A DNA stretch of 64,000 nucleotides from Channallabes apus (lineage: Eukaryota; Chordata; Actinopteri; Siluriformes; Clariidae), in the NCBI GenBank assembly GCA_030522415.1, contig JAMASW010000059.1, positions 1-64,000 of the forward strand, read 5' to 3'. The notes under the pieces are model-generated. The model was not told where the DNA came from. It worked only from the letters and a program-made list of their open reading frames with translations, and ran no database searches. The position numbers and the translations under genes were made by a program. Shown one piece after another: positions 1-64,000 of the stretch. Within the stretch, counting starts at the first letter, position 1. The number at the start of each line of letters is the position of its first letter.

Positions 1-662
1 TCTTACATTTTCTGAATGAATACTGATCCATTGTCGGAACTCCTCTCTGATGGAATTTCAAATCTAGATATCACTTCCCTTACGATTTGATAACTGTTCC
101 TTACTCTTCATCTGCAGATATTATTGCTTTTACTCATCTACTAAATATGACAGTTATTACAAGCATGTATCTTTCGCCCTGAATACTACTTTATCCTGCC
201 CACATAGTTCACCACTAAGTGCTTAAATGGTCATTCTGGTACCGGTGTATAGCCTATAGGTGTCGCTGTTTCCTTCCTGACATTATGCATAGCACATATC
301 TCCCATGAAGCTAGGAACTCTTCAACCATAGCATGCAGATATGAAGTCCAATACCCATGTTGACTGATTTTTCTCACAACCTGTCTTCTTGCACAATGGC
401 CCAGTCCATGAGCATTTAAACCAGAAATATTCACCAGTGCTATGGGTGCTATAATCAGACCTTCATGTGGACACCAAATACCCTGTGCATCCTTATGCGC
501 TCCCCTCTGGAGCCACATCGAGTGCTCATACGGACCTGCTTGATGTTGAGTACAAATGATATCCTCTTTACTGAGGCTGTGGTTCTATAAGGACTATGGG
601 TGCTTGCACAGCTAGTTGCCATTTTGATGCACGCTTCATTTCTAAATCTGCCATGTTGTTAC
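1..662 (-). pseudogene. Endogenous retrovirus integrase, degraded and cut by the window edge
   Basis: Reading the minus strand, 662 to about 520 begins with a GN-x-MAD segment typical of the end of retroviral RNase H. It is followed by an integrase zinc-binding region at 518-231, with His residues in HGLGH and a downstream C-x2-H/C-like cluster (EICAMHNV). Positions 215-1 hold integrase core signatures, including an FSR-W/V-KA-like segment and SDNGS (24-38), which carries the second catalytic Asp of the DDE triad. In-frame stops and frame changes break the reading, so no functional enzyme is predicted. The retroviral family of integrases inserts proviral DNA into the host chromosome. The third catalytic residue and any env gene would lie left of position 1. 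This is the 3' part of the same provirus as the pieces at 4.67-8.4 kb, separated by the L2 LINE at 665-4665. Confidence 0.72.
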
Positions 663-667
663 CTTTA

Positions 668-1417
668 TTCAATTCAATTCAATTCAATTTTATTTATATA
701 GCGCTTTTAACAATGGTCATTGTCTCAAAGCAGCTTCAAAAAAATTAAAGAAATTTAACAAAAAAAAAAAAAACTATATATAGAATAATAAATAAATATA
801 TAAAATTATAATAGAAAATAGATAAATAAAAACAAATAATAATAATAAATATAGAAAAGAAAATAATTGGAAGTGTGGATGTGTGAGAAAAATGTGCAGA
901 TAATAATGAGACGAATGAATGAAATTTCTCTGATGAGCAAGCCAAGGGTGACGGCGACGGTGGCAAGGAAAAACTCCCTGAGATGGCATTAGGAAGAAAC
1001 CTTGAGAGGAACGAGACTCAACAGGGAACCCATCCTCATTTGGGCGATAACAGATAGAAATGATATAACATCTTGTGTGTTGTGCAGGTGAAAATTCAAT
1101 ATGACAGAAATTATTTAAATTGACATGAAGACCAGTTCAGCATAGGGACGAGTCAGTAGGTGCAGAGGGCAGATGAGGTCTGGATCACTGGAAGCATAGG
1201 AGCAGCATGTGTAGCTCCAACCATCATAAAGCTGAATCCAGCTGGAGCTGGTCCTTCTCTGGATGCCTCAGGAACCTCGCAGGGTCAGCCTTTGTCTACT
1301 GAAGCTGGCAAAATCTCCCGATGCCTCGGGATGGGTAGAGAAATACAGAACAGATGGGGAGAATTAGCATAGTTGCCATTCGGTATAGGTGTACTGGAGT
1401 ATGAGTACTGGGATGAG
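668..1417 (-). other. L2 LINE 3' untranslated region and tail
   Basis: This noncoding segment lies downstream of the ORF2 stop. It has an A/T-rich stretch (about 738-880, runs of A and AATA), a block conserved in many fish LINE tails (about 975-1050, including CTCCCTGAGATGGCATTAGG) and a terminal microsatellite-like octamer tail. Short ORFs predicted here are chance readings of low-complexity sequence. Confidence 0.75.
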
Positions 1418-4354
1418 TTATGTGTATGCCAGATTAAAAAGATGCGTCTTGAGTCTACTTTTGAACTGAGAAACCGTGTCTGCTCCCCGAACACTGTCTG
1501 GAAGGCTATTCCAAAGCTTTGGAGCTAAATATGAAAAAGCCCTACCCCCTTTTGTAGATTTTGAAATTCTGGGAACTACCAGAAGTCTGGAGTTTTGTGA
1601 TCTTAAGGCGCGTGGTGGATTGTAGCATATCAGAAGACTGGTTAGGTATGTGGGAGCTAAACCATTTAAGGCCTTGTATGTAAGTAATACTATTTTGTAA
1701 TTTATTCTAAACTGAACAGGTAGCCAGTGCAGGGATGATAATATTGGGGTTATATGATCATATTTTCTGGATCTAGTGAGAACCCTGGCAGCTGCATTTT
1801 GGATTAACTGAAGCTTGTTTATTGAGGATGCAGGACAACCACCTAGTAATGCATTACAATAGTCCAGTCTGGAGGTCATGAATGCATGAACTAGTTTTTC
1901 TGCATCAGATACGGATAAGATGTTCCTAAGTTTAGCAATATTTCGAAGATGGAAAAAGGCTGTTTTTGTGATATTTGAAATGTGATTTTCAAAAGACAAG
2001 TTACTGTCTAATATTACTCCCAGATCTTTTACTGCTGAGCTGGTAATAACAGTACATCCTTCTAAGCGCAAGCTGAATTTTTAAAGCTGTTGTGTGCTGG
2101 TTTTTGGGCCAATAAGTAATATCTCTGTCTTATCTGAATTTAATAAAAGAAAGTTATTGGTCATCCAATCTTTTATGTCCTGGACACACATAGTTAATCT
2201 AGACAGCTTAGGTATTTCGTCTGGTTTAGTTGAGATATATAATTGGGTATCATCAGCATGTCTTCTAATGATGTTACCCAAGGGAAGCATGTATATTGAG
2301 AACAACAGAGGTCCTAAAACTGACCCTTGTGGGACCCCATATTTCACTGGCATTATACCAGACGGTTCTCCATTTAGAACTACAAAATGGTAGCGATCAG
2401 ACAGGTAAGATCTAAACCATTTTAATGCCTGTCCCTGAATACCTATATAATTTTGTAAGCGATCTATGAGAATATTATGATCTATAGTGTCGAATGCAGC
2501 ACTAAGATCAAGCAGGACTAGCAATGAGATGCAGCCTTGGTCTGAAGCTAAAAACAAGTCATTTGTAATCTTAACTAGTGCAGTTTCTGTGCTATGATGG
2601 GGCCTGAAACCTGACTGAAATTCTTCAAGGATGTTGTTATCCTGCAAGAATGTGCAAATTTGAGCTGATACTACTTTTTCTAGTATTTTTGATATGAACG
2701 GGAGGTTTGAAATCGGTCTGTAATTTTTTATTTCATTCGCGTCCAAATTAGATTTTTTAAGAAGCGGCTTAATAACTGCTAACTTGAAAGGTTTAGGGAC
2801 GTGACCTAGATGTAATGAAGAATTAATAATGTTTAGGAGTGGCTCTCCAACCGTAAGCATCATTTCTTTTAAAAATCTGGTTGGGATTGGGTCTAACAGG
2901 CACGTTGTTGATTTAGCCGAGGTGATGAGTTTATACAGCTCTTCCTGTCCTATACCTGTAAAGCAGTGAAAATCTAAATGTGAAGCTATAGGCTGAACTG
3001 GATCGTGAGATACTATTAGAGGTTGAACCTCCATTATTTTCTTCCTGATATTATTGATTTTTTCATTAAAGAAGTCCATAAAGTCTTCACTTCTAAACTG
3101 TGATGGGATACTCTCTGCGGGCATCTTAGGTTTTGTTAGGCGAGCCACTGTACTAAATAAGAACCTGGGATTGTTTTGGTTTCTTGCTATCAGTTGGCTA
3201 AGATGCTCGGTCCTAGCAGTTTTTAGAGCCTGTCTATAGCTGCACATACTGTCTTTATATGCAATTCGAAAGACTTCTAATTTAGTTTTCCTCCATTTTC
3301 GCTCGAGGTTACGGGTTGCTCTCTTTAGGGCGCAAGTATGACTGTTGTACCACGGTGCCAATGTTTTATCTCTGACTTTTTTTAATCTGATGGGAGCAAC
3401 AGTGTCTAATGTACTGGTAAAAATAGTGCCCATGCTGCTAGTCACTTCATCTAGATCATCTGCATTTAGGGGTCTAATAAGAAATTGGGACAGATCCGGC
3501 AGATTACTTGTGAATCTGTCTTTAGTAGTGGGATTCATATTTCTAACAGATTGATAACGTGGGGAGACACAGCTAATCTGTTCTACGGGTAGAGTATATG
3601 TCAGGAGGTGATGATCTGTCATATCACTTTGAGGTATGATCTCTATATTAGAGACATCTATACCATGGGATATAATTAAATCTAGCGTATGATTAAAGCG
3701 ATGAGTTGCTCCAATTATATTTTGCTTAACCCCAAAGGAATTTAGTAAATCCATAAATGTGAGTGCTAAAGCGTCGTTAGCATCATCTACATGAATGTTA
3801 AAGTCTCCTACTATCAATACTTTGTCAGAGTTAACCAATAGGTCTGATAGCAGATGTCCAAATTCTTTAAGAAAATCGCCATATGGCCCCGGGGGTCTGT
3901 ACACGGTGGCCAGGGTAAAATATAGCAAGGGTTTATTACGTATTTCATTTAGTGCAACATTAATGATAAGCACTTCAAATGAATTAAACCTGGGCCTTAT
4001 TTTCTGGGTAACAGTGAGTACATCATTGTAGATAGTGGCGACACCACCACCGTGACCAATTAGACGGGGCTCGTGCTTATAGAAATATCCTGACGGAGTA
4101 GACTCATTCAGACCAAAATATTCATTTGGTTTAAGCCAGGTTTCAGTGAGACAGAGTGCGTCAAGGCAATAATCTGAGATAATTTCATTAACAATAAGTG
4201 CTTTAGGCGCAAGGGATCTAATATTGAGTAGTCCAAACTTTAGAGGTGGATTTTGACTACTTATTTTGCCTTTTTCTGGTTTTATGGTTATCAGATTGTT
4301 TCGGGCAAATTTAACAAATTTATTCTTTTTTCTCAGTATTCGGGGAACAGACAC
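1418..4354 (-). pseudogene. L2 ORF2: endonuclease-reverse transcriptase with one stop
   Basis: Residues 1-757 read from 4354 to 2081, then a TAA stop (2081-2083). The same frame continues for about 220 residues to 1418, so a single stop splits an otherwise long ORF. The N-terminal domain (about 38-257) is an APE-type endonuclease: LNIRSL near 43, LTETWLK near 69, GDFN at 183-186 and a DHH at 247-249. The reverse transcriptase follows (about 515 onward): NYRPISNLP at 544, [10 protein letters not shown] at 617-626 and [10 protein letters not shown] at 673-682. The catalytic site reads HADD at 699-702 instead of the usual F/YADD. It comes straight after LGNIIRR, where related elements have several more residues, so a small in-frame deletion is likely. 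The C-terminal part carries the usual LDYCNALLGG and LHWLPVQFRI segments. Such proteins nick the target and copy the element RNA. This copy is probably dead. Confidence 0.88.
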
Positions 4355-4450
4355 AGTTTCTATAGGACAAGCTATGTGTGTTCGTCTATCACTACGGTGA
4401 GTTGTGATGTGTCTAATATGTTTGGAATCTACAGTATGACTTACCGCCAG

Positions 4451-4660
4451 TCAGATGGTTCGTAGTGTTCTGGAGATGTTGTCAGAGAGGACCGCTGCTC
4501 CAGCTCTGCTAGGGTGTAGGCCATCGGTGTGATAGAGCCTAGGACGCTCCCAGAAAACATTCCAGTTATCAACAAAGCGTAATTTCTGTTGTTGACACCA
4601 AGATTGTAACCATTCATTAAAAGCAACACAGTCATTTCCCTCTTTTACGGGTCTGACATT
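4451..4660 (-). pseudogene. L2 ORF1 C-terminal fragment, SGNH-esterase-like
   Basis: In the minus frame ending with TGA at 4451-4453, about 65 residues read through. They include FNEWLQSWC, FVDNWNVFWERP and DGLHPSRAGAAVLSDNI. The DGLHP motif matches the Asp/His catalytic block at the C-terminus of SGNH-type esterase domains found in ORF1 of fish L2/CR1 elements. The stop lies about 97 bp before the ORF2 start, the normal LINE order. The N-terminal esterase blocks are absent because the element is 5'-truncated. A different frame gives a 64-residue ORF over the same bases that matches nothing and should be ignored. Confidence 0.7.
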
Positions 4661-4667
4661 TAATGAA

Positions 4668-5065
4668 AGTCAATCATCTTGGTAGCATCAGAGCAGACAT
4701 TAGTTTACTTATCCGTTCAACATTTTGAATGGGAGTTCCTTCATGCTTTTTAAACCTTCGCTTCCATACGGTTCCAACCAGATGACAAACACCATGGAAT
4801 AGGCTGAATCTGTAAAAATATTTGCCACTAGACCTTTGGCTAATTGACAAGCAGCGGTGAGCGATTTCAACTCAGCTAACTGAGCTGAACACGGTTGTGT
4901 ACAATGCTGAGATAGGATAGGTTTAAAATCTTCTCCATCCTTCATCACTACTGAATACCCTGTGTGACTTTCTACCTGGTCTCTAAACTAGATCCATCAA
5001 CAAAATAAGTCACTTCCGCTTCAGCTATAGGCTTAGATTCAAGATCAGGTCCTAACCGAGTAAAT
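4668..5065 (-). pseudogene. Endogenous retrovirus RNase H, frameshifted
   Basis: On the minus strand, about 5060-4975 carries YFVDGSS, the first catalytic Asp block of retroviral RNase H, and ends at a stop. At 4948-4709 another frame carries AELKSLTAACQLA (the Glu block) and FTDSAYS (the second Asp block). A third frame at about 4725-4671 gives SKLMSALMLP, the segment that normally follows. At least two frame changes and stops make it nonfunctional. The reading then jumps across the L2 LINE to the GN-x-MAD segment at about 660. RNase H of this family degrades genomic RNA in the RNA:DNA hybrid during retroviral DNA synthesis. Confidence 0.75.
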
Positions 5066-5246
5066 GCCAATGAGTTCGCCACAAAACTATGAGTCACTCC
5101 TTTATAGGTTTAAGTGATTAAGTTAGCTGGATTAACTGTGTCACATCGCTTTATATTAATGTCGGGATATGTGAGCAGTGAAGAATATGCTTGGAGGCGA
5201 GCTTGGGTTAGAACACCTTCCCCTTGTTTTTATCAATTTGTACAAT

Positions 5247-5528
5247 CTATCGGTAACCTGTTGTCAATGAAGATGCTTTCCTATATGTATAATGTACAAC
5301 TACAAAACCCTGTTGGTAGCATGTTGGGTCACCTTGAGTTATATTATCTAGCTTAGTGCTGTAGTAAGCTAGGGACTGGTTTTTCCTATCACTGCAAGTT
5401 TCCTGCATCAGTATAGCTGAGGTAGATCCATCAGCTTGGTTCACTACATACCGATAGAACGGATTGCTATAATCAGGTACTGTATACCTAAAGTAGGTGC
5501 AGTCTGCATCTCTTTTTGATGGATTCAA
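5247..5528 (-). pseudogene. Endogenous retrovirus pol, RT connection region
   Basis: This 93-residue minus-strand reading contains PFYRYVVNQADGSTSAIL, LAYYSTKLDN and TCYQQGFVVVHYTY. These are characteristic of the reverse transcriptase connection/tether region of class I (gamma/epsilon-like) retroviruses of fish. It lies between the RT palm piece (about 6.2-6.45 kb) and RNase H (below 5.07 kb), in the expected pol order. The right end abuts an apparent small retroposon insertion (about 5530-5752). The subfamily is inferred from recognition of the motif style, not from alignment. Confidence 0.7.
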
Positions 5529-5529
5529 A

Positions 5530-5752
5530 TGCTAACAGTATATCTGTGTTCTATTTTAAGGTAGCACTTAGATCTTGCAGTTCTTCTTTTCTCATTATTA
5601 TCTCTCTTAGTGAAGCTGTTTTTTCCTGCATATTCCTTACTCCAGTCAGCATGAAACCTGTTAACCCTAGAAAGCCATCACTGTTTAGGGCAATTTCCCT
5701 TTGGGATTAATAAAGTTCTTTGAATCTTTGAATCTTTGAATCTGTTTATCAG
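5530..5752 (+). mobile_element. Short retroposon 3' tail inserted in retroviral pol
   Basis: The stretch ends with a motif widespread at the 3' ends of fish retroposons (AATTTCCCTTTGGGATTAAT, AAAG at 5691-5714) and then three near-perfect TTTGAATC-type octamers (about 5721-5750). This is a typical non-LTR or SINE tail oriented to the + strand. The 5' limit is uncertain, placed where the retroviral reading stops. I cannot name the family. Confidence 0.45.
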
Positions 5753-6185
5753 GCTGTGACACTGGTGCCTTATTTATGCCTTCTAATTATGTATGTACTA
5801 CGGCTGTCGTATCATGTGAAATTAGTCACCTTAACAATTTAACTTGAGGCTTACAGTATTGTAGTTTAGTTTATGACACTTTATGACCTCCTTACTAGCT
5901 TACGGTGTACCTTAATGGAATCATTCTGGCATGTTTCTAATGATGATAGTCATATTAAATCGTCACCCATATGCTGACCCAGGCTATCTTCTATCCTTTA
6001 ACCTCCTAAATCAGCTTCCACCTCTGATTGAATATATACAGTGAATGTTTGAACCACCGTGGCATTTTTGGTATCTATTTTGTCAACTGGCACTTGTAAA
6101 TGCAAATAAATGCAGTAGTTTACTCTTTTCTGCCATTTAAACACTGAAGAAGGCTTGAACAAATATCATTACAATAAAATATTTG
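5753..6185 (-). other. Degraded retroviral pol interval, no readable protein
   Basis: By position this should hold the middle of reverse transcriptase with its catalytic block. I could not find a convincing Y-x-DD motif or an open frame in any minus-strand frame. It may be a replaced or heavily mutated segment. No other feature is visible. Confidence 0.4.
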
Positions 6186-6189
6186 GCTT

Positions 6190-6455
6190 AGGGACGGACA
6201 TTAGTCAGCAGTGTGTGTGGATTTGGAACCTCTGCTGAATACTTTCCTGTTATACTATTAACTGCATGTAAATCATGCACATGATGCCATTTAGTTGTAC
6301 CTGGCTTAATCACCGGGAAAAATAGGAGTATTGCAACAACTGGTCTCTTTTAGCACAGATGCTTTTACAAGGCCTTCAATAGTGTTCTATATACCTGCTT
6401 TTGTCTCAGGTCGTAAAGCATATTGTCTTACTCTGGGCGGTTCTACATCTGGTTT
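6190..6455 (-). pseudogene. Endogenous retrovirus RT, N-terminal palm piece
   Basis: On the minus strand, changing frame once, the sequence reads RQYALRPETKAGI followed by a stop. It then reads IEGLVKASVLKETSCCNTPI and, in a second frame, VIKPGTTKW and VPNPHTLL. These match the conserved N-terminal blocks of class I retroviral reverse transcriptase (the region giving PVKKPGT and the DLRAVN-like segment). Stops and a frameshift are present. The order relative to the connection region and RNase H fits one minus-strand pol gene. Confidence 0.68.
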
Positions 6456-7100
6456 ACATTGTACTTATAGTTGGCTGGCTGATTTAAGTAGGCCTACATC
6501 TGTATCATGTTTAGACCATAATTCAGATGGGACTTGACTATCCATTTGCCTACATAGCTAATTTCCCACAGTCGATTTCAGATGCTGATGCCATTTGTGT
6601 TTGTGATTTGTGGCTAACTACAACTTCTTTAAGAAGTACGAATCAATTTATTACCACACAAGATTTTTACACAGGTTTTATCTGCAGAATGAAAATCAAC
6701 ATAAATCCTATGAGCTGCAATTCTATCCTGCAGTACATACAATGTCACCTAAAGAACAGAATCAGTTACATTGAACCACCTTTTTACAAAATCACACTCC
6801 TCTACACTGATAGCTGCTCCTGGCCGGCCTATGATGATGTGTTGTGATGGGTCATACATCATTGTACAATGAAAGTCTGACAGGGTAATTGTGCTTCAGG
6901 AATTATGTTCAACATACACACCTTCTGGAGAACACCATATTTGCAGTCCTAATTCACCTAATGATTCTCTTCCTTAACTTTCCTTAAAATTAACTTGTGT
7001 ATGACTTGAGACTAATACAGGTATAGTCACACTCTTATTGTTGGGTTGTAGTAACTACTTTTTTCTTCCCGAGAATCCTACGGTTCTGGCAAACTTTTCA
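6456..7100 (-). other. Degraded interval between gag and RT (protease position)
   Basis: In a retroviral layout the protease would lie here. I did not find a convincing DSGA/DTGA active-site motif. A 106-residue + strand ORF (6527-6847) is antisense to this interval and resembles nothing known to me. It is probably a chance reading. Confidence 0.35.
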
Positions 7101-8260
7101 AGATGTGAGAGGAATGACTTATCGGACCTGGGATGTTGTCTCCCCCCCCTCTCATCCCTCGGGGCCGGGCAATGGCTATGCGAGGCAATTTAATCCATTC
7201 ACTCTCTCTTCCCTGGCTTTGGAGTGAAAACGTTGGTGACAGACGCAGGCATCTGGCTTGAGTTTGGAGAAAATGCTGCTGGTGATGTCATCACTGACTG
7301 AAGCTGGCTGGATTTTTGATGAAGGATTGCTTGTGGCCCTCTCTGTTTTTTCTGGTAATCAGAGTAGCTTGCTTTTTTCCTTGGTTCACTCTGTAAGGTT
7401 TTCAAGCTGTAACTGCCTCCAGGTCACCCTTTAATGTCCTTGGGTCAACACTCTGCATGCAAGGCCTGCCATACAACAGCCTCAAAGCCTCAAAGACAGT
7501 CCATCCATGTGGTATATATTTACAGCCTCACTCGAGTCAGAAGCACGTTTTTTCTTCTCCACAAAGTCTTCACCAATAGAGTTTTTATATCAATCACGGA
7601 TAAAAGCTTGCCTGAGGTCTGCTCGTCTAAGACCATGTCCCTGCACCCTCGTTGAATGCTGGGGAGGCGGTTGACAACACCCTCGAGACCTTGAGTTGCC
7701 CATGCCCCACCTTTAATTAAAATTGGGAATTGTGGAACTGCCCATATTAAATAACAAATCCTCTTCACCCCCATCCTCTCTACTGTACAAAGATCTATGT
7801 CCAGTCTTTAATGGTGTAGCTATCTGCTTTTTACTGGTGTTTTAGTGCTGCTGTCTGACCTCTCTCCACATGTCTGCACCCCCTCCTGTTCCTCTACATC
7901 CTTCTCTACACATAGCTTTTCCACTCTCTGTAAATCTACCCCCACTTTCTTATAACTCTCTGCATAACATTCCTTCTCCATCTCACCAGAAACTTCCCCC
8001 ATTCCCTTACGCTTAGGAATTCGACTGTCTTCCTGTACCTACTCTATGGGGGAGGTGTAACTAACTTCTCTCTCGCTACTTCGGCCTCACTTCCTGACTT
8101 TCTTAAATTTTTCCATCACTTCCTGTTTCTTTCTTACCAACTTCACTTATTCTTTCTTAAACAAAGCTAGGACCACTCTTTCCTGCTGTCTTTTCAACTT
8201 CTCTGGACATGCTTTCTCTCTCTTGTCGCCGCTTTATAATTTTTTATCAAGGTGTCCATC
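7101..8260 (-). pseudogene. Endogenous retrovirus gag-like region, degraded
   Basis: Several minus-strand pieces fit a gag polyprotein. At 8250-8030 there is Lys/Glu-rich coiled-coil-like sequence with stops. At 8002-7820 there is a charged 60-residue piece. At 7774-7520, residues with VPQFPILIKGGAW and GLEGVVNRLPS resemble the N-terminal capsid of class I fish retroviruses. At 7405-7199 there is a Ser/Gln/Pro-rich piece. No CCHC zinc knuckle was recognised. Gag forms the virion core; this copy is broken by stops and frame changes. The order gag then pol on the minus strand agrees with the downstream pieces. Confidence 0.55.
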
Positions 8261-8650
8261 TCAGAACACAGTGCTGAATCAAATGTCCCCTCCTTTGGCC
8301 ATCTTGTAATCATATCCTTGGTCCTCTTTTTGCTACTTATTGGAGGTCTTAGTGATGAGATCTTCACACAAAGGATGCTTCGGCACCAAAGTCTCCACCG
8401 GAGAGGCTGCCATTATGCTTTAGCCTATGTCACCACTTAGATATTTATTTATTATTTTTGTGCCTTTTAAATTTTTCCTTAATGGCTAAATTTACTTACA
8501 ACAATATACACTCTTTTAGAATCACAGAAGTATACCTCCACTTACCAAGGCTCATCAATGATAATCACTCCTTTATCTACACCACTTCACTATTTTCAAA
8601 TTAACACTTGCCAAAAAGCATAGTGCTTTTATGCACCGTGAACACTTTTA
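8261..8650 (-). other. Possible retroviral leader and LTR remnant
   Basis: On the minus strand a TGGTGCCGAAGC sequence (about 8377-8388) sits just upstream of the gag-like region, where a tRNA primer-binding site would lie. The dinucleotide before it is not the CA that usually ends an LTR, and I cannot trace LTR edges, so this is tentative. The rest is A/T-rich without a readable gene. Confidence 0.28.
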
Positions 8651-8676
8651 TCAGTAAGTGTGTAATGCCACAATAT

Positions 8677-8690
8677 GGGTTAGGGTTAGG
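8677..8690 (+). repeat. Interstitial TTAGGG tract (innermost)
   Basis: GGGTTAGGGTTAGG is the leftmost clean telomeric motif in the window. Its + strand orientation, like all later tracts, points to a chromosome end on the right. Confidence 0.85.
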
Positions 8691-8870
8691 AACATAGTTA
8701 TTAACCAGTACCCCCTCACGAGGGACCGGAAATGCACGGGCCATCCCCCGGGACCCCGCTCTCAGTTGATCCCCGGGCCGTGGTTGCTCAAAGGGACGCC
8801 GTCCCCGTTTTTTATAGTGGACCTCCGTCCACTGCTCCTGAGCTCTATAGCTCATAGCTATCAATTTTAA

Positions 8871-8905
8871 ATCAAATAAAATCAAATAAAATCAAATAAA
8901 ATAAA
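8871..8905 (+). repeat. ATCAAATAAA decamer microsatellite
   Basis: Three perfect copies of ATCAAATAAA are followed by a decayed copy, next to the ribozyme-like locus. It could be the tail of a retroposon. Confidence 0.75.
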
Positions 8906-8963
8906 TCTAATAAAATTCTATTAATTTTTTTACTAAAAATAAAATAAAACTCCCAAAGAAATT

Positions 8964-9017
8964 GTGCCCAATTGCGCAACGTTTCGACCTACAAAGGTCT
9001 TCTTCAGGCAAGGGCAC
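8964..9017 (-). ncRNA. Hammerhead-ribozyme-like fold (type I layout)
   Basis: On the minus strand an outer stem I pairs GTGCCC with GGGCAC (8964-8969 with 9012-9017). Inside is CUGAAGA (core C-U-G-A-N-G-A), then a 4-bp stem II GACC/GGTC around a TTTGTA loop, then GAAAC. That is followed immediately by GUU, a permitted N-U-H cleavage triplet, with the predicted cut between 8977 and 8978 on + coordinates. Two inner stem I pairs (GC/GC) and an asymmetric internal loop follow. One unpaired A between CUGAAGA and stem II departs from the textbook core. Helix III is only A-U and C-G with no loop; ACGU is palindromic and could pair between two molecules. Hammerheads of this layout are known in Penelope-like elements. 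Activity is unproven. Confidence 0.55.
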
Positions 9018-9485
9018 TTTTATAAAAAACAAAAAATGGCCTAAGGCTTTTGGCTGTTGAAGGCTTTTGGCAGTTAAGTCAATATTTCTTCTCTTGCAGT
9101 CCAAGCAGAAGTGATAAAGTCCCTTTTCTCACCCCTATATATAACCCTCCTCTCCTTTATAACTCCTCCCACTTTTAAATACCCTGAAAAAATATTTTTT
9201 AGCTCCTGAAACAAATTTAAACCATTTTGTATTTTGTATTTTTTGTTACCTAGATAATTTAAATAGTTTTTAATTTAAAAAACTTTATCCTGTATATTTA
9301 TTCTAAATATTTTACCATTTATTTGATCCTTTTTTAAAAAAAAACTTTTGTATCCTCTATATTTATTTTAAATATTTTACCATTTATTTTATCCTTTTAA
9401 AATATTTTAACCAATTGTTCAGTGTATATTTTTTCTTTGTCATTTTCAAGAATTTTTGTTTTAAAATGTATGATATTTAAACTTT
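9018..9485. other. A/T-rich flank, no gene
   Basis: This is noncoding A/T-rich sequence with a duplicated segment: TATTTATTTTAAATATTTTA, CCATTTATTT-type repeats at about 9295-9330 and 9355-9395. There are TATA-like runs near 9138-9165. The left part probably belongs to the ribozyme-bearing element. Confidence 0.4.
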
Positions 9486-9936
9486 TTATGAAAAAGTTAA
9501 GTTGTTAGGGGTAGTGATTAAGATCTAGGGTTTAAGCATAGGTTTTTAAGTTAGATTTGAGGGTTGTAGTTTAGGATTAGAAATTAGGTTTAGGGCTAAG
9601 AGTTCGTTTTTTTAGAGCTTGGTTGTGGTTAGGTTTAGGATCAGGATTGGGGTTAGATTTTTAGAGTTTACGATTAAGGTTAGGAATTCGGGTTTGAGTT
9701 TAGGTTAAGTCTAGCGTTTTAAGTCTAGGGTCTTAAGGTTGAGGTTAGGGTTTAGAGTAGAATTTCAAATTGGTGTTATAAAAATTGGGGTTAAGTTTAG
9801 GGCTTAAGGTTGAGGTTAGGTTTTAGGGTGGAATTGGGGTTATAGAAATTAGGGTTATGTTTAGGGCTAGGATTAGGGCTAGGGATAGGGTTAGGGGTGG
9901 GTTAGGGTTAGGTTTAGGGGTTAGGGTTAGGTTAGG
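9486..9936 (+). repeat. Degenerate telomere-like repeat tract
   Basis: About 450 bp is dominated by variants of TTAGGG (GGTTTAGG, GGGTTTAGAG, AGGGCTAGG), becoming cleaner to the right (about 9895-9936). It is compatible with an old, mutated telomere tract captured inside the chromosome. Minus-strand ORFs rich in Pro-Asn-Pro and Leu-Thr here are translations of this repeat. Confidence 0.75.
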
Positions 9937-10271
9937 GTAAAAAGACGTAGCCCTGGGATAAACCCAGAACCCACGTGGTGCACGGGCCTGCAACTCAGGC
10001 CTCATCTCCAGCACTCTCCATACAAACGATCGACAGATATGGCGCCTGATAGATTATGCAAGGCTAACGATCGTGTTTTGGGCTAGGCTGGGGTAAAATT
10101 TATCCACAAACACTCCTACTCCAGATAGGGTAGAATTAGTGTTAAGTGAACATGCCTGTGGAAAGGTTAAAGGTCAGATACACCTAGCGTTACAGGAAAA
10201 TATGGTTATGCTGACCTAGGGTTCTAGAGCTTATATTTTAAACTGACGGTTATGTTTAGGTTTAAGAAATT
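9937..10271 (+). repeat. Long telomere-associated element, truncated copy A1
   Basis: This copy starts with TAAAAAGACGTAGCCCTGGG and carries TGCACGGGCC at 9979-9988. It ends at GAAATTGGGG, directly joined to TTAGGG repeats. It is nearly identical to A2 and to the first ~340 bp of the copy at 12617, which reads on past the same point. The difference shows that A1 is truncated at its right end. Confidence 0.85.
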
Positions 10272-10293
10272 GGGGTTAGGGTTAGGGTTAGGG
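10272..10293 (+). repeat. Interstitial TTAGGG tract
   Basis: Three clean TTAGGG units sit between the truncated copies A1 and A2. Confidence 0.9.
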
Positions 10294-10626
10294 TAAAAAG
10301 ACGTAGCCCTGGGATAAACCCAGAACCCACGTGGTGCACGGGCCTGCAACTCAGGTCTCATCTCCAGCACTCTCCATACAAACGATCGACAGATATGGCG
10401 CCTGATAGATTATGCAAGGCTAACGATCGTGTTTTGGGCTAGGCTGGGGTAAAATTTATCCACAAACACTCCTACTCCAGATAGGGTAGAATTAGTGTTA
10501 AGTGACCATGCCTGTGGAAGGTTAAAGGTCAGATACACCTAGGGTTACAGGAAAATATGGTTATGCTGACCTAGGGTTCTAGAGCTTATATTTTAAACTG
10601 ACGGTTATGTTTAGGTTTAAGAAATT
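10294..10626 (+). repeat. Long telomere-associated element, truncated copy A2
   Basis: This is the second short copy, differing from A1 at only a few positions (for example GTGGAAGG against GTGGAAAGG). TGCACGGGCC lies at 10335-10344. It ends at the same GAAATTGGG point and runs into TTAGGG, so A1 and A2 plus their telomeric spacer look like one duplicated unit. Confidence 0.85.
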
Positions 10627-10648
10627 GGGTTAGGGTTAGGGTTAGGTT
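10627..10648 (+). repeat. Interstitial TTAGGG tract
   Basis: About three TTAGGG units follow copy A2. Confidence 0.85.
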
Positions 10649-11557
10649 AAAAAATTATGTTTAAAATGAGTCCACATTGTGGCTGGGGTGCACTGGCTAC
10701 AGTGCGCATCTACTGGTTCCCTACTCATAGCGAGGCTTTACCAATCAGGATTAAAACCTATAAACTTAAAATGAAAATTAAAATGAAAAGATATAAATAA
10801 ATGTACATGATATGTACAATAAATAAAGACTAAAAAATCATCAATAAAAGTTAGGGGATCCTAATAGGGTTTGAACTGTTTAGGTGGGGAGAGGTTAGGG
10901 TAAGGACGGGATAGGGTTATGCATAATTAGGGTAAAGGTTAAGGTAAGAAGCAGGTTGAGGATAGGGTTAGGCGCACTAAGGGTAAAGGTTATGGTTAGG
11001 GACAGGATGGGAATAGGGGTAGACATACTAAGGGTAAAGGTTAGGGTCAGGATGGTGGATAGGATTATGCATAGCTCTAATGGAGATTAAGGTCAGGGTC
11101 AAGATCAAATGTAAGAATGTGTTGAGAGATAAACTCAGGATCCTCATTTGGGGTATAGGGTGAAATAAAATGGCCTGGATTAAATAGATAAAAGGGATAG
11201 ATATATGGGGAAAATAGGTGGGTACAGTCTGTATTGCAAAACATTCATTTTAATCTAAAGACTTAAAAATTAAGGGAAAGTGCTATAAAAAATAAGTGCT
11301 ACAAAATAAGTGCAATATAATTTATAAAAGAAATAAGTGCTCAAATCAATCCCACAAACCCACACACAATAAATATAAAATATATTATGCCCTTAATTCC
11401 TTATAAAGTGTCTTGAGATTAAGTCAAAGTAACTTTATTTTTCAGACTGACTAAAAAATTATTTTCAACGTCATTACCCACATCTATAAATACATAAATA
11501 AAACATTAATATAAGAAGGACTTGATTAAAATAAATCCACTGGGAAAATAAATAAAA
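10649..11557. other. Unique-looking subtelomeric spacer with a ~51-bp minisatellite
   Basis: No gene is visible. From about 10893 to 11090 a degenerate minisatellite repeats GGTTAGGG-like starts at 10893, 10937, 10988 and 11039 (spacing 44, 51, 51 bp), each ending in GGGTAAAG-type sequence. The rest is A/T-rich (11160-11557). Confidence 0.55.
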
Positions 11558-11579
11558 GGGTTAGGGTTAGGGTTAGGGA
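11558..11579 (+). repeat. Interstitial TTAGGG tract leading into the founder short element
   Basis: GGGTTAGGGTTAGGGTTAGGG is joined directly to the head of the founder copy of the 876-bp unit. Confidence 0.9.
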
Positions 11580-12437
11580 AATGACCGTGGCTCCATTGCC
11601 CCACAAAGAACCCAAGTGGGGTTAGGTTTAGGGAAAAAGGGGGGTAGGGGTTAAGACAATTAGGGAAACGGTCCGGGGGCAGGGTCCAAGGCAAGGGAAC
11701 TTTGGGGATAGGGTGGGATGGGGGATAGGGTAGGGAAACTCGGGTCCCTGCAGGACTAGAACCAACGTTATGCACGGGCCTACCACGACTTTATCAGTCC
11801 CAGACCCCTCAAATCTCCCCTGTAGCTCTGAAAAACGTCCCTCCCCTTGGTTAACACTTTGAGCTCTTTGTTGCAAGTCTATTTGGCGCTACGTTTCGGT
11901 TTATCTTAACCTTCATCAGGCTTAGACTTGCATTTTGATGTTCCTCCTGGCTGCTTCGATGCTAGAGTGATGAAAACTCTGGTAAACTGACCTTTTAAAT
12001 ACATGGGATACACCCCCTTGTTGAAAAAATTGCTCCTTAAATAACAGCCAAGGAAAAATAATTTGCTTTACAATTTTTCTGAAAGTTATTTTCTTCTTTA
12101 AATTATTTAACTTCAGAAAATAAGTGTACCAGGTAATTATTAAACTTTTTCCAAGTTTCCAAAAATTGTCCCATGATTTTTTTCATGTGTTTATGGTTCT
12201 TATTTCCTTTCTTCAGGATTTTTGACCATCAGGACAGAGTTTTTTACTTCATTTCAACTTACCAAAAATTGTCCCATAATTTTTATGGTTCTTTTTTACC
12301 TTGTTTCAGGATTTTTGACCATCAGGACAGGTAAGTGCAGCAGGTAAGTATTTTTCATTGACTTAATTTTGTTGTTTTTCAGGCTGGTGGAAGACCAAGA
12401 GAAGATCCGAGTTCAACTCCATCGGGTGGCACTGGCT
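11572..12437 (+). repeat. Founder-like full copy (F1) of the 876-bp element
   Basis: This isolated full unit has about 874 bp spacing to the next start and differs from the main array at several sites: ATTGCCCCACAAAG in the head, a 6-G run followed by TAGGGG, GTAAGTGC near the right end, and A/T-rich middle changes. It carries TGCACGGGCC at 11771-11780, a minus-strand hammerhead-like fold (11872-11932) and the right end GGCACTGGCT. It shares TAGGGG and GTAAGTGC with array units 13-19, which suggests these are the older character states. Confidence 0.88.
11872..11932 (-). ncRNA. Hammerhead-ribozyme-like fold in founder copy F1
   Basis: It is identical in sequence to the fold in array unit 1: a 10-bp outer stem I, CUGAUGA, a 4-bp stem II, GAAAC and GUA. 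Its preservation in a copy whose other parts have diverged from the array is mild evidence that the fold matters, or simply that it is short. Confidence 0.55.
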
Positions 12438-12572
12438 GGGTTAGGTTTAGGGAAATGACCGTGGCTCCATTGCCCCACAAAGAACCCAAGTGGGGTTAGG
12501 TTTAGGGAAAAAGGGGGGTAGGGGTTAAGACAATTAGGGAAACGGTCCGGGGGCAGGGTCCAAGGCAAGGGA
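12438..12572 (+). repeat. Truncated second founder copy (F2)
   Basis: This tandem neighbour of F1 is joined through the same GGCACTGGCT-GGGTTAGG junction. It stops after AAGGCAAGGGAA and continues as GGGTTAGGG repeats. The missing part is present in all other copies, so this is a right-end truncation into telomeric sequence. Confidence 0.85.
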
Positions 12573-12619
12573 AGGGTTAGGGTTAGGTTAGGGGAAATGG
12601 GTTAGGGTTAGGTTAGGGT
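12573..12619 (+). repeat. Interstitial telomere-like tract
   Basis: TTAGGG units and variants (GGTTAGGTTAGG, GGGGAAATGGG) lie between F2 and the long element copy. Confidence 0.85.
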
Positions 12620-13249
12620 AAAAAGACGTAGCCCTGGGATAAACCCAGAACCCACGTGGTGCACGGGCCTGCAACTCAGGCCTCATCTCCAGCACTCTCC
12701 ATACAAACGATCGACAGATATGGCGCCTGATAGATTATGCAAGGCTAACGATCGTGTTTTGGGCTAGGCTGGGGTAAACTTTATCCACAAACACTCCTAC
12801 TCCAGATAGGGTAGAATTAGTGTTAAGTGACCATGCCTGTGGAAAGGTTAAAGGTCAGATACACCTAGGGTTACAGGAAAATGTGGTTATGCTGACCTAG
12901 GGTTCTAGAGCTTATATTTTAAACTGACGGTTATGTTTAGGTTTAAGAAATTGGGTTTAGAGTTCAAAACTAACGGTTATATTTTGAGTTAAGGGATAGG
13001 AGACGCATTAATCCTATTTAAGGTTAAAAGTGTGAGCTAAGATTAAAATTCCTTTTAACCCAACGATATCCTAAATTGTGAGACACGTCATCAGTAGTAA
13101 ACCATAGAATCATAGGGTGTTTCGGCCTTCCATTACTAGACACCCTCCTCCATGGCGGCCCGCCGTAGGTGGATCAGTCCACGGCTCGTGCCTCATCGCC
13201 AATTGAATAAGTAATTTATGTTTCATTGTTTACTATATTTAATATTGAT

Positions 13250-13620
13250 TAAAATAAATGACCCTTTTAAAGTCCTAATTATAATAGTAGTTGTAATTGA
13301 AGCCTATGGAGCTAAGGTTTAAATTTATTGAAATTATCCTAGTATAATCTAAACTGTCATACAAACACTCTAAAATATTATTTATTTATTGGTTTAAGAT
13401 ATTAATTTAAATAAATGAACCTTTTTAAAGTCCTAGTTATAATAGTAGTTGTAATTAAAGCCTATGGAGCTAAGGTTTAAATTTATTGAAATTATCCTAG
13501 TATAATCTAAACTGTCATACAAACACTCTAAAATATTATTTATTTATTAGTTTAAGATATTAATTTAAATAAATGAACCTTTTTAAAGTCCTATTTATAA
13601 TACTAATGTAATAAAAGACT
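13250..13620 (+). repeat. ~158-bp internal tandem repeat in copy alpha
   Basis: The segment beginning near ATGAACCTTTTTAAAGTCC recurs at 13258, 13414 and 13573 (spacing 156 and 159 bp). The first two copies are nearly identical and the third is more diverged and partial. Copies beta and gamma have fewer repeats at the equivalent place. Confidence 0.8.
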
Positions 13621-13655
13621 ATAGAGCTAAGGTTTTTAAATTAACTGAAATTATA

Positions 13656-13960
13656 CTAATACAGCTTGAACCATAATACAATAAACATCTTGACTATATT
13701 AAACACAGTGAAGACTGGTAGATAACCATGACTCACCTCTCTGCCAATGGCCCTTTTGTTAACACCGCTAGGTTTCCGGAACCATTTGGACAGAGTGCTG
13801 CTCCGGGAAGTGTGTGGAGACCATCTGATCCCAGCGGATGACCCCAAATCGGATCAACAAGCTTCTACTGGGTAGATCTCATGGAGAAAATTCTTCCAAG
13901 ATGACAGTAAAATCCCCAGCCAAGTTAAACTGTAGTGGGAGGCCATCCCAGGTCCTTAAT
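13656..13960 (-). other. Conserved minus-strand block with splice-donor-like site (alpha)
   Basis: The block around GGCAGAGAGGTGAGTCATGG (minus strand) is shared with beta (15853-16179) and gamma (18792-19118). A 63-residue minus ORF is present here, but the homologous reading is 108 residues in beta and gamma, and frames differ upstream. I do not recognise a protein. The GTGAGT may be chance. Confidence 0.3.
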
Positions 13961-14401
13961 CGGCATATGTTTCACACTGAGGGTAGATGTTAAATTTTTT
14001 TGTATTATTCAGTTATTCATTGTTTTTATTCAGTGTGTCACAAAAATAATATTGCAAAAAACGGCACGACTCTATCTTTTGTCGTTTAGGAGTTATTAGT
14101 TAAAATATACTCCAGATTTAGCTTTCCCACAATGCTCTGGGGCACGGTCGGTTGTGGAACGCAAATAGGGTAAAAAATCTCATATGCAACGCCACTAAGG
14201 TAAAAATTGGAAGTTTGAAAGTTTATAATATCTAATAAACGTTTCTAAATTAATATTTAGGCCACAGTTGCAGTCCAAATATTTTTTATAAGGATGGATC
14301 ACAGTTGCAATCACCCTCATTAAACTAATCAGCGATCTTTGACCTATTTTGTAATAAATTAATCAGACTTTGTAATTATTTTAGACCAAAGTCTGATAAA
14401 C

Positions 14402-14424
14402 TAGGGTTAGGGTTAGGGTTAGGG
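14402..14424 (+). repeat. Interstitial TTAGGG tract
   Basis: TAGGG TTAGGG TTAGGG TTAGGG joins truncated copy alpha to the head of copy beta. Confidence 0.9.
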
Positions 14425-14914
14425 TAAAGTAAAATAATCCACTGCCCCGGGAAGGACCCGGAACCAGTGTTGTGCACGGGCCAGCCACTCAGGCCTCATT
14501 TTCAGCCTTCTCCATTATGACGGTCGACCAGTGTCGCCTGTTTAGGGTTTAAGAGCTAAAGACTCTGCTTTTAGCTAAGCTGTTGTAAAGACCCTCCATG
14601 AGCCGAGATACCCGCTTAAGGGTTAAAATTAAAATCAGGGCCTGGGGGTTGAGATTCGGGGTCATTTCTAGTTAAAGTCACGCCATTATACGCAAAGGCT
14701 GAAGTGTTTTGAGCCAAGTAAAATTAGAGTAAATGCCTGTTGGCCTTAAGGTCAAACATAGGCACCGAGTAAGGTGAGGGTTTTGGAAAAGGGGTAAGGT
14801 TGAAGACATTAAGGGTAACGGTCCCGGGACAGGGTCCAAGGCAAGGAACTTTGGGGATAGGATGGGTATGGGGATAGGTTGGGAAGACTCGGTTCCCTGC
14901 CGACCTGGAACCTA

Positions 14915-15180
14915 AGTGCAGTGGTGGCTCAATCGGTTAAGGCTGTGGGTTACTGAGTTACTGATCGGAAGGTCGGGGGTTCGAACCCCAGCATCGGCAA
15001 GTTGCCACTGTTGAGCCCTTGAGCAAGGCCCTTAACCCTATCTGCTCCAGGGGCGCTGTAAGCTGGCTGACCCTGCGCTCTGACCCCAGTTTCCTAATTG
15101 GGATATGCGAAGAAGAAATTTCGCTGTGCTGTAAAAAAGTACATGTGACAATAATTGAATATTCTTCTTCTTCTTCTTCT
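14915..15180 (+). mobile_element. tRNA-derived SINE inserted in copy beta
   Basis: The head has RNA polymerase III promoter boxes: box A-like TGGCTCAATCGGTTAAGG and box B GGTTCGAACCC. A conserved central part (GAGCAAGGCCCTTAACCC) and a body ending in GAAATTTCGCTGTGCTGT precede a CTT-repeat tail (15162-15180). Copy gamma has the uninterrupted site (CCTGGAACCTAAAGTTAAAA at about 18109-18128), which proves an insertion. Only a CTAA overlap could serve as target duplication. This SINE type is common in otophysan fishes, from general recognition. The short + strand ORF at 15019-15225 is only its translation. Confidence 0.88.
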
Positions 15181-15425
15181 AAAGTTAAAAGTCCGAGGTC
15201 AACTAGGTTTACGGTTAATGTTTAGACTTTAAACATTGTATTTGAAACTAATAGGGTTCTAAGAGTTAGGGTTAAAACTGACGGTTATGTTCTGAGTTTA
15301 AGGTTTAGGCGTAGGGTTCAAAACTGACGGTTATGTTTTAGGTTTGAAGTTTAGGATTAGGATTCTAAATAAGCAGCTGAAGACACTGACGGTTATATTT
15401 TGGGTTCAGGTATGAGAGACGCACT
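15181..15425 (+). repeat. Cluster of AACTGACGGTTATG-type motifs (beta)
   Basis: Three copies of a roughly 45-60-bp motif containing CTGACGGTTATGTT or CTGACGGTTATATT lie at about 15270, 15319 and 15388, interspersed with TTAGGG-like words. The same motif occurs at 10242, 10598, 12926, 12968, 18213, 18261 and 18328. Its role is unknown. Confidence 0.6.
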
Positions 15426-15852
15426 AAATCCTTTTTAAGGTTAAAGGTGTGAGCTAAGATTAAGGTACCCTTTAACCCAACGACATCCTAAATTGTGAGA
15501 CACGTCATCAGTAGTAAACCATAGAGTCACAGGGTGTTTCGGCCTTTTATTACTAGACACCCTCTTCTATGGCGGCCGGCCGTAGGTCGATCAGTCCTAG
15601 GCCCGTGTCTCATAACCAATTGAATAAGTAATTCATGTTTATTAATTTATTGATTTAAAATTAAAATTTTAATAAATGAACCTTTTTAAAGTCCTTTTTA
15701 TAATACTGGTGTAATTAAAGAATATAGAACTAAGGTTTGAATTCATTTAAATTATCCTAATACAACCTGAACCATCATGCAATCACTTCTAAAGTATTAT
15801 TTGTTTTAAATATTAATGTAAACATTAAAGATTTAAATTTACTGAAATTATC

Positions 15853-16179
15853 CTAATACAGCCTAAACCATCTTACAATTAACCTCTTAAACATATTACA
15901 CACAGTGAAGACTGGTAGATAACCATGACTCACCCTCTCTGCCAGTGGCCCTTTTGTTAACACCGCTAGATTTCCGGAACCACTTGGGCAGAGTGTTGCA
16001 CCAGGAAGTGTGTGGAGAGACCGTCTTATCTCAGTGGATGACCCCGAAATCAGATCAACAACCTTCTGCTGGAATAGCCTCCTGAGGAAAATTCTGTCAG
16101 AATGACAGTAAAAATCCCCAGCCATGTTAAAGCTTAATGGAAGGCCAATCCAGGTCCTTGATCTGTATATTTTTAACAC
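15853..16179 (-). other. 108-residue minus-strand ORF of unknown meaning (beta)
   Basis: The reading is the same in gamma except for one residue, which is explained by recent duplication rather than selection. In alpha the homologous region is frameshifted. It has no recognised domain. The stretch includes GTGAGT after a GGCAGAGAGG sequence, so it could be antisense to, or part of, an old exon. Probably not a gene. Confidence 0.25.
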
Positions 16180-16479
16180 TGATGGTAGATTTTAAATTTT
16201 TATTGTGTTATTCAGTTATTTGTTATTTCCATTCAGTGTGTCACAAACATCATGTTGCAAAAAACGGCACGACTCTATCTTTTTCCGTTTAGGAGTTATT
16301 TATTAAAATATACTCCAGATTTAAGTTACCCATGAGGCTCTGGGGCACAGACAATTGTGCAATGCCAATAGGGTAAAAAATTCGAATTAACGGCGGCACG
16401 CCCCTAAGGTGAAAATTGGAGATTTTATAGTTTAAAATATCTAATAAACATCTCTAATTAAATGTTTTAGGCCACAGTT

Positions 16480-16930
16480 GCAGCCCAAATATTTTATATC
16501 AAGGAAGATCACAGTTGCAATCACCCTCATTTATCAAATTAGCAATCTTTTATCTGTTTAATAAATAAATAAATGAGATTTTATTTTGATAAAAATATTT
16601 TAAGTCAAGGAAGATCACAGTTGCAATCACCATCATTTATCAAACTTATCAACCCTTTATCTGTGTAATAAATAAATAAATAAATAAATAAATAAGATTT
16701 TGTTTTTATTTTTATTTTGCTAAAAAGTCTAATAATCTACGACGCAATATACATTAAAATCCCAGATTTCCGATCGCTGCTAAAGTAAGAATATTATGAT
16801 TTTAAATTAAAATATCTATTAATCGTCTCTAATTTGCGGTTCGGGCCAAAGTTTCAGCCCAAACATTTTATAACAGAGTGAATTACAGTTGCCATTCACC
16901 CTCGTTTCCCTACTAAGCGATGTTTGACCT
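16480..16930 (+). repeat. Degenerate ~106-bp tandem repeat with ATAA microsatellite
   Basis: GATCACAGTTGCAATCACC occurs at 16507 and 16613 (106 bp apart), with a diverged third copy near 16880. A perfect ATAA-type microsatellite lies at about 16667-16695. Single copies of the unit occur in alpha near 14290-14320. Confidence 0.7.
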
Positions 16931-17197
16931 ATTTTGTAAATAAATTACATCAAGTATTAAGATTATACAAAGGCCTAATAACCTACGACGCATGTTTAAT
17001 CACTCGTGCCTGAGCTTTAACGCTCTGAGTGGGACAGATTGGACCAGCAGACGCCTATTTAGGGGTCCCGGAAGGCCGACGGGGATCAATTAAGGATGCC
17101 CCAGGACAGCATTGGGCGACAGGTTGAGGCACGCAACCAGAGCCTAAGCTAAGACATCGCCTATCGGCTCGGGGTGGACTGAACCTCCGAGGATGGC

Positions 17198-17455
17198 ATG
17201 AGATCGCGGGTCATGTTCGGCCTACTCCTTCTGTCCGAGGGTGGCACGGACCCCTACACTAGATTCGGGCTAATCCCAAATCGTGCTCCAGACGCACGCC
17301 CACTGAACCTTGACACCGTATGCGCTTACGCCCGAGGTCTAACGTCCCATCATATCTCCCTCGCCGACGCAGTCGAGCCCGTTTGTTCGGCCGCCCTAAA
17401 CAACGGATCACCCGTGTCTCTCGGTCCAATCATTACAGCACGTGCTCGTGAATAA
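17198..17455 (+). CDS. Unrecognised 85-residue ORF in a G/C-rich island
   Basis: The ORF runs ATG to TAA and lies in a markedly more G/C-rich stretch (about 16985-17460) than the surrounding A/T-rich element. The product starts with a short hydrophobic segment (VMFGLLLL) and has PYTRFGLIPNRAPDARPLNL and ADAVEPVCSAALNNG. I recognise no domain. It precedes a GTGAGT...ACCAG intron-like stretch and the common element end. It is present only in copy beta, because alpha and gamma are truncated before it. It could be a gene fragment carried by the element or a chance frame in G/C-rich DNA. Confidence 0.3.
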   Translation: MRSRVMFGLLLLSEGGTDPYTRFGLIPNRAPDARPLNLDTVCAYARGLTSHHISLADAVEPVCSAALNNGSPVSLGPIITARARE

Positions 17456-17493
17456 GCAGCGAAACTGTTGTCCCCAGCTAATAGGGTGTCTAG

Positions 17494-17575
17494 GTGAGTA
17501 TCTATATTAAAATGATATTACCTTCTATATAGTGAGGTTAACAATTAAGATAATGTTTTAACCTCTACTCACCAG
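17494..17575 (+). other. Possible intron before the element right end
   Basis: TCTAG-GTGAGTATC resembles a splice donor and TACTCACCAG-GACATGG an acceptor about 80 bp later. The acceptor is followed by about 47 bp ending in GGCACTGGCT at the TTAGGG junction. The 876-bp unit has the same order: splice-like sites, then about 55 bp, then GGCACTGGCT. The sites are short motifs and unproven. Confidence 0.3.
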
Positions 17576-17621
17576 GACATGGAGTTGGCTTCCAACAAGG
17601 TGACCGAGGGCGGCACTGGCT

Positions 17622-19180
17622 GGGTTAGGGTAAAGTAAAATAATCCACTGCCCCGGGAAGGACCCGGAACCAGTGTTGTGCACGGGCCAGCCACTCAGGC
17701 CTCATTTTCAGCCTTCTCCATTATGACGGTCGACCAGTGTCGCCTGTTTAGGGTTTAAGAGCTAAAGACTCTGCTTTTAGCTAAGCTGTTGTAAAGACCC
17801 TCCATGAGCCGAGATACCCGCTTAAGGGTTAAAATTAAAATCAGGGCCTGGGGGTTGAGATTCGGGGTCATTTCTAGTTAAAGTCACGCCATTATACGCA
17901 AAGGCTGAAGTGTTTTGAGCCAAGTAAAATTAGAGTAAATGCCTGTTGGCTTTAAGGTCAAACATAGGCACCGAGTAAGGTGAGGGTTTTGGAAAAGGGG
18001 TAAGGTTGAAGACATTAAGGGTAACGGTCCCGGGACAGGGTCCAAGGCAAGGAACTTTGGGGATAGGATGGGTATGGGGATAGGTTGGGAAGACTCGGTT
18101 CCCTGCCGACCTGGAACCTAAAGTTAAAAGTCCGAGGTCAACTAGGTTTACGGTTAATGTTTAGACTTTAAACATTGTATTTGAAACTAATAGGGTTCTA
18201 AGAGTTAGGGTTAAAACTGACGGTTATGTTCTGAGTTTAAGGTTTAGGCGTAGGGTTCAAAACTGACGGTTATGTTTTAGGTTTGAAGTTTAGGATTAGG
18301 ATTCTAAATAAGCAGCTGAAGACACTGACGGTTATATTTTGGGTTCAGGTATGAGAGACGCACTAAATCCTTTTTAAGGTTAAAGGTGTGAGCTAAGATT
18401 AAGGTACCCTTTAACCCAACGACATCCTAAATTGTGAGACACGTCATCAGTAGTAAACCATAGAGTCACAGGGTGTTTCGGCCTTTTATTACTAGACACC
18501 CTCTTCTATGGCGGCCGGCCGTAGGTCGATCAGTCCTAGGCCCGTGTCTCATAACCAATTGAATAAGTAATTCATGTTTATTAATTTATTGATTTAAAAT
18601 TAAAATTTTAATAAATGAACCTTTTTAAAGTCCTTTTTATAATACTGGTGTAATTAAAGAATATAGAACTAAGGTTTGAATTCATTGAAATTATCCTAAT
18701 ACAACCTGAACCATCATGCAATCACTTCTAAAGTATTATTTGTTTTAAATATTAATGTAAACATTAAAGATTTAAATTTACTGAAATTATCCTAATACAG
18801 CCTAAACCATCTTACAATTAACCTCTTAAACATATTACACACAGTGAAGACTGGTAGATAACCATGACTCACCCTCTCTGCCAGTGGCCCTTTTGTTAAC
18901 ACCGCTAGATTTCCGGAACCACTTGGGCAGAGTGTTGCACCAGGAAGTGTGTGGAGAGACCGTCTTATCCCAGTGGATGACCCCGAAATCAGATCAACAA
19001 CCTTCTGCTGGAATAGCCTCCTGAGGAAAATTCTGTCAGAATGACAGTAAAAATCCCCAGCCATGTTAAAGCTTAATGGAAGGCCAATCCAGGTCCTTGA
19101 TCTGTATATTTTTAACACTGATGGTAGATTTTAAATTTTTATTGTGTTATTCAGTTATTTGTTATTTCCATTCAGTGTGT
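17622..19180 (+). repeat. Long telomere-associated element, truncated copy gamma
   Basis: This is a tandem neighbour of beta, nearly identical over 1.55 kb; I noticed three differences (near 17949, 18687 and 18970). TGCACGGGCC lies at 17679-17688. It lacks the SINE. It stops at TTCAGTGTGT and passes directly into TTAGGG repeats, while beta continues with CACAAACATC after the same point (16241). Confidence 0.88.
18792..19118 (-). other. 108-residue minus-strand ORF of unknown meaning (gamma)
   Basis: This is a recent duplicate of the beta reading with one residue changed. No domain is recognised, and it is not independent evidence for a gene. Confidence 0.22.
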
Positions 19181-19210
19181 TAGGGTTAGGGTTAGGGTTA
19201 GGGTTAGGTT
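19180..19210 (+). repeat. TTAGGG tract between truncated copy gamma and the 876-bp array
   Basis: About four TTAGGG units follow the GTGTG end of copy gamma and grade into GGGTTAGGTTTGGG, the head of array unit 1. Confidence 0.92.
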
Positions 19211-19510
19211 TGGGAAAATGACCGTGGTTCCATTACCCCGCAAAGAACCCAAGTGGGGTTAGGTTTAGGGAAAAAGGGGGGGTAGAGGTTAAGACAATTA
19301 GGGAAACGGTCCGGGGGCAGGGTCCAAGGCAAGGGAACTTTGGGGATAGGGTGGGATGGGGGATAGGGTAGGGAAACTCGGGTCCCTGCAGGACTAGAAC
19401 CAACGTTATGCACGGGCCTACCACGACTTTATCAGTCCCAGACCCCTCAAAACCTCCCCTGTAGCTCTGAAAAACATCCCTCCCCTTGGTTAACACTTTG
19501 AGCTCTTTGT

Positions 19511-19571
19511 TGCAAGTCTATTTGGCGCTACGTTTCGGTTTATCTTAACCTTCATCAGGCTTAGACTTGCA
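19511..19571 (-). ncRNA. Hammerhead-ribozyme-like fold, repeated in every array unit
   Basis: On the minus strand a perfect 10-bp outer stem I pairs TGCAAGTCTA with TAGACTTGCA. Inside are an inner GC/GC two-pair helix with an asymmetric internal loop, the core CUGAUGA, a 4-bp stem II GGTT/AACC with loop AAGATA, then GAAAC followed at once by GUA. The predicted cleavage is after GUA, between 19529 and 19528. The open helix is I (type I), as in Penelope-like elements and animal retrozymes. Two departures from the textbook form exist: an unpaired A between CUGAUGA and stem II, and a loopless two-pair helix III whose ACGU palindrome could pair between two copies. It recurs once per unit through the array, about 51 times. 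Transcripts of the minus strand would carry tandem cleavage sites. Confidence 0.6.
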
Positions 19572-19797
19572 TTTTGATGTTCCTCCTGGCTGCTTCGATG
19601 CTAGAGTGATGAAAACTCTGGTAAACTGACCTTTTAAACACATGGGATACACCCCCTTGTTGAAAAAATTGCTCCTTAAATAACAGCCAAGGAAAAATAA
19701 TTTGCTTTACAATTTTTCTGAAAGTTATTTTCTTCTTTAAATTATTTAACTTCAGAAAATAAGTGCACCAGGTAATTATTAAACTTTTTCCAAGTTT

Positions 19798-19969
19798 CCA
19801 AAAATTGTCCCATGATTTTTTTCATGTATTTATGGTTCTTTTTTCCTTTTTTCAGGATTTTTGACCATCAGGACAGAGTTTTTTACTTCATTTCAACTTA
19901 CCAAAAATTGTCCCATAATTTTTATGGTTCTTTTTTACCTTGTTTCAGGATTTTTGACCATCAGGACAG
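19798..19969 (+). repeat. Internal direct duplication within each 876-bp unit
   Basis: CCAAAAATTGTCCCATRATT starts both copies (19798 and 19901). Each then has TTATGGTTCTTTTTT, a pyrimidine run and CAGGATTTTTGACCATCAGG plus ACAG. The two halves are about 103 and 69 bp and differ by small indels. Present in F1 and all array units, so it predates the amplification. Confidence 0.85.
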
Positions 19970-20021
19970 GTAAGCGCAGCAGGTAAGTATTTTTCTTTGA
20001 CTTAATTTTGTTGTTTTTCAG
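19970..20021 (+). other. Splice-site-like motifs near the unit right end
   Basis: Two donor-like sites (ACAG-GTAAGC at 19970 and GCAG-GTAAGT at 19983) are followed by a pyrimidine-rich stretch and an acceptor-like TTTTTCAG ending at 20021. The 39-bp interval from the second donor is too short for normal vertebrate splicing, so any real intron would need a different donor or acceptor. A longer pair is GTAATT at 19772 to TTTTTTCAG at 19855 (84 bp). Shared by all units. Confidence 0.3.
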
Positions 20022-23000
20022 GCTGGTGGAAGACAAAGAGAAGATCCGAGTCCAACTCCATCGGGTGGCACTGGCTGGGTTAGGTTTGGGAAAATGACCG
20101 TGGTTCCATTACCCCGCAAAGAACCCAAGTGGGGTTAGGTTTAGGGAAAAAGGGGGGGTAGAGGTTAAGACAATTAGGGAAACGGTCCGGGGGCAGGGTC
20201 CAAGGCAAGGGAACTTTGGGGATAGGGTGGGATGGGGGATAGGGTAGGGAAACTCGGGTCCCTGCAGGACTAGAACCAACGTTATGCACGGGCCTACCAC
20301 GACTTTATCAGTCCCAGACCCCTCAAAACCTCCCCTGTAGCTCTGAAAAACATCCCTCCCCTTGGTTAACACTTTGAGCTCTTTGTTGCAAGTCTATTTG
20401 GCGCTACGTTTCGGTTTATCTTAACCTTCATCAGGCTTAGACTTGCATTTTGATGTTCCTCCTGGCTGCTTCGATGCTAGAGTGATGAAAACTCTGGTAA
20501 ACTGACCTTTTAAACACATGGGATACACCCCCTTGTTGAAAAAATTGCTCCTTAAATAACAGCCAAGGAAAAATAATTTGCTTTACAATTTTTCTGAAAG
20601 TTATTTTCTTCTTTAAATTATTTAACTTCAGAAAATAAGTGCACCAGGTAATTATTAAACTTTTTCCAAGTTTCCAAAAATTGTCCCATGATTTTTTTCA
20701 TGTATTTATGGTTCTTTTTTCCTTTTTTCAGGATTTTTGACCATCAGGACAGAGTTTTTTACTTCATTTCAACTTACCAAAAATTGTCCCATAATTTTTA
20801 TGGTTCTTTTTTACCTTGTTTCAGGATTTTTGACCATCAGGACAGGTAAGCGCAGCAGGTAAGTATTTTTCTTTGACTTAATTTTGTTGTTTTTCAGGCT
20901 GGTGGAAGACAAAGAGAAGATCCGAGTCCAACTCCATCGGGTGGCACTGGCTGGGTTAGGTTTGGGAAAATGACCGTGGTTCCATTACCCCGCAAAGAAC
21001 CCAAGTGGGGTTAGGTTTAGGGAAAAAGGGGGGGTAGAGGTTAAGACAATTAGGGAAACGGTCCGGGGGCAGGGTCCAAGGCAAGGGAACTTTGGGGATA
21101 GGGTGGGATGGGGGATAGGGTAGGGAAACTCGGGTCCCTGCAGGACTAGAACCAACGTTATGCACGGGCCTACCACGACTTTATCAGTCCCAGACCCCTC
21201 AAAACCTCCCCTGTAGCTCTGAAAAACATCCCTCCCCTTGGTTAACACTTTGAGCTCTTTGTTGCAAGTCTATTTGGCGCTACGTTTCGGTTTATCTTAA
21301 CCTTCATCAGGCTTAGACTTGCATTTTGATGTTCCTCCTGGCTGCTTCGATGCTAGAGTGATGAAAACTCTGGTAAACTGACCTTTTAAACACATGGGAT
21401 ACACCCCCTTGTTGAAAAAATTGCTCCTTAAATAACAGCCAAGGAAAAATAATTTGCTTTACAATTTTTCTGAAAGTTATTTTCTTCTTTAAATTATTTA
21501 ACTTCAGAAAATAAGTGCACCAGGTAATTATTAAACTTTTTCCAAGTTTCCAAAAATTGTCCCATGATTTTTTTCATGTATTTATGGTTCTTTTTTCCTT
21601 TTTTCAGGATTTTTGACCATCAGGACAGAGTTTTTTACTTCATTTCAACTTACCAAAAATTGTCCCATAATTTTTATGGTTCTTTTTTACCTTGTTTCAG
21701 GATTTTTGACCATCAGGACAGGTAAGCGCAGCAGGTAAGTATTTTTCTTTGACTTAATTTTGTTGTTTTTCAGGCTGGTGGAAGACAAAGAGAAGATCCG
21801 AGTCCAACTCCATCGGGTGGCACTGGCTGGGTTAGGTTTGGGAAAATGACCGTGGTTCCATTACCCCGCAAAGAACCCAAGTGGGGTTAGGTTTAGGGAA
21901 AAAGGGGGGGTAGAGGTTAAGACAATTAGGGAAACGGTCCGGGGGCAGGGTCCAAGGCAAGGGAACTTTGGGGATAGGGTGGGATGGGGGATAGGGTAGG
22001 GAAACTCGGGTCCCTGCAGGACTAGAACCAACGTTATGCACGGGCCTACCACGACTTTATCAGTCCCAGACCCCTCAAAACCTCCCCTGTAGCTCTGAAA
22101 AACATCCCTCCCCTTGGTTAACACTTTGAGCTCTTTGTTGCAAGTCTATTTGGCGCTACGTTTCGGTTTATCTTAACCTTCATCAGGCTTAGACTTGCAT
22201 TTTGATGTTCCTCCTGGCTGCTTCGATGCTAGAGTGATGAAAACTCTGGTAAACTGACCTTTTAAACACATGGGATACACCCCCTTGTTGAAAAAATTGC
22301 TCCTTAAATAACAGCCAAGGAAAAATAATTTGCTTTACAATTTTTCTGAAAGTTATTTTCTTCTTTAAATTATTTAACTTCAGAAAATAAGTGCACCAGG
22401 TAATTATTAAACTTTTTCCAAGTTTCCAAAAATTGTCCCATGATTTTTTTCATGTATTTATGGTTCTTTTTTCCTTTTTTCAGGATTTTTGACCATCAGG
22501 ACAGAGTTTTTTACTTCATTTCAACTTACCAAAAATTGTCCCATAATTTTTATGGTTCTTTTTTACCTTGTTTCAGGATTTTTGACCATCAGGACAGGTA
22601 AGCGCAGCAGGTAAGTATTTTTCTTTGACTTAATTTTGTTGTTTTTCAGGCTGGTGGAAGACAAAGAGAAGATCCGAGTCCAACTCCATCGGGTGGCACT
22701 GGCTGGGTTAGGTTTGGGAAAATGACCGTGGTTCCATTACCCCGCAAAGAACCCAAGTGGGGTTAGGTTTAGGGAAAAAGGGGGGGTAGAGGTTAAGACA
22801 ATTAGGGAAACGGTCCGGGGGCAGGGTCCAAGGCAAGGGAACTTTGGGGATAGGGTGGGATGGGGGATAGGGTAGGGAAACTCGGGTCCCTGCAGGACTA
22901 GAACCAACGTTATGCACGGGCCTACCACGACTTTATCAGTCCCAGACCCCTCAAAACCTCCCCTGTAGCTCTGAAAAACATCCCTCCCCTTGGTTAACAC

Positions 23001-24456
23001 TTTGAGCTCTTTGTTGCAAGTCTATTTGGCGCTACGTTTCGGTTTATCTTAACCTTCATCAGGCTTAGACTTGCATTTTGATGTTCCTCCTGGCTGCTTC
23101 GATGCTAGAGTGATGAAAACTCTGGTAAACTGACCTTTTAAACACATGGGATACACCCCCTTGTTGAAAAAATTGCTCCTTAAATAACAGCCAAGGAAAA
23201 ATAATTTGCTTTACAATTTTTCTGAAAGTTATTTTCTTCTTTAAATTATTTAACTTCAGAAAATAAGTGCACCAGGTAATTATTAAACTTTTTCCAAGTT
23301 TCCAAAAATTGTCCCATGATTTTTTTCATGTATTTATGGTTCTTTTTTCCTTTTTTCAGGATTTTTGACCATCAGGACAGAGTTTTTTACTTCATTTCAA
23401 CTTACCAAAAATTGTCCCATAATTTTTATGGTTCTTTTTTACCTTGTTTCAGGATTTTTGACCATCAGGACAGGTAAGCGCAGCAGGTAAGTATTTTTCT
23501 TTGACTTAATTTTGTTGTTTTTCAGGCTGGTGGAAGACAAAGAGAAGATCCGAGTCCAACTCCATCGGGTGGCACTGGCTGGGTTAGGTTTGGGAAAATG
23601 ACCGTGGTTCCATTACCCCGCAAAGAACCCAAGTGGGGTTAGGTTTAGGGAAAAAGGGGGGGTAGAGGTTAAGACAATTAGGGAAACGGTCCGGGGGCAG
23701 GGTCCAAGGCAAGGGAACTTTGGGGATAGGGTGGGATGGGGGATAGGGTAGGGAAACTCGGGTCCCTGCAGGACTAGAACCAACGTTATGCACGGGCCTA
23801 CCACGACTTTATCAGTCCCAGACCCCTCAAAACCTCCCCTGTAGCTCTGAAAAACATCCCTCCCCTTGGTTAACACTTTGAGCTCTTTGTTGCAAGTCTA
23901 TTTGGCGCTACGTTTCGGTTTATCTTAACCTTCATCAGGCTTAGACTTGCATTTTGATGTTCCTCCTGGCTGCTTCGATGCTAGAGTGATGAAAACTCTG
24001 GTAAACTGACCTTTTAAACACATGGGATACACCCCCTTGTTGAAAAAATTGCTCCTTAAATAACAGCCAAGGAAAAATAATTTGCTTTACAATTTTTCTG
24101 AAAGTTATTTTCTTCTTTAAATTATTTAACTTCAGAAAATAAGTGCACCAGGTAATTATTAAACTTTTTCCAAGTTTCCAAAAATTGTCCCATGATTTTT
24201 TTCATGTATTTATGGTTCTTTTTTCCTTTTTTCAGGATTTTTGACCATCAGGACAGAGTTTTTTACTTCATTTCAACTTACCAAAAATTGTCCCATAATT
24301 TTTATGGTTCTTTTTTACCTTGTTTCAGGATTTTTGACCATCAGGACAGGTAAGCGCAGCAGGTAAGTATTTTTCTTTGACTTAATTTTGTTGTTTTTCA
24401 GGCTGGTGGAAGACAAAGAGAAGATCCGAGTCCAACTCCATCGGGTGGCACTGGCT

Positions 24457-25331
24457 GGGTTAGGTTTGGGAAAATGACCGTGGTTCCATTACCCCGCAAA
24501 GAACCCAAGTGGGGTTAGGTTTAGGGAAAAAGGGGGGTAGAGGTTAAGACAATTAGGGAAACGGTCCGGGGGCAGGGTCCAAGGCAAGGGAACTTTGGGG
24601 ATAGGGTGGGATGGGGGATAGGGTAGGGAAACTCGGGTCCCTGCAGGACTAGAACCAACGTTATGCACGGGCCTACCACGACTTTATCAGTCCCAGACCC
24701 CTCAAAACCTCCCCTGTAGCTCTGAAAAACATCCCTCCCCTTGGTTAACACTTTGAGCTCTTTGTTGCAAGTCTATTTGGCGCTACGTTTCGGTTTATCT
24801 TAACCTTCATCAGGCTTAGACTTGCATTTTGATGTTCCTCCTGGCTGCTTCGATGCTAGAGTGATGAAAACTCTGGTAAACTGACCTTTTAAACACATGG
24901 GATACACCCCCTTGTTGAAAAAATTGCTCCTTAAATAACAGCCAAGGAAAAATAATTTGCTTTACAATTTTTCTGAAAGTTATTTTCTTCTTTAAATTAT
25001 TTAACTTCAGAAAATAAGTGCACCAGGTAATTATTAAACTTTTTCCAAGTTTCCAAAAATTGTCCCATGATTTTTTTCATGTATTTATGGTTCTTTTTTC
25101 CTTTTTTCAGGATTTTTGACCATCAGGACAGAGTTTTTTACTTCATTTCAACTTACCAAAAATTGTCCCATAATTTTTATGGTTCTTTTTTACCTTGTTT
25201 CAGGATTTTTGACCATCAGGACAGGTAAGCGCAGCAGGTAAGTATTTTTCTTTGACTTAATTTTGTTGTTTTTCAGGCTGGTGGAAGACAAAGAGAAGAT
25301 CCGAGTCCAACTCCATCGGGTGGCACTGGCT
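24457..25331 (+). repeat. Array unit 7, 875-bp length variant
   Basis: It has six G instead of seven in the G run but keeps the TAGAGG state of ordinary units. It is therefore independent of the units 13-17 variant. Confidence 0.9.
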
Positions 25332-28300
25332 GGGTTAGGTTTGGGAAAATGACCGTGGTTCCATTACCCCGCAAAGAACCCAAGTGGGGTTAGGTTTAGG
25401 GAAAAAGGGGGGGTAGAGGTTAAGACAATTAGGGAAACGGTCCGGGGGCAGGGTCCAAGGCAAGGGAACTTTGGGGATAGGGTGGGATGGGGGATAGGGT
25501 AGGGAAACTCGGGTCCCTGCAGGACTAGAACCAACGTTATGCACGGGCCTACCACGACTTTATCAGTCCCAGACCCCTCAAAACCTCCCCTGTAGCTCTG
25601 AAAAACATCCCTCCCCTTGGTTAACACTTTGAGCTCTTTGTTGCAAGTCTATTTGGCGCTACGTTTCGGTTTATCTTAACCTTCATCAGGCTTAGACTTG
25701 CATTTTGATGTTCCTCCTGGCTGCTTCGATGCTAGAGTGATGAAAACTCTGGTAAACTGACCTTTTAAACACATGGGATACACCCCCTTGTTGAAAAAAT
25801 TGCTCCTTAAATAACAGCCAAGGAAAAATAATTTGCTTTACAATTTTTCTGAAAGTTATTTTCTTCTTTAAATTATTTAACTTCAGAAAATAAGTGCACC
25901 AGGTAATTATTAAACTTTTTCCAAGTTTCCAAAAATTGTCCCATGATTTTTTTCATGTATTTATGGTTCTTTTTTCCTTTTTTCAGGATTTTTGACCATC
26001 AGGACAGAGTTTTTTACTTCATTTCAACTTACCAAAAATTGTCCCATAATTTTTATGGTTCTTTTTTACCTTGTTTCAGGATTTTTGACCATCAGGACAG
26101 GTAAGCGCAGCAGGTAAGTATTTTTCTTTGACTTAATTTTGTTGTTTTTCAGGCTGGTGGAAGACAAAGAGAAGATCCGAGTCCAACTCCATCGGGTGGC
26201 ACTGGCTGGGTTAGGTTTGGGAAAATGACCGTGGTTCCATTACCCCGCAAAGAACCCAAGTGGGGTTAGGTTTAGGGAAAAAGGGGGGGTAGAGGTTAAG
26301 ACAATTAGGGAAACGGTCCGGGGGCAGGGTCCAAGGCAAGGGAACTTTGGGGATAGGGTGGGATGGGGGATAGGGTAGGGAAACTCGGGTCCCTGCAGGA
26401 CTAGAACCAACGTTATGCACGGGCCTACCACGACTTTATCAGTCCCAGACCCCTCAAAACCTCCCCTGTAGCTCTGAAAAACATCCCTCCCCTTGGTTAA
26501 CACTTTGAGCTCTTTGTTGCAAGTCTATTTGGCGCTACGTTTCGGTTTATCTTAACCTTCATCAGGCTTAGACTTGCATTTTGATGTTCCTCCTGGCTGC
26601 TTCGATGCTAGAGTGATGAAAACTCTGGTAAACTGACCTTTTAAACACATGGGATACACCCCCTTGTTGAAAAAATTGCTCCTTAAATAACAGCCAAGGA
26701 AAAATAATTTGCTTTACAATTTTTCTGAAAGTTATTTTCTTCTTTAAATTATTTAACTTCAGAAAATAAGTGCACCAGGTAATTATTAAACTTTTTCCAA
26801 GTTTCCAAAAATTGTCCCATGATTTTTTTCATGTATTTATGGTTCTTTTTTCCTTTTTTCAGGATTTTTGACCATCAGGACAGAGTTTTTTACTTCATTT
26901 CAACTTACCAAAAATTGTCCCATAATTTTTATGGTTCTTTTTTACCTTGTTTCAGGATTTTTGACCATCAGGACAGGTAAGCGCAGCAGGTAAGTATTTT
27001 TCTTTGACTTAATTTTGTTGTTTTTCAGGCTGGTGGAAGACAAAGAGAAGATCCGAGTCCAACTCCATCGGGTGGCACTGGCTGGGTTAGGTTTGGGAAA
27101 ATGACCGTGGTTCCATTACCCCGCAAAGAACCCAAGTGGGGTTAGGTTTAGGGAAAAAGGGGGGGTAGAGGTTAAGACAATTAGGGAAACGGTCCGGGGG
27201 CAGGGTCCAAGGCAAGGGAACTTTGGGGATAGGGTGGGATGGGGGATAGGGTAGGGAAACTCGGGTCCCTGCAGGACTAGAACCAACGTTATGCACGGGC
27301 CTACCACGACTTTATCAGTCCCAGACCCCTCAAAACCTCCCCTGTAGCTCTGAAAAACATCCCTCCCCTTGGTTAACACTTTGAGCTCTTTGTTGCAAGT
27401 CTATTTGGCGCTACGTTTCGGTTTATCTTAACCTTCATCAGGCTTAGACTTGCATTTTGATGTTCCTCCTGGCTGCTTCGATGCTAGAGTGATGAAAACT
27501 CTGGTAAACTGACCTTTTAAACACATGGGATACACCCCCTTGTTGAAAAAATTGCTCCTTAAATAACAGCCAAGGAAAAATAATTTGCTTTACAATTTTT
27601 CTGAAAGTTATTTTCTTCTTTAAATTATTTAACTTCAGAAAATAAGTGCACCAGGTAATTATTAAACTTTTTCCAAGTTTCCAAAAATTGTCCCATGATT
27701 TTTTTCATGTATTTATGGTTCTTTTTTCCTTTTTTCAGGATTTTTGACCATCAGGACAGAGTTTTTTACTTCATTTCAACTTACCAAAAATTGTCCCATA
27801 ATTTTTATGGTTCTTTTTTACCTTGTTTCAGGATTTTTGACCATCAGGACAGGTAAGCGCAGCAGGTAAGTATTTTTCTTTGACTTAATTTTGTTGTTTT
27901 TCAGGCTGGTGGAAGACAAAGAGAAGATCCGAGTCCAACTCCATCGGGTGGCACTGGCTGGGTTAGGTTTGGGAAAATGACCGTGGTTCCATTACCCCGC
28001 AAAGAACCCAAGTGGGGTTAGGTTTAGGGAAAAAGGGGGGGTAGAGGTTAAGACAATTAGGGAAACGGTCCGGGGGCAGGGTCCAAGGCAAGGGAACTTT
28101 GGGGATAGGGTGGGATGGGGGATAGGGTAGGGAAACTCGGGTCCCTGCAGGACTAGAACCAACGTTATGCACGGGCCTACCACGACTTTATCAGTCCCAG
28201 ACCCCTCAAAACCTCCCCTGTAGCTCTGAAAAACATCCCTCCCCTTGGTTAACACTTTGAGCTCTTTGTTGCAAGTCTATTTGGCGCTACGTTTCGGTTT

Positions 28301-29711
28301 ATCTTAACCTTCATCAGGCTTAGACTTGCATTTTGATGTTCCTCCTGGCTGCTTCGATGCTAGAGTGATGAAAACTCTGGTAAACTGACCTTTTAAACAC
28401 ATGGGATACACCCCCTTGTTGAAAAAATTGCTCCTTAAATAACAGCCAAGGAAAAATAATTTGCTTTACAATTTTTCTGAAAGTTATTTTCTTCTTTAAA
28501 TTATTTAACTTCAGAAAATAAGTGCACCAGGTAATTATTAAACTTTTTCCAAGTTTCCAAAAATTGTCCCATGATTTTTTTCATGTATTTATGGTTCTTT
28601 TTTCCTTTTTTCAGGATTTTTGACCATCAGGACAGAGTTTTTTACTTCATTTCAACTTACCAAAAATTGTCCCATAATTTTTATGGTTCTTTTTTACCTT
28701 GTTTCAGGATTTTTGACCATCAGGACAGGTAAGCGCAGCAGGTAAGTATTTTTCTTTGACTTAATTTTGTTGTTTTTCAGGCTGGTGGAAGACAAAGAGA
28801 AGATCCGAGTCCAACTCCATCGGGTGGCACTGGCTGGGTTAGGTTTGGGAAAATGACCGTGGTTCCATTACCCCGCAAAGAACCCAAGTGGGGTTAGGTT
28901 TAGGGAAAAAGGGGGGGTAGAGGTTAAGACAATTAGGGAAACGGTCCGGGGGCAGGGTCCAAGGCAAGGGAACTTTGGGGATAGGGTGGGATGGGGGATA
29001 GGGTAGGGAAACTCGGGTCCCTGCAGGACTAGAACCAACGTTATGCACGGGCCTACCACGACTTTATCAGTCCCAGACCCCTCAAAACCTCCCCTGTAGC
29101 TCTGAAAAACATCCCTCCCCTTGGTTAACACTTTGAGCTCTTTGTTGCAAGTCTATTTGGCGCTACGTTTCGGTTTATCTTAACCTTCATCAGGCTTAGA
29201 CTTGCATTTTGATGTTCCTCCTGGCTGCTTCGATGCTAGAGTGATGAAAACTCTGGTAAACTGACCTTTTAAACACATGGGATACACCCCCTTGTTGAAA
29301 AAATTGCTCCTTAAATAACAGCCAAGGAAAAATAATTTGCTTTACAATTTTTCTGAAAGTTATTTTCTTCTTTAAATTATTTAACTTCAGAAAATAAGTG
29401 CACCAGGTAATTATTAAACTTTTTCCAAGTTTCCAAAAATTGTCCCATGATTTTTTTCATGTATTTATGGTTCTTTTTTCCTTTTTTCAGGATTTTTGAC
29501 CATCAGGACAGAGTTTTTTACTTCATTTCAACTTACCAAAAATTGTCCCATAATTTTTATGGTTCTTTTTTACCTTGTTTCAGGATTTTTGACCATCAGG
29601 ACAGGTAAGTGCAGCAGGTAAGTATTTTTCTTTGACTTAATTTTGTTGTTTTTCAGGCTGGTGGAAGACAAAGAGAAGATCCGAGTCCAACTCCATCGGG
29701 TGGCACTGGCT

Positions 29712-32700
29712 GGGTTAGGTTTGGGAAAATGACCGTGGTTCCATTACCCCGCAAAGAACCCAAGTGGGGTTAGGTTTAGGGAAAAAGGGGGGTAGGGGTT
29801 AAGACAATTAGGGAAACGGTCCGGGGGCAGGGTCCAAGGCAAGGGAACTTTGGGGATAGGGTGGGATGGGGGATAGGGTAGGGAAACTCGGGTCCCTGCA
29901 GGACTAGAACCAACGTTATGCACGGGCCTACCACGACTTTATCAGTCCCAGACCCCTCAAAACCTCCCCTGTAGCTCTGAAAAACATCCCTCCCCTTGGT
30001 TAACACTTTGAGCTCTTTGTTGCAAGTCTATTTGGCGCTACGTTTCGGTTTATCTTAACCTTCATCAGGCTTAGACTTGCATTTTGATGTTCCTCCTGGC
30101 TGCTTCGATGCTAGAGTGATGAAAACTCTGGTAAACTGACCTTTTAAACACATGGGATACACCCCCTTGTTGAAAAAATTGCTCCTTAAATAACAGCCAA
30201 GGAAAAATAATTTGCTTTACAATTTTTCTGAAAGTTATTTTCTTCTTTAAATTATTTAACTTCAGAAAATAAGTGCACCAGGTAATTATTAAACTTTTTC
30301 CAAGTTTCCAAAAATTGTCCCATGATTTTTTTCATGTATTTATGGTTCTTTTTTCCTTTTTTCAGGATTTTTGACCATCAGGACAGAGTTTTTTACTTCA
30401 TTTCAACTTACCAAAAATTGTCCCATAATTTTTATGGTTCTTTTTTACCTTGTTTCAGGATTTTTGACCATCAGGACAGGTAAGTGCAGCAGGTAAGTAT
30501 TTTTCTTTGACTTAATTTTGTTGTTTTTCAGGCTGGTGGAAGACAAAGAGAAGATCCGAGTCCAACTCCATCGGGTGGCACTGGCTGGGTTAGGTTTGGG
30601 AAAATGACCGTGGTTCCATTACCCCGCAAAGAACCCAAGTGGGGTTAGGTTTAGGGAAAAAGGGGGGTAGGGGTTAAGACAATTAGGGAAACGGTCCGGG
30701 GGCAGGGTCCAAGGCAAGGGAACTTTGGGGATAGGGTGGGATGGGGGATAGGGTAGGGAAACTCGGGTCCCTGCAGGACTAGAACCAACGTTATGCACGG
30801 GCCTACCACGACTTTATCAGTCCCAGACCCCTCAAAACCTCCCCTGTAGCTCTGAAAAACATCCCTCCCCTTGGTTAACACTTTGAGCTCTTTGTTGCAA
30901 GTCTATTTGGCGCTACGTTTCGGTTTATCTTAACCTTCATCAGGCTTAGACTTGCATTTTGATGTTCCTCCTGGCTGCTTCGATGCTAGAGTGATGAAAA
31001 CTCTGGTAAACTGACCTTTTAAACACATGGGATACACCCCCTTGTTGAAAAAATTGCTCCTTAAATAACAGCCAAGGAAAAATAATTTGCTTTACAATTT
31101 TTCTGAAAGTTATTTTCTTCTTTAAATTATTTAACTTCAGAAAATAAGTGCACCAGGTAATTATTAAACTTTTTCCAAGTTTCCAAAAATTGTCCCATGA
31201 TTTTTTTCATGTATTTATGGTTCTTTTTTCCTTTTTTCAGGATTTTTGACCATCAGGACAGAGTTTTTTACTTCATTTCAACTTACCAAAAATTGTCCCA
31301 TAATTTTTATGGTTCTTTTTTACCTTGTTTCAGGATTTTTGACCATCAGGACAGGTAAGTGCAGCAGGTAAGTATTTTTCTTTGACTTAATTTTGTTGTT
31401 TTTCAGGCTGGTGGAAGACAAAGAGAAGATCCGAGTCCAACTCCATCGGGTGGCACTGGCTGGGTTAGGTTTGGGAAAATGACCGTGGTTCCATTACCCC
31501 GCAAAGAACCCAAGTGGGGTTAGGTTTAGGGAAAAAGGGGGGTAGGGGTTAAGACAATTAGGGAAACGGTCCGGGGGCAGGGTCCAAGGCAAGGGAACTT
31601 TGGGGATAGGGTGGGATGGGGGATAGGGTAGGGAAACTCGGGTCCCTGCAGGACTAGAACCAACGTTATGCACGGGCCTACCACGACTTTATCAGTCCCA
31701 GACCCCTCAAAACCTCCCCTGTAGCTCTGAAAAACATCCCTCCCCTTGGTTAACACTTTGAGCTCTTTGTTGCAAGTCTATTTGGCGCTACGTTTCGGTT
31801 TATCTTAACCTTCATCAGGCTTAGACTTGCATTTTGATGTTCCTCCTGGCTGCTTCGATGCTAGAGTGATGAAAACTCTGGTAAACTGACCTTTTAAACA
31901 CATGGGATACACCCCCTTGTTGAAAAAATTGCTCCTTAAATAACAGCCAAGGAAAAATAATTTGCTTTACAATTTTTCTGAAAGTTATTTTCTTCTTTAA
32001 ATTATTTAACTTCAGAAAATAAGTGCACCAGGTAATTATTAAACTTTTTCCAAGTTTCCAAAAATTGTCCCATGATTTTTTTCATGTATTTATGGTTCTT
32101 TTTTCCTTTTTTCAGGATTTTTGACCATCAGGACAGAGTTTTTTACTTCATTTCAACTTACCAAAAATTGTCCCATAATTTTTATGGTTCTTTTTTACCT
32201 TGTTTCAGGATTTTTGACCATCAGGACAGGTAAGTGCAGCAGGTAAGTATTTTTCTTTGACTTAATTTTGTTGTTTTTCAGGCTGGTGGAAGACAAAGAG
32301 AAGATCCGAGTCCAACTCCATCGGGTGGCACTGGCTGGGTTAGGTTTGGGAAAATGACCGTGGTTCCATTACCCCGCAAAGAACCCAAGTGGGGTTAGGT
32401 TTAGGGAAAAAGGGGGGTAGGGGTTAAGACAATTAGGGAAACGGTCCGGGGGCAGGGTCCAAGGCAAGGGAACTTTGGGGATAGGGTGGGATGGGGGATA
32501 GGGTAGGGAAACTCGGGTCCCTGCAGGACTAGAACCAACGTTATGCACGGGCCTACCACGACTTTATCAGTCCCAGACCCCTCAAAACCTCCCCTGTAGC
32601 TCTGAAAAACATCCCTCCCCTTGGTTAACACTTTGAGCTCTTTGTTGCAAGTCTATTTGGCGCTACGTTTCGGTTTATCTTAACCTTCATCAGGCTTAGA

Positions 32701-35700
32701 CTTGCATTTTGATGTTCCTCCTGGCTGCTTCGATGCTAGAGTGATGAAAACTCTGGTAAACTGACCTTTTAAACACATGGGATACACCCCCTTGTTGAAA
32801 AAATTGCTCCTTAAATAACAGCCAAGGAAAAATAATTTGCTTTACAATTTTTCTGAAAGTTATTTTCTTCTTTAAATTATTTAACTTCAGAAAATAAGTG
32901 CACCAGGTAATTATTAAACTTTTTCCAAGTTTCCAAAAATTGTCCCATGATTTTTTTCATGTATTTATGGTTCTTTTTTCCTTTTTTCAGGATTTTTGAC
33001 CATCAGGACAGAGTTTTTTACTTCATTTCAACTTACCAAAAATTGTCCCATAATTTTTATGGTTCTTTTTTACCTTGTTTCAGGATTTTTGACCATCAGG
33101 ACAGGTAAGTGCAGCAGGTAAGTATTTTTCTTTGACTTAATTTTGTTGTTTTTCAGGCTGGTGGAAGACAAAGAGAAGATCCGAGTCCAACTCCATCGGG
33201 TGGCACTGGCTGGGTTAGGTTTGGGAAAATGACCGTGGTTCCATTACCCCGCAAAGAACCCAAGTGGGGTTAGGTTTAGGGAAAAAGGGGGGTAGGGGTT
33301 AAGACAATTAGGGAAACGGTCCGGGGGCAGGGTCCAAGGCAAGGGAACTTTGGGGATAGGGTGGGATGGGGGATAGGGTAGGGAAACTCGGGTCCCTGCA
33401 GGACTAGAACCAACGTTATGCACGGGCCTACCACGACTTTATCAGTCCCAGACCCCTCAAAACCTCCCCTGTAGCTCTGAAAAACATCCCTCCCCTTGGT
33501 TAACACTTTGAGCTCTTTGTTGCAAGTCTATTTGGCGCTACGTTTCGGTTTATCTTAACCTTCATCAGGCTTAGACTTGCATTTTGATGTTCCTCCTGGC
33601 TGCTTCGATGCTAGAGTGATGAAAACTCTGGTAAACTGACCTTTTAAACACATGGGATACACCCCCTTGTTGAAAAAATTGCTCCTTAAATAACAGCCAA
33701 GGAAAAATAATTTGCTTTACAATTTTTCTGAAAGTTATTTTCTTCTTTAAATTATTTAACTTCAGAAAATAAGTGCACCAGGTAATTATTAAACTTTTTC
33801 CAAGTTTCCAAAAATTGTCCCATGATTTTTTTCATGTATTTATGGTTCTTTTTTCCTTTTTTCAGGATTTTTGACCATCAGGACAGAGTTTTTTACTTCA
33901 TTTCAACTTACCAAAAATTGTCCCATAATTTTTATGGTTCTTTTTTACCTTGTTTCAGGATTTTTGACCATCAGGACAGGTAAGTGCAGCAGGTAAGTAT
34001 TTTTCTTTGACTTAATTTTGTTGTTTTTCAGGCTGGTGGAAGACAAAGAGAAGATCCGAGTCCAACTCCATCGGGTGGCACTGGCTGGGTTAGGTTTGGG
34101 AAAATGACCGTGGTTCCATTACCCCGCAAAGAACCCAAGTGGGGTTAGGTTTAGGGAAAAAGGGGGGGTAGGGGTTAAGACAATTAGGGAAACGGTCCGG
34201 GGGCAGGGTCCAAGGCAAGGGAACTTTGGGGATAGGGTGGGATGGGGGATAGGGTAGGGAAACTCGGGTCCCTGCAGGACTAGAACCAACGTTATGCACG
34301 GGCCTACCACGACTTTATCAGTCCCAGACCCCTCAAAACCTCCCCTGTAGCTCTGAAAAACATCCCTCCCCTTGGTTAACACTTTGAGCTCTTTGTTGCA
34401 AGTCTATTTGGCGCTACGTTTCGGTTTATCTTAACCTTCATCAGGCTTAGACTTGCATTTTGATGTTCCTCCTGGCTGCTTCGATGCTAGAGTGATGAAA
34501 ACTCTGGTAAACTGACCTTTTAAACACATGGGATACACCCCCTTGTTGAAAAAATTGCTCCTTAAATAACAGCCAAGGAAAAATAATTTGCTTTACAATT
34601 TTTCTGAAAGTTATTTTCTTCTTTAAATTATTTAACTTCAGAAAATAAGTGCACCAGGTAATTATTAAACTTTTTCCAAGTTTCCAAAAATTGTCCCATG
34701 ATTTTTTTCATGTATTTATGGTTCTTTTTTCCTTTTTTCAGGATTTTTGACCATCAGGACAGAGTTTTTTACTTCATTTCAACTTACCAAAAATTGTCCC
34801 ATAATTTTTATGGTTCTTTTTTACCTTGTTTCAGGATTTTTGACCATCAGGACAGGTAAGTGCAGCAGGTAAGTATTTTTCTTTGACTTAATTTTGTTGT
34901 TTTTCAGGCTGGTGGAAGACAAAGAGAAGATCCGAGTCCAACTCCATCGGGTGGCACTGGCTGGGTTAGGTTTGGGAAAATGACCGTGGTTCCATTACCC
35001 CGCAAAGAACCCAAGTGGGGTTAGGTTTAGGGAAAAAGGGGGGGTAGGGGTTAAGACAATTAGGGAAACGGTCCGGGGGCAGGGTCCAAGGCAAGGGAAC
35101 TTTGGGGATAGGGTGGGATGGGGGATAGGGTAGGGAAACTCGGGTCCCTGCAGGACTAGAACCAACGTTATGCACGGGCCTACCACGACTTTATCAGTCC
35201 CAGACCCCTCAAAACCTCCCCTGTAGCTCTGAAAAACATCCCTCCCCTTGGTTAACACTTTGAGCTCTTTGTTGCAAGTCTATTTGGCGCTACGTTTCGG
35301 TTTATCTTAACCTTCATCAGGCTTAGACTTGCATTTTGATGTTCCTCCTGGCTGCTTCGATGCTAGAGTGATGAAAACTCTGGTAAACTGACCTTTTAAA
35401 CACATGGGATACACCCCCTTGTTGAAAAAATTGCTCCTTAAATAACAGCCAAGGAAAAATAATTTGCTTTACAATTTTTCTGAAAGTTATTTTCTTCTTT
35501 AAATTATTTAACTTCAGAAAATAAGTGCACCAGGTAATTATTAAACTTTTTCCAAGTTTCCAAAAATTGTCCCATGATTTTTTTCATGTATTTATGGTTC
35601 TTTTTTCCTTTTTTCAGGATTTTTGACCATCAGGACAGAGTTTTTTACTTCATTTCAACTTACCAAAAATTGTCCCATAATTTTTATGGTTCTTTTTTAC

Positions 35701-35838
35701 CTTGTTTCAGGATTTTTGACCATCAGGACAGGTAAGTGCAGCAGGTAAGTATTTTTCTTTGACTTAATTTTGTTGTTTTTCAGGCTGGTGGAAGACAAAG
35801 AGAAGATCCGAGTCCAACTCCATCGGGTGGCACTGGCT
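29712..35838 (+). repeat. Variant block of units 13-19
   Basis: All seven units carry TAGGGG (others TAGAGG) and GTAAGTGC (others GTAAGCGC). Units 13-17 also have six G, while 18 and 19 have seven. Unit 12 already has GTAAGTGC at its right end (29610) but TAGAGG at its head. That places the left edge of the block inside unit 12. Both states match founder copy F1. Confidence 0.93.
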
Positions 35839-38800
35839 GGGTTAGGTTTGGGAAAATGACCGTGGTTCCATTACCCCGCAAAGAACCCAAGTGGGGTTAG
35901 GTTTAGGGAAAAAGGGGGGGTAGAGGTTAAGACAATTAGGGAAACGGTCCGGGGGCAGGGTCCAAGGCAAGGGAACTTTGGGGATAGGGTGGGATGGGGG
36001 ATAGGGTAGGGAAACTCGGGTCCCTGCAGGACTAGAACCAACGTTATGCACGGGCCTACCACGACTTTATCAGTCCCAGACCCCTCAAAACCTCCCCTGT
36101 AGCTCTGAAAAACATCCCTCCCCTTGGTTAACACTTTGAGCTCTTTGTTGCAAGTCTATTTGGCGCTACGTTTCGGTTTATCTTAACCTTCATCAGGCTT
36201 AGACTTGCATTTTGATGTTCCTCCTGGCTGCTTCGATGCTAGAGTGATGAAAACTCTGGTAAACTGACCTTTTAAACACATGGGATACACCCCCTTGTTG
36301 AAAAAATTGCTCCTTAAATAACAGCCAAGGAAAAATAATTTGCTTTACAATTTTTCTGAAAGTTATTTTCTTCTTTAAATTATTTAACTTCAGAAAATAA
36401 GTGCACCAGGTAATTATTAAACTTTTTCCAAGTTTCCAAAAATTGTCCCATGATTTTTTTCATGTATTTATGGTTCTTTTTTCCTTTTTTCAGGATTTTT
36501 GACCATCAGGACAGAGTTTTTTACTTCATTTCAACTTACCAAAAATTGTCCCATAATTTTTATGGTTCTTTTTTACCTTGTTTCAGGATTTTTGACCATC
36601 AGGACAGGTAAGCGCAGCAGGTAAGTATTTTTCTTTGACTTAATTTTGTTGTTTTTCAGGCTGGTGGAAGACAAAGAGAAGATCCGAGTCCAACTCCATC
36701 GGGTGGCACTGGCTGGGTTAGGTTTGGGAAAATGACCGTGGTTCCATTACCCCGCAAAGAACCCAAGTGGGGTTAGGTTTAGGGAAAAAGGGGGGGTAGA
36801 GGTTAAGACAATTAGGGAAACGGTCCGGGGGCAGGGTCCAAGGCAAGGGAACTTTGGGGATAGGGTGGGATGGGGGATAGGGTAGGGAAACTCGGGTCCC
36901 TGCAGGACTAGAACCAACGTTATGCACGGGCCTACCACGACTTTATCAGTCCCAGACCCCTCAAAACCTCCCCTGTAGCTCTGAAAAACATCCCTCCCCT
37001 TGGTTAACACTTTGAGCTCTTTGTTGCAAGTCTATTTGGCGCTACGTTTCGGTTTATCTTAACCTTCATCAGGCTTAGACTTGCATTTTGATGTTCCTCC
37101 TGGCTGCTTCGATGCTAGAGTGATGAAAACTCTGGTAAACTGACCTTTTAAACACATGGGATACACCCCCTTGTTGAAAAAATTGCTCCTTAAATAACAG
37201 CCAAGGAAAAATAATTTGCTTTACAATTTTTCTGAAAGTTATTTTCTTCTTTAAATTATTTAACTTCAGAAAATAAGTGCACCAGGTAATTATTAAACTT
37301 TTTCCAAGTTTCCAAAAATTGTCCCATGATTTTTTTCATGTATTTATGGTTCTTTTTTCCTTTTTTCAGGATTTTTGACCATCAGGACAGAGTTTTTTAC
37401 TTCATTTCAACTTACCAAAAATTGTCCCATAATTTTTATGGTTCTTTTTTACCTTGTTTCAGGATTTTTGACCATCAGGACAGGTAAGCGCAGCAGGTAA
37501 GTATTTTTCTTTGACTTAATTTTGTTGTTTTTCAGGCTGGTGGAAGACAAAGAGAAGATCCGAGTCCAACTCCATCGGGTGGCACTGGCTGGGTTAGGTT
37601 TGGGAAAATGACCGTGGTTCCATTACCCCGCAAAGAACCCAAGTGGGGTTAGGTTTAGGGAAAAAGGGGGGGTAGAGGTTAAGACAATTAGGGAAACGGT
37701 CCGGGGGCAGGGTCCAAGGCAAGGGAACTTTGGGGATAGGGTGGGATGGGGGATAGGGTAGGGAAACTCGGGTCCCTGCAGGACTAGAACCAACGTTATG
37801 CACGGGCCTACCACGACTTTATCAGTCCCAGACCCCTCAAAACCTCCCCTGTAGCTCTGAAAAACATCCCTCCCCTTGGTTAACACTTTGAGCTCTTTGT
37901 TGCAAGTCTATTTGGCGCTACGTTTCGGTTTATCTTAACCTTCATCAGGCTTAGACTTGCATTTTGATGTTCCTCCTGGCTGCTTCGATGCTAGAGTGAT
38001 GAAAACTCTGGTAAACTGACCTTTTAAACACATGGGATACACCCCCTTGTTGAAAAAATTGCTCCTTAAATAACAGCCAAGGAAAAATAATTTGCTTTAC
38101 AATTTTTCTGAAAGTTATTTTCTTCTTTAAATTATTTAACTTCAGAAAATAAGTGCACCAGGTAATTATTAAACTTTTTCCAAGTTTCCAAAAATTGTCC
38201 CATGATTTTTTTCATGTATTTATGGTTCTTTTTTCCTTTTTTCAGGATTTTTGACCATCAGGACAGAGTTTTTTACTTCATTTCAACTTACCAAAAATTG
38301 TCCCATAATTTTTATGGTTCTTTTTTACCTTGTTTCAGGATTTTTGACCATCAGGACAGGTAAGCGCAGCAGGTAAGTATTTTTCTTTGACTTAATTTTG
38401 TTGTTTTTCAGGCTGGTGGAAGACAAAGAGAAGATCCGAGTCCAACTCCATCGGGTGGCACTGGCTGGGTTAGGTTTGGGAAAATGACCGTGGTTCCATT
38501 ACCCCGCAAAGAACCCAAGTGGGGTTAGGTTTAGGGAAAAAGGGGGGGTAGAGGTTAAGACAATTAGGGAAACGGTCCGGGGGCAGGGTCCAAGGCAAGG
38601 GAACTTTGGGGATAGGGTGGGATGGGGGATAGGGTAGGGAAACTCGGGTCCCTGCAGGACTAGAACCAACGTTATGCACGGGCCTACCACGACTTTATCA
38701 GTCCCAGACCCCTCAAAACCTCCCCTGTAGCTCTGAAAAACATCCCTCCCCTTGGTTAACACTTTGAGCTCTTTGTTGCAAGTCTATTTGGCGCTACGTT

Positions 38801-41800
38801 TCGGTTTATCTTAACCTTCATCAGGCTTAGACTTGCATTTTGATGTTCCTCCTGGCTGCTTCGATGCTAGAGTGATGAAAACTCTGGTAAACTGACCTTT
38901 TAAACACATGGGATACACCCCCTTGTTGAAAAAATTGCTCCTTAAATAACAGCCAAGGAAAAATAATTTGCTTTACAATTTTTCTGAAAGTTATTTTCTT
39001 CTTTAAATTATTTAACTTCAGAAAATAAGTGCACCAGGTAATTATTCAACTTTTTCCAAGTTTCCAAAAATTGTCCCATGATTTTTTTCATGTATTTATG
39101 GTTCTTTTTTCCTTTTTTCAGGATTTTTGACCATCAGGACAGAGTTTTTTACTTCATTTCAACTTACCAAAAATTGTCCCATAATTTTTATGGTTCTTTT
39201 TTACCTTGTTTCAGGATTTTTGACCATCAGGACAGGTAAGCGCAGCAGGTAAGTATTTTTCTTTGACTTAATTTTGTTGTTTTTCAGGCTGGTGGAAGAC
39301 AAAGAGAAGATCCGAGTCCAACTCCATCGGGTGGCACTGGCTGGGTTAGGTTTGGGAAAATGACCGTGGTTCCATTACCCCGCAAAGAACCCAAGTGGGG
39401 TTAGGTTTAGGGAAAAAGGGGGGGTAGAGGTTAAGACAATTAGGGAAACGGTCCGGGGGCAGGGTCCAAGGCAAGGGAACTTTGGGGATAGGGTGGGATG
39501 GGGGATAGGGTAGGGAAACTCGGGTCCCTGCAGGACTAGAACCAACGTTATGCACGGGCCTACCACGACTTTATCAGTCCCAGACCCCTCAAAACCTCCC
39601 CTGTAGCTCTGAAAAACATCCCTCCCCTTGGTTAACACTTTGAGCTCTTTGTTGCAAGTCTATTTGGCGCTACGTTTCGGTTTATCTTAACCTTCATCAG
39701 GCTTAGACTTGCATTTTGATGTTCCTCCTGGCTGCTTCGATGCTAGAGTGATGAAAACTCTGGTAAACTGACCTTTTAAACACATGGGATACACCCCCTT
39801 GTTGAAAAAATTGCTCCTTAAATAACAGCCAAGGAAAAATAATTTGCTTTACAATTTTTCTGAAAGTTATTTTCTTCTTTAAATTATTTAACTTCAGAAA
39901 ATAAGTGCACCAGGTAATTATTAAACTTTTTCCAAGTTTCCAAAAATTGTCCCATGATTTTTTTCATGTATTTATGGTTCTTTTTTCCTTTTTTCAGGAT
40001 TTTTGACCATCAGGACAGAGTTTTTTACTTCATTTCAACTTACCAAAAATTGTCCCATAATTTTTATGGTTCTTTTTTACCTTGTTTCAGGATTTTTGAC
40101 CATCAGGACAGGTAAGCGCAGCAGGTAAGTATTTTTCTTTGACTTAATTTTGTTGTTTTTCAGGCTGGTGGAAGACAAAGAGAAGATCCGAGTCCAACTC
40201 CATCGGGTGGCACTGGCTGGGTTAGGTTTGGGAAAATGACCGTGGTTCCATTACCCCGCAAAGAACCCAAGTGGGGTTAGGTTTAGGGAAAAAGGGGGGG
40301 TAGAGGTTAAGACAATTAGGGAAACGGTCCGGGGGCAGGGTCCAAGGCAAGGGAACTTTGGGGATAGGGTGGGATGGGGGATAGGGTAGGGAAACTCGGG
40401 TCCCTGCAGGACTAGAACCAACGTTATGCACGGGCCTACCACGACTTTATCAGTCCCAGACCCCTCAAAACCTCCCCTGTAGCTCTGAAAAACATCCCTC
40501 CCCTTGGTTAACACTTTGAGCTCTTTGTTGCAAGTCTATTTGGCGCTACGTTTCGGTTTATCTTAACCTTCATCAGGCTTAGACTTGCATTTTGATGTTC
40601 CTCCTGGCTGCTTCGATGCTAGAGTGATGAAAACTCTGGTAAACTGACCTTTTAAACACATGGGATACACCCCCTTGTTGAAAAAATTGCTCCTTAAATA
40701 ACAGCCAAGGAAAAATAATTTGCTTTACAATTTTTCTGAAAGTTATTTTCTTCTTTAAATTATTTAACTTCAGAAAATAAGTGCACCAGGTAATTATTAA
40801 ACTTTTTCCAAGTTTCCAAAAATTGTCCCATGATTTTTTTCATGTATTTATGGTTCTTTTTTCCTTTTTTCAGGATTTTTGACCATCAGGACAGAGTTTT
40901 TTACTTCATTTCAACTTACCAAAAATTGTCCCATAATTTTTATGGTTCTTTTTTACCTTGTTTCAGGATTTTTGACCATCAGGACAGGTAAGCGCAGCAG
41001 GTAAGTATTTTTCTTTGACTTAATTTTGTTGTTTTTCAGGCTGGTGGAAGACAAAGAGAAGATCCGAGTCCAACTCCATCGGGTGGCACTGGCTGGGTTA
41101 GGTTTGGGAAAATGACCGTGGTTCCATTACCCCGCAAAGAACCCAAGTGGGGTTAGGTTTAGGGAAAAAGGGGGGGTAGAGGTTAAGACAATTAGGGAAA
41201 CGGTCCGGGGGCAGGGTCCAAGGCAAGGGAACTTTGGGGATAGGGTGGGATGGGGGATAGGGTAGGGAAACTCGGGTCCCTGCAGGACTAGAACCAACGT
41301 TATGCACGGGCCTACCACGACTTTATCAGTCCCAGACCCCTCAAAACCTCCCCTGTAGCTCTGAAAAACATCCCTCCCCTTGGTTAACACTTTGAGCTCT
41401 TTGTTGCAAGTCTATTTGGCGCTACGTTTCGGTTTATCTTAACCTTCATCAGGCTTAGACTTGCATTTTGATGTTCCTCCTGGCTGCTTCGATGCTAGAG
41501 TGATGAAAACTCTGGTAAACTGACCTTTTAAACACATGGGATACACCCCCTTGTTGAAAAAATTGCTCCTTAAATAACAGCCAAGGAAAAATAATTTGCT
41601 TTACAATTTTTCTGAAAGTTATTTTCTTCTTTAAATTATTTAACTTCAGAAAATAAGTGCACCAGGTAATTATTAAACTTTTTCCAAGTTTCCAAAAATT
41701 GTCCCATGATTTTTTTCATGTATTTATGGTTCTTTTTTCCTTTTTTCAGGATTTTTGACCATCAGGACAGAGTTTTTTACTTCATTTCAACTTACCAAAA

Positions 41801-44800
41801 ATTGTCCCATAATTTTTATGGTTCTTTTTTACCTTGTTTCAGGATTTTTGACCATCAGGACAGGTAAGCGCAGCAGGTAAGTATTTTTCTTTGACTTAAT
41901 TTTGTTGTTTTTCAGGCTGGTGGAAGACAAAGAGAAGATCCGAGTCCAACTCCATCGGGTGGCACTGGCTGGGTTAGGTTTGGGAAAATGACCGTGGTTC
42001 CATTACCCCGCAAAGAACCCAAGTGGGGTTAGGTTTAGGGAAAAAGGGGGGGTAGAGGTTAAGACAATTAGGGAAACGGTCCGGGGGCAGGGTCCAAGGC
42101 AAGGGAACTTTGGGGATAGGGTGGGATGGGGGATAGGGTAGGGAAACTCGGGTCCCTGCAGGACTAGAACCAACGTTATGCACGGGCCTACCACGACTTT
42201 ATCAGTCCCAGACCCCTCAAAACCTCCCCTGTAGCTCTGAAAAACATCCCTCCCCTTGGTTAACACTTTGAGCTCTTTGTTGCAAGTCTATTTGGCGCTA
42301 CGTTTCGGTTTATCTTAACCTTCATCAGGCTTAGACTTGCATTTTGATGTTCCTCCTGGCTGCTTCGATGCTAGAGTGATGAAAACTCTGGTAAACTGAC
42401 CTTTTAAACACATGGGATACACCCCCTTGTTGAAAAAATTGCTCCTTAAATAACAGCCAAGGAAAAATAATTTGCTTTACAATTTTTCTGAAAGTTATTT
42501 TCTTCTTTAAATTATTTAACTTCAGAAAATAAGTGCACCAGGTAATTATTAAACTTTTTCCAAGTTTCCAAAAATTGTCCCATGATTTTTTTCATGTATT
42601 TATGGTTCTTTTTTCCTTTTTTCAGGATTTTTGACCATCAGGACAGAGTTTTTTACTTCATTTCAACTTACCAAAAATTGTCCCATAATTTTTATGGTTC
42701 TTTTTTACCTTGTTTCAGGATTTTTGACCATCAGGACAGGTAAGCGCAGCAGGTAAGTATTTTTCTTTGACTTAATTTTGTTGTTTTTCAGGCTGGTGGA
42801 AGACAAAGAGAAGATCCGAGTCCAACTCCATCGGGTGGCACTGGCTGGGTTAGGTTTGGGAAAATGACCGTGGTTCCATTACCCCGCAAAGAACCCAAGT
42901 GGGGTTAGGTTTAGGGAAAAAGGGGGGGTAGAGGTTAAGACAATTAGGGAAACGGTCCGGGGGCAGGGTCCAAGGCAAGGGAACTTTGGGGATAGGGTGG
43001 GATGGGGGATAGGGTAGGGAAACTCGGGTCCCTGCAGGACTAGAACCAACGTTATGCACGGGCCTACCACGACTTTATCAGTCCCAGACCCCTCAAAACC
43101 TCCCCTGTAGCTCTGAAAAACATCCCTCCCCTTGGTTAACACTTTGAGCTCTTTGTTGCAAGTCTATTTGGCGCTACGTTTCGGTTTATCTTAACCTTCA
43201 TCAGGCTTAGACTTGCATTTTGATGTTCCTCCTGGCTGCTTCGATGCTAGAGTGATGAAAACTCTGGTAAACTGACCTTTTAAACACATGGGATACACCC
43301 CCTTGTTGAAAAAATTGCTCCTTAAATAACAGCCAAGGAAAAATAATTTGCTTTACAATTTTTCTGAAAGTTATTTTCTTCTTTAAATTATTTAACTTCA
43401 GAAAATAAGTGCACCAGGTAATTATTAAACTTTTTCCAAGTTTCCAAAAATTGTCCCATGATTTTTTTCATGTATTTATGGTTCTTTTTTCCTTTTTTCA
43501 GGATTTTTGACCATCAGGACAGAGTTTTTTACTTCATTTCAACTTACCAAAAATTGTCCCATAATTTTTATGGTTCTTTTTTACCTTGTTTCAGGATTTT
43601 TGACCATCAGGACAGGTAAGCGCAGCAGGTAAGTATTTTTCTTTGACTTAATTTTGTTGTTTTTCAGGCTGGTGGAAGACAAAGAGAAGATCCGAGTCCA
43701 ACTCCATCGGGTGGCACTGGCTGGGTTAGGTTTGGGAAAATGACCGTGGTTCCATTACCCCGCAAAGAACCCAAGTGGGGTTAGGTTTAGGGAAAAAGGG
43801 GGGGTAGAGGTTAAGACAATTAGGGAAACGGTCCGGGGGCAGGGTCCAAGGCAAGGGAACTTTGGGGATAGGGTGGGATGGGGGATAGGGTAGGGAAACT
43901 CGGGTCCCTGCAGGACTAGAACCAACGTTATGCACGGGCCTACCACGACTTTATCAGTCCCAGACCCCTCAAAACCTCCCCTGTAGCTCTGAAAAACATC
44001 CCTCCCCTTGGTTAACACTTTGAGCTCTTTGTTGCAAGTCTATTTGGCGCTACGTTTCGGTTTATCTTAACCTTCATCAGGCTTAGACTTGCATTTTGAT
44101 GTTCCTCCTGGCTGCTTCGATGCTAGAGTGATGAAAACTCTGGTAAACTGACCTTTTAAACACATGGGATACACCCCCTTGTTGAAAAAATTGCTCCTTA
44201 AATAACAGCCAAGGAAAAATAATTTGCTTTACAATTTTTCTGAAAGTTATTTTCTTCTTTAAATTATTTAACTTCAGAAAATAAGTGCACCAGGTAATTA
44301 TTAAACTTTTTCCAAGTTTCCAAAAATTGTCCCATGATTTTTTTCATGTATTTATGGTTCTTTTTTCCTTTTTTCAGGATTTTTGACCATCAGGACAGAG
44401 TTTTTTACTTCATTTCAACTTACCAAAAATTGTCCCATAATTTTTATGGTTCTTTTTTACCTTGTTTCAGGATTTTTGACCATCAGGACAGGTAAGCGCA
44501 GCAGGTAAGTATTTTTCTTTGACTTAATTTTGTTGTTTTTCAGGCTGGTGGAAGACAAAGAGAAGATCCGAGTCCAACTCCATCGGGTGGCACTGGCTGG
44601 GTTAGGTTTGGGAAAATGACCGTGGTTCCATTACCCCGCAAAGAACCCAAGTGGGGTTAGGTTTAGGGAAAAAGGGGGGGTAGAGGTTAAGACAATTAGG
44701 GAAACGGTCCGGGGGCAGGGTCCAAGGCAAGGGAACTTTGGGGATAGGGTGGGATGGGGGATAGGGTAGGGAAACTCGGGTCCCTGCAGGACTAGAACCA

Positions 44801-44910
44801 ACGTTATGCACGGGCCTACCACGACTTTATCAGTCCCAGACCCCTCAAAACCTCCCCTGTAGCTCTGAAAAACATCCCTCCCCTTGGTTAACACTTTGAG
44901 CTCTTTGTTG

Positions 44911-44971
44911 CAAGTCTATTTGGCGCTACGTTTCGCTTTATCTTAACCTTCATCAGGCTTAGACTTGCATT
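44911..44971 (-). ncRNA. Unit 30 hammerhead-like fold with a stem II mutation
   Basis: A single change (G to C at 44936 on +) turns the stem II strand AACC into AAGC, replacing one of four stem II pairs by G-G. It is the only change I noticed in the ribozyme-like segment across the array, though I did not align every copy exhaustively. Confidence 0.6.
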
Positions 44972-47900
44972 TTGATGTTCCTCCTGGCTGCTTCGATGCT
45001 AGAGTGATGAAAACTCTGGTAAACTGACCTTTTAAACACATGGGATACACCCCCTTGTTGAAAAAATTGCTCCTTAAATAACAGCCAAGGAAAAATAATT
45101 TGCTTTACAATTTTTCTGAAAGTTATTTTCTTCTTTAAATTATTTAACTTCAGAAAATAAGTGCACCAGGTAATTATTAAACTTTTTCCAAGTTTCCAAA
45201 AATTGTCCCATGATTTTTTTCATGTATTTATGGTTCTTTTTTCCTTTTTTCAGGATTTTTGACCATCAGGACAGAGTTTTTTACTTCATTTCAACTTACC
45301 AAAAATTGTCCCATAATTTTTATGGTTCTTTTTTACCTTGTTTCAGGATTTTTGACCATCAGGACAGGTAAGCGCAGCAGGTAAGTATTTTTCTTTGACT
45401 TAATTTTGTTGTTTTTCAGGCTGGTGGAAGACAAAGAGAAGATCCGAGTCCAACTCCATCGGGTGGCACTGGCTGGGTTAGGTTTGGGAAAATGACCGTG
45501 GTTCCATTACCCCGCAAAGAACCCAAGTGGGGTTAGGTTTAGGGAAAAAGGGGGGGTAGAGGTTAAGACAATTAGGGAAACGGTCCGGGGGCAGGGTCCA
45601 AGGCAAGGGAACTTTGGGGATAGGGTGGGATGGGGGATAGGGTAGGGAAACTCGGGTCCCTGCAGGACTAGAACCAACGTTATGCACGGGCCTACCACGA
45701 CTTTATCAGTCCCAGACCCCTCAAAACCTCCCCTGTAGCTCTGAAAAACATCCCTCCCCTTGGTTAACACTTTGAGCTCTTTGTTGCAAGTCTATTTGGC
45801 GCTACGTTTCGGTTTATCTTAACCTTCATCAGGCTTAGACTTGCATTTTGATGTTCCTCCTGGCTGCTTCGATGCTAGAGTGATGAAAACTCTGGTAAAC
45901 TGACCTTTTAAACACATGGGATACACCCCCTTGTTGAAAAAATTGCTCCTTAAATAACAGCCAAGGAAAAATAATTTGCTTTACAATTTTTCTGAAAGTT
46001 ATTTTCTTCTTTAAATTATTTAACTTCAGAAAATAAGTGCACCAGGTAATTATTAAACTTTTTCCAAGTTTCCAAAAATTGTCCCATGATTTTTTTCATG
46101 TATTTATGGTTCTTTTTTCCTTTTTTCAGGATTTTTGACCATCAGGACAGAGTTTTTTACTTCATTTCAACTTACCAAAAATTGTCCCATAATTTTTATG
46201 GTTCTTTTTTACCTTGTTTCAGGATTTTTGACCATCAGGACAGGTAAGCGCAGCAGGTAAGTATTTTTCTTTGACTTAATTTTGTTGTTTTTCAGGCTGG
46301 TGGAAGACAAAGAGAAGATCCGAGTCCAACTCCATCGGGTGGCACTGGCTGGGTTAGGTTTGGGAAAATGACCGTGGTTCCATTACCCCGCAAAGAACCC
46401 AAGTGGGGTTAGGTTTAGGGAAAAAGGGGGGGTAGAGGTTAAGACAATTAGGGAAACGGTCCGGGGGCAGGGTCCAAGGCAAGGGAACTTTGGGGATAGG
46501 GTGGGATGGGGGATAGGGTAGGGAAACTCGGGTCCCTGCAGGACTAGAACCAACGTTATGCACGGGCCTACCACGACTTTATCAGTCCCAGACCCCTCAA
46601 AACCTCCCCTGTAGCTCTGAAAAACATCCCTCCCCTTGGTTAACACTTTGAGCTCTTTGTTGCAAGTCTATTTGGCGCTACGTTTCGGTTTATCTTAACC
46701 TTCATCAGGCTTAGACTTGCATTTTGATGTTCCTCCTGGCTGCTTCGATGCTAGAGTGATGAAAACTCTGGTAAACTGACCTTTTAAACACATGGGATAC
46801 ACCCCCTTGTTGAAAAAATTGCTCCTTAAATAACAGCCAAGGAAAAATAATTTGCTTTACAATTTTTCTGAAAGTTATTTTCTTCTTTAAATTATTTAAC
46901 TTCAGAAAATAAGTGCACCAGGTAATTATTAAACTTTTTCCAAGTTTCCAAAAATTGTCCCATGATTTTTTTCATGTATTTATGGTTCTTTTTTCCTTTT
47001 TTCAGGATTTTTGACCATCAGGACAGAGTTTTTTACTTCATTTCAACTTACCAAAAATTGTCCCATAATTTTTATGGTTCTTTTTTACCTTGTTTCAGGA
47101 TTTTTGACCATCAGGACAGGTAAGCGCAGCAGGTAAGTATTTTTCTTTGACTTAATTTTGTTGTTTTTCAGGCTGGTGGAAGACAAAGAGAAGATCCGAG
47201 TCCAACTCCATCGGGTGGCACTGGCTGGGTTAGGTTTGGGAAAATGACCGTGGTTCCATTACCCCGCAAAGAACCCAAGTGGGGTTAGGTTTAGGGAAAA
47301 AGGGGGGGTAGAGGTTAAGACAATTAGGGAAACGGTCCGGGGGCAGGGTCCAAGGCAAGGGAACTTTGGGGATAGGGTGGGATGGGGGATAGGGTAGGGA
47401 AACTCGGGTCCCTGCAGGACTAGAACCAACGTTATGCACGGGCCTACCACGACTTTATCAGTCCCAGACCCCTCAAAACCTCCCCTGTAGCTCTGAAAAA
47501 CATCCCTCCCCTTGGTTAACACTTTGAGCTCTTTGTTGCAAGTCTATTTGGCGCTACGTTTCGGTTTATCTTAACCTTCATCAGGCTTAGACTTGCATTT
47601 TGATGTTCCTCCTGGCTGCTTCGATGCTAGAGTGATGAAAACTCTGGTAAACTGACCTTTTAAACACATGGGATACACCCCCTTGTTGAAAAAATTGCTC
47701 CTTAAATAACAGCCAAGGAAAAATAATTTGCTTTACAATTTTTCTGAAAGTTATTTTCTTCTTTAAATTATTTAACTTCAGAAAATAAGTGCACCAGGTA
47801 ATTATTAAACTTTTTCCAAGTTTCCAAAAATTGTCCCATGATTTTTTTCATGTATTTATGGTTCTTTTTTCCTTTTTTCAGGATTTTTGACCATCAGGAC

Positions 47901-50900
47901 AGAGTTTTTTACTTCATTTCAACTTACCAAAAATTGTCCCATAATTTTTATGGTTCTTTTTTACCTTGTTTCAGGATTTTTGACCATCAGGACAGGTAAG
48001 CGCAGCAGGTAAGTATTTTTCTTTGACTTAATTTTGTTGTTTTTCAGGCTGGTGGAAGACAAAGAGAAGATCCGAGTCCAACTCCATCGGGTGGCACTGG
48101 CTGGGTTAGGTTTGGGAAAATGACCGTGGTTCCATTACCCCGCAAAGAACCCAAGTGGGGTTAGGTTTAGGGAAAAAGGGGGGGTAGAGGTTAAGACAAT
48201 TAGGGAAACGGTCCGGGGGCAGGGTCCAAGGCAAGGGAACTTTGGGGATAGGGTGGGATGGGGGATAGGGTAGGGAAACTCGGGTCCCTGCAGGACTAGA
48301 ACCAACGTTATGCACGGGCCTACCACGACTTTATCAGTCCCAGACCCCTCAAAACCTCCCCTGTAGCTCTGAAAAACATCCCTCCCCTTGGTTAACACTT
48401 TGAGCTCTTTGTTGCAAGTCTATTTGGCGCTACGTTTCGGTTTATCTTAACCTTCATCAGGCTTAGACTTGCATTTTGATGTTCCTCCTGGCTGCTTCGA
48501 TGCTAGAGTGATGAAAACTCTGGTAAACTGACCTTTTAAACACATGGGATACACCCCCTTGTTGAAAAAATTGCTCCTTAAATAACAGCCAAGGAAAAAT
48601 AATTTGCTTTACAATTTTTCTGAAAGTTATTTTCTTCTTTAAATTATTTAACTTCAGAAAATAAGTGCACCAGGTAATTATTAAACTTTTTCCAAGTTTC
48701 CAAAAATTGTCCCATGATTTTTTTCATGTATTTATGGTTCTTTTTTCCTTTTTTCAGGATTTTTGACCATCAGGACAGAGTTTTTTACTTCATTTCAACT
48801 TACCAAAAATTGTCCCATAATTTTTATGGTTCTTTTTTACCTTGTTTCAGGATTTTTGACCATCAGGACAGGTAAGCGCAGCAGGTAAGTATTTTTCTTT
48901 GACTTAATTTTGTTGTTTTTCAGGCTGGTGGAAGACAAAGAGAAGATCCGAGTCCAACTCCATCGGGTGGCACTGGCTGGGTTAGGTTTGGGAAAATGAC
49001 CGTGGTTCCATTACCCCGCAAAGAACCCAAGTGGGGTTAGGTTTAGGGAAAAAGGGGGGGTAGAGGTTAAGACAATTAGGGAAACGGTCCGGGGGCAGGG
49101 TCCAAGGCAAGGGAACTTTGGGGATAGGGTGGGATGGGGGATAGGGTAGGGAAACTCGGGTCCCTGCAGGACTAGAACCAACGTTATGCACGGGCCTACC
49201 ACGACTTTATCAGTCCCAGACCCCTCAAAACCTCCCCTGTAGCTCTGAAAAACATCCCTCCCCTTGGTTAACACTTTGAGCTCTTTGTTGCAAGTCTATT
49301 TGGCGCTACGTTTCGGTTTATCTTAACCTTCATCAGGCTTAGACTTGCATTTTGATGTTCCTCCTGGCTGCTTCGATGCTAGAGTGATGAAAACTCTGGT
49401 AAACTGACCTTTTAAACACATGGGATACACCCCCTTGTTGAAAAAATTGCTCCTTAAATAACAGCCAAGGAAAAATAATTTGCTTTACAATTTTTCTGAA
49501 AGTTATTTTCTTCTTTAAATTATTTAACTTCAGAAAATAAGTGCACCAGGTAATTATTAAACTTTTTCCAAGTTTCCAAAAATTGTCCCATGATTTTTTT
49601 CATGTATTTATGGTTCTTTTTTCCTTTTTTCAGGATTTTTGACCATCAGGACAGAGTTTTTTACTTCATTTCAACTTACCAAAAATTGTCCCATAATTTT
49701 TATGGTTCTTTTTTACCTTGTTTCAGGATTTTTGACCATCAGGACAGGTAAGCGCAGCAGGTAAGTATTTTTCTTTGACTTAATTTTGTTGTTTTTCAGG
49801 CTGGTGGAAGACAAAGAGAAGATCCGAGTCCAACTCCATCGGGTGGCACTGGCTGGGTTAGGTTTGGGAAAATGACCGTGGTTCCATTACCCCGCAAAGA
49901 ACCCAAGTGGGGTTAGGTTTAGGGAAAAAGGGGGGGTAGAGGTTAAGACAATTAGGGAAACGGTCCGGGGGCAGGGTCCAAGGCAAGGGAACTTTGGGGA
50001 TAGGGTGGGATGGGGGATAGGGTAGGGAAACTCGGGTCCCTGCAGGACTAGAACCAACGTTATGCACGGGCCTACCACGACTTTATCAGTCCCAGACCCC
50101 TCAAAACCTCCCCTGTAGCTCTGAAAAACATCCCTCCCCTTGGTTAACACTTTGAGCTCTTTGTTGCAAGTCTATTTGGCGCTACGTTTCGGTTTATCTT
50201 AACCTTCATCAGGCTTAGACTTGCATTTTGATGTTCCTCCTGGCTGCTTCGATGCTAGAGTGATGAAAACTCTGGTAAACTGACCTTTTAAACACATGGG
50301 ATACACCCCCTTGTTGAAAAAATTGCTCCTTAAATAACAGCCAAGGAAAAATAATTTGCTTTACAATTTTTCTGAAAGTTATTTTCTTCTTTAAATTATT
50401 TAACTTCAGAAAATAAGTGCACCAGGTAATTATTAAACTTTTTCCAAGTTTCCAAAAATTGTCCCATGATTTTTTTCATGTATTTATGGTTCTTTTTTCC
50501 TTTTTTCAGGATTTTTGACCATCAGGACAGAGTTTTTTACTTCATTTCAACTTACCAAAAATTGTCCCATAATTTTTATGGTTCTTTTTTACCTTGTTTC
50601 AGGATTTTTGACCATCAGGACAGGTAAGCGCAGCAGGTAAGTATTTTTCTTTGACTTAATTTTGTTGTTTTTCAGGCTGGTGGAAGACAAAGAGAAGATC
50701 CGAGTCCAACTCCATCGGGTGGCACTGGCTGGGTTAGGTTTGGGAAAATGACCGTGGTTCCATTACCCCGCAAAGAACCCAAGTGGGGTTAGGTTTAGGG
50801 AAAAAGGGGGGGTAGAGGTTAAGACAATTAGGGAAACGGTCCGGGGGCAGGGTCCAAGGCAAGGGAACTTTGGGGATAGGGTGGGATGGGGGATAGGGTA

Positions 50901-52482
50901 GGGAAACTCGGGTCCCTGCAGGACTAGAACCAACGTTATGCACGGGCCTACCACGACTTTATCAGTCCCAGACCCCTCAAAACCTCCCCTGTAGCTCTGA
51001 AAAACATCCCTCCCCTTGGTTAACACTTTGAGCTCTTTGTTGCAAGTCTATTTGGCGCTACGTTTCGGTTTATCTTAACCTTCATCAGGCTTAGACTTGC
51101 ATTTTGATGTTCCTCCTGGCTGCTTCGATGCTAGAGTGATGAAAACTCTGGTAAACTGACCTTTTAAACACATGGGATACACCCCCTTGTTGAAAAAATT
51201 GCTCCTTAAATAACAGCCAAGGAAAAATAATTTGCTTTACAATTTTTCTGAAAGTTATTTTCTTCTTTAAATTATTTAACTTCAGAAAATAAGTGCACCA
51301 GGTAATTATTAAACTTTTTCCAAGTTTCCAAAAATTGTCCCATGATTTTTTTCATGTATTTATGGTTCTTTTTTCCTTTTTTCAGGATTTTTGACCATCA
51401 GGACAGAGTTTTTTACTTCATTTCAACTTACCAAAAATTGTCCCATAATTTTTATGGTTCTTTTTTACCTTGTTTCAGGATTTTTGACCATCAGGACAGG
51501 TAAGCGCAGCAGGTAAGTATTTTTCTTTGACTTAATTTTGTTGTTTTTCAGGCTGGTGGAAGACAAAGAGAAGATCCGAGTCCAACTCCATCGGGTGGCA
51601 CTGGCTGGGTTAGGTTTGGGAAAATGACCGTGGTTCCATTACCCCGCAAAGAACCCAAGTGGGGTTAGGTTTAGGGAAAAAGGGGGGGTAGAGGTTAAGA
51701 CAATTAGGGAAACGGTCCGGGGGCAGGGTCCAAGGCAAGGGAACTTTGGGGATAGGGTGGGATGGGGGATAGGGTAGGGAAACTCGGGTCCCTGCAGGAC
51801 TAGAACCAACGTTATGCACGGGCCTACCACGACTTTATCAGTCCCAGACCCCTCAAAACCTCCCCTGTAGCTCTGAAAAACATCCCTCCCCTTGGTTAAC
51901 ACTTTGAGCTCTTTGTTGCAAGTCTATTTGGCGCTACGTTTCGGTTTATCTTAACCTTCATCAGGCTTAGACTTGCATTTTGATGTTCCTCCTGGCTGCT
52001 TCGATGCTAGAGTGATGAAAACTCTGGTAAACTGACCTTTTAAACACATGGGATACACCCCCTTGTTGAAAAAATTGCTCCTTAAATAACAGCCAAGGAA
52101 AAATAATTTGCTTTACAATTTTTCTGAAAGTTATTTTCTTCTTTAAATTATTTAACTTCAGAAAATAAGTGCACCAGGTAATTATTAAACTTTTTCCAAG
52201 TTTCCAAAAATTGTCCCATGATTTTTTTCATGTATTTATGGTTCTTTTTTCCTTTTTTCAGGATTTTTGACCATCAGGACAGAGTTTTTTACTTCATTTC
52301 AACTTACCAAAAATTGTCCCATAATTTTTATGGTTCTTTTTTACCTTGTTTCAGGATTTTTGACCATCAGGACAGGTAAGCGCAGCAGGTAAGTATTTTT
52401 CTTTGACTTAATTTTGTTGTTTTTCAGGCTGGTGGAAGACAAAGAGAAGATCCGAGTCCAACTCCATCGGGTGGCACTGGCT

Positions 52483-53376
52483 GGGTTAGGTTTGGGAAAA
52501 TGACCGTGGTTCCATTACCCCGCAAAGAACCCAAGTGGGGTTAGGTTTAGGGAAAAAGGGGGGGTAGAGGTTAAGACAATTAGGGAAACGGTCCGGGGGC
52601 AGGGTCCAAGGCAAGGGAACTTTGGGGATAGGGTGGGATGGGGGATAGGGTAGGGAAACTCGGGTCCCTGCAGGACTAGAACCAACGTTATGCACGGGCC
52701 TACCACGACTTTATCAGTCCCAGACCCCTCAAAACCTCCCCTGTAGCTCTGAAAAACATCCCTCCCCTTGGTTAACACTTTGAGCTCTTTGTTGCAAGTC
52801 TATTTGGCGCTACGTTTCGGTTTATCTTAACCTTCATCAGGCTTAGACTTGCATTTTGATGTTCCTCCTGGCTGCTTCGATGCTAGAGTGATGAAAACTC
52901 TGGTAAACTGACCTTTTAAACACATGGGATACACCCCCTTGTTGAAAAAATTGCTCCTTAAATAACAGCCAAGGAAAAATAATTTGCTTTACAATTTTTC
53001 TGAAAGTTATTTTCTTCTTTAAATTATTTAACTTCAGAAAATAAGTGCACCAGGTAATTATTAAACTTTTTCCAAGTTTCCAAAAATTGTCCCATGATTT
53101 TTTTCATGTATTTATGGTTCTTTTTTCCTTTTTTCAGGATTTTTGACCATCAGGACAGAGTTTTTTACTTCATTTCAACTTACCAAAAATTGTCCCATAA
53201 TTTTTATGGTTTTTTTTTTTTTTTTTTTTTTTTTTTACCTTGTTTCAGGATTTTTGACCATCAGGACAGGTAAGCGCAGCAGGTAAGTATTTTTCTTTGA
53301 CTTAATTTTGTTGTTTTTCAGGCTGGTGGAAGACAAAGAGAAGATCCGAGTCCAACTCCATCGGGTGGCACTGGCT
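52483..53376 (+). repeat. Array unit 39 with a 26-T expansion
   Basis: The usual GGTTCTTTTTTACC has become a run of 26 T (53211-53236), adding 18 bp and losing the interrupting C. It is a unit-specific length marker, or possibly a sequencing artefact in a homopolymer. Confidence 0.85.
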
Positions 53377-56300
53377 GGGTTAGGTTTGGGAAAATGACCG
53401 TGGTTCCATTACCCCGCAAAGAACCCAAGTGGGGTTAGGTTTAGGGAAAAAGGGGGGGTAGAGGTTAAGACAATTAGGGAAACGGTCCGGGGGCAGGGTC
53501 CAAGGCAAGGGAACTTTGGGGATAGGGTGGGATGGGGGATAGGGTAGGGAAACTCGGGTCCCTGCAGGACTAGAACCAACGTTATGCACGGGCCTACCAC
53601 GACTTTATCAGTCCCAGACCCCTCAAAACCTCCCCTGTAGCTCTGAAAAACATCCCTCCCCTTGGTTAACACTTTGAGCTCTTTGTTGCAAGTCTATTTG
53701 GCGCTACGTTTCGGTTTATCTTAACCTTCATCAGGCTTAGACTTGCATTTTGATGTTCCTCCTGGCTGCTTCGATGCTAGAGTGATGAAAACTCTGGTAA
53801 ACTGACCTTTTAAACACATGGGATACACCCCCTTGTTGAAAAAATTGCTCCTTAAATAACAGCCAAGGAAAAATAATTTGCTTTACAATTTTTCTGAAAG
53901 TTATTTTCTTCTTTAAATTATTTAACTTCAGAAAATAAGTGCACCAGGTAATTATTAAACTTTTTCCAAGTTTCCAAAAATTGTCCCATGATTTTTTTCA
54001 TGTATTTATGGTTCTTTTTTCCTTTTTTCAGGATTTTTGACCATCAGGACAGAGTTTTTTACTTCATTTCAACTTACCAAAAATTGTCCCATAATTTTTA
54101 TGGTTCTTTTTTACCTTGTTTCAGGATTTTTGACCATCAGGACAGGTAAGCGCAGCAGGTAAGTATTTTTCTTTGACTTAATTTTGTTGTTTTTCAGGCT
54201 GGTGGAAGACAAAGAGAAGATCCGAGTCCAACTCCATCGGGTGGCACTGGCTGGGTTAGGTTTGGGAAAATGACCGTGGTTCCATTACCCCGCAAAGAAC
54301 CCAAGTGGGGTTAGGTTTAGGGAAAAAGGGGGGGTAGAGGTTAAGACAATTAGGGAAACGGTCCGGGGGCAGGGTCCAAGGCAAGGGAACTTTGGGGATA
54401 GGGTGGGATGGGGGATAGGGTAGGGAAACTCGGGTCCCTGCAGGACTAGAACCAACGTTATGCACGGGCCTACCACGACTTTATCAGTCCCAGACCCCTC
54501 AAAACCTCCCCTGTAGCTCTGAAAAACATCCCTCCCCTTGGTTAACACTTTGAGCTCTTTGTTGCAAGTCTATTTGGCGCTACGTTTCGGTTTATCTTAA
54601 CCTTCATCAGGCTTAGACTTGCATTTTGATGTTCCTCCTGGCTGCTTCGATGCTAGAGTGATGAAAACTCTGGTAAACTGACCTTTTAAACACATGGGAT
54701 ACACCCCCTTGTTGAAAAAATTGCTCCTTAAATAACAGCCAAGGAAAAATAATTTGCTTTACAATTTTTCTGAAAGTTATTTTCTTCTTTAAATTATTTA
54801 ACTTCAGAAAATAAGTGCACCAGGTAATTATTAAACTTTTTCCAAGTTTCCAAAAATTGTCCCATGATTTTTTTCATGTATTTATGGTTCTTTTTTCCTT
54901 TTTTCAGGATTTTTGACCATCAGGACAGAGTTTTTTACTTCATTTCAACTTACCAAAAATTGTCCCATAATTTTTATGGTTCTTTTTTACCTTGTTTCAG
55001 GATTTTTGACCATCAGGACAGGTAAGCGCAGCAGGTAAGTATTTTTCTTTGACTTAATTTTGTTGTTTTTCAGGCTGGTGGAAGACAAAGAGAAGATCCG
55101 AGTCCAACTCCATCGGGTGGCACTGGCTGGGTTAGGTTTGGGAAAATGACCGTGGTTCCATTACCCCGCAAAGAACCCAAGTGGGGTTAGGTTTAGGGAA
55201 AAAGGGGGGGTAGAGGTTAAGACAATTAGGGAAACGGTCCGGGGGCAGGGTCCAAGGCAAGGGAACTTTGGGGATAGGGTGGGATGGGGGATAGGGTAGG
55301 GAAACTCGGGTCCCTGCAGGACTAGAACCAACGTTATGCACGGGCCTACCACGACTTTATCAGTCCCAGACCCCTCAAAACCTCCCCTGTAGCTCTGAAA
55401 AACATCCCTCCCCTTGGTTAACACTTTGAGCTCTTTGTTGCAAGTCTATTTGGCGCTACGTTTCGGTTTATCTTAACCTTCATCAGGCTTAGACTTGCAT
55501 TTTGATGTTCCTCCTGGCTGCTTCGATGCTAGAGTGATGAAAACTCTGGTAAACTGACCTTTTAAACACATGGGATACACCCCCTTGTTGAAAAAATTGC
55601 TCCTTAAATAACAGCCAAGGAAAAATAATTTGCTTTACAATTTTTCTGAAAGTTATTTTCTTCTTTAAATTATTTAACTTCAGAAAATAAGTGCACCAGG
55701 TAATTATTAAACTTTTTCCAAGTTTCCAAAAATTGTCCCATGATTTTTTTCATGTATTTATGGTTCTTTTTTCCTTTTTTCAGGATTTTTGACCATCAGG
55801 ACAGAGTTTTTTACTTCATTTCAACTTACCAAAAATTGTCCCATAATTTTTATGGTTCTTTTTTACCTTGTTTCAGGATTTTTGACCATCAGGACAGGTA
55901 AGCGCAGCAGGTAAGTATTTTTCTTTGACTTAATTTTGTTGTTTTTCAGGCTGGTGGAAGACAAAGAGAAGATCCGAGTCCAACTCCATCGGGTGGCACT
56001 GGCTGGGTTAGGTTTGGGAAAATGACCGTGGTTCCATTACCCCGCAAAGAACCCAAGTGGGGTTAGGTTTAGGGAAAAAGGGGGGGTAGAGGTTAAGACA
56101 ATTAGGGAAACGGTCCGGGGGCAGGGTCCAAGGCAAGGGAACTTTGGGGATAGGGTGGGATGGGGGATAGGGTAGGGAAACTCGGGTCCCTGCAGGACTA
56201 GAACCAACGTTATGCACGGGCCTACCACGACTTTATCAGTCCCAGACCCCTCAAAACCTCCCCTGTAGCTCTGAAAAACATCCCTCCCCTTGGTTAACAC

Positions 56301-59300
56301 TTTGAGCTCTTTGTTGCAAGTCTATTTGGCGCTACGTTTCGGTTTATCTTAACCTTCATCAGGCTTAGACTTGCATTTTGATGTTCCTCCTGGCTGCTTC
56401 GATGCTAGAGTGATGAAAACTCTGGTAAACTGACCTTTTAAACACATGGGATACACCCCCTTGTTGAAAAAATTGCTCCTTAAATAACAGCCAAGGAAAA
56501 ATAATTTGCTTTACAATTTTTCTGAAAGTTATTTTCTTCTTTAAATTATTTAACTTCAGAAAATAAGTGCACCAGGTAATTATTAAACTTTTTCCAAGTT
56601 TCCAAAAATTGTCCCATGATTTTTTTCATGTATTTATGGTTCTTTTTTCCTTTTTTCAGGATTTTTGACCATCAGGACAGAGTTTTTTACTTCATTTCAA
56701 CTTACCAAAAATTGTCCCATAATTTTTATGGTTCTTTTTTACCTTGTTTCAGGATTTTTGACCATCAGGACAGGTAAGCGCAGCAGGTAAGTATTTTTCT
56801 TTGACTTAATTTTGTTGTTTTTCAGGCTGGTGGAAGACAAAGAGAAGATCCGAGTCCAACTCCATCGGGTGGCACTGGCTGGGTTAGGTTTGGGAAAATG
56901 ACCGTGGTTCCATTACCCCGCAAAGAACCCAAGTGGGGTTAGGTTTAGGGAAAAAGGGGGGGTAGAGGTTAAGACAATTAGGGAAACGGTCCGGGGGCAG
57001 GGTCCAAGGCAAGGGAACTTTGGGGATAGGGTGGGATGGGGGATAGGGTAGGGAAACTCGGGTCCCTGCAGGACTAGAACCAACGTTATGCACGGGCCTA
57101 CCACGACTTTATCAGTCCCAGACCCCTCAAAACCTCCCCTGTAGCTCTGAAAAACATCCCTCCCCTTGGTTAACACTTTGAGCTCTTTGTTGCAAGTCTA
57201 TTTGGCGCTACGTTTCGGTTTATCTTAACCTTCATCAGGCTTAGACTTGCATTTTGATGTTCCTCCTGGCTGCTTCGATGCTAGAGTGATGAAAACTCTG
57301 GTAAACTGACCTTTTAAACACATGGGATACACCCCCTTGTTGAAAAAATTGCTCCTTAAATAACAGCCAAGGAAAAATAATTTGCTTTACAATTTTTCTG
57401 AAAGTTATTTTCTTCTTTAAATTATTTAACTTCAGAAAATAAGTGCACCAGGTAATTATTAAACTTTTTCCAAGTTTCCAAAAATTGTCCCATGATTTTT
57501 TTCATGTATTTATGGTTCTTTTTTCCTTTTTTCAGGATTTTTGACCATCAGGACAGAGTTTTTTACTTCATTTCAACTTACCAAAAATTGTCCCATAATT
57601 TTTATGGTTCTTTTTTACCTTGTTTCAGGATTTTTGACCATCAGGACAGGTAAGCGCAGCAGGTAAGTATTTTTCTTTGACTTAATTTTGTTGTTTTTCA
57701 GGCTGGTGGAAGACAAAGAGAAGATCCGAGTCCAACTCCATCGGGTGGCACTGGCTGGGTTAGGTTTGGGAAAATGACCGTGGTTCCATTACCCCGCAAA
57801 GAACCCAAGTGGGGTTAGGTTTAGGGAAAAAGGGGGGGTAGAGGTTAAGACAATTAGGGAAACGGTCCGGGGGCAGGGTCCAAGGCAAGGGAACTTTGGG
57901 GATAGGGTGGGATGGGGGATAGGGTAGGGAAACTCGGGTCCCTGCAGGACTAGAACCAACGTTATGCACGGGCCTACCACGACTTTATCAGTCCCAGACC
58001 CCTCAAAACCTCCCCTGTAGCTCTGAAAAACATCCCTCCCCTTGGTTAACACTTTGAGCTCTTTGTTGCAAGTCTATTTGGCGCTACGTTTCGGTTTATC
58101 TTAACCTTCATCAGGCTTAGACTTGCATTTTGATGTTCCTCCTGGCTGCTTCGATGCTAGAGTGATGAAAACTCTGGTAAACTGACCTTTTAAACACATG
58201 GGATACACCCCCTTGTTGAAAAAATTGCTCCTTAAATAACAGCCAAGGAAAAATAATTTGCTTTACAATTTTTCTGAAAGTTATTTTCTTCTTTAAATTA
58301 TTTAACTTCAGAAAATAAGTGCACCAGGTAATTATTAAACTTTTTCCAAGTTTCCAAAAATTGTCCCATGATTTTTTTCATGTATTTATGGTTCTTTTTT
58401 CCTTTTTTCAGGATTTTTGACCATCAGGACAGAGTTTTTTACTTCATTTCAACTTACCAAAAATTGTCCCATAATTTTTATGGTTCTTTTTTACCTTGTT
58501 TCAGGATTTTTGACCATCAGGACAGGTAAGCGCAGCAGGTAAGTATTTTTCTTTGACTTAATTTTGTTGTTTTTCAGGCTGGTGGAAGACAAAGAGAAGA
58601 TCCGAGTCCAACTCCATCGGGTGGCACTGGCTGGGTTAGGTTTGGGAAAATGACCGTGGTTCCATTACCCCGCAAAGAACCCAAGTGGGGTTAGGTTTAG
58701 GGAAAAAGGGGGGGTAGAGGTTAAGACAATTAGGGAAACGGTCCGGGGGCAGGGTCCAAGGCAAGGGAACTTTGGGGATAGGGTGGGATGGGGGATAGGG
58801 TAGGGAAACTCGGGTCCCTGCAGGACTAGAACCAACGTTATGCACGGGCCTACCACGACTTTATCAGTCCCAGACCCCTCAAAACCTCCCCTGTAGCTCT
58901 GAAAAACATCCCTCCCCTTGGTTAACACTTTGAGCTCTTTGTTGCAAGTCTATTTGGCGCTACGTTTCGGTTTATCTTAACCTTCATCAGGCTTAGACTT
59001 GCATTTTGATGTTCCTCCTGGCTGCTTCGATGCTAGAGTGATGAAAACTCTGGTAAACTGACCTTTTAAACACATGGGATACACCCCCTTGTTGAAAAAA
59101 TTGCTCCTTAAATAACAGCCAAGGAAAAATTATTTGCTTTACAATTTTTCTGAAAGTTATTTTCTTCTTTAAATTATTTAACTTCAGAAAATAAGTGCAC
59201 CAGGTAATTATTAAACTTTTTCCAAGTTTCCAAAAATTGTCCCATGATTTTTTTCATGTATTTATGGTTCTTTTTTCCTTTTTTCAGGATTTTTGACCAT

Positions 59301-62300
59301 CAGGACAGAGTTTTTTACTTCATTTCAACTTACCAAAAATTGTCCCATAATTTTTATGGTTCTTTTTTACCTTGTTTCAGGATTTTTGACCATCAGGACA
59401 GGTAAGCGCAGCAGGTAAGTATTTTTCTTTGACTTAATTTTGTTGTTTTTCAGGCTGGTGGAAGACAAAGAGAAGATCCGAGTCCAACTCCATCGGGTGG
59501 CACTGGCTGGGTTAGGTTTGGGAAAATGACCGTGGTTCCATTACCCCGCAAAGAACCCAAGTGGGGTTAGGTTTAGGGAAAAAGGGGGGGTAGAGGTTAA
59601 GACAATTAGGGAAACGGTCCGGGGGCAGGGTCCAAGGCAAGGGAACTTTGGGGATAGGGTGGGATGGGGGATAGGGTAGGGAAACTCGGGTCCCTGCAGG
59701 ACTAGAACCAACGTTATGCACGGGCCTACCACGACTTTATCAGTCCCAGACCCCTCAAAACCTCCCCTGTAGCTCTGAAAAACATCCCTCCCCTTGGTTA
59801 ACACTTTGAGCTCTTTGTTGCAAGTCTATTTGGCGCTACGTTTCGGTTTATCTTAACCTTCATCAGGCTTAGACTTGCATTTTGATGTTCCTCCTGGCTG
59901 CTTCGATGCTAGAGTGATGAAAACTCTGGTAAACTGACCTTTTAAACACATGGGATACACCCCCTTGTTGAAAAAATTGCTCCTTAAATAACAGCCAAGG
60001 AAAAATAATTTGCTTTACAATTTTTCTGAAAGTTATTTTCTTCTTTAAATTATTTAACTTCAGAAAATAAGTGCACCAGGTAATTATTAAACTTTTTCCA
60101 AGTTTCCAAAAATTGTCCCATGATTTTTTTCATGTATTTATGGTTCTTTTTTCCTTTTTTCAGGATTTTTGACCATCAGGACAGAGTTTTTTACTTCATT
60201 TCAACTTACCAAAAATTGTCCCATAATTTTTATGGTTCTTTTTTACCTTGTTTCAGGATTTTTGACCATCAGGACAGGTAAGCGCAGCAGGTAAGTATTT
60301 TTCTTTGACTTAATTTTGTTGTTTTTCAGGCTGGTGGAAGACAAAGAGAAGATCCGAGTCCAACTCCATCGGGTGGCACTGGCTGGGTTAGGTTTGGGAA
60401 AATGACCGTGGTTCCATTACCCCGCAAAGAACCCAAGTGGGGTTAGGTTTAGGGAAAAAGGGGGGGTAGAGGTTAAGACAATTAGGGAAACGGTCCGGGG
60501 GCAGGGTCCAAGGCAAGGGAACTTTGGGGATAGGGTGGGATGGGGGATAGGGTAGGGAAACTCGGGTCCCTGCAGGACTAGAACCAACGTTATGCACGGG
60601 CCTACCACGACTTTATCAGTCCCAGACCCCTCAAAACCTCCCCTGTAGCTCTGAAAAACATCCCTCCCCTTGGTTAACACTTTGAGCTCTTTGTTGCAAG
60701 TCTATTTGGCGCTACGTTTCGGTTTATCTTAACCTTCATCAGGCTTAGACTTGCATTTTGATGTTCCTCCTGGCTGCTTCGATGCTAGAGTGATGAAAAC
60801 TCTGGTAAACTGACCTTTTAAACACATGGGATACACCCCCTTGTTGAAAAAATTGCTCCTTAAATAACAGCCAAGGAAAAATAATTTGCTTTACAATTTT
60901 TCTGAAAGTTATTTTCTTCTTTAAATTATTTAACTTCAGAAAATAAGTGCACCAGGTAATTATTAAACTTTTTCCAAGTTTCCAAAAATTGTCCCATGAT
61001 TTTTTTCATGTATTTATGGTTCTTTTTTCCTTTTTTCAGGATTTTTGACCATCAGGACAGAGTTTTTTACTTCATTTCAACTTACCAAAAATTGTCCCAT
61101 AATTTTTATGGTTCTTTTTTACCTTGTTTCAGGATTTTTGACCATCAGGACAGGTAAGCGCAGCAGGTAAGTATTTTTCTTTGACTTAATTTTGTTGTTT
61201 TTCAGGCTGGTGGAAGACAAAGAGAAGATCCGAGTCCAACTCCATCGGGTGGCACTGGCTGGGTTAGGTTTGGGAAAATGACCGTGGTTCCATTACCCCG
61301 CAAAGAACCCAAGTGGGGTTAGGTTTAGGGAAAAAGGGGGGGTAGAGGTTAAGACAATTAGGGAAACGGTCCGGGGGCAGGGTCCAAGGCAAGGGAACTT
61401 TGGGGATAGGGTGGGATGGGGGATAGGGTAGGGAAACTCGGGTCCCTGCAGGACTAGAACCAACGTTATGCACGGGCCTACCACGACTTTATCAGTCCCA
61501 GACCCCTCAAAACCTCCCCTGTAGCTCTGAAAAACATCCCTCCCCTTGGTTAACACTTTGAGCTCTTTGTTGCAAGTCTATTTGGCGCTACGTTTCGGTT
61601 TATCTTAACCTTCATCAGGCTTAGACTTGCATTTTGATGTTCCTCCTGGCTGCTTCGATGCTAGAGTGATGAAAACTCTGGTAAACTGACCTTTTAAACA
61701 CATGGGATACACCCCCTTGTTGAAAAAATTGCTCCTTAAATAACAGCCAAGGAAAAATAATTTGCTTTACAATTTTTCTGAAAGTTATTTTCTTCTTTAA
61801 ATTATTTAACTTCAGAAAATAAGTGCACCATGTAATTATTAAACTTTTTCCAAGTTTCCAAAAATTGTCCCATGATTTTTTTCATGTATTTATGGTTCTT
61901 TTTTCCTTTTTTCAGGATTTTTGACCATCAGGACAGAGTTTTTTACTTCATTTCAACTTACCAAAAATTGTCCCATAATTTTTATGGTTCTTTTTTACCT
62001 TGTTTCAGGATTTTTGACCATCAGGACAGGTAAGCGCAGCAGGTAAGTATTTTTCTTTGACTTAATTTTGTTGTTTTTCAGGCTGGTGGAAGACAAAGAG
62101 AAGATCCGAGTCCAACTCCATCGGGTGGCACTGGCTGGGTTAGGTTTGGGAAAATGACCGTGGTTCCATTACCCCGCAAAGAACCCAAGTGGGGTTAGGT
62201 TTAGGGAAAAAGGGGGGGTAGAGGTTAAGACAATTAGGGAAACGGTCCGGGGGCAGGGTCCAAGGCAAGGGAACTTTGGGGATAGGGTGGGATGGGGGAT

Positions 62301-64000
62301 AGGGTAGGGAAACTCGGGTCCCTGCAGGACTAGAACCAACGTTATGCACGGGCCTACCACGACTTTATCAGTCCCAGACCCCTCAAAACCTCCCCTGTAG
62401 CTCTGAAAAACATCCCTCCCCTTGGTTAACACTTTGAGCTCTTTGTTGCAAGTCTATTTGGCGCTACGTTTCGGTTTATCTTAACCTTCATCAGGCTTAG
62501 ACTTGCATTTTGATGTTCCTCCTGGCTGCTTCGATGCTAGAGTGATGAAAACTCTGGTAAACTGACCTTTTAAACACATGGGATACACCCCCTTGTTGAA
62601 AAAATTGCTCCTTAAATAACAGCCAAGGAAAAATAATTTGCTTTACAATTTTTCTGAAAGTTATTTTCTTCTTTAAATTATTTAACTTCAGAAAATAAGT
62701 GCACCAGGTAATTATTAAACTTTTTCCAAGTTTCCAAAAATTGTCCCATGATTTTTTTCATGTATTTATGGTTCTTTTTTCCTTTTTTCAGGATTTTTGA
62801 CCATCAGGACAGAGTTTTTTACTTCATTTCAACTTACCAAAAATTGTCCCATAATTTTTATGGTTCTTTTTTACCTTGTTTCAGGATTTTTGACCATCAG
62901 GACAGGTAAGCGCAGCAGGTAAGTATTTTTCTTTGACTTAATTTTGTTGTTTTTCAGGCTGGTGGAAGACAAAGAGAAGATCCGAGTCCAACTCCATCGG
63001 GTGGCACTGGCTGGGTTAGGTTTGGGAAAATGACCGTGGTTCCATTACCCCGCAAAGAACCCAAGTGGGGTTAGGTTTAGGGAAAAAGGGGGGGTAGAGG
63101 TTAAGACAATTAGGGAAACGGTCCGGGGGCAGGGTCCAAGGCAAGGGAACTTTGGGGATAGGGTGGGATGGGGGATAGGGTAGGGAAACTCGGGTCCCTG
63201 CAGGACTAGAACCAACGTTATGCACGGGCCTACCACGACTTTATCAGTCCCAGACCCCTCAAAACCTCCCCTGTAGCTCTGAAAAACATCCCTCCCCTTG
63301 GTTAACACTTTGAGCTCTTTGTTGCAAGTCTATTTGGCGCTACGTTTCGGTTTATCTTAACCTTCATCAGGCTTAGACTTGCATTTTGATGTTCCTCCTG
63401 GCTGCTTCGATGCTAGAGTGATGAAAACTCTGGTAAACTGACCTTTTAAACACATGGGATACACCCCCTTGTTGAAAAAATTGCTCCTTAAATAACAGCC
63501 AAGGAAAAATAATTTGCTTTACAATTTTTCTGAAAGTTATTTTCTTCTTTAAATTATTTAACTTCAGAAAATAAGTGCACCAGGTAATTATTAAACTTTT
63601 TCCAAGTTTCCAAAAATTGTCCCATGATTTTTTTCATGTATTTATGGTTCTTTTTTCCTTTTTTCAGGATTTTTGACCATCAGGACAGAGTTTTTTACTT
63701 CATTTCAACTTACCAAAAATTGTCCCATAATTTTTATGGTTCTTTTTTACCTTGTTTCAGGATTTTTGACCATCAGGACAGGTAAGCGCAGCAGGTAAGT
63801 ATTTTTCTTTGACTTAATTTTGTTGTTTTTCAGGCTGGTGGAAGACAAAGAGAAGATCCGAGTCCAACTCCATCGGGTGGCACTGGCTGGGTTAGGTTTG
63901 GGAAAATGACCGTGGTTCCATTACCCCGCAAAGAACCCAAGTGGGGTTAGGTTTAGGGAAAAAGGGGGGGTAGAGGTTAAGACAATTAGGGAAACGGTCC

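Follow-up and report, generated by a model that had tools for sequence, protein, structure and literature searches.

Organization of the satellite array

The window, i.e., the whole stretch of 64,000 bp analysed here, is dominated by a satellite array with a repeat unit of about 876 bp (positions 19209-64000), which has its sense (ribozyme) strand on the minus strand and continues past the window end. Fifty-one anchors delimit 50 complete units, 36 of which are identical; the unit lengths are 876 bp, 875 bp and, in one case, 894 bp. The first hammerhead-like block of the array is located at positions 19512-19570 (minus strand), and 51 such blocks were identified at a spacing of about 876 bp, in agreement with the earlier note, which had described a subtelomeric array with a fold in each 876-bp unit. 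One copy (44905-44972, minus strand) has a point change in stem II and a lower covariance-model score of 28.8 bits.

Read along the sense strand, the unit starts with the 5' end GCCAGTGCC, followed by a promoter-like stretch, the ribozyme block, a 3' region similar to Penelope-like elements (PLEs) and a CCCTAACC-like 3' end. The possible PLE-type promoter (19605-19639, minus strand), judged by eye, consists of a TTTAAAA box with TCACT about 22 nt further; a TATA box and TCACT are described for the pLTR of a rotifer PLE (PMC3846280). The first head-to-tail junction, in which CCTAACCCA is joined to GCCAGTGCCACCC (20063-20084, minus strand), has a form in common with the element PLE1 and other families, and it is the single form found across families. 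The recurrent sense 3' end CCACGGTCATTTTCCCAAA (19209-19227, minus strand) adjoins CCCTAA, the array's sense 3' end being carried by a telomeric TTAGGG run at positions 19179-19208 (plus strand).

Two further loci with such blocks lie outside the array, both on the minus strand. The first is an older, diverged partial-tandem copy of slightly more than one unit (11560-12600), flanked on both sides by telomeric repeats, in which the diverged unit spans approximately positions 11560-12440 and the ribozyme block positions 11873-11931. The second is a block of the PLE2 family (8964-9017), which differs from the satellite in the sequences of helices I and II; a nearby frame with a 5' piece of a PLE2-type ORF1 (8601-8891, minus strand) passes through CCTAACCCTAACCC at positions 8677-8690. 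The PLE2-type block had been overlooked in the earlier note, as had the PLE-like and telomere-attached nature of the whole unit.

A hammerhead-like fold in each unit

On the minus strand, the block at 19512-19570 reads GCAAGUCUA-A-GC-CUGAUGA-A-GGUU-AAGAUA-AACC-GAAACGUA/GC-GCCAAA-UAGACUUGC, where the slash marks the predicted cleavage site, which follows GUA in the satellite and GUU in PLE1. It contains CUGANGA and GAA, an A-U pair at the base of helix III, an NUH triplet and an open helix I, as in a type I hammerhead core, with the qualification that one of the two patterns used to search the genome already demands much of this core, and the other less. The pattern CTGATGA..GAAACGTA yielded 1251 genomic matches, as compared to 20 for the reversed control, and CCTGANGAAG..CGAAACGTHGC yielded 1363, as compared to none. 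An outer stem of 10 bp had been claimed, which holds if one flanking pair is counted; within the 59-nt block it comprises 9 bp. The minimum free energy of the block is -17.4, as compared to -7.8 +/- 2.5 for shuffled sequences, of which 1 in 500 was as low. In the lowest-energy fold, outer helix I and helix II are formed and a competing pairing displaces the 2-bp inner helix I; the hammerhead-compatible fold is less stable by 3.8 kcal/mol.

The fold departs from the canonical type in two respects: one extra A intervenes between A9 and helix II, and helix III is not closed, with GAAACGUH allowing at most two pairs and no loop. The extra A, previously listed as a caveat, is indeed present, but it is no defect of the satellite, since every one of the 10 distinct core strings whose helix II has at least four pairs contains it. 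Because this nucleotide is partly built into the 1363-match and core-search patterns, the count was taken from a retest with a pattern that does not require it. The other 7 of the 17 core strings lack a helix II of this size; five are probable chance matches and two are damaged satellite-type copies. Among the literature matches listed for the core letters with the extra A, none was about ribozymes by title. Judged from the letters, a dimer is possible through pairing of the ACGU palindrome, which would suit a dimeric helix III and fits the previous suggestion that dimers may be needed.

None of the Rfam hammerhead families was detected at the gathering threshold in the whole window, at E<=10 in 2.7 kb of it, or in 79 bases around one block, and RF00163 gave no match in the whole genome (73 of 136793 first-look candidates scored). 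The Rfam models cannot decide on hammerhead status here, because the four PLE-type loci tried also go unmatched. The covariance-model search that had been proposed thus failed with Rfam and succeeded with a model from the same genome: built from nine non-satellite blocks, the PLE2 block at 8964-9017 among them, it recovers all 52 satellite copies in the window, 51 with E-values of 7e-8 and one with 9e-6.

Covariation between families is seen in both helix I and helix II. In the nine-block alignment, both partners vary in six of seven pairs, pairing is intact in 56 of 56 cells, and covariation reaches 0.811 as compared to 0.270 in shuffled alignments (0 of 500 as high); these values refer to the inner 36-37 nt, because the automatic full-block alignment mis-registers outer helix I. 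In a by-hand table, outer helix I is 100% paired within every one of the 10 family entries, as compared to 36% after a between-class strand swap. While the helices covary, none of the nine blocks departs from the CUGANGA/GAAACGUH core except at N and H, which vary. A chance hairpin with hammerhead-like words would agree with the negative Rfam result, but is refuted by the 1363 matches against none in the control and by the covariation, and the placement of the block before PLE ORFs also argues against it; we consider its probability negligible.

Alternatively, the block may be an RNA structure that PLEs conserve because it binds protein or folds the template, its ribozyme function having been lost in this lineage; we regard this explanation as doubtful. 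It would fit the A between A9 and helix II, the loopless helix III and the failure of the Rfam hammerhead models at the four PLE-type loci. It also agrees with a study of an Anolis PLE, where the hammerhead is described as cutting only when protein is present and catalytic mutants still inserted in vitro (PMC11167929), and with natural core insertions that range from tolerated to poorly active in PMC3088659, none of those shown there being at the extra-A position. Against it, the core is kept in 9 of 9 blocks amid covarying helices, as catalysis would require. Catalysis by the putative ribozyme fold has in our estimate slightly less than an even chance.

Relationship to Penelope-like elements

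PLE1 (locus L057, core at 364) contains two ORFs. Its ORF2 matches both RVT_1 (31.6 bits, cut-off 29.6) and GIY-YIG (31.1 bits, cut-off 22.6), whereas in PLE2 and PLEy only GIY-YIG exceeds the cut-off, RVT_1 remaining below it at 28.8 and 19.9 bits, respectively. No Pfam family matched ORF1 of PLE1, nothing beyond one sub-cut-off bacterial match was obtained for ORF1 of PLEy, and no solved structure matched ORF2 of PLE1. In autonomous PLE relatives, the hammerhead block sits upstream of the reverse transcriptase (RT) and GIY-YIG ORFs; in PLE1, which joins CCCTAA, it stops about 22 nt short of the first ORF1 ATG. Two features of PLEs are thus found, an RT and GIY-YIG protein (PLE1) and a hammerhead block in the 5'/pLTR region with tandem copies. 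One PLE1 copy was found 4.2 Mb away from a contig end, contig C26 has copies both at 4.2 Mb and at 26.8-26.9 Mb, and PLE copies in both orientations are present at C5:53-188 kb.

The satellite block matches PLE1 over 58-59 nt with 80-83% identity (E 1e-8 to 1e-10 in a two-sequence database). In the 3' region, GGTAGGCCAGTGCACAACGT is common to satellite and PLE, with 20 of 20 nt identical to the 1384-bp unit, and falls in a 171-nt match (E 2.6e-8) of C-rich sequence; this similarity is short and partly of low complexity, and the 876-bp unit itself reaches only E 7e-5. The PLE2 3' UTR is not supported as the satellite source, its matches to the regular units having E-values of 0.008 or higher and a CCCTA-repeat singleton alone giving lower ones. 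No PLE ORF was identified in the satellite, window positions 19233-19517 and 19561-19821 matching no families, and without a PLE protein it is therefore at most a non-autonomous PLE relative. The fold is present in sister units of 876, 803, 719 and 1384 bp, and two repeat families, B and C, have identical ends and telomeric junctions without it. The type I order, PLE kinship, chromosome-end position and minus strand named in the earlier note are all supported.

Junctions with telomeric repeats

We compared 40 distinct CCCTAA junctions, some of which are adjacent pieces of one imperfect telomeric tract. Sense 3' flanks recur, and other flanks almost never do: the junction 10-mers on the right are of 39 distinct types and those on the left of 23, with six recurrent classes accounting for 23 junctions. 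Such a pattern is characteristic of elements that attach to telomeric DNA by their 3' ends and are truncated at varying 5' positions. The reverse-complement telomeric repeats at the 3' ends and the 5' truncation are features shared with Terminons and Athena; the RT protein is not endonuclease-free, PLE1 ORF2 having GIY-YIG. A 719-bp array (contig C11) and a 1384-bp array (C10) each consist of a single unit type with one recurrent 3' end and one variable 5' end, both ends abutting telomeric repeats. One satellite array, at C5:2.745-2.760 Mb, is interstitial.

Recombination inside interstitial TTAGGG tracts could alternatively join the same 3' ends to different partners. More generally, this may be an ordinary subtelomeric satellite whose block survives passively from an old PLE and whose arrays and junctions arise solely from unequal crossing-over and telomeric-tract exchange. 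Neighbouring units of the window array do share variants (a run BBBBBCCE; one change in eight adjacent units), which is typical of DNA-level exchange, and families B and C, which lack the block, have the same ends and telomeric junctions. We nevertheless find this rather unlikely, given the contrast between recurrent 3' sides and nearly always different 5' sides at the 40 junctions. Moreover, of the 753 stretches of block length compared between the 876- and 803-bp units, the block ranks first in conservation (0.983 as compared to 0.820 overall), and all eight differences from the 1384-bp unit's block are at unpaired positions (P 2.9e-6), in a test where the mask takes only pairs common to both blocks, which favours that result.

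A probable telomere-attached, non-autonomous element

The 876-bp satellite is probably a non-autonomous, telomere-attached relative of PLEs whose 5' region harbours a type I hammerhead fold of minimal form. Minus-strand RNA would be reverse-transcribed by a PLE enzyme, with a TTAGGG 3' end priming by pairing with the CCUAACC stretch, and telomerase would afterwards cap the 5' end left truncated. Arrays may have arisen from tandem RNA or DNA and been reshuffled subsequently through DNA exchange. The fold may cleave tandem RNA, probably as an ACGU:ACGU-paired dimer and perhaps with protein help. The short and partly low-complexity 3' similarity, its absence from the PLE2 3' UTR, the interstitial C5 array, the above positions of PLE1 copies and the mixed orientations on C5 count against this explanation. 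So does the PLE1 endonuclease with regard to telomere attachment, the telomere-attaching PLEs described in PMC3846280 and PMC6431247 having none in the RT protein.

The earlier note had proposed that minus-strand transcripts could be cut into 876-nt monomers, with reference to animal retrozymes, whose monomers are circularised. In such a retrozyme cycle, minus-strand transcripts would self-cleave at GUA/GC and the circular unit-length RNAs would be copied back. Tandem units with one block apiece, the type I order and the dimer-compatible ACGU palindrome agree with it, and PLEs of the same genome could provide the RT, as proposed for animal retrozymes in PMC7761336. It is unlikely all the same, and so far unsupported: 0 of 12 mapped 5' ends are at the predicted cleavage site (the nearest is about 7 nt off), the units measure 719-1384 bp as compared to an expected 150-400, the core has the extra A and an unclosed helix III, and sister families B and C attach without the block. 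Still less probable, in our view, is that circularised, ribozyme-cut unit RNA was copied repeatedly by a TTAGGG-primed PLE RT, giving a whole array in one event; this would account for the homogeneous C11 and C10 arrays with single 3' and 5' ends, and for the precise head-to-tail junction.

Comparison with known systems

If the telomere-attached PLE reading is true, the subtelomeres of a vertebrate are partly built by telomere-attaching, ribozyme-bearing retroelements, as in rotifers, with the difference that the PLEs encode an endonuclease and have satellite-forming non-autonomous partners. No fish report of such elements was found among the literature matches listed, which covered few subscription papers. 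The sister families with the fold (876, 803, 719 and 1384 bp) and without it (B and C) make the role of the PLE hammerhead testable.

As described in PMC6431247 and PMC3846280, the rotifer telomeric PLEs (Athena, Terminons) resemble the present elements in that their 3' ends lie on reverse-complement telomeric repeats and their 5' ends are truncated by such repeats; both groups also have head-to-tail arrays and hammerhead motifs. In contrast to these accounts, GIY-YIG is here encoded in the RT protein, the satellite has no PLE ORF, and its block does not directly adjoin the telomeric 3' end, from which it is separated by about 300 nt (719-bp unit: about 150). Poseidon of Anolis, according to PMC11167929, likewise has RT and GIY-YIG, a pre-ORF hammerhead and tandem pLTRs, but prefers AT-rich DNA and starts its ORF inside the ribozyme, whereas PLE1 has two ORFs with the block before ORF1 and joins CCCTAA.

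Animal non-LTR retrozymes and newt and axolotl satellites are, as summarized in PMC7229834, also tandem, with one type I hammerhead each and a weak helix III. Axolotl units are given there as 330-350 bp and retrozyme RNAs as about 170-400 nt, as compared to units of 719-1384 bp here, and the present elements differ by the loopless helix III, the extra A and the telomeric 3' ends. Dimer activity is reported for the amphibian repeats (PMC7229834), and the minimal hammerheads reported to cleave as dimers (Cervera and de la Pena 2014; Lunse 2017) resemble the satellite block in their PLE context and reduced helix III.

Hammerhead-like fold in the satellite array

The minus-strand satellite is probably a telomere-attached, non-autonomous repeat; it contains a real hammerhead-type block, a candidate ribozyme derived from Penelope-like elements (PLEs). 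The array of ~876-bp units covers positions 19209-64000 (51 anchors, 50 complete units), and 36 of the complete units are identical, with lengths of 876 or 875 bp and one of 894 bp. Each unit carries the block GCAAGUCUA-A-GC-CUGAUGA-A-GGUU(AAGAUA)AACC-GAAACGUA|GC-GCCAAA-UAGACUUGC on the minus strand, as the earlier note had proposed, with a single copy deviating by one point change. Neighbouring units share variants, a pattern as made by DNA exchange, and a diverged satellite copy is located outside the array, near 11560-12440. Splice-like signals (CAGGTAAG.., TTTTTCAGG) were seen at 19960-20030 on the plus strand, opposing the fold, in the units read.

Only 1 of 500 dinucleotide shuffles folded as well as the block. 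In a 1000-nt minus-strand stretch, the pairing probability was 0.87 to 1.0 for the outer helix I and helix II, and below 0.01 for the inner two pairs of helix I, because a competing pairing is preferred. Since two of the search patterns for genome and loci, including CCTGANGAAGN{8,22}CGAAACGTHGC, had the extra A after CUGAUGA built in, the window and all loci were rescanned without that demand. This yielded 17 distinct core strings, 10 of which have a helix II of at least 4 pairs; all 10 contain one extra base. Of the other 7, 5 resemble chance matches, and in the remaining 2, which are satellite-type copies, helix II is damaged. The predicted catalysis is uncertain given the extra A and the absence of a loop on helix III.

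Covariation and conservation of the block

Nine non-satellite blocks (8 distinct rows, inner 37 columns) were aligned. Pairing was retained in 56 of 56 cells and both sides had changed in 6 of 7 pairs, matched by 2 of 500 shuffles, counts that kinship among the rows can inflate. The covariation score of 0.811 was reached by none of 500 shuffles (0.270), and sliding gave no more than 0.214. A covariance model built from these blocks, the kind of check suggested previously, had 53 hits across the window. Of these, 52 are satellite copies, of which 51 score 36.3 bits (E 7e-8) and one scores 28.8 bits (E 9e-6); the remaining hit, at 8975-9010, is itself one of the nine training rows. In a table typed by hand, the outer helix I pairs fully in 10 of 10 family entries, as compared to 36% after strand exchange between classes (58 exchanges), and 3 to 5 of the five helix II positions pair, with the single copy on contig C3 lowest.

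Between the 876- and 803-bp units, the block was the best of 753 windows. It was equalled by 56 of 834 windows for the 876- and 1384-bp units, by 45 of 791 for the 803- and 1384-bp units, and by 33 of 470 in the comparison with the single copy on contig C1. None of the 8 differences from the 1384-bp block falls in the core or the shared pairs.

The block fold is a genome-wide family. In the 1.16-Gb genome, CTGATGAN{4,26}GAAACGTA gave 546 + 705 matches (control, 11 + 9), the pattern with the built-in A gave 582 + 781 (control, 0 + 0), and the exact core of the 876/803/719-bp units gave 522 + 648. Helices in further copies differ yet still pair, e.g., GAACAAGCC/GGCTTGTTC, GTGCCC/GGGCAC and AGTCCT/AGGACT. 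Satellite arrays with units of 718/719, 803/804, 872-876 and 1384 bp are present on contigs C14, C11, C5, C8 and C10, including an interstitial array of 873-bp units at C5:2745165-2759164, 2.7 Mb from the contig end. Like the variants shared by neighbouring units, this interstitial array counts against stronger readings of the satellite. The 719/718-bp unit (C11 and C14 arrays; L043, L056) corresponds to the 876-bp unit minus unit positions 417-572 and is elsewhere ~99% identical.

Relationship to Penelope-like elements

Relatives in the same genome also carry the block. In PLE1 (C8, L057), ~22 nt separate the end of the block from the first ATG in a frame of 683 codons; the next frame, of 745 codons, has RVT_1 and GIY-YIG domains that pass the Pfam cut-offs. 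The 745-codon protein had matches in 4242 of 7988 scored candidates, and Coilia grayii, a fish, was the only named source among the 120 matches listed. With tblastn, it gave at least 60 matches (60 of 340 candidates scored) of 93-100% identity, 54 of these 60 with an open 745-aa frame. For 11 PLE1 copies the distance to the contig end is known: it does not exceed 50 kb in 10 of them and is 4.2 Mb in the other. Contig C26 must hold at least one deeply internal copy, since copies map there to both 4.2 Mb and 26.8-26.9 Mb. PLE2 (L059) forms a tandem repeat of period 5537 bp, in which the core of the block is 122 nt upstream of the next ATG; its protein has GIY-YIG above the cut-off and RVT_1 just under it (28.8 vs 29.6). 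The most divergent block is that of PLEy (L044); of the two frames downstream of it, the second has GIY-YIG above the cut-off and an RVT_1 score of 19.9 bits. In PLE3 (L060), the block is immediately upstream of an ATG. PLEx is a provisional label coined here for L047, L061, L062 and L063.

The ORF1 frames of PLE1 (L057:379-2430) and PLEy (L044:4051-5625) end in a GDSN-containing stretch, which is suggestive of GDSL esterases; the Pfam search gave no GDSL-esterase match in these frames. With two ORFs and an endonuclease, PLE1 and PLEy differ from both PLE layouts described in PMC6431247. A PLE2-type 5' region, with the ribozyme block and the ORF1 start running into CCTAACCCTAACCC, is present in the window at 8601-9017 (minus strand); similar truncated copies were seen at L041:6309-6620 and L053:3772-4070.

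The satellite and PLE1 blocks match over 58-59 nt at 80-83% in blast. Downstream of the block, the 1384-bp unit has a 20-nt exact match to the PLE1 3' UTR, which a permissive search lengthens to 171 nt (65%, E 2.6e-8); we place more trust in the exact stretch because the longer match lies in CCCTA-rich sequence. The same search gave E 7e-5 for the 876-bp unit and the PLE1 3' UTR. The top blast matches of the satellite (~150-160 nt, 80%) are not to PLE1 but to the subtelomeric family C repeat adjoining it at the same locus. A unit junction, CCCTAACC-like and then GCC[AC]GTGCC[AG]CC, is common to the 876-, 803- and 1384-bp units, families B and C, and PLE1. Given this junction and the PLE1 matches, the unit resembles an ORF-less PLE-family element along its whole length, 5' end to 3' end; its two short frames had no Pfam match.

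Families B (356-bp period) and C, at 9917-10653 and 14400-18100, have GTGCA in the 3' region, end at telomeric repeats on the 3' side and start with GCCAGTGCC, as in PLE1, but lack the ribozyme block: an unfiltered search of the 10.2 kb of the window in which their copies lie gave nothing better than E 0.4 except the satellite copy at 11887. Families B and C thus have the same ends without the block, which argues that attachment does not depend on the fold. One family C copy has a SINE-like insert, identified by eye, at 14920-15185, which is missing from a similar copy at 18110-18120.

Telomeric junctions

Across the window and L039-L060, 40 distinct junctions with CCCTAA runs were recovered, identical flanks being counted once and some being adjacent parts of one imperfect tract. 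In the sense orientation, the left 10-mers (element 3' ends) fall into 23 distinct sequences and the right 10-mers (5' ends) into 39. Recurrent left classes were CGTCTTTTTA (6), TTTTCCCAAA (5), TTTTACTTTA (4), ACGGTCATTT (3), TTCACAAAAA (3) and GCGGCTATTT (2). For twelve right flanks, the position within a satellite unit could be mapped directly: 129, 134, 231, ~287, 388, 423, 434 (twice), 473, 512, 567 and 582. The predicted cleavage site of these units is after position 280, and none of the 12 is at 281. In Anolis, a PLE hammerhead is described in PMC11167929 as cleaving only with protein and as dispensable for insertion in vitro. C14 (L055:5653-5921) holds, in succession and with telomeric repeats between them, an array of 804-bp units, a piece resembling the PLE1 3' UTR (judged by eye, with L067 as the reference), a fragment of the satellite and an array of 875-bp units. 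The junction pattern agrees with the telomere-attaching PLEs described in PMC3846280 and PMC6431247.

Other repeats in the window

A non-LTR retrotransposon frame of 789 aa with RVT_1 and Exo_endo_phos domains is encoded at 2081-4450 (minus strand), and a second such frame, with no family in the Pfam search, at 1418-2080 (minus strand). Fragments at 231-584 and 4709-4987 (minus strand), with weak, sub-cut-off matches to integrase zinc-binding and RNase H domains, are perhaps LTR retroelement or retroviral remains.
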